Shown in pieces: positions 1 to 64,000 of a stretch of 64,000 nucleotides of DNA. The stretch comes from Emticicia sp. C21 (GTDB lineage Bacteria > Bacteroidota > Bacteroidia > Cytophagales > Spirosomataceae): NCBI RefSeq assembly GCF_003418935.1, contig NZ_QVMT01000001.1:310001-374000 (forward strand), in the 5' to 3' direction. The first letter of the stretch is position 1. Each line of letters opens with the position of its first letter. The notes under the pieces were generated by a model, which was not told the origin of the DNA, searched no databases, and saw only the letters and a list, made by a program, of their open reading frames with translations. A program made the translations under genes and the position numbers.

Positions 1-298
1 CTCCTCTGTCATTACCTATACCACCTTCCGACCAGGCTTTAACAGAAGGCATATTGCTATCTGTTTCGGTTAATAATTTTACCCATTTTTTGCCATTATA
101 AAAACGCAGACAATCAAAAGTCAGATCAATAGCCATATTACCTTTTTGAGGAGCTGGTAATGCCAGAATATCCTCATAACTCAGGCTAGGCCAACTACTC
201 CCGGCAGGCGTAATACCACTGGGTAGAATAGTAACATTCTGTGCTAAACTGCACAAACTCAGTAAACAAAAACAAACAGCTTGTAATAGAGATTTCAT
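1..298 (-). CDS. Secreted protein, N-terminal fragment (possible SBBP beta-propeller)
   Basis: The gene starts at ATG 298 on the minus strand and runs off the left edge of the window, so only about 99 residues are visible. Residues 1-20 form a signal peptide ending in LCSLAQ. A region with IDLTFDCLRFYNGKKWVKL follows, and the visible end reads VKAWSEGGIGNDRG. The W..GG.GND.G pattern is how SBBP-type beta-propeller repeats of secreted Bacteroidota proteins begin, so a propeller may follow outside the window. That assignment is inference from one repeat start. Localisation outside the inner membrane is well supported by the signal peptide. Confidence 0.6.
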   Translation of the reverse strand, partial: MKSLLQAVCFCLLSLCSLAQNVTILPSGITPAGSSWPSLSYEDILALPAPQKGNMAIDLTFDCLRFYNGKKWVKLLTETDSNMPSVKAWSEGGIGNDRG

Positions 299-320
299 AA
301 GTTTAGAAAAGATTTTATTA

Positions 321-350
321 AAAAACTCATCAAAACTATGGTGAGTTTTT
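321..350. repeat. Hairpin in the leader of the 298 gene
   Basis: AAAAACTCA (321-329) and TGAGTTTTT (342-350) form a perfect 9-bp stem with a 12-nt loop, just upstream of the minus-strand start at 298. It has the A/T-flanked form of a terminator, but no plus-strand gene ends here, so its role is unknown. Confidence 0.4.
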
Positions 351-385
351 GCCCCATTTCTAAAATCTTTGAATTATCATTTCAT

Positions 386-445
386 AATTTTATCGGTTGG
401 TACATAAGAGTTTAAGGCATTAGAAGAGAATTTTATCGGATGGTA
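386..445. promoter_or_regulatory. 17-bp direct repeat, possible regulator sites
   Basis: The 17-mer AATTTTATCGGTTGGTA (386-402) recurs at 429-445 with one mismatch (A for T in the middle). The two copies are 43 bp apart, about four helical turns, so they would lie on the same face of the DNA. They sit 90-150 bp upstream of the secreted-protein start at 298 and 200 bp upstream of argS. Binding-site function is inference. Confidence 0.4.
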
Positions 446-596
446 AATAGATGGATAAATGCTAATATATTGGCTGGTTGTTTAATAATCCTATTATTTA
501 ATAATTGTCCAAAATTCGTTAAAAAATATACGCATTTTTGTATACAGTAGTCCGCACTTTTTTGTTTATGAATACGTTATTTTGCACAAAAAACAT

Positions 597-604
597 TACT
601 TTTG
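597..604 (+). promoter_or_regulatory. Candidate -7 box for argS
   Basis: TACTTTTG matches the Bacteroidota TANNTTTG -7 consensus and lies about 40 nt upstream of the chosen argS start at 646. The nearest upstream TTTG (581-584) is only 12 nt away, too close for the usual 17-23 nt, so only the -7 element is supported. If it is used, the longer reading frame upstream of 646 would not be in the transcript. Confidence 0.35.
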
Positions 605-645
605 CAGAAAAAATCCGCTTCAGACAGAAGCGCATTTCACAATCT

Positions 646-2421
646 ATGAATATCGAATCATCATTAAAGTCTGCTATCAAGCAAGCCTTATCAGCGCTAT
701 TTCAAGTTGAAGAAGAAGTAGTTTTACAACCTACCAAGAGTGATTTTGAAGGAAACTATACCTATGTGGTTTTTCCTTTAGTAAAACAACTCCGAAAAAG
801 TCCGGCTGATATTGCCAATGCCATTGCAGATTATCTAAAAACCAACACAAATTATATTAAGAGTTATAATGTAGTTCAGGGCTTTCTGAACCTGGTTTTG
901 GCCGATGAAGTATGGTTTAATACATTAAACGGTATTCTAGCCGAAGAAAGCTTCGGTGTTTTACCTAAGAATAACCAATCAGTAATGGTTGAGTATTCAT
1001 CGCCTAATACTAATAAACCACTGCACTTAGGACACTTAAGAAATAATTTTTTAGGGTTTTCGGTATCTAGAATATTAGAAGCTAATGGCTACGATGTAGT
1101 AAAAACCTGTCTGGTAAATGACCGTGGGGTACACATCTGTAAGTCTATGTGGGCTTATCAGCAATTTGGTAATGGCGAAACGCCCGAGTCATCTGGCTTA
1201 AAAGGTGACCATCTGGCTGGTAAATACTATGTTATTTTCGACAAGCATTATAAAGTTGAGATTGAAGCCTTGGTGAAAGGCGGTTTGAGCGAAGAAGAAG
1301 CCAAGAAAAATGCGCCGGCCATGAAAGCCGTACAAGAAATGCTGATTAAATGGGAACAAGGTGATGAAGAAACAATAGCGCTATGGCGTAAAATGAACGA
1401 CTGGGTATTTGCAGGATTCAACGAAACTTACCAAAAAATCGGTGTATCGTTTGATAAAACCTATTATGAATCAAATACCTATCTATTAGGGAAAGATATT
1501 GTAGAAGAAGGTTTAGCTTATGGCGTTTTCTTCAAAAAAGATAATGGTAGCGTATGGATTGATTTGAAAGAAGAAGGACTTGATGAGAAACTGGTGCTTC
1601 GTGCGGACGGTACTTCGGTATATATTACACAGGATTTAGGTACCACCGATTTAAAGTTTAAAGACTATAATATCAGCAAAGCTATCTGGGTAGTAGGTAA
1701 TGAACAGGATTACCACTTTGAGGTACTTTTTGCTATCATGAAAAAACTGGGTCGCAATTATGCAGATGGTTGTTATCACCTGAGCTACGGAATGGTGGAA
1801 TTACCTCAAGGCAAAATGAAATCTCGTGAAGGTACTGTAGTAGATGCGGATGATCTGGTAGCTGAAATGATAGAAACAGCCGAAGTGACAACCCGTGAGC
1901 GTGGCAAGATTGATGATTTTACGAAAGAAGAAGCTGATGCCTTATTCCGGATGATTGCCTTAGGTGCTTTGAAATACTTTTTATTAAAGGTGGATCCGAA
2001 GAAAAAAATGCTATTTAACCCGGCAGATTCAATTAGTTTTGAAGGGAATACAGGGCCATTTATTCAGTATACCCATGCACGTATCTGTTCTATTTTACGT
2101 AAAGCTGCTTCTCAGGGTTTAGAAGCAAGTAGTAAGGTAAAGGTTGTTGATATTAATAAATATGAGTCCGATTTAATTTTCGTTTTAAATGATTATCCGA
2201 ATGCAGTTAAGAAAGCAGGTGAAGAGTATGAACCATCCGCAATTGCCAATTATGTTTATGAACTAGCTAAATCCGGTAATCAATTCCTACAAAACGTATA
2301 TGTTATGCATGAAGAAGACCTTGGTAAAAAATTATTCCGTCTGGCATTAATAAAATCGGTTTCGGAAACAATTCGCAAAGCAACTGCGTTATTAGGCATA
2401 GAAGTACCGAACCGAATGTAA
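646..2421 (+). CDS. argS: Arginyl-tRNA synthetase
   Basis: Class Ia arginyl-tRNA synthetase, 591 aa, cytoplasmic; it charges tRNA-Arg using ATP. An N-terminal additional domain (about residues 1-110) is followed by the catalytic Rossmann fold. VEYSSPNTNKPLHLGHLRN contains the HIGH-type motif (HLGH, residues 127-130), and GKMKSREG near residue 390 is the KMSK-type loop. A C-terminal anticodon-binding helical domain contains NTGPFIQYTHARICSIL. The frame is open back to 538, but start 646 (MNIESSLKSAI) is the normal family N-terminus and lies just downstream of a -7 box. A thioredoxin-fold peroxidase gene follows after 39 bp and may be co-transcribed. Confidence 0.96.
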   Translation: MNIESSLKSAIKQALSALFQVEEEVVLQPTKSDFEGNYTYVVFPLVKQLRKSPADIANAIADYLKTNTNYIKSYNVVQGFLNLVLADEVWFNTLNGILAEESFGVLPKNNQSVMVEYSSPNTNKPLHLGHLRNNFLGFSVSRILEANGYDVVKTCLVNDRGVHICKSMWAYQQFGNGETPESSGLKGDHLAGKYYVIFDKHYKVEIEALVKGGLSEEEAKKNAPAMKAVQEMLIKWEQGDEETIALWRKMNDWVFAGFNETYQKIGVSFDKTYYESNTYLLGKDIVEEGLAYGVFFKKDNGSVWIDLKEEGLDEKLVLRADGTSVYITQDLGTTDLKFKDYNISKAIWVVGNEQDYHFEVLFAIMKKLGRNYADGCYHLSYGMVELPQGKMKSREGTVVDADDLVAEMIETAEVTTRERGKIDDFTKEEADALFRMIALGALKYFLLKVDPKKKMLFNPADSISFEGNTGPFIQYTHARICSILRKAASQGLEASSKVKVVDINKYESDLIFVLNDYPNAVKKAGEEYEPSAIANYVYELAKSGNQFLQNVYVMHEEDLGKKLFRLALIKSVSETIRKATALLGIEVPNRM

Positions 2422-2460
2422 TACCTAAATCTTTCAATCCGTTCTAAATAATTCAAACCA

Positions 2461-3063
2461 ATGAAAAAGACACTCATTTTAGCATCATTAGCCCTTATCA
2501 CTATTGTCGGAGTTATGAGTTTCCGTACTATCAGTAATATTTACTCTAGTAAGGGACTAGGACGTCCGGCATCAGCGGAGGCAAAAGGTTCGTTTTATGA
2601 TTATTCGTTGAAATCGCTTGATGGCAAACAAACCATCGATTTTAGCAAATATAAAGGCAAAAAAGTTGTGGTATTGAACGTAGCATCTAAATGTGGATTT
2701 ACACCACAATATGCCGACTGGCAGGCTTTTCATAAACAATATGGTGACAAGATTGTGGTTTTGGGTATTCCGGCCAACAACTTTAAATCTCAAGAACCGG
2801 GTTCTAACGAAGAAATCGCTACTTTCTGCGAAAAGAACTATGGCGTAACATTCCAGATGCTAGAGAAAGTGAGTGTTTTGGGAGAAGACCAACACCCATT
2901 GTACAAATGGTTGAGCCACAAAGATTTGAACGGATGGAATGATAGCGCACCAACCTGGAATTTCTGTAAATATGTAATCAACGAAAAAGGTGAATTGACT
3001 AATTTCTTCAACTCTAAAGTAACTCCTGCTAACGAAGAGTTTAAGAAAGCCGTTGGAATTTAA
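2461..3063 (+). CDS. Glutathione peroxidase family protein
   Basis: Thiol peroxidase of the glutathione peroxidase family, 200 aa, which reduces hydroperoxides. The peroxidatic residue is Cys in ASKCGFT (not selenocysteine). The other tetrad residues are visible: Gln in SQEPGSNEE, and Trp and Asn in TWNFCKY. In bacteria such Cys-GPx enzymes usually take electrons from thioredoxin. A hydrophobic N-terminal stretch (residues 3-20) looks like a signal anchor or signal peptide, so the enzyme is probably exported or membrane-tethered in the periplasm. A resolving-Cys assignment is not attempted. It lies 39 bp after argS on the same strand. Confidence 0.88.
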   Translation: MKKTLILASLALITIVGVMSFRTISNIYSSKGLGRPASAEAKGSFYDYSLKSLDGKQTIDFSKYKGKKVVVLNVASKCGFTPQYADWQAFHKQYGDKIVVLGIPANNFKSQEPGSNEEIATFCEKNYGVTFQMLEKVSVLGEDQHPLYKWLSHKDLNGWNDSAPTWNFCKYVINEKGELTNFFNSKVTPANEEFKKAVGI

Positions 3064-3084
3064 TAATATTGCAACACATTTGTG

Positions 3085-3092
3085 TAATTTTG
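3085..3092 (+). promoter_or_regulatory. Candidate -7 box for menA
   Basis: TAATTTTG matches TANNTTTG and sits 50 nt upstream of the menA start chosen at 3143. The nearest TTG (3069-3071) is only 13 nt upstream, so the -33 element is not convincing. Confidence 0.35.
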
Positions 3093-3142
3093 CAACAGCG
3101 TGAATGTTCTTTCACGCTGTTGTCATTTTATATGCTTGTATC

Positions 3143-4024
3143 ATGAAAAACTGGCTCTCTGCTGCCCGCCCCCGAACATTACCTTTATCACTGTCAAGTA
3201 TTCTGATGGGCAGTTTTCTGGCTGCTTCTGCCGGACAATTCAACTGGCTTATTTTCGCTTTCTGTTGCCTCACTACCATAGCCTTGCAAGTACTCTCAAA
3301 CTTCGCCAATGATTATGGCGATACCCAGAATGGTGCAGATTTAGCCGGACGTGTTGGTCCGCAAAGAGCGGTGCAATCTGGGGCTATTACACCCAAGCAA
3401 ATGCTTAACGGCATTATAGTATTGGCTATCATCTGTTTGGGTTTTGGCATATCACTTTTATATTTTGCGTTCAGAGGTGCATCTGCCAATCAATTCTGGG
3501 GCTTTTTGGGGCTTGGTTTACTTTGTATGCTAGCTGCTTATACCTATACTGCAGGCAAAAAGCCTTATGGTTACGCAGGCTTAGGGGACATATCTGTATT
3601 AATATTTTTTGGATTGGTTGGCGTATTGGGCAGTAATTATTTATATACCAAAACTTTCGATTGGGTTAATCTTCTTCCTGCCTTAAGCTGTGGTTTCTTT
3701 GCCACTGGGGTATTAAACATCAATAATATCAGAGATATTGAGTCTGATACCCGTGCGGGTAAAAAGACTATTCCTGCCCGTTTAGGACGGGAAACTGCCA
3801 TCAAATATCATTGGTTTCTGTTGATTGCAGGCATGGTTAGTATATTAATTTTCAGCCTTTTAAAAGAGCAATATGCCATTCTTTATGTGCTTTGTTTCCC
3901 GTTGTTCTTCATTAATGGTATTAAGGTATCAAAACTTCCAAATCCAGACCCAATGTTGAAGCAAATGTCTCTTTCTACTCTGGCATTTGTGTTATTATTT
4001 GGTATTGGGCAGTTGCTTTTGTAA
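3143..4024 (+). CDS. menA: 1,4-dihydroxy-2-naphthoate polyprenyltransferase
   Basis: UbiA-superfamily integral membrane prenyltransferase, 293 aa; it joins a polyprenyl chain to 1,4-dihydroxy-2-naphthoate in menaquinone synthesis. The first Asp-rich motif is in NFANDYGDTQNGAD, followed by GPQRAVQSG, which is typical of MenA. The second is in NINNIRDIESDTRAGKKT. About eight or nine transmembrane helices are apparent. The frame is open from 3104, but MKNWLSAARPRTLPLS at 3143 is the usual MenA N-terminus. No other men genes lie nearby. A hairpin terminator shared with the convergent lipoprotein gene follows. Confidence 0.92.
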   Translation: MKNWLSAARPRTLPLSLSSILMGSFLAASAGQFNWLIFAFCCLTTIALQVLSNFANDYGDTQNGADLAGRVGPQRAVQSGAITPKQMLNGIIVLAIICLGFGISLLYFAFRGASANQFWGFLGLGLLCMLAAYTYTAGKKPYGYAGLGDISVLIFFGLVGVLGSNYLYTKTFDWVNLLPALSCGFFATGVLNINNIRDIESDTRAGKKTIPARLGRETAIKYHWFLLIAGMVSILIFSLLKEQYAILYVLCFPLFFINGIKVSKLPNPDPMLKQMSLSTLAFVLLFGIGQLLL

Positions 4025-4050
4025 GAAATTGAACCTTTACCGGATTATAT

Positions 4051-4083
4051 GAAGAAAGCTGCCTCAAAAGGGCAGCTTCTTTT
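4051..4083. terminator. Bidirectional terminator between menA and the OmpA lipoprotein
   Basis: AAGCTGCC (4056-4063) pairs with GGCAGCTT (4071-4078) across a 7-nt loop, with CTTTT on the plus side and A/G-rich DNA on the other. It lies between two convergent genes. Confidence 0.75.
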
Positions 4084-4105
4084 AGATTAAAACCTCAAAA
4101 ATAAA

Positions 4106-4714
4106 CTATTTACTTGCAACCTGAATTTTAGATGCTAAAAATTTCTTTTCGTTAGCTCTGATTTTTACCAATACACGTCTGTTTTTGCGACGACCCTCTG
4201 GTGTTTCATTGCTTTCTACCGGTCGAGTAGCTCCATATCCGGCAATTGCCAGCCTATCTGATACTAATCCCTGCGATTTCATATATAAGGCTACTGATTT
4301 GGCTCGGTTTTCTGACAATTTCTTGTTTTTCAACTGATTACCACTACTATCAGCATGTCCTTCAATAAATACCTCTGTATAAGGATATCGATTTAAAACA
4401 CCTGATACCTCATTCAATAAATTCTTGGCATCAGGTGTCAGTTGCTCTGAGTTTGACTCAAAGTAAAAATCCGGTTGAAAGGTAATATTAATCCCTTCTC
4501 CTGTTCGGAAAACCTCTGCTTTACCTGTAGTAGCGCTGACTAAATCAGTAGATAGTTTGTCAAGCATCTTGGCAATTTTTGAAGCTGCATCTGCTGCTTC
4601 CGGGTCTTTTTTACGACCACTCGCTGTGTCTTGTGAAGTTTTTTTGGCTGAATTGCATGAGGCGAATAACACTATAACAATAGCCACGCCTGACAAAAGA
4701 CGGAGTACTTTCAT
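4106..4714 (-). CDS. OmpA-family peptidoglycan-binding lipoprotein
   Basis: 202 aa. The N-terminus has a lipoprotein signal with lipobox LFASC, so Cys20 is the likely lipidated residue. Residues about 85-190 are an OmpA-like domain: FEGHADSSG-type core (VFIEGHADSSGNQLKNKKL), then LSENRAKSVALYM and RRKNRRVLVKI, the residues that bind the diaminopimelate of peptidoglycan. The protein should tether the outer membrane to the cell wall. It is monocistronic and transcribed away from the TPR gene. The promoter region contains CCGATAAAATT (4818-4828), the reverse complement of the core of the direct repeats at 386-445. Confidence 0.88.
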   Translation of the reverse strand: MKVLRLLSGVAIVIVLFASCNSAKKTSQDTASGRKKDPEAADAASKIAKMLDKLSTDLVSATTGKAEVFRTGEGINITFQPDFYFESNSEQLTPDAKNLLNEVSGVLNRYPYTEVFIEGHADSSGNQLKNKKLSENRAKSVALYMKSQGLVSDRLAIAGYGATRPVESNETPEGRRKNRRVLVKIRANEKKFLASKIQVASK

Positions 4715-4880
4715 GATTTTAGGAAATTTTTAGCAACGTAAGTAAGGAGTTCTGCACTGGGCAAAACTTAAATTAAAGTAAAATTGCTAAAAAACAATTG
4801 AAAATTGCAAGTATTTACCGATAAAATTTAAGTTTTGCTGATTAAGTGGTATTCTTAACAAATTCTTTTCAGAAAATTCA

Positions 4881-4910
4881 TTGAGTAAAGCCCTTTAAAA
4901 TTTATCTTTG
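4881..4910 (+). promoter_or_regulatory. Bacteroidota-type promoter of the TPR gene
   Basis: TTG (4881-4883), 19 nt, then TATCTTTG (4903-4910) is an exact match to the TTG-N19-TANNTTTG consensus. Transcription should start near 4917, which favours the coding start at 4970 over the upstream ATG at 4922. Confidence 0.75.
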
Positions 4911-4969
4911 TTGTTCAAATTATGTTCAATCGCATCGTAATTACTTCCTCCAAAACGCTTAAACTCTCT

Positions 4970-6316
4970 ATGAAAAACCGTTTTTTCTCCTTATGCTTCC
5001 TAATAGCAGTTTTATGTGTGTCTCAAACTTATGCACAGCAGACTGCCTCTGAGTATTTTGATATTGGTGTCAACAAAAGTAAAGCCGGCGACTTTGTAGG
5101 TGCTTCCCAAGCCTATAGCACAGCTATCGCTATGAATCCAGACAATCCAAGCAGCTATTTCAACCGTGGGTTGGCTAAACAACAACTAAAAGACCACCGT
5201 GGGGCAATTCTTGATTTTGATAAAACTATTGATCTTGACCCTAAAAATTCTTTAGCCTATCTATATCGGGGCAAAAGTAAAGGTGAACAGGATGACCATA
5301 GATCCGCCTTACAAGATTATAATCGTACCATTGAATTGAGTCCTGAAGATGCCCTTGCTTATTTGGCTAGAGGCACCACTAGAGCCAAACTATTGGATTA
5401 CCGCCGTGCTATTCAGGATTTCAGCAAAGTGATTGAAGTAAATACAGAAGATATCAATAAATTTCAGGCATATTATTCTCGTGGCGCCTGCAAATCACGT
5501 TTAGAAGATTTTCAAGGCAGTATTGCTGATTTTACTAAGGCAATCGACATGAACCCTAAGCGTTCACAGACTTTTGCCAGCCGTGGTTTCAGCCGTTTGC
5601 GGATCAATGACTTTACAGGAGCCATTAAAGATTTTGATGAAGCTATTAAACTGAATCCTGAAGATGGTGAGTCATTATACAACCGTGGTTTCAGCAAAAC
5701 TAAAATTGACGATTTCAGAGGAGCCATTAGTGATTACGACAAAGCCATTGTACTTGACCCACAAAATGTAAGAGCTTTCTATGGACGTGGTTTTGCTAAC
5801 AGTAAATTAAATAACCAGAAAGATGCTATTAATGACCTGACTAAAGCTATCGAAATCAATAATGTAAATATTGATTCGAAAGTAGTTTATAGCGGACGTA
5901 TCAATAAAAACATCCTAGATGAATTGCGTAATGTAGTTCAGGAAAAAGGTAAAATCAATGAGTTTTCAGACGACCGCTCCGAAGCTTATTATAGCCGTAG
6001 TGTAGCCAAATTCAAAAATGGTGATGCTAAGGGGGCTATTACAGATTTGAACAAATCAATTGAATTGAACCCTACATATGCCGAAGCTTATTTCTATCGT
6101 GGGTTTGTACGCTCATCAACTGGTGCACAAAAGGAAGCCTTACAAGATTGTTCAAACGCTATTAAATTAAATCCTAAATATAGCGAAGCTTTCTATGTAA
6201 GAGGAATCATCAAACACGCTTTAGGCGATGAAAACGGTGGCTGCTACGATTTAAGCCGTGCCGGAGAATTAGGATATTCAGCCGCTTACAATGTAATACG
6301 CGAATATTGTAACTAA
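4970..6316 (+). CDS. Secreted tetratricopeptide-repeat protein
   Basis: 448 aa from ATG 4970. Residues 1-23 are a signal peptide ending in QTYAQQ. Nearly all the rest is TPR repeats of the pattern AY..RG..K...D...A..D...AIELNP, about ten copies; the stretch around NNVNIDSKVVYSGRINKNILDELRN interrupts the array. TPR arrays mediate protein-protein contacts, and secreted ones in Bacteroidota are common in the periplasm or on the outer membrane. The partner is unknown. An upstream in-frame ATG at 4922 would only add 16 residues before the signal peptide and lies at the predicted transcription start. A hairpin terminator follows. Confidence 0.85.
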   Translation: MKNRFFSLCFLIAVLCVSQTYAQQTASEYFDIGVNKSKAGDFVGASQAYSTAIAMNPDNPSSYFNRGLAKQQLKDHRGAILDFDKTIDLDPKNSLAYLYRGKSKGEQDDHRSALQDYNRTIELSPEDALAYLARGTTRAKLLDYRRAIQDFSKVIEVNTEDINKFQAYYSRGACKSRLEDFQGSIADFTKAIDMNPKRSQTFASRGFSRLRINDFTGAIKDFDEAIKLNPEDGESLYNRGFSKTKIDDFRGAISDYDKAIVLDPQNVRAFYGRGFANSKLNNQKDAINDLTKAIEINNVNIDSKVVYSGRINKNILDELRNVVQEKGKINEFSDDRSEAYYSRSVAKFKNGDAKGAITDLNKSIELNPTYAEAYFYRGFVRSSTGAQKEALQDCSNAIKLNPKYSEAFYVRGIIKHALGDENGGCYDLSRAGELGYSAAYNVIREYCN

Positions 6317-6343
6317 GATTTTTTGCTTATTAAAGTATCATTT

Positions 6344-6368
6344 AGCCCTGCCTTTTGGTGGGGCTTTT
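6344..6368 (+). terminator. Terminator of the TPR gene
   Basis: AGCCCTGCC (6344-6352) pairs with GGTGGGGCT (6357-6365), including two G-T pairs, around a TTTT loop and followed by TTT. It lies 27 bp after the TPR stop codon. Confidence 0.75.
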
Positions 6369-6464
6369 AATTTTGAAGGCTTTTTCAAATGATTCTTTAA
6401 CAGAAATCATATTAATCACAGAAATTTACTGTATAATTGATTATTAAATGTTAAGCTACCCAAA

Positions 6465-6789
6465 ATGACTAAATATTTACTGCCTGTTACTTTTCCTTCA
6501 AAATTCCATAAAACTATTTTTACCTGGCACTACGGAATCCTTTTATGCCTGTTATTTTTTATTTCAGTTCGAGGTTTTCCCCAGCAGGAACAACTGATTC
6601 AGAAAGAATTCTTTTTTAAACGAACTTTCTTATCGATTTATTGAGGGTGTAGGCAAGATGAACCAGAAAATCATCTACTCTGGAATTAATATTAATGACT
6701 AAGGTTCCTTTAAACCATCAAATGTTTGGATATCTGATGGAAATGGCGAAAAGACTAAACTTCTGAAAGACTCCCTCTCAAGTGATTAA
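6465..6789 (+). pseudogene. Frameshifted remnant of a membrane-anchored protein (MTKYLL family)
   Basis: ATG 6465 opens a 59-codon frame with a hydrophobic segment (GILLCLLFFISVRG) that stops at 6644. The next frame, entered around the T6 run at 6612-6617, continues with LNELSYRFIEGVGKMNQKI and ISDGNGEKTKLLKDSLSS before a stop at 6787, and is broken once by TAA at 6700. One frameshift plus one nonsense codon would restore about 107 residues, so this looks like a decaying gene. The start MTKYLL is shared with the shorter remnant at 6994. Function is unknown. Confidence 0.5.
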
Positions 6790-6943
6790 ATAATATTACT
6801 TACACTACAAATTTCTTTAGCTTTCAGATTTATCTACTGATATTCTGAATAAAGCCCACGAGCATACTTCTATTCACTCGTAAAGCCATTCTCCGATTTT
6901 AAAAAGGAATAATATTAGTTGGTTAAAAAATAAACTGATACCG

Positions 6944-6975
6944 TTTGATAATTTCATGCAATTTTAGTAGTATTG
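6944..6975 (+). promoter_or_regulatory. Candidate promoter, first copy of the GCAATT..AGTAGTAT element
   Basis: TTTG (6944-6947), 20 nt, then TAGTATTG (6968-6975) is one mismatch from TANNTTTG. It overlaps GCAATTTTAGTAGTAT (6958-6973), which recurs almost exactly as GCAATTAGTAGTAT at 7645-7658, 35 bp before the second LytTR gene. The repeat suggests that duplicated promoter and gene units built this region. Confidence 0.4.
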
Positions 6976-6993
6976 TTATCAAATAACTTTTCT

Positions 6994-7100
6994 ATGACTA
7001 AATACCTGCTTAAAACTGTTGTTCCCTTCAATCGGAAAAGCATTGGTTAATGCATGCCGTATTGAACCTATGGGTCGTTAGTCTCTCCCACTTCTTATAA
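6994..7100 (+). pseudogene. Second decayed MTKYLL remnant
   Basis: ATG 6994 gives MTKYLLKTVVPFNRKSIG and then a stop at 7050. The next frame gives LMHAVLNLWVVSLSHFL, a hydrophobic stretch in the same relative place as the membrane segment of the 6465 remnant. The shared MTKYLL start and matching layout suggest a second, more decayed copy. No intact member is present in the window. Confidence 0.35.
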
Positions 7101-7180
7101 ACTCAAATCTATTTTCTTGCTACATGGCACAGAATAGATATGCCTTTTTATACCTGATTTTTACCTAAAACACTTTTACT

Positions 7181-7516
7181 ATGACTACTCCTTTACCTAA
7201 TCCCGTTATTTTTCTTAACAAAAGAACAATGGTATATGCCAACGAAATAACATTGGTGGAAGCCGATGTTAATTATATCAAAATTCATTTTGAAGAAAAA
7301 GCACCTTTAATGATAGCTGTTACTCTTAAAAAAATTGAGTCATTATTTGAAGAGCATGGGTTTCTTCGCATTCACAAGAAATTCCTTATCAACCTCAGCT
7401 ATGCCAATTCCGCTCTTTTAAAAAACGAAACTATTAATTTCCCGGGTAATGTATCAATAAAAGTTTCCCGTAGAAAAAGGAGTACTTTAAGGAAGAATTT
7501 AAAGAAACAAAAGTAA
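7181..7516 (+). CDS. Stand-alone LytTR DNA-binding protein, copy 1
   Basis: 111 aa, almost entirely one LytTR domain: YANEITLVEADVNYIKIHF, then LKKIESLFEEHGFLRIHKKFLINL and the terminal IKVSRRKRSTLRKNLKK. The family (AgrA/LytR C-terminal domain) binds direct repeats and bends DNA. There is no receiver domain, so activity is not set by phosphorylation of this polypeptide. It is paralogous to the next gene, with similar length and motifs throughout. The 130 bp upstream is decayed sequence. Confidence 0.85.
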   Translation: MTTPLPNPVIFLNKRTMVYANEITLVEADVNYIKIHFEEKAPLMIAVTLKKIESLFEEHGFLRIHKKFLINLSYANSALLKNETINFPGNVSIKVSRRKRSTLRKNLKKQK

Positions 7517-7633
7517 ATGCAAGAATCAGTGAATAATAGGTTAATTCTGTATCCGAAATTTAACCTATTATTTACCTTGAATCTGTTAAACTCTCTCTCT
7601 TTAAATATCTTTATTCGTAAAGCTGAATAAGTA

Positions 7634-7660
7634 TTGTTTCTTCAGCAATTAGTAGTATAT
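7634..7660 (+). promoter_or_regulatory. Candidate promoter of LytTR copy 2, second AGTAGTAT element
   Basis: GCAATTAGTAGTAT (7645-7658) repeats the element at 6958-6973. A TTG lies at 7634-7636, and TAGTATAT (7653-7660) is at a -7-like position 16 nt downstream. The next start codon is at 7693. Confidence 0.35.
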
Positions 7661-7692
7661 TTACTGCTATTGTGACTTAACACACTTATGCT

Positions 7693-8025
7693 ATGACTCA
7701 GCTTCCGACCAGTTCAATGGTCTTTTTCAACAAAAAAACAAAAGTTTGTATCAACGAGATATTACTTCTGGAGGGGAACATTAATTATACTATTGTTCAT
7801 TTGAAAGAAAAAAGTCCTTTATTAATTGCCCTTACATTAAAGAAAGTAGAGTCTTTATTGAAAGACCATGGTTTTATGCGTATCCATAAAAGTTTCTTAT
7901 TGAATATGAGCTATGCAGACAGTTCTTTATTAACTAATAATCAGATCCTGTCTCAAAAGAATATTGCTATTAAAATTTCTCGCAGAAAGAGGAATGAACT
8001 AAAAGAGCGTTTATCAGCGGCGTAG
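7693..8025 (+). CDS. Stand-alone LytTR DNA-binding protein, copy 2
   Basis: 110 aa, a single LytTR domain aligned end to end with the 7181 gene: INEILLLEGNINYTIVHL, LKKVESLLKDHGFMRIHKSFLLNMSYADSSLL and IKISRRKRNELKERL. The tandem pair probably arose by duplication. It is followed by a strong terminator shared with the convergent ligase gene. Target genes are unknown. Confidence 0.85.
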   Translation: MTQLPTSSMVFFNKKTKVCINEILLLEGNINYTIVHLKEKSPLLIALTLKKVESLLKDHGFMRIHKSFLLNMSYADSSLLTNNQILSQKNIAIKISRRKRNELKERLSAA

Positions 8026-8036
8026 ATATTATATAT

Positions 8037-8074
8037 AAGAAAGCAGCCTGTTAATTCCAACCGGCTGCTTTCTT
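8037..8074. terminator. Bidirectional terminator between LytTR copy 2 and the ligase-like gene
   Basis: AAGAAAGCAGCC (8037-8048) and GGCTGCTTTCTT (8063-8074) form a perfect 12-bp stem between two convergent genes. Confidence 0.8.
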
Positions 8075-8092
8075 ATGTATAGCATTATATCT

Positions 8093-9862
8093 TTATAACT
8101 CAATCAGAGTTTCTGAATCACATTGATAGATAAATTGAACGTTTTCTGCCAATTCAGCTTCTGAAAGCTTCTTCATTTGTGTATCAAAGCTTCCCGCATA
8201 CTTCTTGGTAATGCTTTTAGCTTTCTCTATTATCTCAATAATAAACGGGTGTTTTGGTTTACCAATCGCTTGTCCAAAATCCTGAATATCAGCCTTAAAC
8301 ATCAAGTTAACAGGAATCCTATACATCTGTCCGTTACGAGCAGCACATACAGGTACTGGTTCATAAACAGGTGAAGACGAATACTCTCCCATTTTCTTTT
8401 GCGCTATTTTGTATTGGTCGTCAGACTCACCAAACACAACGGCTACTTTCTTACGAGTACTATTAGTACGTTCATTAATCATCCCATCCAGTCTTTCTAA
8501 AAGTTGACGGAATTGCACGGTATTTTTACCACTTCTGATACGCTCGCGGATAGACTGACGAATAAAATAAGTAATCGATTGGGTGACTGTCAATCCTATC
8601 TCAGCCATTTGTTTAAATATCAAAGACGATGGCGACATACCGGGAATGGTATTTGGATCGTGTAATAATACCCTGCTATCAGGCGTAAGGAAACCGTCAA
8701 TGCGAGTTACCACACAAAAGCCCAGTGTAGTGAAAGTCTTCAATAAGCTTTCATGTATTTTATGCAGATTCTCAAGACTGGTATCAACCGGAATCCGCTT
8801 TTTGGTCACGTTTGATTTGTATTTAGACTTAAAGTCGAAAGTTTGTATCTCTCCGTAAATTTCGGTCGGTGGTAAGGCTATGGCTTTACCATCATCCTGC
8901 TGAATAACCCCGCATGAAAACTCCTGCCCCACTACAAATTCTTCAATCATCACATAGTCTTCTGCATGAGCAGATACGACTGTTACGGTTTCAGAAGTAA
9001 ATAAAACAGCGTCCAGTTCCTCCATTAAGTCGGCAGGGTGAGCTAGTATTTTACCATTCACCATCACTGGAAAACCAATACCCTCATCCAAATTCGAAGT
9101 CTTCTCCATCATGTGGCGTTTCTGGCGCTCGGTCATTTTCTCCCATTCACTTTTCTTGAAAGTTACTTCAAAAAAGCATTGGTTGACCGCCCGTGTAAAC
9201 TCCTCTAAACTTCTTTTTCTGACGATAGCTACCCCAATAGAAGAACCCTGATGTGGTGCTTTTACGACAAATGGGAAGCCTATATTATTAATCAAATCTG
9301 TAAACAATTTTGAGCGGTCGGCCACTGTCCATTCTTCACGGGTAAAAGTCACTGACTTTTTCTTCTGACCCGTTACTAAGGAAATCAGTTTGTTTTGCAT
9401 CGGTTTGTCAATACCTACTGCAGAACCCATCAGACCCGGGCCCATATAAGGGATACCATACCATTCTAATAAACCTTGCACACTGCCATCTTCAGCCTGT
9501 GGGCCATGCATAATAGTAAAAGCGAAATCCATAATCTGAGGAAAATCAGTTGGTTGAACCTGCTTTCCTACTTTATAAATGAGCTTGTAGAGTTGGGTTT
9601 CATTCAGCTCTCCTAAGGATTCGATATACACCCTGAACCCGCGATTGAGATTTTTTGATGGAAAAAAGTCACGAATAGATTCTTCGTAGAGCAGTTCGGG
9701 GTTAATTTGAATAAAATGCCCCAAGCTATCTACAAATATCGGAACAGGTTCAAATAAAGCCTTGTCGATGTGCTCAAAGGCTGTTTTCCCCCCTAAGTAT
9801 GATATTTCTCTCTCTCTGGCTTGTCCACCAAAGAAAATCCCGACTCTGATCTTGTTTACCAT
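8093..9862 (-). CDS. D-alanine--D-alanine ligase-like ATP-grasp protein with duplicated N-terminal motif
   Basis: 589 aa, against about 300-370 for ordinary Ddl. Residues 1-65 (VGIFFGGQAREREISYLGG) are the Ddl N-terminal domain. YGIPYMGPGLMGSAVGIDK, PFVVKAPHQGSSIGVAIV, EEFVVGQEFSCGVI and DPNTIPGMSPSSL are the substrate and ATP-grasp motifs. An insertion near residues 235-275 (MTERQKRHMMEKTSNLDEGIG region) is not in standard Ddl. From residue 473, VAVVFGESDD...YEPVPV...IQDF resembles VGIFFGG...FEPVPI...IRDF of the N-terminus, so the first subdomain appears to be partly repeated. It probably ligates D-Ala or a related D-amino acid, but the substrate is not proven by sequence. Confidence 0.8.
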   Translation of the reverse strand: MVNKIRVGIFFGGQAREREISYLGGKTAFEHIDKALFEPVPIFVDSLGHFIQINPELLYEESIRDFFPSKNLNRGFRVYIESLGELNETQLYKLIYKVGKQVQPTDFPQIMDFAFTIMHGPQAEDGSVQGLLEWYGIPYMGPGLMGSAVGIDKPMQNKLISLVTGQKKKSVTFTREEWTVADRSKLFTDLINNIGFPFVVKAPHQGSSIGVAIVRKRSLEEFTRAVNQCFFEVTFKKSEWEKMTERQKRHMMEKTSNLDEGIGFPVMVNGKILAHPADLMEELDAVLFTSETVTVVSAHAEDYVMIEEFVVGQEFSCGVIQQDDGKAIALPPTEIYGEIQTFDFKSKYKSNVTKKRIPVDTSLENLHKIHESLLKTFTTLGFCVVTRIDGFLTPDSRVLLHDPNTIPGMSPSSLIFKQMAEIGLTVTQSITYFIRQSIRERIRSGKNTVQFRQLLERLDGMINERTNSTRKKVAVVFGESDDQYKIAQKKMGEYSSSPVYEPVPVCAARNGQMYRIPVNLMFKADIQDFGQAIGKPKHPFIIEIIEKAKSITKKYAGSFDTQMKKLSEAELAENVQFIYQCDSETLIEL

Positions 9863-9933
9863 TATGTAAGATAGCTGATAGTTTATTGTGCGTAGTATGC
9901 GAAAACTAATTTGCGTGCAAGATAAATAAAAAA

Positions 9934-9955
9934 GCCACTTGTAGATACAAGTGGC
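9934..9955 (-). terminator. Terminator of the NifU-like gene
   Basis: GCCACTTGTA (9934-9943) and TACAAGTGGC (9946-9955) form a 10-bp perfect stem. On the minus strand it is followed by TTTTTTATTT, so it ends the NifU-like transcript and separates it from the ligase-like gene. Confidence 0.8.
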
Positions 9956-9991
9956 ACTATATTTTTAGCTATTTGTCAATTCTTACACCTA

Positions 9992-10240
9992 TTAAAAAGC
10001 AGGTGTCAGGTTCAATGCTTCTACTTTGCGTATTTCGGGTACAGCCTTTAAAATGGCTTCTTCTAAACCTGCCTTAAAAGTCATAGAAGACATAGGGCAT
10101 GAACCACAAGCACCCATCAATTCAAGTCTCACAGTATAATCATCAGTAATCTCTATCACTTTCACATTACCACCATCGGTTTGTAAATAAGGTCTTACTG
10201 TGTTTAAAGCAGTTTCTACTCTTTCTATTAAATTTTCCAT
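9992..10240 (-). CDS. NifU C-terminal-domain Fe-S carrier (NfuA-like)
   Basis: 82 aa from ATG 10240. The protein is a single NifU C-terminal domain: RPYLQTDGGNVKVIEI, then LMGACGSCPMSSMTFKAG with the CxxC pair that binds a bridging Fe-S cluster, and VPEIRKVEAL. It should carry Fe-S clusters to apo-proteins in the cytoplasm. The frame stays open to 10330, but the extra residues are hydrophobic and unlike the family, so the shorter start is used. No suf genes are adjacent. Confidence 0.9.
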   Translation of the reverse strand: MENLIERVETALNTVRPYLQTDGGNVKVIEITDDYTVRLELMGACGSCPMSSMTFKAGLEEAILKAVPEIRKVEALNLTPAF

Positions 10241-10319
10241 ATTAAAGCCAAATCCCTCCTTTAGGATTTTTTCTATATACAAAAGTAAAAAAATATTAAA
10301 AAAGTTCAAATAATTATGC

Positions 10320-10440
10320 ATCAATTCCATTGCGGAACAATTTTAAAAATCGTCCATTGAAACAACTTAGTAGTTAACAAAATTTTACTATACAAGTTTA
10401 TTTGTAACGACGATTTAAAAATGGCTCCAATGGAATTGAT
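10320..10440. repeat. 121-bp element with 33-bp imperfect inverted ends
   Basis: ATCAATTCCATTG (10320-10332) is the exact reverse complement of CAATGGAATTGAT (10428-10440). The inner parts also match: AAATCGTC (10347-10354) with GACGATTT (10409-10416). The arms flank about 55 bp of AT-rich DNA. There is no T tract or neighbouring gene end, so it is not an ordinary terminator. It resembles a small MITE-like insertion or a cruciform regulatory site between the NifU-like gene and the CocE hydrolase. Confidence 0.55.
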
Positions 10441-10533
10441 ACAAACCTGTATTCTTTACTATATTTACGAATCTGAATTAATGCCAAAACATTCATTTCA
10501 TAAATCTATTTTCCTCCAAACAATCAACAAACG

Positions 10534-12396
10534 ATGCGTAGCTTTATTCTTATCTGTTTACTCTTGTGTTCGGGCCTGACTTTTGCCCAGAATGCTGATG
10601 CCGATTATGTTCGTGACAACTATAAAAAACGAGAACTATATATAACCATGCGTGATGGTGTTCGTCTGTTTACTTCTCTCTACTTACCCAAAGATTCTAC
10701 AAAAAACTACCCGATTCTATTGCAACGTACTCCTTATTCTGTTGCTCCGTATGGCGAGGGCAAATTAAAAACACTGGTAGGACCAAGTGCTGAACTTATG
10801 CACGATGGCTACATATTTGTTTATCAGGATGTTCGCGGACGGTGGATGTCAGAGGGAGAATTTGTAGAAATGCGCCCGCATTTAGATAATAAGAGCGGCA
10901 ATACTGCTATTGACGAATCGACTGACACATATGATACGATAGATTGGCTTATAAAAAACCTTTCTTATGATTCAGGCAAAGTAGGCATGTGGGGTATTAG
11001 CTATCCGGGTTTCTATGCCTCTGCTGGTTTAATGTCGACCCACCCGGCTTTAGTGGCCTCTTCTCCACAAGCGCCAATGGCTGATTTATGGCGTGATGAT
11101 AGCTACCATAACGGTGCTTTTATGTTGCCCCATAACTTAGGTTTTTACCCTAGTTTTACTAATCGGACAGATACTAAACCAACTCAGTCTCCCGGCAAAC
11201 GGTTTGATTTTGGTACACCTGATGGCTATAAATTTTATCTGAATCTAGGCCCTATCAAAAACTCATTGAATTATACCGAAAGCCTTGGCAAAGACCCTTA
11301 CTGGCGGGCTAATCTTGAACATCCGAATTACGATGAATTCTGGAAAGCCCGCAATATCTTGAATCACCATAATGGCATTAAACATGCCGTCATGGTTGTT
11401 GGTGGCTGGTATGATGCTGAAGATTTATATGGTACTTTCAAAACCTATCAGTCAATCGAACAGAAGAATCCAGGTATCAATAATATTTTTGTAGTCGGCC
11501 CCTGGGTGCATGGAGGTTGGGCACGAGGTGATGGCGATATACTGGGCAATGTGAATTTCGGTCAAAAAACCAGTTTGTACTACAGAGAAAATATCGAACG
11601 TAAATTCTTTAATTATTACCTGAAAGGACAAGGCGATAATGTTTTTGCAGAGGCTCTGATGTATGAAACTGGTACTAATAAATGGCGTAATTTTACAGAA
11701 TGGCCTCCTAAAGTAGCTAAAGAAAGAAATCTGTATTTTGGGGCAAATGGCAAATTATCATTCAGCGAGCCAGATGAGAAAAAGAGTATGACTTCTTATG
11801 TTTCAGACCCAAGCAAACCTGTACCATCATCAGATTATATTACATCAGGCATGCCACGTGAGTATATGGTAGATGACCAACGTCATGCCAGCCGTCGTCC
11901 GGATGTATTGACTTTCCAGACTGATATTCTAGATAAAGATGTGACACTGGCAGGTAATATCTGGGCTAACCTGAAAGTAGCTATCACAGGTACCGATGCT
12001 GATTTTATTGTAAAAGTGATTGATGTATATCCTGACGATGCCAAGGATAATGCGAATACTGATAAAAAGATGAAAATGGCCGGCTATCAGCAAATGGTGA
12101 GAAGTGAGGCTATGCGCGGTAAATTCCGTAAAAGCTTTGAAACTCCTGTACCATTTAAGCCTAATAAGATAGAAGATGTCTCATTCGAATTACAGGATGT
12201 ACTGCATACATTCCAGAAAGGACACCGTATAATGGTTCAGATTCAGAGCACATTCTTCCCGATTATCGACCGTAATCCACAGAAATTTTTACCAAATATT
12301 CATTTTGCCGACTATTCGGATTTTCAGACTGCCACGCATACTATTTATCATGAAAAGAAAAATGCCAGTCACTTGAAAGTCAGGGTGCTTGAATAA
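10534..12396 (+). CDS. Secreted CocE/NonD-family alpha/beta hydrolase
   Basis: 620 aa, with a signal peptide in residues 1-18 (ending TFAQ). The catalytic domain follows the Xaa-Pro dipeptidyl-peptidase / cocaine esterase layout: MRDGVRLFTSLYLPKD at the start, the nucleophile Ser156 in WGISYPGFY, GGWYDAEDLYGTF with the likely catalytic Asp, and VVGPWVHGGWARGDG with His. The C-terminal half is the jelly-roll XPP-type domain (SFELQDVLHTFQKGHRIMVQI and the region before it). Family members are acylases, esterases or dipeptidases, and the substrate cannot be read from sequence. It acts in the periplasm or outside the cell and is followed by a 14-bp-stem terminator. Confidence 0.88.
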   Translation: MRSFILICLLLCSGLTFAQNADADYVRDNYKKRELYITMRDGVRLFTSLYLPKDSTKNYPILLQRTPYSVAPYGEGKLKTLVGPSAELMHDGYIFVYQDVRGRWMSEGEFVEMRPHLDNKSGNTAIDESTDTYDTIDWLIKNLSYDSGKVGMWGISYPGFYASAGLMSTHPALVASSPQAPMADLWRDDSYHNGAFMLPHNLGFYPSFTNRTDTKPTQSPGKRFDFGTPDGYKFYLNLGPIKNSLNYTESLGKDPYWRANLEHPNYDEFWKARNILNHHNGIKHAVMVVGGWYDAEDLYGTFKTYQSIEQKNPGINNIFVVGPWVHGGWARGDGDILGNVNFGQKTSLYYRENIERKFFNYYLKGQGDNVFAEALMYETGTNKWRNFTEWPPKVAKERNLYFGANGKLSFSEPDEKKSMTSYVSDPSKPVPSSDYITSGMPREYMVDDQRHASRRPDVLTFQTDILDKDVTLAGNIWANLKVAITGTDADFIVKVIDVYPDDAKDNANTDKKMKMAGYQQMVRSEAMRGKFRKSFETPVPFKPNKIEDVSFELQDVLHTFQKGHRIMVQIQSTFFPIIDRNPQKFLPNIHFADYSDFQTATHTIYHEKKNASHLKVRVLE

Positions 12397-12410
12397 AAAC
12401 CTATTAAAAC

Positions 12411-12448
12411 AAAACCCCTCTATTAGCCAAAGCCAATAGAGGGGTTTT
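12411..12448. terminator. Bidirectional terminator between CocE hydrolase and cytochrome c
   Basis: AAAACCCCTCTATT (12411-12424) and AATAGAGGGGTTTT (12435-12448) form a perfect 14-bp stem with A/T ends, between convergent genes. Confidence 0.85.
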
Positions 12449-12481
12449 ATTTTATATAACTGTCGTTGAATTAACCAAAGA

Positions 12482-12802
12482 TTACTTCAATGTAGTAATC
12501 CATTTTGCAATTTTCAATGCCTCGTCTTTTGGAACTTGTGTCATTGGAGCCATTGGAGGATAACCTTCCCAGTTAGCCGGATTTGGTTTATAAATCAATT
12601 CAACTATTTGTTCTGGTTTATATCTTTTCTTCTTCATTACCTCCTTGTAAGCAGGCCCTACTAAACGAGTATCTACTTTATGGCAAGCCAAACAGGTATT
12701 TTTTTGCAATAACTTTTCTACGTCAGGAGGGATTTTGGTTTGGGCTTTCGATACCGAAGCTATTCCAAGTACAACGGCAACGGTCAAGAATGTTTTTTTC
12801 AT
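12482..12802 (-). CDS. Small periplasmic c-type cytochrome
   Basis: 106 aa with signal peptide (residues 1-20, ending SVSKAQ). There is one haem site, CLACH, near residue 37, followed by VDTRLVGPAYKEV as in class I c551/c552-type cytochromes. The axial Met is probably in YPPMAPM near residue 85. It is an electron carrier in the periplasm. It stands alone, and its redox partner is not in the window. The 265 bp upstream is AT-rich with no further feature seen. Confidence 0.88.
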   Translation of the reverse strand: MKKTFLTVAVVLGIASVSKAQTKIPPDVEKLLQKNTCLACHKVDTRLVGPAYKEVMKKKRYKPEQIVELIYKPNPANWEGYPPMAPMTQVPKDEALKIAKWITTLK

Positions 12803-13067
12803 TGTTTACTTATAAAGATTAAAAATAATACTTAAGTCGAGGAGGAAAATCTTCCGCTAAATACGTAAACAAAACGTTAGAATGAAAATATTTGTTAAAT
12901 TTTTAATACATTATTTTGTTAATGAAAAGTTAAATGAGTTTTACTCCTGACCTAAAGCATTTTTTCCAAACATTACTAAGGTTTGTTTGCTTGAAAGTTT
13001 AATAATTTTCTTTTACTTTCGTTTAATTACAAGCGAATATCCGCTATTGCAAAAGTATTTAAATTGT

Positions 13068-15164
13068 ATGAACGTATTAACCACCCTAAAAACTATAAAA
13101 AGATTCCTGTTTCTTCGAAAAAAGCTGGCAGGTTTTGGGGTTATCTTCTTGCTGTTTTTTAACTCTTTTAATACATCTGCCCAATTGATACAGTGGGCCA
13201 ATAAAGTCATTGGGTTTTCTTCTGAACGTACTGACCCGACCAATCAGGGACTTGAATTCAGAGCTGTTCAGGTTTTAGGGAGTCCTAGTAAGCTACCTCA
13301 AACTGGTGACTCTAAAGCCGCCTGGTCTCCGGCAGGAGCCGATACTAATGGCGACGAGTGGATAAAAGTAGGGTTCGAAAAACCTATGAAAATCAAACAG
13401 GTCTCTATCGGTGAAAACCATAATCCGGGCGCTATTATCAGGGTATTTGCCTATGATTCAACCGATACCGAACATTTGATACACGAAAACGTAAATGATG
13501 TACCCAAAATACCAGGCCGTATGTGGAACATTGTTATTCCGCAAACTGCTTATTCAGTACATGCTATTAAGATAGTTCTTTCACCCTCACGGGTACCGGG
13601 CTATAATCAGATTGATGCCATCGGTATGTCAGCGTTGTCTACGCCTTACGAAACCAAAATCAATCTGTCTAAAAATATGCCTAAAGAGATTATTAAAGAG
13701 AATTTAGGAAAGGGGGTTAACTCTAAAGAGCGGGAAGTAGCCCCAATCATTACTCCTGATGGCAAAACGTTATTTTTTACAAGACAGGGGCATAATGGCA
13801 ATATGGGCAGAGAAAAAAAGCAGGATGTCTGGATTTCAAAAATGCAGTCAGATGGCACATGGGGTGAAGCAGAGAATGTACAAACCCCTATCAACACCGA
13901 AGAACACAATGCGGTAAGTACGATTTCGGCCGATGGTAAAACGGTTTTTCTATTAAATACTTATCAACCAGATGGTTCACATCGCCCGGGTCTTTCTAAA
14001 TCCAAAAAGACGCGCACAGGTTGGGAATTTCCGAAAGAAGTAAAGATTACAGATTATTATAATAATGCTTCTTATACCGAATTTTCGCTGGCACCAAACA
14101 ATAAGGTAATGATTATTGCTTGTAAACGAAATGATACCCGGGGAGGTAAGGATTTATATGTATCGTTTTTGAATGAAAATGGCACATGGTCGAAACCCGT
14201 AAATATGGGTAGTAACATTAATACAGTAGAAGATGAGGGAGGCCCTTTTGTAGCCGCTGATTCAAAAACGATTTACTTTTCAACGGCTGGATTTCCGGGA
14301 TATGGGGATAATGATATTTTTCTGAGTCGCCGCTTAGATAGTACATGGACCAAGTGGAGTGAACCTGAAAACTTAGGGTCATTGATTAATACAGCTAAAT
14401 GGGATGGTTATTTTACTATTCCTGCCTCTGGTGAATACGCGTATCTGAGCTCAGAAGAAAGGTCGATGGGTGCAGAAGATATTTTCAGAATCAAACTTTT
14501 TCCATCAATTAAACCAGACCCTGTAGCTATTATTTCAGGAACAGTCATTAATGCGCTTGATAAAAAACCGATTGCAGCGGATGTATTGCTGGAAGCTTTG
14601 AATGATACGACAAATAAAGATAAGAAAGATAAAATTGTATCAGAGTTTGATCCGGAGACAGGCGAATACAAATTTGTTGTACCTTTGAAGAAAAATTACA
14701 GTTTGAGTGCTTCTAAAAAAGGTTTTATAGCTGTAAGTGACAATATTGATTTAACTAAAGACAGTCGTTTCAGAGAAATCAGACGGAATATCAGCCTGAT
14801 CCCAGTCAAAGAAGGGCAGACGATTATACTGAATAATCTCTTCTTTAACCAGAGTAAATATGATATTTTACCACCCTCTTACCCAGAGCTGAACAGAATC
14901 ATCGAACTGATGAAGGAATACCCAACAATGGAAGTAATGATTGAAGGGCATACTGACGGTGCAGACGATAACCTGATGCTGAACGTAAAGCTCTCTCAGG
15001 AAAGAGCTAATGAGGTAAAGAAATATCTGGTGGAAAAGGGAGGTATAAATGGTAGTCATATACAGACCAAGGGTTGGGGGCCATCAAGACCTATTGCCAG
15101 CAATGCTACTGAGGAAACGAGAAAGAAAAATCGTAGAGTCGAATTTTCGATTTTGAAATTGTAA
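13068..15164 (+). CDS. OmpA-family protein with PD40 propeller
   Basis: 698 aa from ATG 13068; the frame is open from 12987 but the extension adds nothing recognisable. A long-n-region signal peptide ends near SFNTSAQ. Residues about 45-190 look like a discoidin-type beta-sandwich, then about 215-480 carry PD40/WD40-like blades (ITPDGKTLFFTR, ISADGKTVFLLN, AADSKTIYFSTAG). Residues about 500-595 resemble a carboxypeptidase-regulatory domain, and the last 95 residues are OmpA-like (VMIEGHTDGADDNLML, LSQERANEVKKYL, RKKNRRVEF). It should sit in the outer membrane or periplasm, bound to peptidoglycan. The next gene starts 3 bp after its stop, so the two are probably translated together. Confidence 0.85.
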   Translation: MNVLTTLKTIKRFLFLRKKLAGFGVIFLLFFNSFNTSAQLIQWANKVIGFSSERTDPTNQGLEFRAVQVLGSPSKLPQTGDSKAAWSPAGADTNGDEWIKVGFEKPMKIKQVSIGENHNPGAIIRVFAYDSTDTEHLIHENVNDVPKIPGRMWNIVIPQTAYSVHAIKIVLSPSRVPGYNQIDAIGMSALSTPYETKINLSKNMPKEIIKENLGKGVNSKEREVAPIITPDGKTLFFTRQGHNGNMGREKKQDVWISKMQSDGTWGEAENVQTPINTEEHNAVSTISADGKTVFLLNTYQPDGSHRPGLSKSKKTRTGWEFPKEVKITDYYNNASYTEFSLAPNNKVMIIACKRNDTRGGKDLYVSFLNENGTWSKPVNMGSNINTVEDEGGPFVAADSKTIYFSTAGFPGYGDNDIFLSRRLDSTWTKWSEPENLGSLINTAKWDGYFTIPASGEYAYLSSEERSMGAEDIFRIKLFPSIKPDPVAIISGTVINALDKKPIAADVLLEALNDTTNKDKKDKIVSEFDPETGEYKFVVPLKKNYSLSASKKGFIAVSDNIDLTKDSRFREIRRNISLIPVKEGQTIILNNLFFNQSKYDILPPSYPELNRIIELMKEYPTMEVMIEGHTDGADDNLMLNVKLSQERANEVKKYLVEKGGINGSHIQTKGWGPSRPIASNATEETRKKNRRVEFSILKL

Positions 15165-15167
15165 TCA

Positions 15168-16865
15168 ATGCTACTAAGAAATTTATTGGTTCGCAGAGCG
15201 TTCACGTTTTGCCTGATACTGATTCCGCTTGCGCTTTTTGGATATATTTTTCAGAAATATGCTATTAACATTCCTCATTGGGACGATTTAGCTGTTAGAA
15301 ACTCATTAGCTGATTTTCTGACAACAGACTCTTTCTTCAACAAAATCAGCATTCTTTTTGCTCAGCATAACGAACATCGCATTTTTCTTACTCGTCTACT
15401 CGCTCTTTTCATCTATTCAATAAAAGGTACTTTAGATTTAAAAGCGCTAATGTTGTTAGGAAATTTAAGCCTGGTGGGTATCTTATTTATTTTCTATCGG
15501 TTCAGTCTCCGCAATAATCTGGAGTTATTGGCTTTAGTCCCTTTAGGTTATTTAATTTTCAATACTGGGTTATATGAAAATGTGTTCTGGGGGATGGCTT
15601 CTGTGCAGAATTTCTGGGTAATTTTGCTAGCCTTTGCCACTCTATATTTTCTTATTTTTTCATTTGGGAAACCTGCTAAAACCTACTTTTACCTGGCTAT
15701 TGCTTTTAGTTTCTTAGGTGTTTTTACAAGTAGCAATGGCATCCTGATTCCAATAATTGGATTAAGTATTTTGCTATTTCAGAAGCGCTATCGTGAACTT
15801 ACCATTTGGGGCATAACATCAGCATTATTTTTATTCATCTATTTTTTCCAATACCAAACATCACCTGATAAAGCGGCTAAAGTCGACTTTTCCTCACCCG
15901 ATCTCCTTTTAAAAGGGATATTGGCAGTAATTGGCAATGCCGTTGATGTTTCATTTATAGCTCCTAATAAGCACCTTGACCTATCAATGGCTACTGGTAT
16001 TATTATGCTTATAATTATTGCTTTATTCAGTTTTCAGGTATTATTCAGAAAATACGACATCAACCAACGAAACAATGACTTATTCCTCCTAAGCTGTCTG
16101 GTGTTTTTAGGAATAACCTGTGTCGGCATTGTCATTGGTCGCATTTCTTATGGTATTGAGGTTTTACTGACAAGTAAATACAAAATCAATTCGGTGTTGA
16201 TACTCAGTATTTGCTATCTGATTATTCTTAACTCAGTAATCAACGAAAGAAAGCAGAGGACTATTACAGTAGCTATTATATTGAGCATTTGCTTCAACCT
16301 CTATACTTATCTGGCTGAATTTCAGCATGTGAGTCATTTAAGACATGAACGCATTACTGACCAGTTTAAAATACAGCACAGTGATAAAGAAATGCCAACA
16401 AGTGGTATATATGCCCAATTGCAACAACCTGCCTCGGCTTTTTATGATGCCTTGATGCCTACATTATTAAAATCGGAAGATTCAGTAAAAACAAAAATTA
16501 ATATTGTTGAGAATCAGGTAGGGTTTATATTAACTGATAAACAGGCTGGGAAGCTTGATATAAGTTTGGCTGATGCTGGACAATACATAGCCTTACGTTC
16601 TGCTCAGAATATCTATTTGTTTCCATCCAGAACCATTACTGCCAGCACCATTCCATTAAAAGATTATATTAATATCGGATTTCTTTTCAGAAATCAACTG
16701 AACCTCGGTAGCTTTGTGTGTGATTTTACTAAATTTTATATTCAATCGGGCGCATATCAGATAGGCATTATTCGTATAGAAAATGAGAGACCTATTGTTA
16801 CGTGGACAAATCAATCAATCAATATTCAAGCAGTACAGAAAGAAAAACCTAAGCAAAACTGGTAA
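15168..16865 (+). CDS. Polytopic membrane protein, GT-C-like
   Basis: 565 aa with about ten or eleven predicted membrane helices in the first 400 residues and a soluble C-terminal part of about 150 residues. The first outside loop contains HWDDLAVRNSLADF and AQHNEHRIFLTRL. An acidic residue just after helix 1 is typical of GT-C lipid-linked sugar transferases, but no sequence motif is decisive. It is tightly coupled to the OmpA/PD40 gene upstream and followed 23 bp later by an acyltransferase, which would fit surface-glycan building or modification. The function is inferred. Confidence 0.55.
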   Translation: MLLRNLLVRRAFTFCLILIPLALFGYIFQKYAINIPHWDDLAVRNSLADFLTTDSFFNKISILFAQHNEHRIFLTRLLALFIYSIKGTLDLKALMLLGNLSLVGILFIFYRFSLRNNLELLALVPLGYLIFNTGLYENVFWGMASVQNFWVILLAFATLYFLIFSFGKPAKTYFYLAIAFSFLGVFTSSNGILIPIIGLSILLFQKRYRELTIWGITSALFLFIYFFQYQTSPDKAAKVDFSSPDLLLKGILAVIGNAVDVSFIAPNKHLDLSMATGIIMLIIIALFSFQVLFRKYDINQRNNDLFLLSCLVFLGITCVGIVIGRISYGIEVLLTSKYKINSVLILSICYLIILNSVINERKQRTITVAIILSICFNLYTYLAEFQHVSHLRHERITDQFKIQHSDKEMPTSGIYAQLQQPASAFYDALMPTLLKSEDSVKTKINIVENQVGFILTDKQAGKLDISLADAGQYIALRSAQNIYLFPSRTITASTIPLKDYINIGFLFRNQLNLGSFVCDFTKFYIQSGAYQIGIIRIENERPIVTWTNQSINIQAVQKEKPKQNW

Positions 16866-16888
16866 ATTTCTGTAGAATTATAATCCTG

Positions 16889-17983
16889 ATGTCGGCACAA
16901 AACACCTCCTACCTAAAACAATTAGATGGCATACGGTTCTTAGCAGTAACAATGGTATTAGTCGACCATTGGTCTGACGAAAAATTGAAATTACCTTTAG
17001 GTTTTTTAGGTGTATGTCTGTTTTTTGTACTAAGCGGTTTCCTGATTACTCGAATTTTGCTCAATGCCAAAGATAAAGATGAAGCCCTCAACCGCTCACA
17101 TGGCTTCTCATTGAAACAGTTTTATATCCGTCGTACTATCCGTATTTTTCCTATTTATTACCTGACTATTTTTATTCTCTATATTCTTAATGTTCCACCT
17201 GTACGCGACAAAATTGTCTGGTGCCTGACCTACTCAACCAATATTTATATTGCCATTCATGAATCATGGCTGGGCGTGATAGATCACCTATGGTCTCTTG
17301 CTGTAGAAGAACAATTCTATCTATTTTTCCCTTTTGTGATCTTCTTTATTCCATCCCGCTATTTAGTAAAAGTACTGTTTGGTTTTATAGGCCTTTCGGT
17401 ATTGCTTCGCTTGGTTCTTTATCTCAATGGTATAGCCTGGATGGCCTCCTATGTACTAATGCCTACTTGTTTGGATGCTTTTGGTATGGGTGGATTATTG
17501 GCGTACGCTTTCTATCATAAAAATGAGAAAGTAAAAAAATTTATCACCAATAAAGTATGGCTGGTACTAAGTTTATTGCTTTATGCAGGAGTAATTGCAC
17601 TAAGCAAATGGATCTCTGAGGGACAAAGTATTGTAACAATTGTATTTCTGCGTGTTTTTGAGTCTTTGCTTTCGTTGTTTTTAGTAGGTAATGCTGCCTA
17701 TAATTTCGGAGGAATTATGAAAAGTGTATTAGAAAACAAAGTAGCTATCTATATCGGGCGCATCAGCTATGGTGTTTATATCTACCATAATTTTGTCTAT
17801 AATTTCTACCATTCCTCACCCAACCATCCTACTATAAAACTGCTAAATAAACTGCCTTTTATTGCTAGTAATTTGCCTCTGAAATTCATTTTTCTATATG
17901 CATTAACTATTGGGGTAGCTACTATTTCGTGGTTTTTGATTGAGAAGCCCATTAATCAATGGAAAGAGAAATTCGGATATTAA
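16889..17983 (+). CDS. Acyltransferase 3 family protein (OafA/YrhL-like)
   Basis: 364 aa with about ten membrane helices. LDGIRFLAVTMVLVDHW holds the conserved RxxAxxxVxxxH motif with its essential His; RRTIRIFPIYYLTIF and HLWSLAVEEQFYLFFP (conserved Glu) follow. Family members transfer acyl groups, often acetyl, from the cytoplasm to sugars of O-antigen, exopolysaccharide or peptidoglycan. It follows a GT-C-like membrane gene, so the target is probably a surface glycan (inference). Its stop codon overlaps that of the convergent metalloprotease by 4 bp. Confidence 0.88.
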   Translation: MSAQNTSYLKQLDGIRFLAVTMVLVDHWSDEKLKLPLGFLGVCLFFVLSGFLITRILLNAKDKDEALNRSHGFSLKQFYIRRTIRIFPIYYLTIFILYILNVPPVRDKIVWCLTYSTNIYIAIHESWLGVIDHLWSLAVEEQFYLFFPFVIFFIPSRYLVKVLFGFIGLSVLLRLVLYLNGIAWMASYVLMPTCLDAFGMGGLLAYAFYHKNEKVKKFITNKVWLVLSLLLYAGVIALSKWISEGQSIVTIVFLRVFESLLSLFLVGNAAYNFGGIMKSVLENKVAIYIGRISYGVYIYHNFVYNFYHSSPNHPTIKLLNKLPFIASNLPLKFIFLYALTIGVATISWFLIEKPINQWKEKFGY

Positions 17984-19242
17984 TTGGGAGATTTTACCAG
18001 TTTTTTGGTCATAACCTGTGTACCATCTACAATTTTCATCAGATAGATACCATCAGGTAACTGACTTAAGTCAACGGGAATGGTCTCAGAAGTAATAGAT
18101 TGGCTTTCTATACGTTGAAGTGTTCGGCCTTTAACATCAAACAATTCTATGCTTATATCACGTCCCTGATTTCGTAAGGGAAAGGCAACCTTTACAATAT
18201 CAGTTACCGGATTCGGGAATACAATAGCACTTAATATTGGCTCTACTGTATATTCATTTGCCGTAATCAAATTACCTTCTATACCTACAATCTGCCAACC
18301 CATATCTTGTAAGCAACGCAGCAATAAATCACCGGGACTCTGATTTACTTCTGCTGAACGTACATTAGGCGACATCAACGAGTTAGGGTTTCCTTGCGGA
18401 TAATAGGATTCATCAAAATGTGAAATACTCGAACCATCATTGAAAGCACTCGGCGCATAAAGTTTTGGTAAAAAATTAGCGTATGAACTATTCCTTAAAC
18501 CAAAATATATGGCATTACCCGTTAAAGCAGTTTTTAAATCAGTTGAGGGATTTCCAAAAACACCACTGTTCGTCAGCTTTATTTTTCCTGTATTTTGTAG
18601 AAACATATCGTAGATATAATTACTACCCGACTGGCCATATTGCCCCTGCGTATTGCTATTCACTAATTTAAAGGATGACGAAAAACCTAAACCATGGGCT
18701 ATTTCATGCATTACAACCGTAATCAAATCGTATTTACCCGATTGAGATTTCCCATCTACCCCATAGTACCAGTTCATGCCACTATTGATTTTCATCTCAA
18801 TTTCAAAATCGTTGTCATTAAGATTTTTTCCAGAGATTGCTTCTGCTAACGAAGCAGGATACCAGACATTCTGATAGGGAGCGTTCTGAAAGTTCTTGTA
18901 AATACGAGTTGCTCCTGTGACAGCTAATACACCGGTTGATAGAGAAGTCCAGGTAGCTTTAATTTTGATAGGCTGAGAAGAATATAGGTATTTCGCCCAC
19001 AGGCTCATGGCTTTTTCATAAGCTGTCTTGGCTGCGGCTGGAAAATCCACATAAGTGACCTGAATGGTAGAAGTAGCTAAAACCCGTGCATTGGAGGCCA
19101 ATTTCTCATCCGGTAGAATCTGTGTAAAACTATCCTCTTCTGTATAATGACAGATAACCGACTCAGCAGGCATAGATTCAGTCTGCGCAAGCACTGTTTG
19201 ATAAGCCAATAAAAAAATAAAGATTTTCCCTAACAGACGCAT
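17980..19242 (-). CDS. T9SS-secreted metalloprotease with type A sorting domain
   Basis: 420 aa, signal peptide in residues 1-19 (ending TVLAQ). VVMHEIAHGLGFSSSF is an HExxH zinc site. The residue six after the second His is Ser rather than His or Asp, so it is not a classical metzincin; the third ligand may be His in SISHFDE, with LMSPN as a Met-turn. The last 80 residues (VFPNPVTDIVKV, ELFDVKGRTLQ, LPDGIYLMKI) are a type A T9SS sorting domain, which is cut off and replaced by a lipid anchor during export. It is a predicted surface or secreted protease. The 3' end overlaps the acyltransferase stop. Confidence 0.85.
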   Translation of the reverse strand: MRLLGKIFIFLLAYQTVLAQTESMPAESVICHYTEEDSFTQILPDEKLASNARVLATSTIQVTYVDFPAAAKTAYEKAMSLWAKYLYSSQPIKIKATWTSLSTGVLAVTGATRIYKNFQNAPYQNVWYPASLAEAISGKNLNDNDFEIEMKINSGMNWYYGVDGKSQSGKYDLITVVMHEIAHGLGFSSSFKLVNSNTQGQYGQSGSNYIYDMFLQNTGKIKLTNSGVFGNPSTDLKTALTGNAIYFGLRNSSYANFLPKLYAPSAFNDGSSISHFDESYYPQGNPNSLMSPNVRSAEVNQSPGDLLLRCLQDMGWQIVGIEGNLITANEYTVEPILSAIVFPNPVTDIVKVAFPLRNQGRDISIELFDVKGRTLQRIESQSITSETIPVDLSQLPDGIYLMKIVDGTQVMTKKLVKSPN

Positions 19243-19272
19243 TGGTAAATGTTTAGGTCGTTTTGCTTTTTA

Positions 19273-19341
19273 TTTAGTGAATGAGTGATTACTTTTAAAA
19301 CCTTCATTTTTAATCACTCATTTACTCACTCATTCACTAAA
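19273..19341. repeat. Long hairpin built of GAGTGA/TCACTC words (element 1)
   Basis: TTTAGTGAATGAGTGATTA (19273-19291) is self-complementary to TAATCACTCA and ATTCACTAAA within 19311-19341. The right arm also contains three tandem (A)CTCA(T)TCACT-like words. It lies between the protease start and the methyltransferase stop and shares word content with the element at 27252. It lacks a clear T tract. Confidence 0.55.
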
Positions 19342-19397
19342 TTCTTCTTATACTAAGACGTTAAAAGGTGTAAAAAAATTGCATACACAAAAAGCAA

Positions 19398-19931
19398 TTA
19401 TCGCGCCATGACTTTTGAGACGTAATCCCAACAGATAATTCCTATTGTTACGGCAATATTAAGAGAGTGCTTTGTACCAAATTGAGGTATCTCCAGACAA
19501 TGGTCTGCGGCAACTATGGCAGCATCATTTACGCCAAATACTTCATTACCAAATACAAAGGCATATTTCCTCGAAGGCTCAGGTTTAAAGTCTGTTAAAC
19601 TAAGGCTATTTTCTACCTGTTCTATTGCCAGAACTGTATAGCCATTTTGCTTTAATTCTGTAATTAATTCAACTATATTAGTCCTATGCTCCCATGCTAC
19701 TGAATCAGTGGAGCCTAAAGCGGTTTTCTCAATTTCACGATGCGGGGGTGTACCTGTTATACCACATAGATAGATTTTTTCAACCAAAAAAGCGTCTCCT
19801 GTACGAAAAGCCGAGCCAACATTATTCATACTTCTGACATCATCTAATATCAGACAAAAATTCTTTTTCTCAACCTCCTGAAACTCTTCTACTGACAGAC
19901 GATTCAGTTCTTCCATTTGCAATTTTCTCAT
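19398..19931 (-). CDS. SpoU/TrmH-family 2'-O-methyltransferase
   Basis: 177 aa. The three SPOUT motifs are present: NNVGSAFRTGDAF (motif 1, with the conserved N, R), FVFGNEVFGV (motif 2) and IPQFGTKHSLNIAVTIGI (motif 3, forming the knot). These enzymes methylate ribose 2'-OH of tRNA or rRNA using S-adenosylmethionine, as dimers. There is no added RNA-binding N-terminal domain, as is common for small TrmL/TrmH forms. The exact RNA target is not readable from sequence. Confidence 0.88.
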   Translation of the reverse strand: MRKLQMEELNRLSVEEFQEVEKKNFCLILDDVRSMNNVGSAFRTGDAFLVEKIYLCGITGTPPHREIEKTALGSTDSVAWEHRTNIVELITELKQNGYTVLAIEQVENSLSLTDFKPEPSRKYAFVFGNEVFGVNDAAIVAADHCLEIPQFGTKHSLNIAVTIGIICWDYVSKVMAR

Positions 19932-20003
19932 GAAACTCTTTTTTCTGCAAATTTATGATAGAATTGTGACGTTTTGAACGTTTTTACTCGCTAAGAATAT
20001 ATT

Positions 20004-20300
20004 TCATTTTGCCGGAACTATCGCCCGCATCGGAAAGTATTCATAGCGATTAATTGTTGTCGCTGGGTCATTTGCAATAAAATCTTTTACTTCCTGCTCA
20101 TCCTCTACACAGATGACTCCAAGACCATAAACAGCATCAGGAGCCATTACAGGGCCAAAAACTACTACTTTTCCCTGGTTCATCAATTCGGTCCAATATC
20201 CTACATGCTTCATCATAATCGCTCTTTCTTCTTCACTCATAGTTTGAGCAAAGTCCGGCCTTGACGGAAGTAAATGCAATGCAAAGTATTTTTTCTCCAT
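20004..20300 (-). CDS. YCII-family protein
   Basis: 98 aa, a single YCII (dimeric alpha/beta barrel) domain: YFALHLLPSRPDF, MMKHVGYWTELMNQGKVVVFGPV and EQEVKDFIANDP...YEYFPMRAIVP. The family has a conserved His-Asp pair, and its enzymatic role is mostly unknown apart from rare examples in ring cleavage. It is monocistronic, with no contextual partner. Confidence 0.8.
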   Translation of the reverse strand: MEKKYFALHLLPSRPDFAQTMSEEERAIMMKHVGYWTELMNQGKVVVFGPVMAPDAVYGLGVICVEDEQEVKDFIANDPATTINRYEYFPMRAIVPAK

Positions 20301-20395
20301 TTTTATAATTGGTTAACAATTTTAATTGACGCGACTATCATCAAGCTACTAAATGTTGTTATTTTTAATAATCCGGAGCTCCTGCTGCCCTATGT

Positions 20396-20484
20396 AAAAA
20401 GGTTCCCACCGTACAGGTAACCTTTTCCGGATTTGCTTTAGCTCTCCTGATTCAAAAAGGTACCCGCCATATTGGCTACCTTTT
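20396..20484. repeat. Two tandem 31-nt hairpins in a 385-bp gap
   Basis: The 20301-20685 interval has no convincing gene. It contains two related imperfect hairpins of equal length, 20396-20426 (AAAAAGGTTCCCACC to AGGTAACCTTTT) and 20454-20484 (AAAAAGGTACCCGCC to TGGCTACCTTTT), 58 bp apart. Each is preceded by AGCTC and CTG words, so a longer unit of about 58 bp is repeated. The sequence can also be read as a short open frame (KKVPTVQVTFSG...), so a decayed gene fragment is an alternative. Confidence 0.5.
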
Positions 20485-20685
20485 CGATAGTTATTATGCA
20501 GATTGTAATTCAATACTGGACGTCCCATAAACTTCCCACTTTGGTTTTAGTTTTCAAAGTATGTGGGTTGTTTTTTGGTAAAATCACACTGTTGTGTTCT
20601 CCTCTACAATGCCTGTTCTTTAGAAGAAAGAAATAGTCATTCACAACTTCTGAGTTAATTACTAATTTTTAAATTTCACTCGTTC

Positions 20686-21126
20686 TTATTTAAGCCTCAT
20701 CAACAATTCAGTCTCTAATTTAGATTCATCATTTGTCCAATGCCCGTATATTTCAATGTATAGAAGTATAACCTCAAATCCTTTTTCTATTAATTCGCTG
20801 GTCATTTTCTGCCCTGCTGGCTTAATGAGATGATAAGGACCAATATGTTTATAATAAGCATATTTTTCTAAGCTTATTCTCTTTTCTTCAAGCCCTGAGC
20901 TTAGTCCAATAGATGGATTATGCAATTCGACACCTGCAAAAACCTCATCTTCAGTTTCATACACCCAGATATTCATCCCACTATTTCCTAGTTCATTAGC
21001 TTTAACTACCTCCCACATTTTACCACTCAATTGAAAGGCGGCACCTACAAAATCTTTATCGATAGCAATGCCTCCGAAGCCATAAATATCTAATTGAAGA
21101 CTATTATTAATTATTTCTATATTCAT
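20686..21126 (-). CDS. GyrI-like small-molecule-binding domain protein
   Basis: 146 aa, with the fold signature of the AraC/GyrI effector-binding domain: a first half (FGGIAIDKDFVGAAFQLSGKMWEVV) and a second half (YYKHIGPYHLIKPAGQKM, ending with KLETELLMRLK). It has no DNA-binding region, so it is a free-standing ligand-binding protein. The ligand is unknown. In related proteins the second half contains a conserved Glu for ligand contact; here several Glu residues near ELHNPSIG...LEEKRIS are candidates. It is transcribed alone. Confidence 0.65.
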   Translation of the reverse strand: MNIEIINNSLQLDIYGFGGIAIDKDFVGAAFQLSGKMWEVVKANELGNSGMNIWVYETEDEVFAGVELHNPSIGLSSGLEEKRISLEKYAYYKHIGPYHLIKPAGQKMTSELIEKGFEVILLYIEIYGHWTNDESKLETELLMRLK

Positions 21127-21302
21127 AGTTAATGAATTTTAGTCATATAGAATCATTATAAATTTAGCTACGAAACCACTCAGCTTTCAATCGAAATTAC
21201 TATAAAAGTTCTAAAGTTTTATGTATTGATTTAATTATCTTTAAGCGCTATTTACTTTAGCATTTTCAGAATGATTATTGAAAAGTCTTAGAGCCTGTTT
21301 AA

Positions 21303-21665
21303 ATGAATAAGTATAAACCTCTTAATCGAAAAGAAATAATTATATTGATTTGTATTTTCCTAGTTGGTGTGGGTATTATGGAACTCACAGGGATTATACA
21401 AAGTAAGGATGACGCGAATATAGACAAAGAACTTCTATTAATCATTGAAAGAAATAAAGAAATGCAACAAAGTTTTGGCTCATTTAGGGGTTCTAATATT
21501 GAATACTTTTATAATCCAAGCGTTAAAGATACTGCTTCTTTTAAGGCTGTCTTACACGGAAGCAGGTCGCACATTAATTTTATTGGACATATGGCAATAA
21601 TTAATAAAAAGTGGCAACTAGTTACCTATTCAATGGTTTCAGATAGTTCACAGTTAATGCCTTAG
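21303..21665 (+). CDS. Small membrane-anchored protein, Coa1-like
   Basis: 120 aa. One membrane helix near residues 10-28 (IIILICIFLVGVGIMEL) is followed by a soluble part. The pattern QSFGSFRGSN...SFKAVLHGSRSHINFIGHMAIINKKWQLVTYS resembles the small Coa1-like fold seen in cytochrome-oxidase-assembly-type proteins, but this is a weak visual match. There is no operon partner; decayed sequence follows downstream. The function is not assigned. Confidence 0.5.
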   Translation: MNKYKPLNRKEIIILICIFLVGVGIMELTGIIQSKDDANIDKELLLIIERNKEMQQSFGSFRGSNIEYFYNPSVKDTASFKAVLHGSRSHINFIGHMAIINKKWQLVTYSMVSDSSQLMP

Positions 21666-21727
21666 CAGAGAATATTACACAATAATCTACATACCTCTTC
21701 CAGTCTTTTTCCAATCTAAAGTTTTAA

Positions 21728-21910
21728 ATTATTAAAATTACCACTGATGGATACAGAATATAAAACAAAATCATTAATTACGAAGTTGTAATAGCAGGTA
21801 CTCAAATTGGCTTAATCAATAGATAACTCTTTGAAAGCAACCCAAATGCTTTTACCTACGTATCTATCAAAGGTTTGTCAAATGCTGAAAGAATCCACGC
21901 CAACCTATAA
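21728..21910 (+). pseudogene. Short in-frame coding remnant with two stops
   Basis: One frame reads KITTDGYRI, stop, NKIINYEVVIAGTQIGLINR, stop, then LFESNPNAFTYVSIKGLSNAERIHANL and a terminal TAA at 21908. The amino-acid composition is protein-like across both stops, so this is probably the tail of a dead gene. The parent family is not recognised. It ends 17 bp before the polyketide synthase start. Confidence 0.35.
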
Positions 21911-21927
21911 ATAAAGCCCAAACTATA

Positions 21928-22995
21928 ATGCCGAAAATTGTTTCTATCGGAACTGCCGTGCCTCGCTATGCACACAAACAGGAAGACATCATGCGTTTTA
22001 TGCTTGATGCCACAAATCCTGATGAAAAAAACAAAAAACTTCTTCCTATTCTCTATAAGCGTAGTGGCATTGACACCCGATATTCGGTTTTCCCTGATTT
22101 TTCTTTGTTACGCGGCAACTGGCATTTTTTTGGCAATAACTGTACTGCTCCATCTCTTGAACAACGGATGAAACTTTTCAACGAAGAAGTAGTAGCATTA
22201 TCTGAAAAGTCTATACGAGATTGCATGCCTGATAATAATTTACAGGAAATTACACATTTGATAACCGTTACCTGCACAGGTCTTTCTGCACCGGGTTTAG
22301 ATATATTATTGGCTGAAAAATTGAATCTTCCTTCTAATATTATTCGTACTTCTGTCAACTTTATGGGTTGTTATGCTGCTTTGCATGCACTTAAAATAGC
22401 TGATGCGTTTTGTAGAGCTGATGCCTCTGCCAAAGTCCTGATAGTTTGTACCGAATTATGCACTTTACATTTTCAGAAGTCAAATGATACTGACTCTATT
22501 CTTTCCTCTACCCTATTTGCAGATGGTTCAGCAGCTTGTCTGGTAGTTGGTGATGAAAAAACAAAAGGCTTAAGCATTCAACAATTTTTCTCAAAAATAG
22601 CCTTAGCAGGTCAGCCTGATATGGCCTGGCAATTATCAGGGAATGGCTTTCTAATGACTCTGACCAATCATGTGCCTAAGCTGATTAAAGAAGAGATTGG
22701 TGGTTTATTAGATTCAGCTTTAAAGCAACTCAACATATCAATCAATGATGTGGCTGAATGGGCTATTCATCCGGGAGGTAAAAATATATTAGAAGCAGTA
22801 GAAAGCTCTTTGGTGCTTGATAGTTCAGACTTGGCCACCTCTTATGAAGTACTCCGCAACTATGGCAATATGTCGTCAGCTACTATTTTGTTTGTACTTA
22901 AGCAAATGATGCAGAATCCTTCTACAAAGGGCAATATTTTTACAGTAGCTTTTGGACCAGGTATTACTATAGAAACCGTTATGCTTACCCTATGA
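21928..22995 (+). CDS. Type III polyketide synthase (chalcone/stilbene synthase family)
   Basis: 355 aa, thiolase fold. The catalytic triad is visible: Cys in VNFMGCYAALHAL, His in WAIHPGGKNI and Asn in NYGNMSSATILF. FADGSAACLVV and the terminal FTVAFGPGITIETVML are also family features. Such enzymes load a fatty acyl- or other acyl-CoA and extend it with malonyl-CoA, usually cyclising to a resorcinol or pyrone. The product cannot be told from sequence. The downstream methyltransferase overlaps it by 4 bp (ATGA), then a CrtA-like oxygenase follows, making a three-gene operon for a methylated, oxidised polyketide (inference). Confidence 0.9.
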   Translation: MPKIVSIGTAVPRYAHKQEDIMRFMLDATNPDEKNKKLLPILYKRSGIDTRYSVFPDFSLLRGNWHFFGNNCTAPSLEQRMKLFNEEVVALSEKSIRDCMPDNNLQEITHLITVTCTGLSAPGLDILLAEKLNLPSNIIRTSVNFMGCYAALHALKIADAFCRADASAKVLIVCTELCTLHFQKSNDTDSILSSTLFADGSAACLVVGDEKTKGLSIQQFFSKIALAGQPDMAWQLSGNGFLMTLTNHVPKLIKEEIGGLLDSALKQLNISINDVAEWAIHPGGKNILEAVESSLVLDSSDLATSYEVLRNYGNMSSATILFVLKQMMQNPSTKGNIFTVAFGPGITIETVMLTL

Positions 22996-23690
22996 ATTTC
23001 AGCAATCGCTCCTATACACCAGAATTATTAGATAATGATGATATTCCTACCGAAGACCTATATCAGAACCTTCATGAATTAGATTTCATCAATCGTTGGT
23101 TAGGCGGGCATAAGGTAGTATTGGATGGTATCAAGGCTTTACTCAAAAAGAATCCAGTCAATAATTCACTATCAATTATGGAAATTGGCAGTGGTGGTGG
23201 CGATAATCTGAGAGAAACGGGTATTTTATTGAACAAAAAGAAAATGGTCTATCGGTTGGAGGGGGTAGATTTAAAACAGGATTGTGTTCGGTTTGCCCAG
23301 CGTCAAAAACTTATACCCATTACCTATCAAATCTGTGATTATCAATTGGCTGATACCCAAACGCAGAAGCCGCATTATATTTTCAATTCTTTGTTCTGTC
23401 ATCACTTTAAAGATGAGCAATTAATAAAAATGCTTCAATGGATGTATCAGAATTCAGAAAAAGGTTTCTTTATAGCCGATTTACACCGCCATGCTTTGGC
23501 TTATTATTCTATTAAGTTTTTAACCTGGCTTTGCTCGAAATCATATTTAGTAAAAAATGATGCGCCGTTGTCAGTTTTAAGAGGGTTCAGCCGAAAAGAA
23601 TGGAAAGTACTTTTACATCACGCCGGAATCAGGCATTATACTATCCAATGGAAATGGGCATTCCGCTGGTTGATTATTGTTGAAAAATAA
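22992..23690 (+). CDS. SAM-dependent methyltransferase of the polyketide operon
   Basis: 232 aa. Class I methyltransferase: motif I is IMEIGSGGGDNLRE, followed by LEGVDLKQDC (acidic loop) and ICDYQLADTQ. The C-terminal part (YYSIKFLTWLCSKSYLVKNDAPLSVLRGFSRKEWKVLL) matches the enzymes that commonly sit next to bacterial type III polyketide synthases. It overlaps the synthase stop codon, so translation is coupled, and it probably methylates the polyketide product on oxygen or carbon. CrtA-like gene 14 bp downstream. Confidence 0.85.
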   Translation: MNFSNRSYTPELLDNDDIPTEDLYQNLHELDFINRWLGGHKVVLDGIKALLKKNPVNNSLSIMEIGSGGGDNLRETGILLNKKKMVYRLEGVDLKQDCVRFAQRQKLIPITYQICDYQLADTQTQKPHYIFNSLFCHHFKDEQLIKMLQWMYQNSEKGFFIADLHRHALAYYSIKFLTWLCSKSYLVKNDAPLSVLRGFSRKEWKVLLHHAGIRHYTIQWKWAFRWLIIVEK

Positions 23691-23704
23691 GCCATTAGTT
23701 ATCT

Positions 23705-24412
23705 ATGATTATTACTCTTACTATAGTCCGATACCCTAAGTATTCTATTCCTTTCGCCATTTTATCAATGGCGCTATTTCGGCTTCCGTTGTGGTTAACT
23801 CAAGGCATTACATTCTGGAAACTACTTGGGTGTGGCAAAAATGGTTCTTTTGATATTCAACCTGACTTGACTCAGTGGGGATTATTAGCAGTATGGGAAA
23901 AAGAGGAGGATTTTAATAGATTTCAGCAAAATTCTTTCCTGCAAAAGTGGTGGAAAGTTTTTACCAAAAATCAATGGACTGTCGTTTGCCAAGCCTATGA
24001 ATCACATGGTAAGTGGGATGGAAAAAATCCATTTCATACACACGTAACCGACAAAAATTATCAGGGTAAAATTGCGGTTCTCACAAGAGCCAGTATTCGT
24101 TTATCAAAATTGAAAGGCTTTTGGAGCAATGTGCCCCAAGTTGCCAGTAATCTGCAGCAAGCCAAAGGTTTTATTACCTCAATAGGTATTGGAGAGATGC
24201 CGTTTATCAGGCAAGCAACATTTTCAATCTGGGAAAGTCTTGATGATGTGAAACAATTTGCCTATAGACAACGAGAGCATGCTGATGTAATTAAAAGAAC
24301 CCGAAAAGAAGATTGGTATTCGGAAGAGCTATTTGCCCGTTTTATTCCTATCAGAATAGAGGGAAATTTAAATGAAAAGCCTATTTTAGACTATACAAAT
24401 GCTACCGCTTGA
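23705..24412 (+). CDS. Spheroidene monooxygenase-like protein (CrtA family)
   Basis: 235 aa. It matches the CrtA pattern: LAVWEKEEDFNRF, KIAVLTRASIRLSKLKGFWSNVP, ITSIGIGEMPFIRQATFSIWES, then FAYRQREHADVIKRT and WYSEELFARFIPI. CrtA enzymes are haem-dependent oxygenases that put keto groups on carotenoids. Here it is the last gene of an operon with a type III polyketide synthase and methyltransferase and no carotenoid genes in the window, so the polyketide rather than a carotene is a plausible substrate (inference). A hydrophobic stretch near residues 12-32 may help membrane contact. Confidence 0.75.
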   Translation: MIITLTIVRYPKYSIPFAILSMALFRLPLWLTQGITFWKLLGCGKNGSFDIQPDLTQWGLLAVWEKEEDFNRFQQNSFLQKWWKVFTKNQWTVVCQAYESHGKWDGKNPFHTHVTDKNYQGKIAVLTRASIRLSKLKGFWSNVPQVASNLQQAKGFITSIGIGEMPFIRQATFSIWESLDDVKQFAYRQREHADVIKRTRKEDWYSEELFARFIPIRIEGNLNEKPILDYTNATA

Positions 24413-24671
24413 AAACTTTCCAAACTTTCGTTTTAAGTATGTACAAATTTCACGCCAAAGCTATACTTATCCCGAGAAATAATTTATAACTAATTGATTT
24501 TCAAGGCTATATAAATATTTTTTTTGTTAAAAAACTTGCTTTTTCTTCAATAATTACCCTTATTTGTTAGACAAACTGCACCACAAGCCCGTAAAATGTC
24601 AGGACCTCTCTTTATCGGGCATGATTTTTGAATCATTACATTGAGTGAATACAATAGAAACTATTTAATTT

Positions 24672-26807
24672 ATGTCCCGCATTAAATCATCTTTGCTTGG
24701 ATTCATAATCTTATGCACCACTATAACTGCTTTTGGACAGGATCAGATAACCGAGCCGCAAGAATGTAGAAATCCATCTGGTTCAATTCCTATTGGCGGT
24801 GATTTTGAGATAAATCCCAATCTGGCGGCATGCCTTAACTATGCAACAACCACTAGTAAAATAGTAGTATATGATTATACTACCCCGGATGGTAACGCAC
24901 CGGCTTTTAATAGCACCTGGTTCTTATTTAACTATAAAGATTCATCTGGCCCTCCTAAGTTTCCTGTTTTAGCCACATTTGATACTACTTACACCAAGCC
25001 AGGTACTTACTGGATTATGATGCTTATAAAAAAGGGGGGTAATTCATATATTAAGTGTAAAAGCGTTGAAGTCTTACAAACTCCTAAACTTAGCTTAGAT
25101 TACGACATTTGTACAACCAATACAGTAACAATCAAAATTTTACCTACACCAGAAAATCAGGTATACAATGCAGTTAGTCTTGATTGGGGTGACGGCCCTG
25201 CCACACGACATACAATTCCTAATCCGATACCTAGCACCGGAATATCTTTAACACATACTTATACAGGTGCTATTGTTAATCCTAAAATACAAGGTCTTCA
25301 TATTCGAGACAACATACCTGCTTGTTTCGGAAGTCCCTTTACTATCCCGGTAACTAGTTCGAATATACCTAAAATAACCATATTAGAAGGCTTAAATGGC
25401 GGAAATGAAAATAAAATTACAGTAAAGGATGGACATGAAGGCAGTGACTACACTGTTGAAATGAAAACAGGAAATGGTGTCTGGACTTCTACTGGGAAGA
25501 TAATCACAGCCGCCGCTGCTAACTCTCCTGTTTCTATCATAATTAATGGCTTAACGGGCACAAATGATTATTGCTTCCGTCTACAAAAAACAGGTGTTTG
25601 TAATACGCCTATCACTTCTGCGCCGGTATGTACTATCAAATCTAGCTATCAAGTACTTACACCTAAAGAGGTAGAAGTCAAGTGGACGTCCAATTCTTAT
25701 TCCAGCTCTGCTACTAGTGAAGTTATTACCCGTTATAAGGTATGCTATAAAGAAGTACCCGCCAATATAAACGGCAATTGTGTAAATATTAACGTATCGG
25801 CCACGCCAAGTTTTATTTTTGATCAGATGATTTGCAGTACGAAATATGAATTCTATATAGAAGGAGGCTGGGGTGTAGGAAACGACAAGGTTCAGATATT
25901 ATCACCACCTTTTCAAGTTAATCCTGCTACGGGCGGAAGATTTCCAAGTGCGATGGTAGGAGTTGCTTCGGTTGGGGATGATTTTGTAAGGCTTAGTATG
26001 AATAATTTTTCAAATGCATTAATTAACAAATACAATATCTACAAAGCAGAGGGAAACTCAACTAATTTCCAGCCACTCACAACTGTTACTACAAATACTC
26101 ATTCTGATTATGCTGTACAGTTAGATAAGCAACAATATTGCTATAAAGTAGATTATCAAGACGACTGTGGGAATACATCTGATTTATCAGAAGCCTTTTG
26201 TACAATATTTTTGACATCTGCCCAATCTAATACATTAAACTGGACTCCTTTCACGGTAAGTGGTTCACCAAATGTATTGCAAAATGTACAAGCTACCGAA
26301 TATGTTATACAGATTATCGACGCAAGCGGAACTGTAATAAACACTCCGGGCAATACCTTAGCAACAGAATTTGATGTACAAATGGCAATTGACAGGTATT
26401 TGAATGATCCTGCTATGAACGGACGGGTTACTTTCAGGATTCTGGCTACTCAGGATGCTAATTTAGTTTTAAATGGCAACCCCATTTCTTTTCCATTTTT
26501 CAGTTATTCCAATCCGTATACTTTTGTAACTCCGGCACTTTTATACGTTCCAACGGCTTTCACTCCCAATGACGATACTTTTAATGATGTATTTAAGGCA
26601 AATGGAAAGTTTATCTCTGAATTTAATATGGTTATTTACAATCGCTGGGGTGCACCGATTTTTGAATCAAAAAATATGGATGAAGGTTGGGATGGAAAAG
26701 ACAATGGAACTCCTGCACCGCCTGGTAATTATAGTTATAAAATTTTTGGACTCGATCATGCCGGACAAGAGTTTAAGAAGGTAGGTTCCGTAGTTTTATT
26801 GAAATAA
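24672..26807 (+). CDS. Surface protein with PKD/Fn3 domains and gliding-type (type B) T9SS sorting domain
   Basis: 711 aa, signal peptide in residues 1-23 (ending ITAFGQ). The body contains PKD-like and fibronectin III-like beta-sandwich domains with paired Cys. The last 90 residues begin VPTAFTPNDDTFNDVF and contain VIYNRWGAPIFE and WDGKDNGTPAPPGNYSYKI, the gliding-motility-associated C-terminal domain that directs type IX secretion (type B). It is a predicted cell-surface protein, possibly an adhesin. Monocistronic with its own terminator. The 259-bp upstream gap (24413-24671) has no other feature I can support. Confidence 0.88.
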   Translation: MSRIKSSLLGFIILCTTITAFGQDQITEPQECRNPSGSIPIGGDFEINPNLAACLNYATTTSKIVVYDYTTPDGNAPAFNSTWFLFNYKDSSGPPKFPVLATFDTTYTKPGTYWIMMLIKKGGNSYIKCKSVEVLQTPKLSLDYDICTTNTVTIKILPTPENQVYNAVSLDWGDGPATRHTIPNPIPSTGISLTHTYTGAIVNPKIQGLHIRDNIPACFGSPFTIPVTSSNIPKITILEGLNGGNENKITVKDGHEGSDYTVEMKTGNGVWTSTGKIITAAAANSPVSIIINGLTGTNDYCFRLQKTGVCNTPITSAPVCTIKSSYQVLTPKEVEVKWTSNSYSSSATSEVITRYKVCYKEVPANINGNCVNINVSATPSFIFDQMICSTKYEFYIEGGWGVGNDKVQILSPPFQVNPATGGRFPSAMVGVASVGDDFVRLSMNNFSNALINKYNIYKAEGNSTNFQPLTTVTTNTHSDYAVQLDKQQYCYKVDYQDDCGNTSDLSEAFCTIFLTSAQSNTLNWTPFTVSGSPNVLQNVQATEYVIQIIDASGTVINTPGNTLATEFDVQMAIDRYLNDPAMNGRVTFRILATQDANLVLNGNPISFPFFSYSNPYTFVTPALLYVPTAFTPNDDTFNDVFKANGKFISEFNMVIYNRWGAPIFESKNMDEGWDGKDNGTPAPPGNYSYKIFGLDHAGQEFKKVGSVVLLK

Positions 26808-26833
26808 AGACGGTATCTAGTACGATATTTTTT

Positions 26834-26862
26834 AAGGCAGTCTGAACCGACTGCCTTTTTTT
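26834..26862 (+). terminator. Terminator of the T9SS surface-protein gene
   Basis: AAGGCAGTC (26834-26842) and GACTGCCTT (26849-26857) form a 9-bp stem with a 6-nt loop, followed by a T7 run. Confidence 0.88.
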
Positions 26863-26908
26863 GTAGTTTTGTCATTGAAAATGTACATCACTTAATCGAA
26901 CTATAATT

Positions 26909-27253
26909 ATGAACATGGGAGATATTTTCGGGTTGGCAGGTAAAATGAAAGAGATGCAGACCCGCATGCAGGAAGCACAGGAGAATTTAGGTAAAATTAC
27001 CGAAACAGGAGAAGCCGGCGCAGGGATGGTACGCGCAACTGTTAATGGCAAAAAACAATTGATAAAAATTGAAATAGATGAAGATTTAATCAGTAAAGAC
27101 CAACGCGAGATTTTACAGGATTTAATCGTGGCTGCTACCAACAAAGCGCTCGAAAAAGTAGAGGAGAAAGCTAAGGAAGAATTGAAAAAAAGCACCGAAG
27201 GTATGATGCCTAATATACCCGGTATGGACTTTGACAAGATGTTTAATAAATAA
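26909..27253 (+). CDS. YbaB/EbfC-type nucleoid-associated protein
   Basis: 114 aa, the usual family length. It has the N-terminal coiled-coil helix (MKEMQTRMQEAQENLGKITETGEAGAGMVRATVNGK), then IKIEIDEDLISKDQREILQDLIVAATNKALEKVEEKAKEELKK and a Gly/Met/Pro-rich tail. The dimer forms a DNA-binding pincer. A -7-like TAGTTTTG (26864-26871) lies 38 nt upstream. Usually it neighbours recR or dnaX; here it does not. The stop codon overlaps a long hairpin element. Confidence 0.92.
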   Translation: MNMGDIFGLAGKMKEMQTRMQEAQENLGKITETGEAGAGMVRATVNGKKQLIKIEIDEDLISKDQREILQDLIVAATNKALEKVEEKAKEELKKSTEGMMPNIPGMDFDKMFNK

Positions 27254-27353
27254 TTGAGTGATTTAGCGATTGAGTGAATTAGTGATTAAATTAATTTTGT
27301 TATAGACTAAAGATAATAATCACTCAACCACTAATTCACTTATTCACTCAATT
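27252..27353. repeat. Long hairpin built of GAGTGA/TCACTC words (element 2)
   Basis: The left half contains AATTGAGTGA, TTGAGTGAATTAGTGATTA and related words; the right half contains AATCACTCAACCACTAATTC and ATTCACTCAATT, the reverse complements in reverse order. The two halves fold over about 30 bp of AT-rich spacer. It begins within the ybaB stop codon and ends just before the glycosyltransferase start at 27362. It is made of the same words as the element at 19273. Confidence 0.6.
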
Positions 27354-27361
27354 CTCCATTC

Positions 27362-28348
27362 ATGCCAAAAGTTGCTATCGTTATTCTGAATTATAATGGG
27401 CAAGGATTTCTTGAGAGGTTCTTGCCATCTGTTATTCAACACTCTTCTGGTCACGAAGTCGTCGTGGCCGATAATGCCTCTACTGATACTTCTGTTACTT
27501 TCTTAAAACAAAACTACCCGAATATCCGACTGATTCAATTGCCTCATAATGGTGGTTTTACAGGAGGCTATAACCAAGCACTCAAACAGGTACAGACTAC
27601 CTATTACGTTTTATTGAATTCTGATATTGAGGTTACACCCAATTGGGTTGATCCTATTATTGAGTTAATGGATACTAATCCAAAAATTGCAGCTTGTCAG
27701 CCTAAAATTAAAGATTATTACAAACCCACCTATTTCGAATATGCCGGTGCAGCAGGTGGTTTTATTGATTGGCTGGGATATCCGTTTTGCAGAGGTCGTA
27801 TTTTTGATACTTGCGAGGAAGACACCGGACAATATGATAATACGCGGGAGATATTCTGGGCAACAGGTGCCTGTATGTTTGTGCGAGCCGCTGTTTTCCA
27901 TCAATTAGGTGGATTCGACACCAAATTCTTTGCTCACATGGAAGAAATAGATTTGTGCTGGCGCATGAAAAACGCAGGCTACCAAATATTCTACTCTCCT
28001 GCTTCTACTGTATATCATGTAGGTGGGGGAACACTTCATAAATCTAATCCTCGTAAAACTTTCCTAAATTATAGGAATGGTTTGGCGATGATGTACAAAA
28101 ACTTACCTGCCAATCAGCTATTCACCACTATTTTTGCCCGATTAGTATTAGATGGTGTTTCAAGTATCAAATTTCTGCTGGCAGGTTCTTTCAAAGATAT
28201 CTGGGCTATATTGAAAGCACATTTTGCTTTTTATGGTATGATTCCTACATTAGAAAGAAAATCTTCCAAACATCTGAAAAACATTTATCCTAGAAGCATT
28301 GTGTTGCAGTATTTTTTGAGGGGGAAGAAGCGGTTTGGGGAGCTGTGA
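27362..28348 (+). CDS. Family 2 glycosyltransferase
   Basis: 328 aa. The GT-A fold starts with VAIVILNYNGQGFLERFLPS and includes VVVADNASTDTSVTFL, LPHNGGFTGGYNQALKQ, the metal-binding LLNSDIEV and the acceptor-side ATGACMFVRAAVFHQLGGFD, AHMEEIDLCWRMKNAGY (conserved ED). C-terminal hydrophobic/basic helices suggest membrane association. It resembles rhamnosyltransferases that use nucleotide sugars for surface glycan synthesis. The sugar specificity is not determined. It overlaps the possible longer frame of the next gene, which is why that gene's later start is used. Confidence 0.88.
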   Translation: MPKVAIVILNYNGQGFLERFLPSVIQHSSGHEVVVADNASTDTSVTFLKQNYPNIRLIQLPHNGGFTGGYNQALKQVQTTYYVLLNSDIEVTPNWVDPIIELMDTNPKIAACQPKIKDYYKPTYFEYAGAAGGFIDWLGYPFCRGRIFDTCEEDTGQYDNTREIFWATGACMFVRAAVFHQLGGFDTKFFAHMEEIDLCWRMKNAGYQIFYSPASTVYHVGGGTLHKSNPRKTFLNYRNGLAMMYKNLPANQLFTTIFARLVLDGVSSIKFLLAGSFKDIWAILKAHFAFYGMIPTLERKSSKHLKNIYPRSIVLQYFLRGKKRFGEL

Positions 28349-28385
28349 GGGATTTTATACGATTTATTTTGTGACAATAAAAGGT

Positions 28386-28832
28386 ATGGAAAAAGAAGAA
28401 TTTTTATTTCTATTATTGGGTGCCAGTTATGCTGGCTATAGAGCTAAAATAGAGCAGAAAAAGAAAAATTTAGTACCTAATTTCAGATATAATGTTCTAC
28501 TTAATAGTTCTGTTAATAATGGTACCGATTTGACTGTCTATCCCGAAGATAATAATGTTGTTCATAACGGACTCACAGATATTGAAGTAATGAATCTTTT
28601 GTGTAGAAATAATAAAATACCTGTATGGATTGACATTTACGTTATAGCCTCGGATAGGCAATTTACTACATTTGAATTAATATGCGCTGAACGTTATTCA
28701 GATAAAAAAACTGACTACTATTATTATCAGAGGGGTTCAGGACCTTTTGGAATAAAAGTGTTACTTTCTAAAAATTACCCCTTATTAATACGATACTTTA
28801 TTCTAATTTATAGGAGAATATTTAAAAGATGA
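28386..28832 (+). CDS. Unrecognised 148-aa protein
   Basis: 148 aa from ATG 28386 (a longer frame from 28335 would overlap the glycosyltransferase end). There is no recognised family. Visible features are an N-terminal hydrophobic stretch (FLFLLLGASYAGY), a central GLTDIEVMNLLCRNNKIPVWIDIYV segment, then FELICAERYSDKK, YYYYQRGSGPFGIK and a basic hydrophobic C-terminus ending RYFILIYRRIFKR. The ending suggests membrane attachment. Amino-acid use is normal for the neighbourhood apart from high Tyr. It is followed by a -7-like TATCTTTG for coaE. Confidence 0.55.
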   Translation: MEKEEFLFLLLGASYAGYRAKIEQKKKNLVPNFRYNVLLNSSVNNGTDLTVYPEDNNVVHNGLTDIEVMNLLCRNNKIPVWIDIYVIASDRQFTTFELICAERYSDKKTDYYYYQRGSGPFGIKVLLSKNYPLLIRYFILIYRRIFKR

Positions 28833-28850
28833 GCGCTTCAATTTTTCCCC

Positions 28851-28858
28851 TATCTTTG
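28851..28858 (+). promoter_or_regulatory. Candidate -7 box for coaE
   Basis: TATCTTTG is a perfect TANNTTTG, 23-30 nt before the coaE start. The required TTG 19 nt upstream is not present, so only the -7 element is claimed. Confidence 0.4.
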
Positions 28859-28880
28859 CCCAACAAAAACCAAATCAACA

Positions 28881-29474
28881 TTGCTTAAAATAGGTATTAC
28901 AGGTGGGATCGGGTCTGGCAAGACCATTGTTTGTCAAATGTTTGAACTCCTGGGTGTTCCGGTATATTATGCCGATGAACGTGCCAAATGGCTCACGAAT
29001 AATGATTTACAACTCCGCAAGGAAATCAAGGAATTGTTAGGAAGGCAGGCTTATGACGAGCAAGGACAATATAACCGCAAATGGGTAGCAGCACAGGTAT
29101 TTGATAATCCTGAACTCTTAAAAATGCTCAACTCTCTCATTCACCCACGCGTATTTGCCGATACCGACCAATGGTTCCTATCACATCAGGATGCTACCTA
29201 TACTTTAAGAGAAGCGGCTTTAATGAATGCCGCAGGTGATAGAAATGATTTTGATGCCGTGATAGTAGTGAATGCTCCGGTAGATACAAGAATAGCCCGT
29301 ATTAAAAAAAGAGACCCGCAAAGAAACGAAGAAGAAATAAAGGCTATTATAGCCCGACAAAAAAACGAAGAGCAGTTTGCTTCAATTGCTAACTACACTA
29401 TAATTAATGATGATGAGCACCTGTTGATACCGCAGGTATTGGTATTGCATGAAAAATTAAGCAAGCTGGCTTAA
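28881..29474 (+). CDS. coaE: Dephospho-CoA kinase
   Basis: 197 aa. The last step of CoA synthesis, phosphorylating dephospho-CoA with ATP. Walker A is GGIGSGKT (residues 8-15), followed by VPVYYADERAKWLTNND (CoA-binding Asp) and the DPQRNEEEIKAIIARQKNEEQ lid region. The first possible codon in the frame that matches the family start (LKIGITGGIGSG) is TTG at 28881, since no in-frame ATG precedes it in the family register. This start is unusual but consistent with the promoter just upstream. It is convergent with dnaA, with only 1 bp between the two stop codons. Confidence 0.92.
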   Translation: MLKIGITGGIGSGKTIVCQMFELLGVPVYYADERAKWLTNNDLQLRKEIKELLGRQAYDEQGQYNRKWVAAQVFDNPELLKMLNSLIHPRVFADTDQWFLSHQDATYTLREAALMNAAGDRNDFDAVIVVNAPVDTRIARIKKRDPQRNEEEIKAIIARQKNEEQFASIANYTIINDDEHLLIPQVLVLHEKLSKLA

Positions 29475-29475
29475 C

Positions 29476-30927
29476 TTATTTTCTAAAAACCTTCAATAGT
29501 TTATTTACTGCGCCACTGATGTCTTTATCTGTATCCATCAAATCATTTACAGTCTGAATGGCGTGGATTACTGTGCTGTGGTCGCGCCCACCAAAATGAT
29601 AACCAATAGATTTTAGTGATAAGTTGGTTAATTCTTTTGCCAGATACATGGCAATCTGGCGTGGCAATACAATCTCACGAAGGCGACTTTTACCTTTCAG
29701 ATCAGGTATCCGTACTTTGAAATGTTCAGTTACTGATTCAATAATGGTATCAATAGTCACCTCTTTTTCAGAATCTTTTATTAAATGCCGAAGCGTACTT
29801 TTAGCTAATTCAACATCTATGTCTCTACGGGTTAAGGAAGCCTGCGCCAATAGCGAAATCATTACCCCCTCTAACTCACGGACATTGGTATCAATGCTGT
29901 GAGCTAAATATTCAATTACTTCATAGGCAATAGAGATACCCTCAGCATGAACTTTTTTCTGAATAATGGCAATACGTGTTTCAAAGTCCGGTGTTTGCAA
30001 GTCTGCCGTTAAACCCCATTTGAAACGAGATAACAAACGGTCTTCTACTCCTTCTAACTCACGTGGTGGGCGGTCAGAAGTCATTACAATTTGTTTACCA
30101 GATTGATGCAGATGATTAAATATATGGAAGAAAGTCTCCTGTGTTTTCTCTTTGCCCGACAAAAACTGCACATCATCAATAATCAGAATATCTACCTGCA
30201 TATAGAAATTCATGAAATCCTGCAGGCTGTTATTTCTGATAGCATTGATAAACTGACTGGTAAACTTTTCAGAAGAAACATATAATACAAACTTATTGGC
30301 TGCCCTGTTTTTCATGAAATTACCGATAGCCTGTACCAGATGTGTTTTGCCAAGCCCAACTCCTCCATAAATCATCAGGGGATTAAAAGAAGTAACGCCC
30401 GGTTTAGATGCTACTGCAAATCCTGCTGCTCTGGCCAGACGATTACAATCTCCCTCTACAAAGTTGTCAAAAGTATAATTCGGGTTCAGATAAGAATCCA
30501 GATTCAGAGAATCTAAATCTTTCATTTCGAAAGGGTTTCTTACCTGTTCCTGGTTATTATTATGATTATTATTATCTACCCGCCCCACAGGAGAACTATG
30601 CTGAGGCATATTGATGGCAATTGGCGGTTCTTTTTTCTTTTGATCCCCACTATCAACTATAATAGAATACTCCAACATTCCATCGCGACCAATGGCATAA
30701 TCCAAAGATTTTCTCAACAGATGCACATAATTCTCCTCCAGCCACTCGTAGAAGAATTGGCTCGGGACCTGAATAGTCAACTTCTTTCCCTCTAGTTTAC
30801 CCGGAATAATAGGTTCGAACCAAGTCTTATAACTTTGTTCCGAGATACTATCGCGGATAACCTTGAGGCAATTCTGCCATACTACATCAACATCTCGTTG
30901 GACTTTAGGAGTTTCTAAAATAGTCAT
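29476..30927 (-). CDS. dnaA: Chromosomal replication initiator DnaA
   Basis: 483 aa. Domain I (VWQNCLKVIRDSISEQSYKTWFEP), an Asn/Gln-rich domain II linker (about residues 95-135), the AAA+ domain III with Walker A GGVGLGKTHLVQAIG and Walker B ILIIDDVQFLSG, and domain IV ending with the signature GGRDHSTVIHAIQTV. It binds DnaA boxes and opens the origin. I found no TTATCCACA-type box cluster in the 208 bp upstream, so the origin is probably elsewhere, which is common in Bacteroidota. The promoter at 30959-30988 is well formed. Confidence 0.97.
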   Translation of the reverse strand: MTILETPKVQRDVDVVWQNCLKVIRDSISEQSYKTWFEPIIPGKLEGKKLTIQVPSQFFYEWLEENYVHLLRKSLDYAIGRDGMLEYSIIVDSGDQKKKEPPIAINMPQHSSPVGRVDNNNHNNNQEQVRNPFEMKDLDSLNLDSYLNPNYTFDNFVEGDCNRLARAAGFAVASKPGVTSFNPLMIYGGVGLGKTHLVQAIGNFMKNRAANKFVLYVSSEKFTSQFINAIRNNSLQDFMNFYMQVDILIIDDVQFLSGKEKTQETFFHIFNHLHQSGKQIVMTSDRPPRELEGVEDRLLSRFKWGLTADLQTPDFETRIAIIQKKVHAEGISIAYEVIEYLAHSIDTNVRELEGVMISLLAQASLTRRDIDVELAKSTLRHLIKDSEKEVTIDTIIESVTEHFKVRIPDLKGKSRLREIVLPRQIAMYLAKELTNLSLKSIGYHFGGRDHSTVIHAIQTVNDLMDTDKDISGAVNKLLKVFRK

Positions 30928-30958
30928 TTGGCTACATTGGGATTCTTAAAGGGGGGTG

Positions 30959-30988
30959 CAAAGATACTAAAATTTATGTATCTACCAA
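30959..30988 (-). promoter_or_regulatory. Bacteroidota-type promoter of dnaA
   Basis: On the minus strand TTG (complement of CAA 30986-30988), 19 nt, then TATCTTTG (complement of 30959-30966). The match is exact to TTG-N19-TANNTTTG. It is 32 nt upstream of the dnaA start. Confidence 0.75.
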
Positions 30989-31135
30989 GAAGTGAATTTT
31001 GAGATTTTTCATGTATTTTCAAAGTAAATCCCAAACATTATTTTACCAAATTTGATTTGCCTTATAAAAATACAAAATGTACCTTTACAATTACTTTGAT
31101 AGCTGAATTTTTTCACCGAAAAATACAATTCTATT

Positions 31136-32503
31136 ATGGCAAAAAAATTCTTTGAGGAATTTGGGAAATCGACAAAAAAAAATTGGGAAGCACAAGTAGC
31201 TAAAGATCTTAAAGGAAAAAGTTTTGAAGATACCCTAGTCTGGAAAACACTGGAAGAAATTCCTGTACACCCTTATTATTCGGAAGAAGATTTAACTCCT
31301 CTCCCACTCAAAGAAATTCAGCAAGCTCAATCTACCAGAAAGGCACTGAACTGGCAAAATAGGCCAATAGTGAAGTTTTGGCAGGAAAAACCGACTAATA
31401 GCTTAGTTATTGAGCTATTGAGTAGTGGTGCTGATGCTGTGGCCATAGACTTTGGTAATACTGATATAAATCAGGTTGATTTTGCGAAACTATTAGATAA
31501 AATCAAATTAAGTAATACGCCTATTTATTTCCGGTCATCTGTTAACAAAGCTTTACTTACTGCTCTTCGCAGGTATGTTCATTATCAGCCTAAAGGAGGA
31601 CTTATCTACGATTCGTTAGGTGCTTTCTTTACAGGGGAGTCCGAAATGGATGATACAACTTGGGAAAGTACAAAAAACTGTCTTGAATTTTGTACTGATT
31701 ATCCGGCTTTTAGTGTCATTGCTATTCGGTCTGATGTATTCCATAATGCTGGCGCAAATGCCGTACAGGAACTGGCCTTTACATTAGCCACTGCTACCAC
31801 ATATTTGGACAAATTAACAAGTCTCGGAATAAACATTGAACACATAGCAACGAAGCTAGAATTTTCTTTGGCAGTCGGAACTAATTACTTTATGGAGATT
31901 GCCAAAATCAGAAGTCTGCGTTTTCTTTGGAGCAAGATTTTAGAGGCTTATCAAAGTCCTGTTACGGCTTGTCAGATTAACTGTCAGACATCTTATTTTT
32001 ATGATTCTACGCTCGATGCGCATACTAATATGCTAAGAGCCACAACAGAAGCGATGTCGGCAGTAATCGGCGGTTGTGACTCGTTGACTACTCATGGGTA
32101 TGATGCTGTCTTTAATAGAGGGTACAGTGAAATGAGTGAGAGAATGGCCCGAAACATTTCAATCTTATTAAGTGATGAAAGTTATTTAGGCAAAAGTGTT
32201 GATATCTCTGCCGGGTCTTATTATATAGAAAACCTTACGAACGATTTATCAGCCAAGGCGTGGGAATTATTTCTTATCATCGAACAAAAAGGAGGTATTT
32301 TGAAAGCCTTTAAAGAAGAATTTATACAAACCGAAATAGAAAAAGCTTATCAACTGAAAGCAGAGGCTTTGCAAAACGGTAGAATTATGGTGGGAGTGAA
32401 TAAATTTATATCACCTAAGGATAATCCCGGGCAAGCTCTTGCTCAAGCCAAAACTGATAAACATTTCTTACCCAACAGAAGAATCGCTTCAATTTTCGAA
32501 TGA
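31136..32503 (+). CDS. mutA: Methylmalonyl-CoA mutase small subunit-like protein
   Basis: 455 aa. The TIM-barrel substrate domain of the mutase family is present: KKNWEAQVAKDLKGKSFEDTLVWKT at the N-terminus, YDSTLDAHTNMLRATTEAMSAVIGGCDSLTTHGYD and RMARNISILLSDESYLGKSVDISAGSYYIENLT. The C-terminal cobalamin-binding domain (DxHxxG) is absent, as expected for the non-catalytic small subunit of the heterodimer. The large subunit is not in the window. The stop overlaps the glycerate kinase start by 4 bp (ATGA), so the two are translationally coupled. Confidence 0.88.
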   Translation: MAKKFFEEFGKSTKKNWEAQVAKDLKGKSFEDTLVWKTLEEIPVHPYYSEEDLTPLPLKEIQQAQSTRKALNWQNRPIVKFWQEKPTNSLVIELLSSGADAVAIDFGNTDINQVDFAKLLDKIKLSNTPIYFRSSVNKALLTALRRYVHYQPKGGLIYDSLGAFFTGESEMDDTTWESTKNCLEFCTDYPAFSVIAIRSDVFHNAGANAVQELAFTLATATTYLDKLTSLGINIEHIATKLEFSLAVGTNYFMEIAKIRSLRFLWSKILEAYQSPVTACQINCQTSYFYDSTLDAHTNMLRATTEAMSAVIGGCDSLTTHGYDAVFNRGYSEMSERMARNISILLSDESYLGKSVDISAGSYYIENLTNDLSAKAWELFLIIEQKGGILKAFKEEFIQTEIEKAYQLKAEALQNGRIMVGVNKFISPKDNPGQALAQAKTDKHFLPNRRIASIFE

Positions 32504-33627
32504 AAATACTTTTAGCTCCTGATAAATTTAAAGGTTCATTGGATGCTCCTCAGGTATGCCAAGCCATGATAGAGGGCATAAAAATGGTCTCAACTGATAT
32601 TGAGACTGTTAGTGTTCCTATGGCTGATGGTGGAGAAGGTACTTTAGATTTACTATTGTGGTATTCGGGTGGACAGAAGAAAACGGCGCAAGTACATGAC
32701 CCACTAGGCAGAATCATTGAAGCCCAATATGGTATTTCAGCCGATGGCAAGACCGCTTTTATTGAAATGGCTACGGCTTCGGGTCTGCCTTTATTAAAAA
32801 TTGAAGAAAGAAATCCCTTATTAACGAGTACTTATGGCACAGGCGAGTTGGTTAAGATTGCTATTGAACTCGGCGTAGAGCAAATTATCTTAGGTATTGG
32901 AGGGAGTGCTACAACTGATGCAGGGATAGGAATGGCAAAAGCTTTAGGCTGGCAGTTTCTTGGTGCCGATGCTAAAGAAGTAGAGGCCATAGGTGGTAAC
33001 TTATCATTGATCAAGAAAATCATTCCCTCTCCTACTGTTTCTCAATTACCAAAAATTCAGGTTGCTTGTGATGTTACTAATCCTTTATATGGAATTAATG
33101 GGGCAGCACATGTCTATGGTCCACAAAAAGGGGCTGATGCAAAGGTCGTAGAAATATTAGATAAAGGTTTACGGGATTTTGCCAGAATTACAGGTTTATC
33201 AGAAAAAATATTCAATAGTCCGGGGTTTGGAGCAGCAGGTGGATTGGGTTTTGGTTGTGTTTTTTTTCTGAATGCTGAATTAAAAGAAGGTGTAAAACTC
33301 CTGATGGAATTCTGCGATTTTGATAAACACTTAACTAACGTTGATTTGATTATTACAGGTGAGGGAAAAATTGATAATCAAACGTTACAAGGTAAATTGA
33401 TTAAGGGTATTACTAGTAAAGCACAACAAATTGCGGTTGCAGCTATTTGTGGTACTTTAGATGCCAGCCTTCAACAAATGCAGGAGATCGGTATTCTATA
33501 TGCAAGTTCTATTCTTAATAAACCACAGACTTTAGAGGATGCCTTGAAATCGGCGTATGAGGGCGTAAGAGATGCCACCTATTATTTAGTGAATATGATT
33601 TATCATACTTCTGCGATTAAATCGTAA
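32500..33627 (+). CDS. Glycerate kinase
   Basis: 375 aa, type 1 glycerate 2-kinase (GarK/GlxK). MKILLAPDKFKGSLDAPQVCQAMIEGI is the standard start; PMADGGEGTLDLLL, GIGGSATTDAGIGMAKALGW and GAAGGLGFGCVFFLNAEL are the conserved glycine-rich nucleotide and substrate motifs, and LIITGEGKIDNQTLQGK is the C-terminal signature. It phosphorylates D-glycerate. Genetic coupling to a methylmalonyl-CoA mutase subunit is unusual as a pathway pairing. The stop codon sits inside a candidate -7 box for the next gene. Confidence 0.93.
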   Translation: MKILLAPDKFKGSLDAPQVCQAMIEGIKMVSTDIETVSVPMADGGEGTLDLLLWYSGGQKKTAQVHDPLGRIIEAQYGISADGKTAFIEMATASGLPLLKIEERNPLLTSTYGTGELVKIAIELGVEQIILGIGGSATTDAGIGMAKALGWQFLGADAKEVEAIGGNLSLIKKIIPSPTVSQLPKIQVACDVTNPLYGINGAAHVYGPQKGADAKVVEILDKGLRDFARITGLSEKIFNSPGFGAAGGLGFGCVFFLNAELKEGVKLLMEFCDFDKHLTNVDLIITGEGKIDNQTLQGKLIKGITSKAQQIAVAAICGTLDASLQQMQEIGILYASSILNKPQTLEDALKSAYEGVRDATYYLVNMIYHTSAIKS

Positions 33628-33632
33628 TTTTG
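33625..33632 (+). promoter_or_regulatory. Candidate -7 box for the atp cluster, overlapping a stop codon
   Basis: TAATTTTG is a TANNTTTG match whose first three bases are the glycerate kinase stop. It lies 19-26 nt before the AtpZ-like start. No TTG is present at the right distance, so the support is partial. Confidence 0.35.
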
Positions 33633-33650
33633 CACAAAAAAACTAAATGC

Positions 33651-33866
33651 ATGGAAGAGAACAATGACATGAAAAACACCAAGACCTGGCTGAAATTTAC
33701 CCAGATTGGCTTGCAGATGATTCTGACCATTGGTTTAGGGACATGGTTTGGCTATTGGCTTGATGAAAGAGTCGCTCATAAAACACCGGTCTGGACACTT
33801 GTTTTATCGCTTACTTCTATCGGGGTATCTCTATATAATGTAATAAGACAGCTCCCTAAGCAATAA
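33651..33866 (+). CDS. atpZ: AtpZ/AtpI-type small membrane protein
   Basis: 71 aa from ATG 33651, the start nearest the -7 box; an in-frame ATG at 33648 is not better supported. There are two membrane helices: WLKFTQIGLQMILTIGLGTWFGYWLDE and WTLVLSLTSIGVSLYNVIRQL. This is the pattern of AtpI/AtpZ proteins encoded at the head of F0F1 operons, which help assemble the c-ring or transport Mg. It starts the atp cluster. Confidence 0.8.
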   Translation: MEENNDMKNTKTWLKFTQIGLQMILTIGLGTWFGYWLDERVAHKTPVWTLVLSLTSIGVSLYNVIRQLPKQ

Positions 33867-33899
33867 AATAATGGCTTATTTACATTTACACAGTCTTTT

Positions 33900-34268
33900 A
33901 TGTCAAAAACTCTTATACTTACCGGCGTACTCATAATTGTATTTTTTTTAGCTGACGCTATCGGACTAGGTTATCTCTTACATCAGCAGAAATGGGTTAT
34001 TCTGAGCTTTTTTGTAGCTTATTCTTTCCTCTTTAACCGCATCATTGAATTAGGTTTTAAAGAAAAACGTAAAAACTTTATCCCGTTTTATCTGGCTACA
34101 GTGGCTTTACGTCTTATTTTGAGTATTATCTTCATTGGCATCGAATTATATAGAGGTTTAGAGCAGCAGGAATTGTTCGTGGCAAACTTTTTTGTATTAT
34201 ATTTATTTTATACAATCTTTGAGATTTGGAATTTAAATAGTAACTTGCGCCAAAATTCAGAAAAGTGA
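33900..34268 (+). CDS. AtpI-like four-helix membrane protein
   Basis: 122 aa with four predicted membrane helices (LILTGVLIIVFFLADAIGLGYL, WVILSFFVAYSFLF, FYLATVALRLILSIIFIGIEL and FFVLYLFYTIFEIWNL). No catalytic motif. Position between AtpZ-like and atpB is where Bacteroidota encode a second AtpI-type assembly protein; the identification rests on position and topology rather than on motifs. Confidence 0.55.
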   Translation: MSKTLILTGVLIIVFFLADAIGLGYLLHQQKWVILSFFVAYSFLFNRIIELGFKEKRKNFIPFYLATVALRLILSIIFIGIELYRGLEQQELFVANFFVLYLFYTIFEIWNLNSNLRQNSEK

Positions 34269-34307
34269 TTATCCTGAAACGTCGGTCGACCGAATAAATC
34301 AAAAATT

Positions 34308-35372
34308 ATGTTGCGTTTACTTACAAATAAATTCTTATTAATAGCCTCATTATCAATCTTTTCTCTGACTTTTTCATTCGCACAAGAAGGGCATGAAGGC
34401 CATCATGAAGCTAAAGAAGGAGCTGCACACGAAGAAGAAGCTTTTAACATCGGAGAAATGATCATGCACCACATTTCTGATTCTCATGAATGGGAATTTT
34501 CGCACGGTGCCACTCTTCCGCTTCCGGTTATCCTTTACACAAAAGAATATGGTTTAGAAGTATTTTCTTCAGCCAGATTTAAAGAAGGAAACAACGTTTA
34601 CAATGGTTATATCAACCTACACGAACACATTCACAGATTAAGCCCTGATGGCACAATAGATGAAAATATCCACGTATGGGATTTTTCCATTACTAAAAAC
34701 GTAGCTTCATTGATTTTAAGTGCTATCATTCTGATTGTGTTAATGTCAACAGTAGCCAAAAGTTTTAATACTAACAGAGGTAAAGCTCCTAAAGGTATTC
34801 AATCATTTATAGAGCCGATTGTACTCTTTATAAGAGATGAAGTAGTTATACCAAATGTTGGCCCAAGATATGCCAAATATCTGCCATATTTATTGACTTT
34901 ATTCTTCTTTGTATTAATTAATAACCTTTTAGGTTTATTACCTGGTGGTGCTAACGTAACTGGTAACATTGCCATTACGATGATTCTTGCACTTATTACA
35001 TTTATCATCACACATATTAATGCAAACAAACATTACTGGTTGCACTTGGTAAAACCTGAGGGTGTACCTGTATTGATGTTGCCGTTGATGTGGGTGGTTG
35101 AGATTGCCGGTGTATTTATGAAACCTATGTCTTTAATGATTCGACTTTTCGCCAATATCACGGCTGGTCACATTATCATTCTAAGTTTATTAGGTCTGAT
35201 TTTCATCTTCAAAAGCTTTGCTGTAGGTGGTGTAGTTACTGTATTCACCTTGTTTATGAATGCCATCGAGTTATTGGTTGCGTTCTTGCAGGCTTTTATT
35301 TTTACCTTATTATCGTCAATGTACATTGGTAGTGCTATTGAAGAGCATCATCATGCAGACCACGGTCATTGA
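34308..35372 (+). CDS. atpB: F0F1 ATP synthase subunit a
   Basis: 354 aa, longer than the 240-290 aa of many subunit a proteins because of an N-terminal region with a signal-like segment (LIASLSIFSLTFSFAQ) and a His/Glu-rich stretch (EGHEGHHEAKEGAAHEEE), as in other Bacteroidota. The proton-channel Arg is in SLMIRLFANITAGHI, and the last helix holds LLVAFLQAFIFTLLSSMYIGSAIEEHHH. It forms the proton half-channels next to the c-ring. Confidence 0.93.
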   Translation: MLRLLTNKFLLIASLSIFSLTFSFAQEGHEGHHEAKEGAAHEEEAFNIGEMIMHHISDSHEWEFSHGATLPLPVILYTKEYGLEVFSSARFKEGNNVYNGYINLHEHIHRLSPDGTIDENIHVWDFSITKNVASLILSAIILIVLMSTVAKSFNTNRGKAPKGIQSFIEPIVLFIRDEVVIPNVGPRYAKYLPYLLTLFFFVLINNLLGLLPGGANVTGNIAITMILALITFIITHINANKHYWLHLVKPEGVPVLMLPLMWVVEIAGVFMKPMSLMIRLFANITAGHIIILSLLGLIFIFKSFAVGGVVTVFTLFMNAIELLVAFLQAFIFTLLSSMYIGSAIEEHHHADHGH

Positions 35373-35375
35373 TAA

Positions 35376-35687
<312 letters not shown>

Positions 35688-35714
35688 GAATCAAAAGTAA
35701 ACGACTCTGATTAA

Positions 35715-35752
35715 AATCCTGTACTATTCGCATTAGGCGTTAGTACAGGATT
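35715..35752 (+). promoter_or_regulatory. Intercistronic mRNA hairpin after atpE
   Basis: AATCCTGTACTA (35715-35726) and TAGTACAGGATT (35741-35752) form a perfect 12-bp stem with a 14-nt loop. There is no T run after it, so it is unlikely to stop transcription. It may protect the atpE part of the message, helping to make the many c subunits (inference). The 171-bp atpE-atpF gap holds nothing else I can support. Confidence 0.6.
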
Positions 35753-35858
35753 CAATCTAACATCTGACGGCAAGTGTAAAGTAGTTTATAATAAAATAGT
35801 TGTTATAGATAAGAAGTCTTTACAAATCAAATAATTAAAATAAAATCTTTTAACTGAT

Positions 35859-36353
35859 ATGGAATTACTAACCCCCAGCCCGGGATTGATTTTCTGGATG
35901 CTTTTGGTTTTTGGTATTTTAGTTTTCTTCTTAGCGAAGTTTGCATGGAAACCTATCTTAAGTGCCTTGAAAGAACGTGAAGATTCAATTGAGTCGGCTT
36001 TAAGAATGGCAGAGGAAACACGTGCAGAAATGGCTAAATTGAAAGCTGACAACGATAGAATTATTGCTGAAGCTCGTTTAGAACGTGATAAGATTATCCG
36101 TGAAGCTAAAAATGCTTCTGATAATATGTTGGCTGAGGCCAGAGAAAAAGCAGTAACGGAAGGTGCTAAAATTATTGCTGATGCGCGTGAAGCGATTCAA
36201 CAAGAAAAAACGGCTATGGTTGCTCAAATGAAAAAAGATGTAGCTGCGTTCTCTATCGAAATCGCAGAAAAGGTTTTACGTAAAGAATTGACAGACAAAA
36301 AGGCACAAGAGTCATTAGTAACAAATCTTATTTCGGAAGCGAAATTGAATTAA
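35859..36353 (+). CDS. atpF: F0F1 ATP synthase subunit b
   Basis: 164 aa. An N-terminal membrane helix (LIFWMLLVFGILVFFLAKFAWKPIL) is followed by a long heptad-rich helix (EDSIESALRMAEETRAEMAKLKADNDRIIAEARLERDKIIREAKNA...) that makes the peripheral stalk. The C-terminus (KKDVAAFSIEIAEKVLRKEL) binds delta. Length is normal. Confidence 0.95.
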   Translation: MELLTPSPGLIFWMLLVFGILVFFLAKFAWKPILSALKEREDSIESALRMAEETRAEMAKLKADNDRIIAEARLERDKIIREAKNASDNMLAEAREKAVTEGAKIIADAREAIQQEKTAMVAQMKKDVAAFSIEIAEKVLRKELTDKKAQESLVTNLISEAKLN

Positions 36354-36450
36354 TCGGCTTAGTCTATCAGTTTACTTATCGCCGTTAAATAAAAAATGTT
36401 ACTTTTTTGCTATTTTGTTGTTAAGCTATTGCAAAATAAGTGTTCCAAAA

Positions 36451-36483
36451 TTTGTTTTTTTGATAGAGTCGGTTGTATTTTTG
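36451..36483 (+). promoter_or_regulatory. Candidate promoter between atpF and atpH
   Basis: TTTG (36451-36454), 21 nt, then TATTTTTG (36476-36483). The 177-bp atpF-atpH gap is unusually long for an atp operon, and this would give atpH its own transcript. The start is at 36531. Confidence 0.45.
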
Positions 36484-36530
36484 TATAAATATATGTTGCA
36501 ACCGAGAATTTAGTTTTTTACATAGAAAAA

Positions 36531-37064
36531 ATGGCAGATTCAATAGTTGCATACCGATACGCTAAGTCATTATTTGATTTGGCAACAGAAAAAAAAGTTG
36601 TAGATAAAGTAAACGACGACATGTTGTTGTTTCAGAAAATTTGCGACGAAAATAGACAATTTGCTGTTGTTATGAATAATCCGATTGTTCGTCACGACAA
36701 AAAATTAGGAATATTGAAAAATATTTTCGAAAATCGCGTCAACGATGTGACATATTCAATATTCAACGTCTTAACAAAGAAACATAGAGAGAATTTGATA
36801 TACCCGATCGCCGAAGAATTTCAGAAACTGTATAACGATCAAAAAGGTATCCAAAAAGCTACAATTACTACTGTTTCACCATTGACAGATGCCCAACGTA
36901 AAGAATTTACAGATTTGGTTGCAAAAGCTACCAAAAAAGATGTAATTTTAGAGGAGAAAATCAATGAAGAACTGATTGGAGGTTATGTGTTGAAATTAGA
37001 GGACAGACAAGTAGATACTTCTATCAGAAAGAAATTAAATGATTTGAAACTAACATTAGCATAA
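36531..37064 (+). CDS. atpH: F0F1 ATP synthase subunit delta
   Basis: 177 aa. VAYRYAKSLFDLATEKKVVDKVNDDM is the conserved N-terminal domain, with FEKFYNDQK-like FQKLYNDQKGIQKATITTVSPLTDAQ and INEELIGGYVLKLEDRQVDTSIRKKLNDLK at the C-terminus. It links the b subunits to F1. The genes for alpha, gamma, beta and epsilon are not next to it: a strong terminator and a minus-strand gene follow. Confidence 0.93.
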   Translation: MADSIVAYRYAKSLFDLATEKKVVDKVNDDMLLFQKICDENRQFAVVMNNPIVRHDKKLGILKNIFENRVNDVTYSIFNVLTKKHRENLIYPIAEEFQKLYNDQKGIQKATITTVSPLTDAQRKEFTDLVAKATKKDVILEEKINEELIGGYVLKLEDRQVDTSIRKKLNDLKLTLA

Positions 37065-37118
37065 ATATTGCATTATGTTATAAAGAAATTAGTTTTCATG
37101 GCTATAAAGTTGAGAAAT

Positions 37119-37143
37119 ACCCCCGAGCTTCGGGGGTTTTTTC
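37119..37143 (+). terminator. Terminator of the atp cluster
   Basis: CCCCCGA (37120-37126) and TCGGGGG (37130-37136) form a GC-rich stem with a 3-nt loop, followed by T6. It lies 55 bp after the atpH stop. Confidence 0.9.
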
Positions 37144-37155
37144 TTTGTATACAGT

Positions 37156-37488
37156 CTACAATAGTTCTGTTAAAGGATTCCAGAAAAGCTTATTAAAATC
37201 AACCACCTTATCGTTTTCTACTTTTACTCCTTCTTCCTCTAATCTCTCCTGCATTACGTTGCCTCCAAAGTGATGTTTACCGCTTAAAACCCCATTACGA
37301 TTTACTACCCTATGTGCAGGTACGTCAGGCATATTATGACAAGCATTCATCGCCCAACCAACCATCCTTGCTTCTGTCCTAGAGCCCAGATACTGTGCTA
37401 TAGCCCCATAATTGGTTACTCGGCCCACTGGTATCAACCGAACGACCTGATATATATCATCGAAAAGATTTTCTTGAGATGTTGCCAT
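37156..37488 (-). CDS. Alkyltransferase-like protein (MGMT fold, no active-site Cys)
   Basis: 110 aa. The MGMT DNA-binding domain is clear: VVRLIPVGRVTNYGAIAQYLGSRTEARMVGWAMNACHNMPDVPAHRVVNRNGVLSGKHHFGG. The reactive Cys of the PCHRV motif is replaced by Ala (PAHRV), so it cannot remove alkyl groups itself. Proteins of this type (ATL) bind O6-alkylguanine and hand it to nucleotide excision repair. Length fits the C-terminal-domain-only family. Confidence 0.88.
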   Translation of the reverse strand: MATSQENLFDDIYQVVRLIPVGRVTNYGAIAQYLGSRTEARMVGWAMNACHNMPDVPAHRVVNRNGVLSGKHHFGGNVMQERLEEEGVKVENDKVVDFNKLFWNPLTELL

Positions 37489-37500
37489 TGAGTGGACGTT

Positions 37501-37655
37501 GTCTTGAACTTTGATTTAACTGATTAACCTGATTGTAGTGATTAATTTGAACAGATAACTAATTAGATTGAATGCGTATGATTTAAATACTATTATTTGA
37601 TTACTAATTCAAAAATCCTATTAATCATTAAATCAGTTAAATCAAAGTTCAAGAC
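37501..37655. repeat. 155-bp element with 25-bp perfect inverted ends
   Basis: GTCTTGAACTTTGATTTAACTGATT (37501-37525) is the exact reverse complement of 37631-37655. The interior is AT-rich with further GATTAA/TTAATC words (for example TAGTGATTAATTTGAAC), so it can fold into a long extended hairpin. There is no T tract. It lies between the ATL start and the DUF3109 stop. Origin could be a MITE-like insertion or an unusual RNA structure. Confidence 0.65.
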
Positions 37656-37680
37656 ATTAATCGCACAGCTACTAAATCAC

Positions 37681-38247
37681 TCAAGTCTTCTCTTCTATCT
37701 CCTTCTCCAGAGTCTTATACCATTCTTCTCCATAAAACCTCGTTAGAGGCTCTTTAAGGAATTTGTAGACAGGCACACCTAGCTTATCACCTAATTCACA
37801 GGCATCACTGCAGATAGTCCAGCGGTCATAGTTAACAGCATGAAACTTATCGTATTTAGTAATACGGATCGGATACAAATGACAGGAGATTGGTTTCTTC
37901 CATGAAATTTTACCATCCAGATAGGCCTGTTCAATACCGCATTTCAGAATACCTCTTTCATCGTATATTGCGTATGCACACTCACGGTCGCCGATGGTAG
38001 GTGTTGAGAAGTCATCTTCCCAATCTTTAATATATTTCCCTTGCTCCTCAATGGCTTTTATTCCGGCTTCAGAAAGATAAGGTTTTACTTGTTCGTATAT
38101 CTCTTCGAGTATCGGTAGTTCAGATTCTTCTAAGGGTGCCCCTAAATCTCCCTCCACACAGCAAGCGCCTTTACATTTTTCTAAATTGCAAACAAAGAAT
38201 TTCTCTGCCACATCATCACTAATACAAGTGTTGTCTATTAATATCAT
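37681..38247 (-). CDS. DUF3109 family Cys-rich protein
   Basis: 188 aa from ATG 38247; a longer frame to 38286 would run into the terminator of the upstream LysM gene, so the shorter start is used. Cys-rich sections are [42 protein letters not shown] and [30 protein letters not shown], with about nine Cys. This pattern belongs to DUF3109, an uncharacterised family widespread in Bacteroidota. The Cys clusters suggest a metal or Fe-S site (inference). Confidence 0.8.
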
Positions 38248-38266
38248 TACTCTAAATGCAATAAAA

Positions 38267-38292
38267 TATGCCATACTAAGAAGCATGGCATA
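38267..38292 (-). terminator. Terminator of the LysM transglycosylase gene
   Basis: TATGCCAT (38267-38274) pairs with ATGGCATA (38285-38292) around a 10-nt loop. On the minus strand it is followed by TTTTATT. It lies just after the LysM gene stop. Confidence 0.6.
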
Positions 38293-38329
38293 CTTAAACT
38301 GTAAAATTATTTTAACTTACAAAGATACG

Positions 38330-40432
38330 TTAAATCTTTCTGATAATTAGCTTCTGCCCTATCTTAACGTTCTTGTCGTTCATATTGTTCCATTCCTGAA
38401 TTTGCTTCATGGCTACACTATAACGCTTAGAAATACTAAATAGCGTTTCACCTTTTACTACCTGATGCGTAGCCACACCCCCTGTCTTTTCAGTTCTTGT
38501 TGGTGCTGTAGACACCTCATTTGATGCACTTACAGAGCCCGTCCTTCCTTTACTACTTACAATGATTTCCTGGCCTACTTTTACACGTTCATCAGTACCG
38601 AAGCCATTCCATGCAGCTAAGTCTTTTACAGACACTTTATACTGGCGTGCGATGCTGTAAAGCGTTTGGCCTACATCAACTGTATGTACAGAAGTTTTAG
38701 AAGCTGAGGAAGTTGCTGTAGTTGCAGGTGAAGTTTTCTTTACTTCTGTTGTAGCGGGAGAATTCTTAATCGTAACATTCGGATTTACAGCTGCTGGCTT
38801 CACTGGCGTTGTGGTAGAAGAAGCATAACCAGTATTATCTTCATCTTCTGCAATCACCACTATATCGTCTTCCCCACTTTCCTCTTTTGTGTTTACTGTT
38901 TCGGCACTGGTAGTTTCCTTTACAGGTTCGCTCTTAGGCTGTGGTCTTTTAGTAGTCCTCTCGATTACAACCGTTTCCCCTGGATTTGTCATGGCTTCTT
39001 CCGGACTTGGTGTTTTCTTAGATTTGTTATTTTTTGCCACAGTTTCCTCTCCGTAATTTTCCATTACAGGTATTTTACGTTCAGGTTCCTGTTCTTTTAT
39101 ACCTTTAACACCACTGCCCTCTAGTGGGTCATTTTTTGGGCGTTTCTTTTGCAAATATACAACTTGCCCTTCCTGCAAAGATTGTGAGGTTCTCAACCGG
39201 TTAAATTTCAACAGATTTTTCAGTTTCACACCAAACATCTGCGAAATACTCCACATGGTTTCACCAGATTGGACCTGATGCTTTTCTATTGGCCCTTTAC
39301 GCAGTTTTCTTTGTAGATAGTATACTTGCCCTTCTTCCACAGCATCTCTATCGTTCATATCATTGAAAAGCAAAAAGTCCTTGATTTTTAACTTTCCTCC
39401 TCTAGCCAAGGAAGCAATATCATCACCAGGTTTAGCAAGAATCCCTTTCATTTCATTGATAGTATAGAAAACAGGATCTTCTTCATTATTAACCTGCATA
39501 GTGACACGCTCCAATACCGGATAATCTCTATGCTTAATTTCCTCTTGCTTAGTTTTGGAACCCTTACTTGCCACCACATCCGGCTGACGACCAATTTTAG
39601 ATTGTACTTCATCCAATCTTGTCACAGGTACTAGTATAGCCACTGAATAATCATCAGGGATAGTATTGGTTTGCAACCACGAATTATGCTTTTTAAGGTC
39701 TGTTACATCTACATCAGCCATTGAAGCCACCTGTGATAAAGTTTTTCCTTTACCTTTACGGTATTCCACGAAAGCAAAGGAATTATCTTTCATTCGGTTC
39801 ATACGGTATTCAAAGGCAATGCGTGCCGCAACAGTCTTTAGTAAGTAGCGGTCTGTACGACCATCAAATTCAACCTTTGAGGCATTGTTCCATTCTGAGG
39901 GCACTATTTTACTGATACCACCCGCACCCAACATATAAGAATAAAGCGTAGAAATCCAGTTTTTGTAAATCTGATTATTGCGTTTCAGATAAGCTGCCGC
40001 AGCTCTGGTGGAAGCGTAAATATTTTTTCTTTCATCAATATCACTGTCTACCCGCAAGCCCATTTCCTGGGCAGTGCTGGCTTTCATTTGCCAAAATCCA
40101 ACGGCATTGGAACTAGAAACAGCATCAGGCAATAAAGAACTTTCAACTACGGCCAGATACTTGAAATCGTCAGGTACTTTTTCCAGTTCGAGAATACGTT
40201 CAATTACCGGAAAATACCATTGGATTCTCTGAAGTTTATCCAATACATATTTATTCTCGGGAATTAATAAAGTAGAGACTTCTTTTTGAACGAGTTTTTG
40301 GGCATCGGCATCTAGTTCTACGGTTATACCCGCAAAATCAACTTTTCTGGATACCTCAGGTAAGCCGGGCTGTTGAGCAATAGCCGCATACATGCTTACC
40401 AGAAAAAACGAGAAAGCTAGCGTTTTTTTCAT
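38330..40432 (-). CDS. Lytic transglycosylase with LysM repeats (MltD-like)
   Basis: 700 aa, signal peptide in residues 1-19 (AAIAQQ). A lytic transglycosylase domain at about residues 75-205 contains the catalytic Glu in LAVVESSLLPDAVSSSNAVGFWQMKASTAQEMGL and YSYMLGAGGISK. LysM repeats are near residues 393-437 (HQVQSGETMWSISQMFGVKLKNLL), 583-625 (HTVDVGQTLYSIARQYKVSVKDLA) and the last 45 residues (HQVVKGETLFSISKRYSVAMKQI). Between them is a long Pro/Thr/Ser/Glu-rich linker. It cleaves peptidoglycan glycans in the periplasm. Confidence 0.92.
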   Translation of the reverse strand: MKKTLAFSFFLVSMYAAIAQQPGLPEVSRKVDFAGITVELDADAQKLVQKEVSTLLIPENKYVLDKLQRIQWYFPVIERILELEKVPDDFKYLAVVESSLLPDAVSSSNAVGFWQMKASTAQEMGLRVDSDIDERKNIYASTRAAAAYLKRNNQIYKNWISTLYSYMLGAGGISKIVPSEWNNASKVEFDGRTDRYLLKTVAARIAFEYRMNRMKDNSFAFVEYRKGKGKTLSQVASMADVDVTDLKKHNSWLQTNTIPDDYSVAILVPVTRLDEVQSKIGRQPDVVASKGSKTKQEEIKHRDYPVLERVTMQVNNEEDPVFYTINEMKGILAKPGDDIASLARGGKLKIKDFLLFNDMNDRDAVEEGQVYYLQRKLRKGPIEKHQVQSGETMWSISQMFGVKLKNLLKFNRLRTSQSLQEGQVVYLQKKRPKNDPLEGSGVKGIKEQEPERKIPVMENYGEETVAKNNKSKKTPSPEEAMTNPGETVVIERTTKRPQPKSEPVKETTSAETVNTKEESGEDDIVVIAEDEDNTGYASSTTTPVKPAAVNPNVTIKNSPATTEVKKTSPATTATSSASKTSVHTVDVGQTLYSIARQYKVSVKDLAAWNGFGTDERVKVGQEIIVSSKGRTGSVSASNEVSTAPTRTEKTGGVATHQVVKGETLFSISKRYSVAMKQIQEWNNMNDKNVKIGQKLIIRKI

Positions 40433-40580
40433 GGAATTAGGAAATTATAATTTAAAGCACAATTTATATAAAATGAGGTGTTTGGAGACCTCTTAATTAC
40501 TTTTTTGAAATCTTGCTATACAATGCCTTTGGTTGTGCGACGTCCACTCACCGGCCGGGCTCGCTATTTTGAAAACGCTA

Positions 40581-41219
40581 CTACTTCTTCCTTAACACCA
40601 TCAATCCATCACGAATAGGAAGAAGGATATTTTCCACACGCTCATCATCCTGAATTTTCTTATTGAAATCTCTGATGGCCAATGTATCTTTATCTTTCGC
40701 CGATGGGTTGCTCACTTTTCCACTCCATAATACATTGTCGGCAATGATATATCCGCCGGAACGTACCTTATCGAAAACCAGATCGTAATAATTGGTATAA
40801 TTCAGTTTGTCAGCGTCTATGAAAACAATATCAAATGAATCGGCTATAAGCGGGATAATCTGCATCGCATTTCCGATTCGGAAATCAATTTTATCGTTTA
40901 ACGGAGATTCTTTGAAGAAATCCCGTACAAATTCCTCTAATTCTTCATTGACATCAATCGTGATGATTTTCCCGTTTTCTGCTAAACCCTCAGCCAGACA
41001 TAAGGCAGAATAACCAGTGTAGGTACCAATTTCAAGAATAAGCTTTGGCTGAATCATATGTGACAACATCGACAGAAAACGCCCTTGCAGATGCCCCGAA
41101 AGCATCCGGGACTGTAAGACCTTGGCATGAGTTTCACGGTTCAGTTTACCCAAAAGGTCATTTTCAGGCGTAGTGTGTTCTACGCAATATTTGTCAATAT
41201 CGGAGGGAATAAATTCCAT
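40581..41219 (-). CDS. Class I SAM O-methyltransferase (caffeoyl-CoA OMT-like)
   Basis: 212 aa from ATG 41219. Motif I is LILEIGTYTGYSALCLAEGL, then KIITIDVNEELEEFVR and FDIVFIDADKLNYTNYYDLVFDKVRSGGYIIADNVLWSG with the metal-binding Asp residues of cation-dependent O-methyltransferases. The substrate is probably a catechol-like small molecule but is not specified by sequence. The 148-bp gap to the LysM gene start holds a short GC-rich patch near 40540-40565 of unknown role. Confidence 0.85.
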   Translation of the reverse strand: MEFIPSDIDKYCVEHTTPENDLLGKLNRETHAKVLQSRMLSGHLQGRFLSMLSHMIQPKLILEIGTYTGYSALCLAEGLAENGKIITIDVNEELEEFVRDFFKESPLNDKIDFRIGNAMQIIPLIADSFDIVFIDADKLNYTNYYDLVFDKVRSGGYIIADNVLWSGKVSNPSAKDKDTLAIRDFNKKIQDDERVENILLPIRDGLMVLRKK

Positions 41220-41328
41220 CAGGAAAGCATTTTTATACAAAAATAGAACAATTCTGAAAAAACCAAGTATTACACGGCCTTTTTTTGCCCTAATACCTAT
41301 TAAACGGTCTTTTTATAAAGATTGTTTT

Positions 41329-42408
41329 TTATAACTTATTGGTCCTACTTCTCAAACTAAAATCGGCTAATACTAAGGCTGCCATTGCTTCTACAATCGG
41401 TACAGCACGTGGTAATACACAAGGATCATGGCGACCTTTGCCTGATACTGTTACTTTTTCACCTTCGTCATTCACACTCTCCTGGTCTTGCATAATAGTA
41501 GCCACTGGTTTGAAAGCCACTCTGAAATAAATATCTTCTCCATTAGAAATACCACCCTGAATACCGCCTGAGTGATTGGTTTTAGTATGTACTTTACCAT
41601 CTTCACCCATGTAAAACTCATCATTGTGCTCTGAGCCATATAACTCAACGCCATCAAAGCCACTGCCATATTCAAAGCCTTTTACAGCATTGATACCTAA
41701 CATGGCTTTGCCTAACTCTGCATGGAGTTTATCAAATACTGGTTCTCCCCAACCTGCCGGAACGCCCTTAATCACACAGGTAATAATCCCTCCTATCGAA
41801 TCACCTTTTTTACGGGTTTCATCAATAAAATCAAACATTTCTTGTGCCACTACTTCATCAGGGCATCGCACGGCATTATCGTCGGTTTTTGAAAGGTCTA
41901 ATTCCCAGTATTCTTTGCCTAATTTGATTTTTCCTACCTGAGATACATACGCTTGTATAGTAATTTGTTGAGAAGACAATAAAATCTTGGCCAATGCTCC
42001 TGCAGCTACACGTGCCGCCGTTTCACGGGCAGAACTACGCCCCCCACCACGGTAATCACGTACCCCATATTTAGCCGTATAAGTATAATCGGCATGAGAA
42101 GGGCGAAATTGATGGGCTATATGGCCATAATCTTTAGAGCGTTGGTCTTCGTTTGGAATCAGCAGTGCGATAGGGGTACCTGTTGTTTTCCCCTCAAATA
42201 TGCCAGACAATACCTGAAATTCATCCGCTTCTTTGCGTTGCGTAGTAATGCGCGATTGTCCAGGTTTGCGACGGTCTAGTTCATTCTGAATAAATGCTTC
42301 GTCAAATTCTACTCCTGCGGGGTAACCATCTATCACTACACCAATGGCTTTACCATGCGATTCACCAAATGTTGAAATCTTAAAAATTGTTCCGTACGTA
42401 CTACTCAT
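41329..42408 (-). CDS. aroC: Chorismate synthase
   Basis: 359 aa. FMN-dependent enzyme that converts EPSP to chorismate, the last shikimate step. Start [52 protein letters not shown] and [25 protein letters not shown] are family signatures, and [17 protein letters not shown] closes the enzyme. Length is normal. It stands alone, with no other aromatic genes nearby. Confidence 0.97.
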
Positions 42409-42603
42409 GGGCGAAAAACAAAAACTTAAGTTATGTTATACTGCTAAACAGCTGTAAAATTACAAATACTACGTCCAAATATTTGGACCTAATATAATAT
42501 ATTTTACTTTTTAATCGAAAATTATACTTTATCTTTAATTTCACCTCTTTCTTAAACTTTTCTAACCCTAGCTATGTTGATACACTGCCTAATAATTTCA
42601 TAA

Positions 42604-43035
42604 ATGTCTGACAGTTTCTCAGCCAACATCACCATCAACGCTGCTCCCGCCAAAGTCTGGCAAACTTTAACCGATACTAAAATCATGACCCAATGGTTAG
42701 GTGATTCAGATATGGAGATAGAAGTGCACACAACATGGCAGATTAACTCTCCTATTATCATTAAAGGTTTCCATCATGTTCAATTTAAGAATAAAGGGGT
42801 TGTATTGGTCTTTGACAAGGAAAGGAAATTAAGTTTTACTCACCTCGATTCTGTCTCAGACCTACCTGATATACCTGAAAGTTATTCAACTCTTACATTT
42901 ACTTTTGAGCCTATTGATGAAAGTACTCATTTGACTCTTAACATCCAAAATTTCCCAACTGAAAGTATCCGCAAACATCTTGAATTTTACTGGAAGACAA
43001 CCCTGGTTATGATAAAGAACAAAGTAGAAAATTAA
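42604..43035 (+). CDS. SRPBCC/START-like (AHSA1-type) protein
   Basis: 143 aa. The fold is recognised from ITINAAPAKVWQTLTDTKIMTQWLGD at the N-terminus, the central strand VLVFDKERKLSFTHLDS and the end FTFEPIDESTHLTLNIQNF...LEFYWKTTLVMIKNKVE. The family has a deep hydrophobic ligand pocket. The ligand and role are unknown. It is divergent from aroC; a terminator-like hairpin is 160 bp downstream. Confidence 0.8.
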   Translation: MSDSFSANITINAAPAKVWQTLTDTKIMTQWLGDSDMEIEVHTTWQINSPIIIKGFHHVQFKNKGVVLVFDKERKLSFTHLDSVSDLPDIPESYSTLTFTFEPIDESTHLTLNIQNFPTESIRKHLEFYWKTTLVMIKNKVEN

Positions 43036-43197
43036 AAAAGATTGGAGGGATTAAAATCTTGTTGTGAAAAAACATTCTGCGTTAATTTCAGTTTAATAAT
43101 ACATTGACATTAAGAAAATATTAATTTTTCTAATTCTTCCACACACTAGCAGAAAAAATAGATTTTTACCGGCTAAAATCACACAAGCAGGCATAAA

Positions 43198-43225
43198 AAA
43201 AACCGACTCAATGCGGCCGGTTTTT
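43198..43225 (+). terminator. Terminator-like hairpin after the SRPBCC gene
   Basis: AAAAACCG (43198-43205) and CGGTTTTT (43218-43225) form an 8-bp stem with a T run on the plus strand. It is 160 bp after the SRPBCC stop, the nearest plus-strand gene end. Confidence 0.6.
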
Positions 43226-43399
43226 ATCTCAATAAACTAAACTAAACTGTATAAAATCTTTTCCGTTGTTTTAAACGGGTATATCTTTTTTGTCTTATTC
43301 CCGTCAGTAATAAACTGAACCTGGCTTATTTTGACATTCTAAATTCGATTAATAGAATTTTGAGCGGCAATGTTTCTATTTTATTTATTTTAAAACCCA

Positions 43400-43465
43400 T
43401 TTGCCTGTTTGGCAAAACTCCAGCTTTGCCGTATAAAATTTTGTAGGCAAAATTTTCTTTATTTT
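43400..43465. promoter_or_regulatory. Alternating TTTGCC/GGCAAA switch-like structure
   Basis: TTTGCC (43400-43405), GGCAAA (43411-43416), TTTGCC (43425-43430) and GGCAAA (43446-43451) alternate, so each word can pair with its neighbour on either side. They are followed by AAAATTTTG (43435-43443) and CAAAATTTT (43448-43456), a 9-bp hairpin with a CTTTATTTTT tail on the plus strand. The whole 43036-43695 interval has no convincing gene; this is the only structured part apart from the terminator at 43198. It could be an RNA switch or small RNA. Confidence 0.4.
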
Positions 43466-43695
43466 TCACCTGATTATTCCAGATTTTTCAACCTGGTTCA
43501 AAACTTCAATTTTAACCTTTTCTCTGCCGACAGTAAAGAAATGAAAATTTTATTTTAATGAATCATTTTCATTTTTCTCTTAAACTCTTTCCAAGCGCAA
43601 AGTAAATAAGTTTATGCCATATAATCCAAATACACCTCTATTCCTCCCTATCAATTGTCCTCTTTTGTCACTTATTTGCACGCCAACCACCACAC

Positions 43696-44091
43696 TTATC
43701 CTTTCTTTATCACAGAAGAATAAGAATTACAACGAACACAATTATTGACAAAAGATCTGGGAACATTCCCAAAAAGTACTGAGGGCAACGTATCAGTCGG
43801 ACGACTGAAATTAAACGAAGTAGTAAGCGTTTGTCTATACGTGTGTGTGATTTCAGCACTATACGTTAATAGTAACGGATTTATTCTTCTATATGTTGCA
43901 AAAGGAATAAAAAAATTAAAAGAAATTAATCGGATATTAACCTCCGGTTTAAAACCATAGTTAAAAACAAGATTTGACACTCTACTCTGAAGAAAATTGC
44001 TATCTACTACTACCAGCTTATGTCTTTGGAGAAGACACTTATAGCTAGTCTGGGCATTATTACGCCAGGAAATAGTAAATAGCTTTTTCAT
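43696..44091 (-). pseudogene. Internally deleted remnant of a beta-barrel outer-membrane receptor gene
   Basis: Reads from ATG 44091 as 131 codons. The 5' side from the -7 box to MKKL is nearly the same as that of the receptor gene at 44339-46774: TTATGAAAAAGC-type leader, then MKKLFTIS against MKKLLTVY. A short way in, NFLQSRVSNLVFNYGFKPEVN resembles the last barrel strand of that receptor (RRLDSRVVTVAFNYRFGK). The sequence between, about 700 codons in the intact gene, is missing. After that no similarity is seen. A small, live gene cannot be ruled out, but a deletion remnant with a preserved promoter fits best. Confidence 0.45.
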
Positions 44092-44115
44092 AATATGCTT
44101 TTCATAATCGTAATA

Positions 44116-44160
44116 CAAACATACTAATCTAGTGGGGTTGTATAGTAACCCAATTTGGGT
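44116..44160 (-). promoter_or_regulatory. Palindrome plus -7 box, promoter of the receptor remnant (site A)
   Basis: ACCCAATTTGGGT (44148-44160) is a perfect palindrome. On the minus strand, 27 bp after its inner TTG comes TATGTTTG (complement of 44116-44123), a perfect TANNTTTG. The same spacing is seen at sites B and D. The palindrome would be centred about 45 bp upstream of the transcription start, where activators usually bind. Confidence 0.65.
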
Positions 44161-44270
44161 GATTGTGATGAACGGCGAACAATGGATTTGTTAAAATTTG
44201 TTAAAAAATAACTCCACTCCCTAACCCCTCTCTCCACAATTGAGAGGATTAAGGATTAGATTATTCAAAA

Positions 44271-44299
44271 AAAATCCTATCTCAAGCGGATAGGATTTT
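44271..44299 (-). terminator. Terminator of the first receptor gene
   Basis: AAAATCCTATC (44271-44281) and GATAGGATTTT (44289-44299) form an 11-bp stem; on the minus strand TTTTTTGAATAA follows. It is 40 bp past the receptor stop. Confidence 0.8.
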
Positions 44300-44338
44300 A
44301 AAACTAACAAACTGTATGTAAGCCTCAAAATTGAGGGA

Positions 44339-46774
44339 TTATCCGTTGGTCTGAATCCTGCGATTTTCTTCTTCCGATCCTCCGTTTCTTCTGCGTGCAG
44401 GGGCTACTGTTGATTTACCAAAACGATAGTTGAATGCCACCGTTACCACTCTACTATCCAAGCGGCGGCGAAGGGTCATATCCATATTCTGGTATTTCAC
44501 AATCATGTTATTTCTTTGGGTTAAGAATGGGTCGCTAACACTCAATTTCAGCGTGCCTTTGCGTTGCCATAGCTGCCTTTGCACACCTAAAGCTATTTGT
44601 GCCTGCGAAAGTATCTTGAATGTTCCGAACAGAAATGGTGACTGGTAATATCCTGTCAACTCGGCATTCCAGTTCTTACCAATAGTAAATGTATTGGTTG
44701 AGTTAAAAAAGAAAGTCGTGAGTTGCTGCCTGAATTCTCCATCCAGGAATTTGCCCCAATATCGGTTGTTATAATTCTCAAAATACAGGTTACCATTCCA
44801 CCATTTAGTGTATTTCACTGGAATAGAGATATTATATCCGATAGTTTCCAGGTTATTGAGGTTTTGTTGCGACTGCGCTGCTACTTTAGTGACATCGTTC
44901 TGAATCAATACCGTTGAGATAATGTCTCTGGTGCGGCTATGGTAAAAGGTAATGTTGTACTGTTGCTTAAAAGCATATGTCAGCTCTGAATTAAAGGTAA
45001 ATTGTGGCTGTAACTGAGGGTTTCCCTCACGATAGACATAGATGTCTAAAAAGAATTTAAACGGATTTAAGTCCTGATAGTTGGGGCGTTGGATACGCCT
45101 GCCAACATTCAAGCTTAACTCATGGTTTTTGTTAATTTCCTGACGAATAAAAACCGTTGGAAACAACTGGAAATATTTACGGCTAAAAGTTGCATTAGTT
45201 GATAATTGTTTGCCATCTGCAATAGTCTGCTCTCCACGTAGCCCTAATTGAATACCCGTTTTCTGAAACTTGGTATTAAAATTCACATACCCTGCATTGA
45301 TATTCTCGTGATAAATAAAATGATTGGTACGAGTCAAATCCACTACCTCTACCCCATCCTGTACCAGATAATACTGGGCATTGCCATCATTGCTTACGAA
45401 ACTGCTTTTTGCCCCTATTTCAAATTTAGTTTCCTTACCCAATGGATGTATGTAATCCACTTTAAATGTTTTTATATCAATATCCGATGGCAAATCACCT
45501 CTCAAAATATAGGGTGATGGCAGGTTTTGTCCGGGCATATAAGTGGTCTCGGTGGTGGAATTTTGAATTATCTGCTGATTATAGCTTGCATAATCAAAGT
45601 CGGCAGTTAGTTCTTTGCCGGTGCTGTCAAAAGTATGTTTCAGGTTCAGATTCAGGGTATAGTTTCGCCAACGGTCACGGTTCGAGTTATTGGTAACATT
45701 ACTATTGGTAATAGTACCATTTGGATCTCTGAAATCGCTTGGCGTACTGGCTTTTACCAAAATATTATTTAGTATGCCATTTACATTTGCCCCTATGGTA
45801 GTTTTACGGCTTAAGAAATAATCTACTCCTATTTTTAAATTCTGAGAACTGAAATGAGGTAATTGGGTAGGTCTCTGGGTCAAGGTCGAGACACTTCCAT
45901 CTCCTGCAACAAACTTCCGGTTAATAACCGATCTGTTTTCTCCTGCCCTGTTTACCTGAGTAAGATTGCCGAATAAATTCCATTTTTTGTCACGGTAATT
46001 CAAATTTAATCCTGCATTTTGCTTAAAACGTAAACCTTGCCCAACACTCAGATTGACACTGCCATTCATGCCCAGTTTTTTATCCCGTTTCATACGAATA
46101 TTGATAATACCAGCATTGCCTGTGGCATCATACTTTGCAGATGGATTGGTAATGAGTTCTATTTTCTCAATCTGATTAGCAGCCATTCCACGAAGCATAT
46201 TAGCTAAATCTGTAGTTGAGAGGTTAGTAGGTTTGCCATCCATCAATATTAAGACCCCTTGCTTGCCTTTCAGCGAAATATTACCATCGGCGTCTACTGT
46301 GACACCCGGTGCTTTTTCTAATACTTCAATTACGCTATTGCCTGCTGAGGTAATGCTATTCTCTACATTCAGCACAATTTTATCAATCTCACGCTCAATG
46401 AAAGGCTTGGTGGAGCGAACGGTCACTTCGCCTAAGGCCTTGGCGTCAGTCATTAACTCAATTGCAGAAAGTTTGATGTTTTTATTATCAGTACTTAACC
46501 CAAAAGTCGGAGATTTGAACTTCTGATACCCCACTTGTGAAACCTTTACGAAATAACGTCCTTCGGCAATGTTTTCAAAACCAAAATTCCCTAGCTGGTC
46601 TGTAATAGCTGCTTTAACAAGTGTTGAATCTTTTTCGCGGTGAAGTGTAACGTTAGCAAATTCCACTAATTTCTTTGCATCGTCATTTACCTGTCCCTCT
46701 ACCTTGCCAGTTAGAGTCTGGGCGTATATGGGTATAGTAATATTCAGCAAGTAAACAGTTAATAGCTTTTTCAT
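44339..46774 (-). CDS. Outer-membrane beta-barrel receptor, CarboxypepD_reg + OMP_b-brl type
   Basis: 811 aa, signal peptide in residues 1-18 (YAQ end). Residues about 22-105 are a carboxypeptidase-regulatory-like domain (ANVTLHREKDSTLVKAAITDQLGNFGFENIAEGRYFVKV). Residues about 115-230 are a plug domain (GNSVIEVLEKAPGVTVDADGNISLKGKQGVLILMDGKPT and ITNPSAKYDATGNAGIINIRMKRDKK). The rest is a long beta-barrel ending with RVVTVAFNYRFGK. TonB-dependent-like uptake of an unknown substrate is the usual assumption, but a TonB box is not evident. The promoter is site B. It is paralogous to the gene at 50432. Confidence 0.88.
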   Translation of the reverse strand: MKKLLTVYLLNITIPIYAQTLTGKVEGQVNDDAKKLVEFANVTLHREKDSTLVKAAITDQLGNFGFENIAEGRYFVKVSQVGYQKFKSPTFGLSTDNKNIKLSAIELMTDAKALGEVTVRSTKPFIEREIDKIVLNVENSITSAGNSVIEVLEKAPGVTVDADGNISLKGKQGVLILMDGKPTNLSTTDLANMLRGMAANQIEKIELITNPSAKYDATGNAGIINIRMKRDKKLGMNGSVNLSVGQGLRFKQNAGLNLNYRDKKWNLFGNLTQVNRAGENRSVINRKFVAGDGSVSTLTQRPTQLPHFSSQNLKIGVDYFLSRKTTIGANVNGILNNILVKASTPSDFRDPNGTITNSNVTNNSNRDRWRNYTLNLNLKHTFDSTGKELTADFDYASYNQQIIQNSTTETTYMPGQNLPSPYILRGDLPSDIDIKTFKVDYIHPLGKETKFEIGAKSSFVSNDGNAQYYLVQDGVEVVDLTRTNHFIYHENINAGYVNFNTKFQKTGIQLGLRGEQTIADGKQLSTNATFSRKYFQLFPTVFIRQEINKNHELSLNVGRRIQRPNYQDLNPFKFFLDIYVYREGNPQLQPQFTFNSELTYAFKQQYNITFYHSRTRDIISTVLIQNDVTKVAAQSQQNLNNLETIGYNISIPVKYTKWWNGNLYFENYNNRYWGKFLDGEFRQQLTTFFFNSTNTFTIGKNWNAELTGYYQSPFLFGTFKILSQAQIALGVQRQLWQRKGTLKLSVSDPFLTQRNNMIVKYQNMDMTLRRRLDSRVVTVAFNYRFGKSTVAPARRRNGGSEEENRRIQTNG

Positions 46775-46801
46775 AATAATGCTTTTTCATATTCGGTAAA
46801 G

Positions 46802-46846
46802 CAAAAATAGAGCGCTATTGCCTGATTGTTTTACCCCATTTTGGGG
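46802..46846 (-). promoter_or_regulatory. Palindrome plus -7 box, promoter of the first receptor (site B)
   Basis: CCCCATTTTGGGG (46834-46846) is the palindrome (4 G/C pairs each side of ATTTT). On the minus strand, 27 bp after its inner ATG comes TATTTTTG (complement of 46802-46809). The receptor ATG is at 46774. Confidence 0.65.
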
Positions 46847-46864
46847 GATTTAGAAAAAAACACC

Positions 46865-46975
46865 CGCCCCTAGCCCCTAAAGGGGTACAAAAACAAAAAA
46901 CTCCATTCAAATTTTAATTTGAATGGAGTTTTAGTTATAGTAGAACCTGTCGTTCCCCTTTAGGGGTTAGGGGCG
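46865..46975. repeat. Nested inverted repeat ending inside the S41 coding region
   Basis: CGCCCCTAGCCCCTAAAGGGG (46865-46885) is the reverse complement of 46955-46975 (CCCCTTTAGGGGTTAGGGGCG) with one mismatch. The right arm supplies the final Arg-Pro-stop codons of the S41 protease gene. The interior contains the terminator hairpin at 46897-46932. Short CCCCTAAAGGGG-type repeats are common in Cytophagales intergenic DNA. Confidence 0.65.
46897..46932 (-). terminator. Terminator of the S41 protease gene
   Basis: AAAACTCCATTCAAATT (46897-46913) and AATTTGAATGGAGTTTT (46916-46932) form a near-perfect 17-bp stem with a 2-base centre. It lies 35 bp after the protease stop. Confidence 0.8.
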
Positions 46976-49900
46976 TTTTATCTCCTTCAGTAGTTCATCA
47001 ACCGCTGCCTTCAATTGGTCGTCGGTACCTTTGGCTAGCCAGTCAGGTTGATTTTCTACAATGATATCTGGTATGGCAGCTCCTAATTCCTGATTTTTAT
47101 CTGTTGCCTTTGTAAACCAGCCACGACCTGGCAAACGAACAAATGAACCGTCCATTAATGATTTACCACCCGTTGAAATCACCGAACCATTGGTTGGTAC
47201 ACCTACCAATTTACCAACGCCTAAAGTTTTATAGGCATGAGAGAAAATTTCGGCATTTGAATAGCTACCCTCATTACATAAGGCAATAGAAGGTTTCGTC
47301 CAGGCGGCATATACCAGACGTTCACCAATCGGGTAATAACTTTTGAATTTCAGTTTATCTTTTTCTAAATCTTCACTTGCCCCTCTTGGAATGGTATAAG
47401 CATGTTGTTTGTAATTCAGAATCGTCATTAAATAATCGGTAGTTGAACCGCCACCGTTATAACGCACATCGATTACCAGCCCCTCTTTGCCAAAACCTGC
47501 AGCAGTAAATTCTCTTTCTACCACCTCAAAGCTTTGGAAGTCCATACTTCTGATATGGATATAGCCCAAACGACCATTAGAATATTTATCAACTAACTTT
47601 TTACGGTTTTCTACCCATTCTTCGTATAAATTATTGGTAATGCTCGCTGTCAGACGAATCACCACTTCTCTTGATTTTCCATCTGCCCCACGTACATTTA
47701 ATAACACTCTTTCGTTTACTAATCCGTTCAATAAATCATAGAAATTATCATTGTCACTTACGGCCTGCCCGTTTACCGCCGTAATCACGTCACCCTCGTT
47801 CAACTTGCTTTTTTCTTTGTCGGCAGGTGTGCCAGGAACTACGTGTGCAACCTTTACGCCTCCGCTTACAGGTGATAATTCTGTCCCTATAAGTCCGGTA
47901 GCTTCTTTTTGCGTATCAATACGGTCAGTAACTGTCATACCCATGTGGCTGGAGTTTAGCTCACCTAGCAAGAGGTTAAACATATCTCTGAAATCATTGC
48001 TGGTGCTGGCATTGATAGCTCGCTCTTTGTATTTATCGTGCAGTTTTGTCCAGTCGTTGCCATGAAACTTAGGATCGTAGAAACCATCGCGAATCGTGCG
48101 CCATGCTTCCTCAAATACCTGTGTACGCTCGGCATTATAATCAATCTTCATCTTAGCCGTATATGGTAGTGTTTCAGTAGCGTTTGATTTCATATCAATT
48201 CTTCCTAAAGCCCCCATACGTGTATAATACAGGTATTTACCTTCTCTATCCATCGTTACATTGCTGGGGTTAGCACCACCTTTGGTGATTTCTTTCAAAT
48301 CTTTGCCGTCCCATTTAACACTATACAAATCTCTACCCTTAGCTACACTTGTAGAAGTTGTATAATAGAAAGTTTCACCGTCTTTCGAAATCACTAACTC
48401 ACTTTCTTCGCCCGGGAAACTGGTTACCTGCACAGTACGCTCATGAATTTTATCGAAGTCTATTCTGACTGGTTTGGGACCTTTTTTATCGGCTCCTTTT
48501 GCCGGAGTAGCAGGCTCTGGCGCAGGTGCATCTCTCTCCTGCCAATCTTGTGTCTCTTTTTCCCAATCTTCTTTTTTCAACCACACAAACCAAACATCGT
48601 TGCTGCGGCCTGCACTACGCCCTGAAATAAAGCCTAGTTTAGAACCATCAGCACTCCAGAATGGGCGACCATCGGTACGCGGATGCATCGTGACGTTGAC
48701 AGGCTTTGTTGAATTATCTGCCGCCTGAATAAAAATCTCCTGATTAAAGTATAAATCGCTCATAGCATAAGCCAGCCATTTACTATCAGGACTCCAGGCA
48801 ATGCCACCCGGACTATCCCAACTATCACTTAGTACTTTCTCGTTCGATAATTTTCCATCAGGATTAATATCAGCTACAACAAATGTTCCTCTACCACGCA
48901 CATAGGCGATTTTCTTATTATCAGGTGATACTACCAGATTGGTTTCATCTCCTGCAGTTTTGGTAACTTGTACTAAGCCATGTTTCATCGATTTGAACAC
49001 ATTGCGTTGGGTTGTATCAATGGAACGAACCATATAAATATCGAAATTACCATTGACTCTATCACTCGTAAACAATAAAGTTGAGTCATTCAACCATGTT
49101 GGCTCTATGTCTCTGAAAGCATGCTCTGAAACATTAATGCTTCTTGCTTTTTCTTTATCAGCTTCTTTCAGAAATATCTCCCCTCTTATCGAAAAAGCTA
49201 GCAGTTTTCCATTAGGTGAAACGGCATAATCGCTTGCACCAGTGGTCAAAGTTTTTTGCTCGGTAGCATCCAGGCGGTCATCAGCACTAATAACAACATT
49301 TAATTTTTGAGACGAACCTCTTTCAGTTTTCATTATATAAAGGTTCATATCTTTCTCAAAAACAATAGAATTCCCATCAGCTGATATACTGAATGCACGG
49401 ATTGACTCATCTTTATAATTAGTCAGTTTTTCAGGCGTGTTGCTTGCTTTTCCGTTTGCGTCCAGTTTCAGACGATAGATATTGTAAGCCCCTGATTCAC
49501 TGCTCAGGAAATACAAGGTATTATTGCTGCCCCATTGAGGAAAAACATCGTTGGTTTCGAAACCAGGCAATTGTTGGTAGGTTTTGTTTTTGGTATCATA
49601 AATCCAGATGTCACGGTCAGAACTTCCTTTATATGCCTGACGGGCTACAGGGTTAATATCACCACGCTCAAAGGCCAAGAAACGACCATCAGGTGAAAGA
49701 ACCGGATAGAAACCCACCGCATCTAAAATTCTTGATTCTGTACCTCCTTTTGGGCTGATGGCATATACTTCATTTGGGCGTTCGATTTGTCTGAACTCAC
49801 GATTGGTCGAAAATAAGATTTTATCGGCTTGAGTCCAGCTTGAAATATTATCTGCCCCTGAATGGAAAGTGAGACGCTTAGGCATGCTACCCTCTGCCGA

Positions 49901-50179
49901 CATCACAAATATGTCGTTGTTACCAAATCTGGCACCAGAAAAAGCGATTTGTTTACCATCGGGGCTAAAAACAGGATTTGATTCATAGGCGTCATGAATT
50001 GTTAAACGGGTAGCTTTGCCGCCTGAACCCGGGACTGTCCAGATGTCTCCCTGAAATGAAAAAGCCACTAAAGAACCATCTTTATTAATGGCGGGCTGAC
50101 GAAGCAACAGAGTATTTTGTGCTTGCAGGCAAAAAACAGTTAAAAAGGTAATTGTTGAGGTTAAAAGCGATTTTTTCAT
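46967..50179 (-). CDS. Tricorn-type S41 family peptidase
   Basis: 1070 aa, signal peptide in residues 1-20 (CLQAQ). Residues about 25-560 contain PD40/WD40-like blades (SPDGKQIAFSG, SADGNSIVFEK, SPDGRFLAFER, SPDSKWLAYAMSD), the tricorn beta-propellers. A PDZ domain is near residues 765-830 (SGGVKVAHVVPGTPADKEKSKLNEGDVITAVNG). The S41 catalytic domain holds LVIDVRYNGGGSTTDYL and NEGSYSNAEIFSHAY, in which Ser of YSNAE is the likely nucleophile. It degrades peptides, probably in the periplasm. It lies between two paralogous receptor genes on the same strand, so a shared peptide-uptake role is possible (inference). Confidence 0.9.
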   Translation of the reverse strand: MKKSLLTSTITFLTVFCLQAQNTLLLRQPAINKDGSLVAFSFQGDIWTVPGSGGKATRLTIHDAYESNPVFSPDGKQIAFSGARFGNNDIFVMSAEGSMPKRLTFHSGADNISSWTQADKILFSTNREFRQIERPNEVYAISPKGGTESRILDAVGFYPVLSPDGRFLAFERGDINPVARQAYKGSSDRDIWIYDTKNKTYQQLPGFETNDVFPQWGSNNTLYFLSSESGAYNIYRLKLDANGKASNTPEKLTNYKDESIRAFSISADGNSIVFEKDMNLYIMKTERGSSQKLNVVISADDRLDATEQKTLTTGASDYAVSPNGKLLAFSIRGEIFLKEADKEKARSINVSEHAFRDIEPTWLNDSTLLFTSDRVNGNFDIYMVRSIDTTQRNVFKSMKHGLVQVTKTAGDETNLVVSPDNKKIAYVRGRGTFVVADINPDGKLSNEKVLSDSWDSPGGIAWSPDSKWLAYAMSDLYFNQEIFIQAADNSTKPVNVTMHPRTDGRPFWSADGSKLGFISGRSAGRSNDVWFVWLKKEDWEKETQDWQERDAPAPEPATPAKGADKKGPKPVRIDFDKIHERTVQVTSFPGEESELVISKDGETFYYTTSTSVAKGRDLYSVKWDGKDLKEITKGGANPSNVTMDREGKYLYYTRMGALGRIDMKSNATETLPYTAKMKIDYNAERTQVFEEAWRTIRDGFYDPKFHGNDWTKLHDKYKERAINASTSNDFRDMFNLLLGELNSSHMGMTVTDRIDTQKEATGLIGTELSPVSGGVKVAHVVPGTPADKEKSKLNEGDVITAVNGQAVSDNDNFYDLLNGLVNERVLLNVRGADGKSREVVIRLTASITNNLYEEWVENRKKLVDKYSNGRLGYIHIRSMDFQSFEVVEREFTAAGFGKEGLVIDVRYNGGGSTTDYLMTILNYKQHAYTIPRGASEDLEKDKLKFKSYYPIGERLVYAAWTKPSIALCNEGSYSNAEIFSHAYKTLGVGKLVGVPTNGSVISTGGKSLMDGSFVRLPGRGWFTKATDKNQELGAAIPDIIVENQPDWLAKGTDDQLKAAVDELLKEIKRP

Positions 50180-50351
50180 TACTACTAATAGCTTGTTGAT
50201 TAACCTTTAAATTTACAATAAAATCGCGTGGAGCACTACAAAATCAGATGATTTAGGTATAAGTTGAGATAAAATAACGAAGATGTAGGAATTATTATCT
50301 CTTTGATAGTGCTTTTAATTGGTTTAAAAAGATATAGAATAATAACAAAAA

Positions 50352-50382
50352 GGAATTGTCCCAGTAAAACTGAGGCAATTCC
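50352..50382 (-). terminator. Terminator of the second receptor gene
   Basis: GGAATTG (50352-50358) pairs with CAATTCC (50376-50382), with inner CC/GG and AGT/ACT pairs around AAA; on the minus strand TTTTTGTTATT follows. It lies 50 bp past the receptor stop. Confidence 0.7.
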
Positions 50383-50431
50383 AAAGAATTAAAAGTTTAT
50401 TTAGATACGATTTGAAAAATCATGATACCTA

Positions 50432-52852
50432 TCAACCTCCTTTAATACGATTTAATTCGTCTTCTGAGCCACTTCTTCGGTTGCGGGCACCTTTAATTTC
50501 TTTACTACCGAAACGGTAGGTAAAGTTAACTCTCAACTGTTGAGATTCCCATTTGAAACGAAGATTGGTATAAACACCGGCATATTCAGAATGATACCCT
50601 CCTCTACCTGTGTTTAGTACATCAGTAAAGCTGACTTTTAAAGTAGCGTTATCTTTCCAGAATTTCTTTTGCACACCTGCATCCATTGTGCCCATCGCTC
50701 TGTTATAATCTATGCGACGATAAGGTGAATTATACCAGCCAGAAAGTTCGATTGTCCAGTTATTTTTGAGTTTAAAGGTGCTTTGCGCATTGGCATTAGC
50801 CGCAATAGTACTATTATTGACTTTAAGTCCATTCTTTAGGTCACCACGGAATATATTGTTATAGCCACTTACATTCACATATATATTCCACCATTTAGTA
50901 ATATCTGTTGCCAGGCTTACATCAAGGCTGAATCCTTGGGTATAATCTAAGTTTTGAGCAATGAAGTAGGTACGACTCTCATCGTAAGGTAGTCTCAATC
51001 CTACTACCGGGAATCTTGTGCGCCAATAGCCTAAAGACGTAGTGAGTTTACCTTTATAGACGTGCGTTAGTTTAAAATTATTGGCATATTCAGGGCGTAA
51101 GAAAGGGTTACCTTTTGAATATACCAACTCATCGACGCGGTATTCAAATGGATTTAGATTCTGGTAGCTTGGGCGGTTAATACGACGGCTATAGTTCAGA
51201 TTCAGGTTATGGTGCTCCGATAACTTATAAGAAATAGCACCACTCGGGAAAAGATTAATATAGCTTGTATCTACCTTATCCAGATCATTCTGCTTGTAAC
51301 TGGTGAGTTTACCTAACGATTGCGTACGCTCGGCTCTCAATCCTAGTTGCAAATCCCATTTTTTACTTAATGATTTGTTATAATTAATGTAGGCTGCATA
51401 CACACGTTCAGTATATACAAAGTTATTGCTTCTTTCAAAGTCTCTGACCTCGGTATCATTCAACACATTAAAGAAATCGAAAGTATTATCAGATTTCACA
51501 TCTGACAGCTTAATTCCATAGCCTAGTTTTCCTTTCTTGAAAGGTTGTTCATAATCTATCTTGAATGATTTAATGCTAATATCAATCGGTGTCTTGGTTA
51601 CGAAATTTCTGCTGAAAGAGGGTCTGTCAGAATTCGGAAACTCGTAGGTGTTGGGCTGATAACTTACCCCTCTTGAAGTAAAAATACCATAATCGGCATC
51701 TATATTCAGTTCGCGGCCTGTAGTATCGGTATAGCGATAATTCAGGTTGAAGTTCAGATTTTTGTTTTTCTCAGGATTTGAAGTCCGTGAGTTAAGAATA
51801 GCTGAATCCGGCTGTGCACTGTATCGGTCACCAATCAATGTCTGACTTTCACCACCGCCATTGTGGTCACTTACTCTGCCGTTGGCACTAAAACCCAAAG
51901 TATTTTTTGAATTGATAAAATAATCTATACCCACCTTGGCATTGTGAGAAGTATCGCGATAGATACCCCTCCAGGTTTTGTTGTAGGCAATATTATTCAA
52001 TATCTGGTCGTCAAGTGTGCGGTTATGCCATGCTCCCTGGTTATAGCTATAATTACCAAATACATTGATTTTCTTATCACGATGATTCAAATTGATAGAA
52101 CCATTCACTTTAGGCGTAATACCAAAGTTAGAGCCTAACGCTACATTGCCATTAGTACCAATTTTTTTATTCTTTTTCAAACGGATATTCACAATGCCTA
52201 AATCTCCCGCAGCATCATATTTGGCTGAGGGGTTAGTAATAACTTCAATGGCTTCAATATCCGCTGAATTCATACTTTTTAAAACAGATGCAAGGTCTTT
52301 TCCGCTCATTGGCGACGGGCGGCCATCAATAAAGATTCTTACTCCGGCCTTGCCTTTCACCAGAATATTTTCGTCCTTATCTACTTGCACCCCAGGCGAT
52401 TTTTGCAGCAATTCTAATGCATTTAATCCGGTGGCATTCACGCTCCCCTCTACATTGAATACTATTTTGTCGTTTTGTACTTCTATGAGAGGTTTAGTGG
52501 CTACTACTTTCACTTCCCCTAATTGCTTGGTATCAGATGATACTGTAAATGCCTGAAACTCGACATCTTTATCTACCACCTCAAAAACAGGTGATTTGAA
52601 AGCACTGTAACTTACGGCAGTTACTTTAATAAAATACTTTCCGACAAGAATGTTATTGATTTTAAAACTGCCATTTTCATCGGCTATGTCAGCTTTTACA
52701 AGCGAAGAATCTTTGGTTGCGTGTACGGCTATGGTGGCAAACGAAACTACCTCATTCTGCTGATTTTTTACCTGACCTTTAACTGAGAAAGTTTGAGCAT
52801 ACAGCAACTGTGATATGCTCGTAAAGAGTAATACGAGTAATAAATTTTTCAT
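50432..52852 (-). CDS. Outer-membrane beta-barrel receptor, second paralogue
   Basis: 806 aa, signal peptide in residues 1-19 (LLYAQ). The domain order repeats that of the 44339 gene: FATIAVHATKDSSLVKADIADENGSFKINNILVGKYFIKV, then plug elements LLQKSPGVQVDKDENILVKGKAGVRIFIDGRPSPM and ITNPSAKYDAAGDLGIVNIRLKK, then a long barrel ending QQLRVNFTYRFGSK. Similarity to the other paralogue is greatest in the N-terminal and plug parts. A long leader (over 90 nt) precedes the ATG, unlike the short leader of the first receptor. Confidence 0.88.
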   Translation of the reverse strand: MKNLLLVLLFTSISQLLYAQTFSVKGQVKNQQNEVVSFATIAVHATKDSSLVKADIADENGSFKINNILVGKYFIKVTAVSYSAFKSPVFEVVDKDVEFQAFTVSSDTKQLGEVKVVATKPLIEVQNDKIVFNVEGSVNATGLNALELLQKSPGVQVDKDENILVKGKAGVRIFIDGRPSPMSGKDLASVLKSMNSADIEAIEVITNPSAKYDAAGDLGIVNIRLKKNKKIGTNGNVALGSNFGITPKVNGSINLNHRDKKINVFGNYSYNQGAWHNRTLDDQILNNIAYNKTWRGIYRDTSHNAKVGIDYFINSKNTLGFSANGRVSDHNGGGESQTLIGDRYSAQPDSAILNSRTSNPEKNKNLNFNLNYRYTDTTGRELNIDADYGIFTSRGVSYQPNTYEFPNSDRPSFSRNFVTKTPIDISIKSFKIDYEQPFKKGKLGYGIKLSDVKSDNTFDFFNVLNDTEVRDFERSNNFVYTERVYAAYINYNKSLSKKWDLQLGLRAERTQSLGKLTSYKQNDLDKVDTSYINLFPSGAISYKLSEHHNLNLNYSRRINRPSYQNLNPFEYRVDELVYSKGNPFLRPEYANNFKLTHVYKGKLTTSLGYWRTRFPVVGLRLPYDESRTYFIAQNLDYTQGFSLDVSLATDITKWWNIYVNVSGYNNIFRGDLKNGLKVNNSTIAANANAQSTFKLKNNWTIELSGWYNSPYRRIDYNRAMGTMDAGVQKKFWKDNATLKVSFTDVLNTGRGGYHSEYAGVYTNLRFKWESQQLRVNFTYRFGSKEIKGARNRRSGSEDELNRIKGG

Positions 52853-52959
52853 GATACTTGTTATAGCTTTTCAATAATTTTGTGAATGGTCTCAGACACA
52901 AAAGACCTAAATGATTATAGATTATCCGGTTGTGCGATAACTATGCAATTTCATTGGGG

Positions 52960-53003
52960 CAAAGATAAGTATTAATGTTTACTTAAGAATCACCCAATTT
53001 GCG
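52960..53003 (-). promoter_or_regulatory. Half-palindrome plus -7 box, promoter of the second receptor (site D)
   Basis: CCCAATTTGCG (52993-53003) keeps one arm of the CCCAATTTGGG palindrome. On the minus strand, 27 bp after its TTG comes TATCTTTG (complement of 52960-52967). The neighbouring sequence AAATTGGGTGA.ATTC is shared with site C. Confidence 0.5.
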
Positions 53004-53018
53004 TTTAACACTTTTTAA

Positions 53019-53036
53019 CTACGAATAATTTCGTAG
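53019..53036. promoter_or_regulatory. Operator-like palindrome CTACGAA-N4-TTCGTAG (1)
   Basis: CTACGAATAATTTCGTAG is a perfect 7-bp dyad around TAAT. It is upstream of the site D promoter of the second receptor, and a second copy lies 55 bp further (53074-53091). This kind of dyad is typical for a dimeric repressor or activator. The binding protein is unknown. Confidence 0.6.
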
Positions 53037-53073
53037 CAAATATATTTCTCCTTGCTTAATCTTCCAAAATTTA

Positions 53074-53091
53074 TTACGAAAAATTTCGTAG
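53074..53091. promoter_or_regulatory. Operator-like palindrome TTACGAA-N4-TTCGTAG (2)
   Basis: TTACGAAAAATTTCGTAG, one mismatch from the first copy at 53019. Both lie in the gap 52853-53255, which holds no gene; together with the site D promoter they make it a regulatory region. Confidence 0.6.
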
Positions 53092-53192
53092 ATGGTAAAT
53101 TATAGGGATAAATGGCAATGGTTTTTAGTTTGCCGAAGTGGAAACTTATGCAGGGAAGAAAGGTTACAGAAAACCTTATTAAATTTTTAATC

Positions 53193-53229
53193 ATACTTAA
53201 TCGTCTTTTTCTTTAAGACGATTAAGTAT
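53193..53229 (-). terminator. Terminator of the PKD lipoprotein gene
   Basis: ATACTTAATCGTCTT (53193-53207) and AAGACGATTAAGTAT (53215-53229) form a perfect 15-bp stem with a 7-nt loop; on the minus strand GATTAAAAATTTAA follows. It is 27 bp past the stop. Confidence 0.8.
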
Positions 53230-53255
53230 AAAATTCATTACAAAGAAGAATACAA

Positions 53256-54398
53256 TTAAATCATTCGATAAACCAGATACCTGATTTTTAGTGTACCGTC
53301 AATTTTACCAAGTCCTTGAAAATCTGCTTTTAATCTGAATGTAACCCAGAATGATTGCTTATGCAAACCATCAAATAAGGTGGCTTGCTCTACTTCTTTC
53401 ACATCTGTAATTTCAATATATGAATTAGGCACTTCAGTAAATTGTTTTACTACGGTACCATCTTTTGTTTCATATTTTATTGAAGCATTCCATTGGTCAT
53501 GCGTTTGTACACCTATTTTCTTAACACCAGCAGTGAGATATTGTCTGAATTTATCAACTCTCTCTGAGATTGTAAAATCCGGATTAGCTGAACCCAATAC
53601 ATGAAACATCCCACCAACATTCATTTCTATTTTCTTACCTGCAGCATTTGAGACTATAGTATTTAAAATCTTAGTTGATATAGGATCTGTTTCAGAAAGT
53701 AGGGTTTTAATCTCATTGCCATTCTCGCTAAGCTCATAGTGCTCATTAAAAATTGTGCCCTTAAATGAAGCTGTTTCTTTAGTAGTAGCATTGGTAATTT
53801 TCACATCTTTAGTAACAGTAGTTTTTTGACCATACTTATCTTCAACTGTTAAAAACACCGGATAGGTGTCGTTTCTTTCATACATAAACTCAGGGTTTGT
53901 CAAACGGCTTCTGTTTGGTGTTTTTGCATCGCTCCAATAATACGACAAACCAGTATCTGTGGACAAATTTTTAAGTCTTACTTTACCGTTTTCTGCAATT
54001 TCATAGGAGAAATCGGCTTTTGGTTCAGCTACCTTATTAGTAATATTTACTTCTGTTTCTACTGCGTTCGATGTGGCGGTATTAATAGCTTTAATGCCGA
54101 CTTTGTAAATTCCGTTTTTTGCATATTTATGAGAAAAAGTAAAAATGGCATCGGCTGAAATTTCTTTAGGCTCAAATTGTTTATTTTCAGTTTTGCCATC
54201 TCCCCAGTCAATACTTACTTGAGTAGTATATTTATATGGAAACACTTTAAGGTGTATCACTACCCCGGCATTTTCTTCGTAAGTAGCACTTTTAAGCGAC
54301 TGGATAAAGTCAGTGACTTCCGGAGTGACAGGTGTAGTTTCTTTTTTACAGGCCAATAGCAAACAAGCTATCGATAAAATAAAATACAGTTTTTTCAT
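53256..54398 (-). CDS. PKD-domain lipoprotein
   Basis: 380 aa. A lipoprotein signal with lipobox LLLAC (Cys17) followed by KKE. Residues about 30-120 hold a PKD-like domain (TTQVSIDWGDGKTENKQFEPKEIS...FSHKYAKNGIYKVGIKAIN), residues about 130-200 a second (ADFSYEIAENGKVRLKNLSTDTGLSYYWSDAKTPN and YPVFLTVEDKYGQKTTVTKDVKI). The rest is unassigned. It is an outer-membrane lipoprotein of unknown role, monocistronic, with a terminator after it. Confidence 0.85.
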   Translation of the reverse strand: MKKLYFILSIACLLLACKKETTPVTPEVTDFIQSLKSATYEENAGVVIHLKVFPYKYTTQVSIDWGDGKTENKQFEPKEISADAIFTFSHKYAKNGIYKVGIKAINTATSNAVETEVNITNKVAEPKADFSYEIAENGKVRLKNLSTDTGLSYYWSDAKTPNRSRLTNPEFMYERNDTYPVFLTVEDKYGQKTTVTKDVKITNATTKETASFKGTIFNEHYELSENGNEIKTLLSETDPISTKILNTIVSNAAGKKIEMNVGGMFHVLGSANPDFTISERVDKFRQYLTAGVKKIGVQTHDQWNASIKYETKDGTVVKQFTEVPNSYIEITDVKEVEQATLFDGLHKQSFWVTFRLKADFQGLGKIDGTLKIRYLVYRMI

Positions 54399-54515
54399 AT
54401 TAGTTGTTATTTGTGTCGGTGATGAGGATTAAAATTACTCATTTTCTCTATTAACTGTCAATAGTAATATTCATAAATTGAAAAATATTTTTCCGTTCTA
54501 TTTTATTAAAAACAA

Positions 54516-54551
54516 AACAGCCACTCTATCAGCATAGATAAAGCGGCTGTT
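54516..54551 (-). terminator. Terminator-like hairpin after the DUF1080 gene
   Basis: AACAGCC (54516-54522) pairs with GGCTGTT (54545-54551), with inner TATC/GATA pairing. On the minus strand TTTGTTTTTAAT follows. It lies 18 bp past the stop. Confidence 0.75.
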
Positions 54552-54569
54552 CTTAATTATTCAATACTG

Positions 54570-55337
54570 TCAAAAATCCGTATTGGCCGTTTTCAAATCC
54601 AGTCTTTTAATCCAAATATTACGGTATAGCACATCATGTCCTTCGGCTTGTAATTTTAAGCCTCCCGGAGTATCAGTGATGCCTTTTCCACCATTATTTC
54701 CACCATCGATACCTGAATTCGGGCCACCCCAAACCTGACTGATCTTTTGGTTGACATGTACTTTCTTCCCATTGAAATACATCGTCACCATCGGTTGCTC
54801 TACCAATTTGCCATCTTTAAAACGAGCCGCTCTGAAAACTATATCATAGGCGTTCCACTTCCCTACCCCATTATAAGCATAGTAAGGTGATTTGGTTTCG
54901 TTGATTACCGCACCTAAACCATGCGAGGTAGTATCTCCATCTAATACCTGAATTTCATAGCGGTTCTGCAAATATACACCACTGTTGCCACCCGGCTTGC
55001 TGATGTAAAATTCTACGTGTGCTCTGAAATCACGGAAAGTATCTTTGGTTACAATATCTGCGGCGCCATATTTACCACCTGCAGCGGCCGGATCATTTGT
55101 ATTCATGGCAGTGCCTTTACCGGCAGGATCATCTACTATAAACCATTTGATGGGTAAAGTAGCTGCTAATCTTGGACCTTCCCAGTAAGTCCACTTCTCA
55201 TCAAGCATTTTACGGGTGCCATCAAAATATACTTCTGCATCTTTTGGGGCTTTTGCGCCTACTCCTATCTGTGCCTGGGCATAAGTACTCATGGCTAGTG
55301 AGAGTACAAAAAAACTTAAGAATCTATTTCTATTCAT
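54570..55337 (-). CDS. Secreted DUF1080 (3-keto-disaccharide hydrolase-like) protein
   Basis: 255 aa from ATG 55337 (an ATG at 55349 would add four residues). Signal peptide ends YAQAQ. The beta-sandwich (LamG-like) pattern of DUF1080 is present: AEVYFDGTRKMLDEKWTYWEG, TKDTFRDFRAHVEFYISKPGGNSGVYLQNRYEIQVLDG, YDIVFRAARFKDGKLVEQPMVTMYFNGKKVHVNQ and the end GGLKLQAEGHDVLYRNIWIKRL. Members hydrolyse 3-keto-sugars or bind glycans outside the cell. Periplasmic or secreted. Confidence 0.88.
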   Translation of the reverse strand: MNRNRFLSFFVLSLAMSTYAQAQIGVGAKAPKDAEVYFDGTRKMLDEKWTYWEGPRLAATLPIKWFIVDDPAGKGTAMNTNDPAAAGGKYGAADIVTKDTFRDFRAHVEFYISKPGGNSGVYLQNRYEIQVLDGDTTSHGLGAVINETKSPYYAYNGVGKWNAYDIVFRAARFKDGKLVEQPMVTMYFNGKKVHVNQKISQVWGGPNSGIDGGNNGGKGITDTPGGLKLQAEGHDVLYRNIWIKRLDLKTANTDF

Positions 55338-55612
55338 AGATTTTGTCATAATAGTTCTGGAGGTTAAATAGTTATTTCATTTGAAATGGTAAGAATACAA
55401 AATAAAAAAAAGATAATTCAATAAATGTGTCTAATTTTAACGTAACTTTCGTCAAAACAAGACGAAATAGGATAATTATAGCATTTGCTGGAAATCATTC
55501 ACAATTAATCGAAGATATTCAATAAAGTTTTACTTGCTGCCTGTTATTTTTGCTTTACAGGTAAGAAAATGAGTTTAACGATTACTAAAACCTAACTATT
55601 TAACGAAACTGC

Positions 55613-56050
55613 ATGACAAAGCTTAACTATCATATTATTCTTGCTGACGATGATGAAGACGACCGGACTTTTTTTAAAGAGGCACTGCTTGAAACAGAAA
55701 GCTCGGTGACAGTTAATACTGCTAGTGACGGGATAGAGCTAATGAATCTGCTCTCGCATACGTTACCCGATGCTATTTTCCTTGATTTAAACATGCCTTT
55801 CAAAAACGGACAAGAATGCTTGTCTGAAATAAAAAACAATAGGCGATATAAGAATATTCCTGTGGTTATTTATTCTACCAGTTCGAATGTCGACCAGATA
55901 AATTCCACCTTTAAAGCAGGGGCTAATCTATATATTTCTAAGCCTGACTCATACCTAAAACTAAAAATTATCCTAAAGAAAGTTTTTACTCTCAAATGCG
56001 AAGAGTATAAACCACAACCTGATAAAGAAAAATTTGTTTTAAAGTATTAA
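55613..56050 (+). CDS. Single-domain response regulator (Rcp1-like)
   Basis: 145 aa, a lone receiver domain: ILADDDEDDRTFFKEALLE (acidic pocket), FLDLNMPFKNGQECLSEI (phosphoacceptor Asp of DLNMP), VVIYSTSSN and ISKPDSYLKLK (conserved Lys). There is no output domain, so it acts by protein contact, as in Rcp1-type regulators. The next gene, 11 bp downstream, encodes its probable partner kinase. A -7-like TATTTTTG is at 55545-55552. Confidence 0.9.
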   Translation: MTKLNYHIILADDDEDDRTFFKEALLETESSVTVNTASDGIELMNLLSHTLPDAIFLDLNMPFKNGQECLSEIKNNRRYKNIPVVIYSTSSNVDQINSTFKAGANLYISKPDSYLKLKIILKKVFTLKCEEYKPQPDKEKFVLKY

Positions 56051-56061
56051 CATTTTGAAGC

Positions 56062-58473
56062 ATGTCTCTTTCCCAAGACAAGGCAGAAGTGAGCCTTTCT
56101 ATACCCGAGGTTGCTACGCCTAACCTATTACATTTTAAACATATTCCTGCCTACGCACAATATCTTCTTACCAATAAACTGGAAGATTTTACGCGAACAT
56201 CCCTGGCTATCTCCCGCGAGGTAAAAGTACCCTTATTAAGATTCTTTGAGGGCCTGCCGGAAGACGAACTGATAAAATTGTCTATTCAGGGTACACAAGA
56301 TTATCTAGGCTATTTTGCCAATAATTCGATAGAAGAGTTTATTGACTTATCAATAAAAAGATGGGAAGAAAACCAGCTTCCTCTGGTACAGGACGATGAG
56401 GTTGTAGCCCAGGATATTTCTACGGTTAGCTTTACGCGAAGAAAAGCCTTACGCCATTTCTTACCAGATTATACCAATGATTTAAGACTCTACAATCATA
56501 TTTTAGATGAGATAGACCTCTTTATAATGACGGTTGAAGAAAAGTCATACAATACGTTATTCAGTATCCAGCAACGGAAAATTAATGAACATCTCTATTT
56601 TATCGAAAAGGTAAACAATACCTTACCGGGTGTTGTGTATGTTTATGATTTACTGGAGCAGAAAGAGATTTATTCTACTAACAAAAGAGAAGAGTTGATT
56701 GGCTATTCAAGCGAAGAAATCCAGAGCTTTGGTAGCAATGTATTTGCAGCGTTGCTCCATCCTGAAGATTTAGAGAACAGACTCGAACATCTCGGTAATT
56801 TTTCTACAGCCAACGATGGGGAGATCCGTAGTATGGAATATCGGCTTAAACACAAAAAAGGTGGATACTATTGGCAACGGGTTTATGAAACAATCTTTAA
56901 AAGAAACGAAGAAGGCATACCGTCACAGATTATTGGTATGTCACTCGACATCAATAAGGAAAAAGATGCTTCACAGAAACTACAATTACGCGAACAACAG
57001 CTAAGTGAAGCGCAAGAAATAGCAGGATTGGGTAGTTTTGAATGGGATTTACAATCCCATAATTCTCTTTCTTCAGATCAATTACTAAAAATATTTGAAT
57101 TAGAAGAAAGCAAAGACTACCTCACATTTTTACAATATGTGCACCCTGCCGATCAGAACCGACTCACTGCGGCAATTAATGAAGCTATAACTGGCGACGG
57201 TAAATATGAATGTGAATACCGCTACCAAAAAGGGAAAGAAAAAATAATATGGTCACGTGGGGTAGTTAGTTTTCAGGATGGGAAGCCATACAAAATGCGA
57301 GGCACGGTGATGGATGTTACCGAGCGGAACCAGATGCTTAATCAACTGGAACATACTATTGAGTTACACAAACAGGCACAAGCGCTGACACATATTGGTA
57401 ACTGGAGCTGGGATATACCCAACAATAAAATTGATTGGAGTGATGAAATGTACCGTATTTATGGTCTTGAGCCCCAATCGGAAGAAATACATTTTGAGCG
57501 CTTCATTTCATTGGTTCATCCGGAAGATCGGGAACGTAGATTAGCAGAGATTCATAAGGCATTAGAAACATATGTAGCAGAAGATTATGTAATCCGAATT
57601 GTTTGGGACAATGGCACTACCAGAGTATTACAAGGAAAGGGTGAAATAATATTAGATGAATTTAATAAACCTTGTAAGCTAACTGGTACTTGTCAGGATG
57701 TTACTGAGCAGTATCATATTAATCAGCAGTTAGAGCAGAAAAATATTGAATTACAGAGAAGTAATGAGGAACTGACCTCATTTAATTATATCGCTAGCCA
57801 TGATTTGCAAGAGCCATTAAGGAAAATCAAGCTATTCAGCAATCGTATTTTTGAGAAAGATTTTGAGAACCTCTCTCCTTCTGCTAAAGAGTTTTTGCCA
57901 CGTATTATTACTTCGGCTACGCAGATGCAGAAACTTATCAATGATTTACTGGCTTTCTCTCGTGCTACTTCTGCCGATAAAGTCTTTGAAAAAACAGATT
58001 TGAACCTATTATTGGATGAGGTTAAGAACACTTTGAAAGAAAGCATCGAAGAAAAGCAGGTGTCTATTACGCATGCTAAGCTTCCCGAATTGAATCTTAT
58101 TTCTTTCCAGTTTCAGCAATTGCTAGAAAACATTGTTGGCAATGCTATTAAATACAGTAAACCAGATATTGCCGTGGAAATAAAGATTAGTTCGAAAACA
58201 GTAGCGGGCAAAAACTATGTAAATCAAGGGGGTGTGGCAGGAAAAAATTATAATATGCTAAGCATTAGTGATAATGGCATAGGTTTCGACCAGCAATACG
58301 CTCAGAAAATATTTGAGCTTTTCCAACGCTTGCATAATAAAAATGAATACTCAGGCACAGGAATCGGCCTGGCTATCTGTAAGAAGATTATTCAGAACCA
58401 TAATGGGTTTATTATTGCTGCAGGCGAGCCGGGTAAGGGGGCTACTTTTCAGATTTTTACGCCTTTGAATTAA
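56062..58473 (+). CDS. Multi-PAS sensor histidine kinase
   Basis: 803 aa, no membrane helices seen, so probably cytoplasmic. A helical N-terminal domain (about residues 1-170, with LYNHILDEIDLFIMTVEEKSYNTLFSI) is followed by three PAS domains near residues 185-300, 310-425 and 430-550 (each with PAC-like endings such as IIGMSLDINKEKDASQKLQ and LTGTCQDVTEQYHI), then HisKA with His580 in YIASHDLQEPLRKIKLF, and HATPase_c with NIVGNAIKYSKP, LSISDNGIGFD and GTGIGLAICKKII. It pairs with the receiver just upstream. The stimulus is unknown, and light or redox sensing cannot be told from sequence. Confidence 0.92.
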   Translation: MSLSQDKAEVSLSIPEVATPNLLHFKHIPAYAQYLLTNKLEDFTRTSLAISREVKVPLLRFFEGLPEDELIKLSIQGTQDYLGYFANNSIEEFIDLSIKRWEENQLPLVQDDEVVAQDISTVSFTRRKALRHFLPDYTNDLRLYNHILDEIDLFIMTVEEKSYNTLFSIQQRKINEHLYFIEKVNNTLPGVVYVYDLLEQKEIYSTNKREELIGYSSEEIQSFGSNVFAALLHPEDLENRLEHLGNFSTANDGEIRSMEYRLKHKKGGYYWQRVYETIFKRNEEGIPSQIIGMSLDINKEKDASQKLQLREQQLSEAQEIAGLGSFEWDLQSHNSLSSDQLLKIFELEESKDYLTFLQYVHPADQNRLTAAINEAITGDGKYECEYRYQKGKEKIIWSRGVVSFQDGKPYKMRGTVMDVTERNQMLNQLEHTIELHKQAQALTHIGNWSWDIPNNKIDWSDEMYRIYGLEPQSEEIHFERFISLVHPEDRERRLAEIHKALETYVAEDYVIRIVWDNGTTRVLQGKGEIILDEFNKPCKLTGTCQDVTEQYHINQQLEQKNIELQRSNEELTSFNYIASHDLQEPLRKIKLFSNRIFEKDFENLSPSAKEFLPRIITSATQMQKLINDLLAFSRATSADKVFEKTDLNLLLDEVKNTLKESIEEKQVSITHAKLPELNLISFQFQQLLENIVGNAIKYSKPDIAVEIKISSKTVAGKNYVNQGGVAGKNYNMLSISDNGIGFDQQYAQKIFELFQRLHNKNEYSGTGIGLAICKKIIQNHNGFIIAAGEPGKGATFQIFTPLN

Positions 58474-58505
58474 ACACTAAAGGTAAGATACCATAAAAAA
58501 CTTGA

Positions 58506-58545
58506 AGCCAGGGACTTGGCGTCGCCGCAATGCCCTGGCTCTACT
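58506..58545 (+). terminator. Terminator of the PAS kinase gene
   Basis: AGCCAGGG (58506-58513) and CCCTGGCT (58533-58540) form an 8-bp stem with a 19-nt loop that can add inner pairing (GGCG/CGCC type), followed by CTACTTTTTA. Confidence 0.65.
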
Positions 58546-58589
58546 TTTTAATTTATCATACAATTTATGGAGCAATAAGGCACTACTTA

Positions 58590-59036
58590 CTATTTAACTA
58601 AAGGCCCCTCCCAAAGTACCTGATCCATCTTCCAGCCATCGCCCTCTCTTGATAACAGCAAATAATCTGTTCCCCACCAGGCGGTGATTTTAGCCGCCGC
58701 GGTATGGTTAGAAATATCTAATACTTTTACTATTTTAGGAGCATCTGGTTTGGGGAATCTTTTCTTTGCACTTACATTGGCTGCATAGTCTATGGCTTGT
58801 TTATAGGTCATATAACCATCTTCTGCAAACTTGCCTGTTTGTTTATTTTTAAAGTAGCCGAATTTCGTCAAGGTAGGTCTTAACGAGGCTTTGATTTTGA
58901 GGGTATCTCCTTGATAAAACCCATCAATATAATTCATACAGGCTTGCGTAACAAGCTCAGAATCCTGACTGGTTTGTGCCTGTGCACTACTGACACTAAT
59001 AATGAATAGTGTCAGTAGTGTAATTTTCATTTTCAT
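58590..59036 (-). CDS. Secreted NTF2/lumazine-binding-like protein
   Basis: 148 aa, signal peptide in residues 1-20 (SSAQAQ). The NTF2-like fold of the Lumazine_bd_2 type: ACMNYIDGFYQGDTLKIKASLRPTLTKFGYFKN, then MTYKQAIDYAANV and the strands VKVLDISNHTAAAKITAWWGTDYLLLSREGDGWKMDQVLWEG. No catalytic residues are assigned. It lies 23 bp downstream of the LuxR-type regulator on the same strand, so may be co-transcribed with it. Confidence 0.75.
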   Translation of the reverse strand: MKMKITLLTLFIISVSSAQAQTSQDSELVTQACMNYIDGFYQGDTLKIKASLRPTLTKFGYFKNKQTGKFAEDGYMTYKQAIDYAANVSAKKRFPKPDAPKIVKVLDISNHTAAAKITAWWGTDYLLLSREGDGWKMDQVLWEGPLVK

Positions 59037-59059
59037 AATTTTATATGGTTTTGTAAAGC

Positions 59060-59698
59060 TTAAATTAGTTTCTCTTTCATGGCTTTCTCAATAGCCTCTG
59101 CTTTCGAATGTACTTCCAGTTTCCAGTAAATATTCTTGATATGGGTTCTTACGGTTTCTTTATCTATAAATAAACCCTCAGCTATATTACTATAGCTTTT
59201 GCCTCTGGATAGCAATTCCAGTACCTCTGTTTCTCTGGATGATAGCGGTGAATTATGGTTTTTCTGAAAAGAAGCTACTACCAATCGGGCAATGTTGGTG
59301 CTCATCGGTGCTCCACCGCCCATAATCTCTCTGATAGCTTCTATCAGTCTTTGCGAGGGCATATTTTTTGTGAGATAACCACCTGCTCCGGCACATAGGG
59401 CTTTAAAAACCAAATCGTCGTTTTCATAAACCGTTACTACAATAATCTGCGCATGTGGGTATATCTTCTTTGTACGTTCTATGCCTTCTATGCCATTCAT
59501 ACCCGGCAATTCAATATCCATTAATACCACATTGGGTTTGTCGGTCTGCACGTTTCTCAGAAAATCTTCGCAGTTATTATAGGCACTTACTACTTTAAAT
59601 CCTTGATTTTCGTTTAAAAGCATGACAAATCCTTCCCGAATAATATTATCATCTTCTACCAGGCAGATTTTGATAAGGCTTGTATTTTGGTAGCTCAT
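59060..59698 (-). CDS. LuxR-type response regulator (NarL/FixJ class)
   Basis: 212 aa. Receiver: ICLVEDDNIIREGFVMLLNE, phosphoacceptor Asp in NVVLMDIELPGMNGIEG, VVTVYENDDLVFKALCAGAGGYLTKNM. DNA-binding LuxR HTH: SPLSSRETEVLELLSRGKSYSNIAEGLFIDKETVRTHIKNIYWKLEVHSKAEAI. The start is 4 bp after the stop of the upstream propeller kinase gene, so they are coupled in one operon and form a two-component pair. It is a candidate protein for binding the palindromes at sites A-D (inference). Confidence 0.93.
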   Translation of the reverse strand: MSYQNTSLIKICLVEDDNIIREGFVMLLNENQGFKVVSAYNNCEDFLRNVQTDKPNVVLMDIELPGMNGIEGIERTKKIYPHAQIIVVTVYENDDLVFKALCAGAGGYLTKNMPSQRLIEAIREIMGGGAPMSTNIARLVVASFQKNHNSPLSSRETEVLELLSRGKSYSNIAEGLFIDKETVRTHIKNIYWKLEVHSKAEAIEKAMKEKLI

Positions 59699-59702
59699 TT
59701 TT

Positions 59703-62700
59703 TTATTTGTTGATGACCAGCTTCACAGTTGTTCCTTCGTTATTTTTTGAAATTATTTCTACTTCTGCTCCAATTTTCTCGGCACGGCTTCTGATGTTTC
59801 CCAGACCATTGCCATTATTAGGCTTATTTGCCTGAATACCTATTCCATTGTCCTGCCAGCAAATTGTTAGTTTTCTGTTTTCCTGTTTAAAATTCAGCTT
59901 CACTTCTGTAGCATTGGCATGTTTCAGGGTATTCATAATGGCTTCTTTAAACAGCATAACCAGATGTCGGCTGGCACCCATAGGTAGTTTAATGGCTTCG
60001 AAATCTTCTGAAATACCCTCGCATATAAAGCGTATATCCCGTTTATCTAATATCTCATCGCAAAAATCCTTGATTCTGATAGCAATTTCAAACAAATTAT
60101 CGTGTTCGGGGTTAATAGCCCATATAAAATCTTTAGTTCCCTGATACAATCGTCCGGCATTATCGCCGATTTTCGAAAGTAAAACCAAAGCCTCTTCACT
60201 TTCTGATTTTTTTAGTTTATTCTTTATCAGTTCGGTCAATAATGAGATACGAGTCAATGAATTACCAAATTCATCGTGCATATCCTGTGCGGCAATCTTT
60301 CTCACCCTTTCGTTTTCCTCTGATTTTACTCGCTCAATCTCCAAAATACGATTAACTCTGACACGATAGAACGTCATTACCACACTGCCTAAAATCACAA
60401 AAGATAGCAGATAAAACCACCATTTTTGCCAGAAAGGAGGCGCTATTGAAATCGGTATAGTCAGAATATCTTTCTCATTCCAGAAACCTTGATTGTTAGC
60501 ACTTTTTATTTTTAATACATAATCTCCGGCTCTTAAATTCGTAAAGTTGATGTAGCGACGAGTACCATAATAAATCCAGTCTTTATCAAAATTCTCTAAT
60601 TTATAGGCTATCTGATTCTTTTCAGGGTTTGTAAAATCAAGTGAAGCAAAGCGGAAAGCAAAGAAGTTTTCGTTATAATTCAGCTTTATCTTCCCATCGC
60701 GCATCAGTAAACTATCCAGATTCTGCTCTTTTTCAAACTTCATGAATGAAGTAATCACTGTTTTGGGTAAATGCCGGTTGCTTGTCATTTGCAAGGGATG
60801 AAAACTTACAAAAACCCCTAGCCCACCAAAGAAAATCTCCCCCGATTTGGTCTGAAAATAAGCACCTGAATTAAACTCACGATTGGATAGCCCATCATCA
60901 GATGAATAATTCTGAAAAGTTTTTTTTGTAGGATCAAAACAAGAAATCCCGTTGTTGGTACTCATCCAGATTCTACCTTTGGCATCAGCTAATGTTGAAT
61001 ATACAAAGCTATTAGGCAAGCCATCTTTTTCGGTATAATGAATAAAACTCTCTTTGCCATTTTCTACTACCAGTTTGCTTAATCCTTTAGGACTTCCTAC
61101 CCATATCTGATTGTTTTTATCGTATAATATAGAGAGTATTAAGTCACTGATCAGGCTTTTAGGCTGGCTCGGATTGTTGGAATAAGTCTTAAAAGTTTCG
61201 GTTGCCGGATTGAACTTCACTAATCCATTATACGTACCAATCCACAGGTTGCCTTTACTGTCTTCCTGCAAAGCTGCTACTGAAAGCATCACACCATCCG
61301 GAGTCTGGTCATACCTTTTAAAAGTATTGCCTTTAATATTTAGTAAATACCCACCTGTGCCTATCCATATTGAATGATTCCTATCTTCAAGAAAATGGAT
61401 AACTGTTGGTTCGCGGCCTTTTATTTTTGGAATCGGGAAATTGTAAAACTTATCGGCTGCACGGTTATACTTAAATACACCCTCGTTGCTTCCGACCCAG
61501 AGGTTTTTACCCGAATCTTCAAAAATGACCTGATGAGAATTTAATCGGTTATTGGTTGTGCTAAAAAGATACTTTTTATAGTCTGTAGTACGAGAGTTTA
61601 TCCTGAAAAGCCCCTCATAGGTACCTACCCAAATATCGCCATAGCTGTCTTTACATATGCCAAAAACCGAAGTAGCCGCTATCGAATTTTCTCTGGCCAG
61701 AATCTTATCCCACTGTCTGAAACTATTCTTGGAATGACTGAATAAATGCACCCCTGCTTCGCGGGTACCTATCCAAACAATATCTTCATTGGCCTCCTTG
61801 CCCTCATAAATGGAAAAAATGGCGCTACTTTTTAAACCTTTTTTACTAAGAGCATCTTCTTCAATATGTTCAATCAGTTCAATGGCATTGCCTTTTACCC
61901 GATATCTAAACACACCCCTTGCCATAGTACCCACCCATACTGTATTAAACCTATCGACCATAATAGCCGATATGAATACATCAGAATGGATTAGCTGGTC
62001 TGAAAAATCCTGTAATTCCGAGTTATTGAGGTTTAGTCTGAACAACCTTTCCTGCGCCGCTACCCAAAGGTTATTTTGTTCATCGCAGAAAATCCTTTGT
62101 ATCGGAAAATTCAGCTTTTTGTAAAAATCCTGTGAGGCATTTCTGGCATGTATAAACTCAACCTGTTGTTGCTCAGGTTGTTTATCAGGGTTCCTGATAG
62201 AGACTTTGCTTAAACCAATCCTTGTGGTAAGCCAAATTCCTCCTTTTTTATCTTTCACTACATAACCAACACCATAGCTACCTAAACTTTTTCGATTGGT
62301 AGAGTCATGCTCGTAGTGTATAGCTTTGTATGATTTTCCTTTAGGTACCAAACGCCAAAGCCCATCATAAGTACTTACCCAAAGTGTTTTTTGTTGGTCT
62401 TCTACAATACCTGTAATGACATAGCTGTAGTCGGGTTTATTCTTGCCAAACAAATCGGTATGTCGTTCAAAATCCTTTGAGATTTTGTTAAAGCTGTTCA
62501 GCCCGTGCTTTGTACCTATCCAGATTTTTTGTCCCGAATCTTCATATAAAAAAGTCACATCATCGCTTGATAAGGTGTTTTTTTCAAAAGGATTATTATA
62601 ATGATGCTTCATCTGAGAGCCGTCGTAGCGGTTTAGCCCATTCTGTGTACCAAACCACATATAACCCTCTTTATCCTGAAGAATCGTACGAACTTCACTC

Positions 62701-62798
62701 TGACTTAACCCCTCTTTCAGACCAATCTGGTCTAAACTTGGCTCAGCCATCACTTTAAAACCCAATAAAAAGAAAATAGTAAACAGTCTCGATAACAT
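59703..62798 (-). CDS. Propeller-type sensor histidine kinase (Reg_prop, Y_Y_Y, HisKA_3)
   Basis: 1031 aa from ATG 62798; a GTG at 62804 would add two residues. Signal peptide in residues 1-17. Residues about 25-670 carry some fourteen Reg_prop blades (DKEGYMWFGTQNGLNRYDG and similar), then Y_Y_Y near 690-755, a membrane helix at WWFYLLSFVILGSVVMTFY, and a dimerisation/His domain with QDMHDEFGNSLTRISLLTELIKNKL (His of MHDEFGN), ending with HATPase_c (DNGIGIQANKPNNGNGLGNIRSRAEKIGA). It senses something periplasmic and passes phosphate to the adjacent LuxR regulator. Polysaccharide-sensing kinases of Bacteroidota have the same sensor layout. The promoter is site C. Confidence 0.92.
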   Translation of the reverse strand: MLSRLFTIFFLLGFKVMAEPSLDQIGLKEGLSQSEVRTILQDKEGYMWFGTQNGLNRYDGSQMKHHYNNPFEKNTLSSDDVTFLYEDSGQKIWIGTKHGLNSFNKISKDFERHTDLFGKNKPDYSYVITGIVEDQQKTLWVSTYDGLWRLVPKGKSYKAIHYEHDSTNRKSLGSYGVGYVVKDKKGGIWLTTRIGLSKVSIRNPDKQPEQQQVEFIHARNASQDFYKKLNFPIQRIFCDEQNNLWVAAQERLFRLNLNNSELQDFSDQLIHSDVFISAIMVDRFNTVWVGTMARGVFRYRVKGNAIELIEHIEEDALSKKGLKSSAIFSIYEGKEANEDIVWIGTREAGVHLFSHSKNSFRQWDKILARENSIAATSVFGICKDSYGDIWVGTYEGLFRINSRTTDYKKYLFSTTNNRLNSHQVIFEDSGKNLWVGSNEGVFKYNRAADKFYNFPIPKIKGREPTVIHFLEDRNHSIWIGTGGYLLNIKGNTFKRYDQTPDGVMLSVAALQEDSKGNLWIGTYNGLVKFNPATETFKTYSNNPSQPKSLISDLILSILYDKNNQIWVGSPKGLSKLVVENGKESFIHYTEKDGLPNSFVYSTLADAKGRIWMSTNNGISCFDPTKKTFQNYSSDDGLSNREFNSGAYFQTKSGEIFFGGLGVFVSFHPLQMTSNRHLPKTVITSFMKFEKEQNLDSLLMRDGKIKLNYNENFFAFRFASLDFTNPEKNQIAYKLENFDKDWIYYGTRRYINFTNLRAGDYVLKIKSANNQGFWNEKDILTIPISIAPPFWQKWWFYLLSFVILGSVVMTFYRVRVNRILEIERVKSEENERVRKIAAQDMHDEFGNSLTRISLLTELIKNKLKKSESEEALVLLSKIGDNAGRLYQGTKDFIWAINPEHDNLFEIAIRIKDFCDEILDKRDIRFICEGISEDFEAIKLPMGASRHLVMLFKEAIMNTLKHANATEVKLNFKQENRKLTICWQDNGIGIQANKPNNGNGLGNIRSRAEKIGAEVEIISKNNEGTTVKLVINK

Positions 62799-62815
62799 AC
62801 ACACTAATTGAACTG

Positions 62816-62861
62816 CTAATGTACGAATATAATACCTATCTGAATCTCACCCAATTTGGGG
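62816..62861 (-). promoter_or_regulatory. Palindrome plus -7-like box, promoter of the propeller kinase operon (site C)
   Basis: ACCCAATTTGGGG (62849-62861) is the palindrome. On the minus strand, 28 bp after its TTG comes TACATTAG (complement of 62816-62823), one mismatch from TANNTTTG. The kinase start is 62798, so the leader is short. The spacing fits sites A, B and D (27 bp). Confidence 0.5.
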
Positions 62862-62918
62862 GGATTTAAAAATGTTAAATCTATAGTAAATATACGTTAA
62901 AAATAAAGTATTAAAAGC

Positions 62919-62946
62919 GGACGTGTGCTTGTCCATTTTCGGACAA
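62919..62946 (+). promoter_or_regulatory. Inverted GGAC/GTCC repeat upstream of the ABC permease
   Basis: GGAC (62919-62922), TTGTCC (62929-62934) and GGACAA (62941-62946) alternate; the last two form a perfect 6-bp dyad with a 6-nt centre. It lies about 80 bp upstream of the candidate start of transcription of the permease gene, a normal place for a sigma-54 activator site. The region also has TTTGGCAT at 62996-63003. Confidence 0.4.
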
Positions 62947-63049
62947 AAACTATAGCTACCCCCACACAAAACACTGATTATCAAATGATTAATTATTTGG
63001 CATAAATTTTCGGATATAGAATTAAACCCCCACTTAAATATTTTAGCAT

Positions 63050-64000
63050 ATGTTTCGGAATTATGTAAAAATCGCCTGGAGAACCCTCTTCAAAAATAAG
63101 CTGTATAGCTTACTTAACATTGCCGGCCTTACTTTTGGTCTGATTTGTTTCTTTCTGATTGGTTTATTTGTTTTCGACGAATTGACTTTTGATGAACAGC
63201 ACAGCAATGCTGACCGCATCTATCGTTTGATTGAGCATAAAAGCGAGAAAGGTGAACAAACCGTTATTGCAGGCGGCTCTTTCAAAATTTCAGAAGAATC
63301 AAAAAAAGCAATCGGTGAAGTTGAAAACTCTACCCGCATAAGCCGAATAGGCAGAGCAAACCTGATTAACCCCGATAAACCTGAAATTAATTTTCAGGAA
63401 GATGTAACGGTAGTTGATGGCAACTTTTTGAAAATATTTGATTTCCCACTTGTTGAAGGGAATAGAGAAACTGCACTCGTTGAACCCAATACTATTGTAA
63501 TTACCGAAGAATTGGCACTTAACAGATTTAATACGACCAAAGTGTTGGGCAAAACACTAAAATTCAGCTTTATCGATTCACCCTTAAAAATCACGGGTGT
63601 TCTGAAAAATCATAAAAAAAATTCAAGCTTCAATTTTAATAATCTGTTATCAGAAGCTACAAATCACTCTGCCTCCTATTTCAAAGATATGATGCAGAAT
63701 GATTGGCTTTCGAGCAATTTCTCAGTGTATTTTTTATTGAAACCTCAGTCAGACCCTGAGAGAGTTGCACTCAACCTGAAAAACCTTGTGCTTAAAAACT
63801 TTAAGCCAGAAGCAGGCACTACTTTTTCTTATGGTTTACAAAACCTGAAAGATGTTCATTTACAATCTGAGGGAATTTACGATGGAGCCAGAAATTCAAA
63901 TGTGTCTGCAATGGCTCAGGGTAATCCTTTATATATAAAAATATTCATTTACATTGCACTTTTTGTGCTGTTGATTGCAGGAATTAATTATATTAATTTA
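63050..64000 (+). CDS. ABC transporter permease, FtsX/MacB type (partial)
   Basis: The frame starts at ATG 63050 and is open to the window end (317 codons). MFRNYVKIAWRTLFKNKLYSLLNIAGLTFGLICFFLIGLFVFDELTFD is the standard N-terminus of this family, with the first membrane helix at GLTFGLICFFLIGLFV. A periplasmic MacB_PCD-like domain follows (RIYRLIEHKSEKGEQTVIAGG..., NFLKIFDFPLVEGNRETAL, PNTIVITEELALNRF). The second helix begins at IKIFIYIALFVLLIAGINYINL, where the window stops. Such permeases often act in efflux or envelope stress; the partner ATPase is not in view. Confidence 0.9.
   Translation, partial: MFRNYVKIAWRTLFKNKLYSLLNIAGLTFGLICFFLIGLFVFDELTFDEQHSNADRIYRLIEHKSEKGEQTVIAGGSFKISEESKKAIGEVENSTRISRIGRANLINPDKPEINFQEDVTVVDGNFLKIFDFPLVEGNRETALVEPNTIVITEELALNRFNTTKVLGKTLKFSFIDSPLKITGVLKNHKKNSSFNFNNLLSEATNHSASYFKDMMQNDWLSSNFSVYFLLKPQSDPERVALNLKNLVLKNFKPEAGTTFSYGLQNLKDVHLQSEGIYDGARNSNVSAMAQGNPLYIKIFIYIALFVLLIAGINYINL

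Follow-up and report, generated by a model that had tools for sequence, protein, structure and literature searches.

A conserved palindromic operator at four promoters of Emticicia sp. C21, proposed to belong to a propeller kinase/LuxR-type two-component system

The region under investigation (hereafter, the window) is the whole stretch of 64,000 nt retrieved from Emticicia sp. C21 (GCF_003418935.1, NZ_QVMT01000001.1, positions 310,001-374,000), and all the coordinates given below are window positions. Its minus strand harbors a sensor kinase gene adjoining a response regulator gene, two outer-membrane receptor genes, a small ORF, and four sites, referred to as A to D. In the following list, gap is the distance from the GGG of the 11-bp operator core to the -7 box.

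43696..44091, minus strand: small ORF, 131 aa from ATG, downstream of site A; no Pfam match
44116..44123, minus strand: site A -7 box TATGTTTG, gap 25 bp; TATTTTTG in E. agri and Emticicia sp. BO119
44144..44164, minus strand: site A operator AATCACCCAAATTGGGTTACT, centred near -43; shared with E. agri (L178) and Emticicia sp. BO119 (L207)
44339..46774, minus strand: outer-membrane receptor (PF14905 OMP_b-brl_3, Plug, CarboxypepD_reg), proposed target of site B
46802..46809, minus strand: site B -7 box TATTTTTG, gap 25 bp
46830..46850, minus strand: site B operator AATCCCCCAAAATGGGGTAAA; kept in L178 and L207
50432..52852, minus strand: second outer-membrane receptor (PF14905), proposed target of site D
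52960..52967, minus strand: site D -7 box TATCTTTG, gap 25 bp
52988..53008, minus strand: site D operator TTAAACGCAAATTGGGTGATT, with a strong right and a degenerate left half; kept in L189 and L174
58590..59036, minus strand: lumazine-binding-like protein (PF12893), encoded 23 bp downstream of the regulator
59060..59698, minus strand: NarL/LuxR-type response regulator (Response_reg, GerE), proposed operator binder
59703..62804, minus strand: sensor kinase (domain matches: Reg_prop beta-propellers, Y_Y_Y, HisKA_3, HATPase_c)
62816..62823, minus strand: site C -7 box TACATTAG, gap 26 bp, one mismatch to TAnnTTTG
62845..62865, minus strand: site C operator ATCCCCCCAAATTGGGTGAGA; kept in L091, L092 and the kinase promoters of other genera

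The analysis of the encoded proteins recovered the propeller kinase/LuxR operon that the original prediction had placed behind site C. The regulator contains a receiver (PF00072, 89.9 bits) and a GerE domain (PF00196, 62.6 bits), both over the cut-off, as NarL/FixJ regulators do, and the adjoining kinase carries the HisKA_3 (27.6 bits, cut-off 24) and HATPase_c (33.7 bits, cut-off 26.4) domains of a NarL/FixJ partner. The lumazine-binding-like protein possibly belongs to the same operon as the regulator. The two outer-membrane receptors expected behind sites B and D are both of the PF14905 type, and the orthologues of the former share 92% and 91% identity. In the ten proteins scanned (43696-59698), which also include one with a 3-keto-disaccharide hydrolase domain, no member of the SusD family was found, so that the locus does not have the makeup of a SusCD-type polysaccharide utilization locus. 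A Tricorn-like protease (46967-50179) has no operator upstream and was not retained as a regulon member; a terminator-like hairpin can be seen by eye between its gene and that of the site-D receptor.

The small ORF at site A had been interpreted as a receptor remnant. Its promoter and first codons are similar to those of the site-B receptor; the interpretation is nevertheless unproven, given that the ORF has no Pfam match and is kept in three species, in all of which it contains an identical block of 52 nt. Concerning a possible RNA, a z of -2.5 was obtained for structure over a 201-nt stretch, no base pair with changes on both sides was observed among the three sequences, and the window had no Rfam match at gathering scores. 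We leave the target of site A as either a conserved small ORF or an RNA.

The palindromes predicted at four minus-strand promoters are all present, at the expected positions and on that strand, and they represent the core of an operator of about 21 bp, AATC[AC]CCCAnnnTGGG[GT]GATT. The core of site D (CGCAAATTGGG) has one mismatch, and its match is full in the right half only. When a matrix built from 29 promoters, all outside Emticicia, was applied to the window (127,962 positions scored), sites A-D were the top four palindromes, with scores of 28.1 (B), 21.7 (C), 21.4 (A), and 18.1 bits (D) on the better strand and of 20.0, 17.8, 18.2, and 18.1 bits, respectively, on the promoter strand; apart from these, the best position in the window reached 13.4 bits.

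The distance between palindrome and -7 box had been proposed to be nearly constant, at 27-28 bp. The constancy was borne out, while the absolute values were 2-3 bp too large, since the first T of the box is separated from the box-proximal end of the 13-bp palindrome by 24 bp (A and B) or 25 bp (C). In 29 of the 47 operators collected, the 82 bp after the GGG contain an exact TAnnTTTG, located at 25 bp (14 cases), 26 bp (14), or 27 bp (1) and nowhere else in that interval. Random distances, which the original prediction had named as evidence against itself, were observed for half sites alone, which precede TAnnTTTG genome-wide at every distance (72 versus 62 in the control), but not for full operators. 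A class II activator is one whose site is centred near -41 to -45. In Flavobacterium psychrophilum the -7 box occupies positions -12 to -5 (PMC9723704). With this placement, the operator would be centred at -43 or -44, close to the -45 originally suggested and, together with the narrow spacing, in agreement with a class II promoter.

None of the promoters A-D has a TTG at -33; a TTG upstream of the box is found in A, C, and D solely inside the operator core, and in B not at all, as expected for activator-dependent promoters. The operator, extending from about -53 to -33, overlaps the -33 region, and it might be thought that the regulator represses by covering this element and blocking the polymerase. 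However, a blocking repressor typically tolerates spacing shifts, whereas all 29 exact-box cases are held at 25-27 bp, and the absence of TTG at -33 in A-D also points to activation; repression thus appears unlikely.

The conservation of orthologous promoters, proposed as a check of the prediction, was then evaluated. Sites A-D recur in two other Emticicia species with unchanged spacing, and the kinase promoter bears the operator in all six of the other genera examined that have a near kinase orthologue (seven genera including Emticicia). In Runella, Larkinella, Siphonobacter, and Arsenicibacter, the operator of the kinase promoter is followed by an exact box at 25 or 26 bp in 18 out of 21 cases; in the remaining three, all from Siphonobacter, TAnnTTTG is missing from the expected position. 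The operator with TAnnTTTG at 26 bp was also found in two genera outside all training, g23 (L086) and g27 (L065 and L068). Whole genomes were searched with models by scoring 150 first-look candidates per genome. Model R3, whose training set included many of the sites that it later scored, also recovered the G048 kinase-promoter operator (22.8 bits). With model R1, trained without Emticicia, all 14 matches with E<=0.05 (13 palindromes) over 11 Emticicia genomes fell in the three that bear the kinase. In g32, the operator adjoins a kinase/LuxR pair and reads into the divergent gene; the regulator of this pair is 51-53% identical, and its kinase has no propeller domain match. No operator was detected in the 400 bp upstream of the match in 54 distant kinase relatives (best score 13.8 bits), i.e., 54 of the 57 loci outside the near orthologues, L138, L159, and L165 having been dropped for too little upstream sequence; where the match starts past the first residues of the kinase, the promoter may lie further off. 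This suggests that the system is not phylum-wide.

The closest solved sequences of the regulator are VraR, DesR, NarL, and DevR. A KET[IV]R[TS]HIKNIY segment is common to 15 aligned operator-linked regulators and is different in two other LuxR-type regulators. Since this helix segment tracks the operator, and since the operator occurs at the regulator's operon wherever a near kinase orthologue was examined, the regulator at 59060 is the best candidate for the protein binding it. The proposal that this LuxR protein activates the receptors and its own operon is thus supported, with binding and activation predicted from sequence comparisons. Many regulons contain regulator genes, and the operator might be real but bound by another, unlinked regulator, of which the kinase/LuxR operon would be merely one target. 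The recurrence of the operator at this operon in seven genera and beside the g32 pair, the behaviour of the helix segment, and the confinement of strong R1 matches to kinase-bearing congeners make this unlikely.

Given the homology between the start regions of A and B (85% identity over 60 nt), these two count as one duplication rather than as two independent sites. This caveat is accepted; the broader idea that promoter duplication by itself accounts for the similarity, and that the observations at the four sites depend on one another, is quite improbable, since it appears to hold for A and B only, and a matrix or model derived from other genera recognizes C, D, and the unlinked sites as well.

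Pattern counts call for caution. The core with one mismatch occurs genome-wide 30 times on the forward and 29 on the reverse strand (control, 31 and 30), and with two mismatches 16 times in the window, against 17.3 expected. Among the matches listed in the family-wide pattern scan, many resembled chance, with control counts of similar order per genome, although the g32 and Larkinella sites were revealed in this way. The short consensus by itself is therefore no evidence; the longer conserved operator is. In a genome of 6.64 Mb, the exact core CCCAAWTTGGG occurs only twice, at sites A and C (reversed-pattern control, one per strand). Moreover, the operator, the length of the spacer, and the -7 box are preserved where the flanks have diverged. 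These footprints contradict the origin of the palindromes from dispersed CCCCTAAAGGGG-type intergenic repeats, a negligible prospect even though such inverted repeats exist near site B (I12) and similar elements are found among the G151 matches.

The original prediction was limited to the four sites of the window; these are real, but the set is incomplete, since more sites exist elsewhere in the genome, many of them at peptidase genes. Further conserved operators are located upstream of two TldD/TldE pairs, a Met-zincin (DUF4953), a DPP IV, a subtilase, and an M1 peptidase, and other genera have peptidase-linked sites at family members of TldD/E, DPP IV, and M1. Most of these targets begin with export-signal-like starts, suggesting that they may be exported. 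At several of the extra sites the -7 box is imperfect (TATAGAGT, GAAATTTG, TAACTTAG, TATTTCG, TACTTTTA), that of M1 being uncertain. A peptidase gene follows six of the ten unlinked Emticicia site groups fetched, compared with none of 16 control genes (Fisher, 0.0009), a value that is indicative only. The lower matches to be fetched were selected by the authors and include part of those at about 13-17 bits.

Matches at non-peptidase genes concern DUF2911 (two groups), LytTR, ROK, the atpD neighbour in g32, and Runella TonB receptors. L356/L357 (LytTR gene) were rejected for a different palindrome geometry and L395 (S41 protease and FKBP) for lacking a properly spaced -7 box; L361 (ROK) and L393/L394 (beside atpD in g32) were not counted; L399, L402, L403, L404, L407, and L408 were inspected and left out; and the match C1:636863 (L011) falls within an ORF. 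The G000 match C1:501423 scores 14.9 bits. In the open-licence papers searched (including PMC9723704 and PMC8895600), no description of this operator or regulon was found.

On the whole, sites A-D are most likely the operators of one two-component system, controlling its own operon, the two receptors, the small ORF or RNA, and unlinked peptidases. The propeller kinase would sense a ligand, most plausibly a product of extracellular proteins or peptides, and phosphorylate the regulator, a dimer of which might bind the 21-bp palindrome over the usual -33 region and contact RNA polymerase at the TAnnTTTG-type -7 box. In the window, the targets would be its own operon (C, positive autoregulation), the receptors (B and D), and the product at site A; the unlinked ones would be the peptidases listed above. 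Somewhat less securely, yet with the balance slightly in its favour, the system, present in at least seven genera of the family, might govern the scavenging of proteins and peptides as a master activator, acting through one operator on receptors, at least five unrelated peptidase families, and the site A ORF or RNA. The Reg_prop sensor domain is usually associated with polysaccharides; if the proposal is true, it would here serve proteolysis, orphan peptidases (TldD/E, Met-zincin DUF4953, DPP IV) and PF14905 receptors would be joined in one physiological programme, and the target list would hint at what the propeller sensor reads. To our knowledge, apart from polysaccharide loci, a DNA site has been defined for few regulators in environmental Bacteroidota; here, sequence alone provided the operator, its promoter position, a likely regulator, and a target list partly recurring across genera.

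The system resembles those of NarL/FixJ members (VraR, DesR, NarL, DevR), which typically bind palindromes as dimers, in its receiver, GerE helix-turn-helix, and HisKA_3 partner kinase, but it has a propeller sensor, and neither CCCAnnnTGGG nor the target set was found for those members in our searches. It is known that in the hybrid HTCS of Bacteroidota, sensor, kinase, receiver, and AraC-type helix-turn-helix are joined in one polypeptide. The Emticicia system shares with them the Reg_prop propellers, the Y_Y_Y sensor, and the local control of outer-membrane receptors, here a predicted one; however, its kinase and regulator are separate proteins, its DNA-binding domain is LuxR-type rather than AraC-type, and its predicted targets extend to unlinked peptidase genes. 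In 2016, Kadowaki reportedly described a two-component system that acts through an ECF sigma factor on the type IX secretion system; both cases would involve a Bacteroidota two-component system acting on secretion-related genes, with an ECF sigma factor there and a LuxR-type regulator having its own operator proposed in Emticicia. Lastly, the predicted operator position of -43/-44 and the near-fixed spacing to the core promoter recall class II activators; the promoter, at which activation is predicted, differs in belonging to the Bacteroidota class, whose -7 box is TAnnTTTG, and the 25-27-bp spacing offers a clean model for class II activation at such promoters.

The genome of Emticicia sp. 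C21 (6.64 Mb, 33 contigs) carries in the window, positions 310001-374000 of contig C1, four minus-strand operators, A to D, together with the following features:

62845-62865, minus strand: operator C, ahead of the kinase/LuxR operon
59703-62804, leftward: propeller sensor kinase with Reg_prop, Y_Y_Y, HisKA_3 and HATPase_c domains
59060-59698, leftward: LuxR-type response regulator, after the kinase
after the regulator, leftward: lumazine-binding-like protein
further left of the regulator, leftward: two PF14905 outer-membrane receptors on either side of a tricorn-like S41 protease
52988-53008 and 46830-46850, minus strand: operators D and B, ahead of the receptors
44144-44164, minus strand: operator A, ahead of a small ORF (43696-44091)

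The palindromes predicted at these four promoters are all present, and their consensus, AATC[AC]CCCAnnnTGGG[GT]GATT, is a 21-bp palindrome. The near-constant spacing of the original prediction was confirmed, but its values (27 or 28 bp) were not: measured from the 13-bp palindrome's edge, the -7 box is 24 or 25 bp away, and its first T is separated from the GGG of the 11-bp core by 25 bp at A, B and D and by 26 bp at C. The start regions of A and B are homologous (85% over 60 nt). In the genome-wide pattern scan that had been proposed, the exact core was found at two places only, A and C, whereas the core with one mismatch showed no excess (30/29 vs. 31/30 for the reversed-pattern control); half sites followed by a box, counted at all distances, numbered 72 vs. 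62 in the control. Being close to the control, these short-motif counts neither prove nor disprove a regulon.

A matrix was built on 29 promoters outside Emticicia (six clades at equal weight, two rows of the genus g32 in reverse reading). Over the 127,962 positions of the window it gave, for the best of either strand, 28.1 (B), 21.7 (C), 21.4 (A) and 18.1 (D) bits, and on the promoter strand only 20.0, 17.8, 18.2 and 18.1 bits, respectively; the best position outside these palindromes reached 13.4 bits. In 47 operators scanned over 82 bp, an exact TAnnTTTG was found at 25 bp (n = 14), 26 bp (n = 14) and 27 bp (n = 1) and nowhere else; these operators are neither independent nor fully unbiased, since many rows are orthologous and later sites came from models including the box. 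If the box occupies -12 to -5, as stated for the Flavobacterium psychrophilum sigma-A -7 box in PMC9723704, the operator centre would fall at -43 or -44, close to the predicted -45 and a class II-type position.

The footprint of orthologous promoters agrees with the original prediction: A-D are all kept, with spacing unchanged, in the congeners that possess the kinase, Emticicia agri (L091, 90% kinase identity) and Emticicia sp. BO119 (L092, 88%), which by this protein are the nearest named relatives. At site C the sequence upstream of the palindrome has diverged, but the palindrome itself, the length of the spacer and the box are unchanged; the site A box is TATTTTTG in both congeners. Outside the genus, kinase orthologues occur in Runella, Larkinella, Siphonobacter, Arsenicibacter and others (41-49% identity), and the palindrome is present in all 21 of their promoters viewed, one half being degenerate in Siphonobacter and Arsenicibacter. 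An exact TAnnTTTG follows the GGG at 25 or 26 bp in 18 of the 21, the other three being all Siphonobacter (L104, L109, L148). Two genera in no training set, g23 (L086) and g27 (L065, L068), have the operator with TAnnTTTG at 26 bp; in the ten-locus set including them, the exact box occurs in 8/10, the other two being Siphonobacter. In g32, a related regulator (51-53% identity) adjoins a kinase without propeller matches, and the operator beside the pair is directed into two divergent genes, which in L271 encode a protein of 271 aa and a SASA-esterase/Por_Secre_tail protein. No operator was found upstream of 54 distant kinase relatives from Flavobacterium, Bacteroidales and others (best 13.8 bits). 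The 15-row alignment A1 omits 14 of the 29 promoters as near-duplicates or without a findable box (L094, L096, L099, L101, L104, L107, L108, L109, L134, L139, L148, L272, L273, L278).

Eight Larkinella loci (L097-L102, L107, L139, about 9760-9840) have the palindrome between two outward -7 boxes, 26 bp away on both sides (25 in L102). By eye, the leftward box is followed after about 70-80 nt by a terminator-like hairpin, with no clear gene, and might thus give a small RNA.

Regulator identity is 97-99% within Emticicia (three species) and about 73-75% between the propeller-kinase genera, vs. 41-49% for the kinase. All 15 operator-linked regulators aligned, those of g32 and g27 among them, share the segment KET[IV]R[TS]HIKNIY, which we take by homology to be the recognition-helix region; two other LuxR-type regulators from the collected loci differ there. 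R1, an operator model without Emticicia in training, was applied to 11 Emticicia genomes: its 14 matches with E<=0.05 (13 palindromes) were all in the three kinase-bearing genomes, the best match in the other eight being 16.2 bits. A palindrome of another kind (CCCCATAATTGGGGAT / CCCCAAAATTGGGGAT) lies ahead of a LytTR gene in two species (L356, 5995-6050; L357, 7755-7810); another LuxR-type regulator gene lies nearby, and this may be its own site.

Unlinked sites found with R1 and with R3, a later model trained on many sites it scored, recur at orthologous places among Emticicia species. In eight genomes of five other genera, the best match in each is the kinase/regulator locus.

Table. Genes at unlinked sites (species or genus; gap in bp; box).
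TldD/TldE pair, C21 contig C4: 3 Emticicia species; 26; TATAGAGT/TATCGAGT
DUF4953/5117/5118 Met-zincin, contig C8: 3 species; 25; GAAATTTG
DPP IV, contig C6: 3 species; 25/26; TAA[AC]TTAG
DUF2911/TPR protein: 2 species; 25; TATTTTTG
Subtilase: 3 species; 26; TATTTCG
M1 peptidase: seen in 2 species; box uncertain
Second TldD/TldE pair: 3 species; 25; TACTTTTA
DUF2911 paralogue (L358): BO119 only
Subtilase/aminopeptidase-P pair (L360): BO119 only; without box at the right distance
DPP IV: two Runella species; 27; TATCTTTG
M1 peptidase: Runella; 25; TATGTTTG
TldD/TldE: Larkinella; 25; weak box CATCTTAG
TldD/TldE: g27; no clear box

In two Runella species, a half site also lies 25 bp from GAACTTTG/GAAATTTG ahead of TonB-dependent receptors, each about 1,100 aa long. 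The remaining matches in other genera, without a peptidase or without a box, were dropped. The E. agri DPP IV site, which had not been used for training, scored 22.4 bits. In the C21 genome, R3 gave seven sites of at least 26 bits, all in its training set, and the next match, opposite-strand readings of the same palindromes aside, had 15.2 bits. R1, with none of these in training, gave 21.0 (TldD/E), 16.3 (Met-zincin) and 15.5 bits (DPP IV). At L312, L314 and L315, the Met-zincin operator has the protease gene on one side and, on the other, an ECF sigma factor/receptor cluster that includes another PF14905 receptor.

Peptidases occur at 6/10 unlinked Emticicia site groups (the second TldD/E pair, found later, not counted), vs. 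0/16 downstream genes examined for 16 of the 28 control half-site matches; the one-sided Fisher value of 0.0009 is indicative only, since the site groups were hand-chosen and the control was unmatched for secretion. Eighteen of the 28 control matches lie inside ORFs, and among the control genes some are cut by the locus end and eight follow such matches.

The best reading is that a phosphorylated LuxR-type dimer would occupy the palindrome at -43/-44, leading to class II activation and positive autoregulation, and would co-ordinate receptor and peptidase expression. Repression by the regulator at the same operator is less likely, because the operator-box spacing is narrow and promoters A-D are without TTG at -33. 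To judge by the peptidase theme, the signal may be external peptides or a need for nitrogen/carbon.

The ORF at site A had been regarded as a receptor remnant, but it has no Pfam match and is not recognisable as such. When 11 genomes were searched at the DNA level, its core was found in none but the three kinase-bearing Emticicia. Overall identity of the ORF is low (51% three-way), and within it a 52-nt block (43820-43871) shows no change in three species; the longest unchanged runs are 23 nt in the kinase, 32 in the receptor gene and 54 in the regulator gene. A 201-nt stretch at site A has a fold z of -2.5 and, across the three species, no covariation; the ORF may stand for a protein, an RNA or a DNA element, and the block is possibly an RNA or DNA element. 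Past the ORF, 43192-43640 holds a conserved promoter-like stretch (TTTGGATTATAT ... TTACTTTG) and then a conserved terminator-like hairpin, possibly a separate short minus-strand transcript.

Upstream of D, two TACGAAA-TTCGTA palindromes (53075-53090 and 53019-53036), presumably of BlaI/MecI type, flank a second -7-like box, TATATTTG (53037-53044), so that this receptor gene may also be driven from another promoter that is repressible; the arrangement is similar in E. agri and BO119. Near site B (46865-46975) there are CCCCTAAAGGGG-type inverted repeats, and similar ones occur among the matches in genome G151.

The cis-element is well defined and directly testable. This operator and its regulon were not found in the open-licence literature searched; the kind of system is already known.
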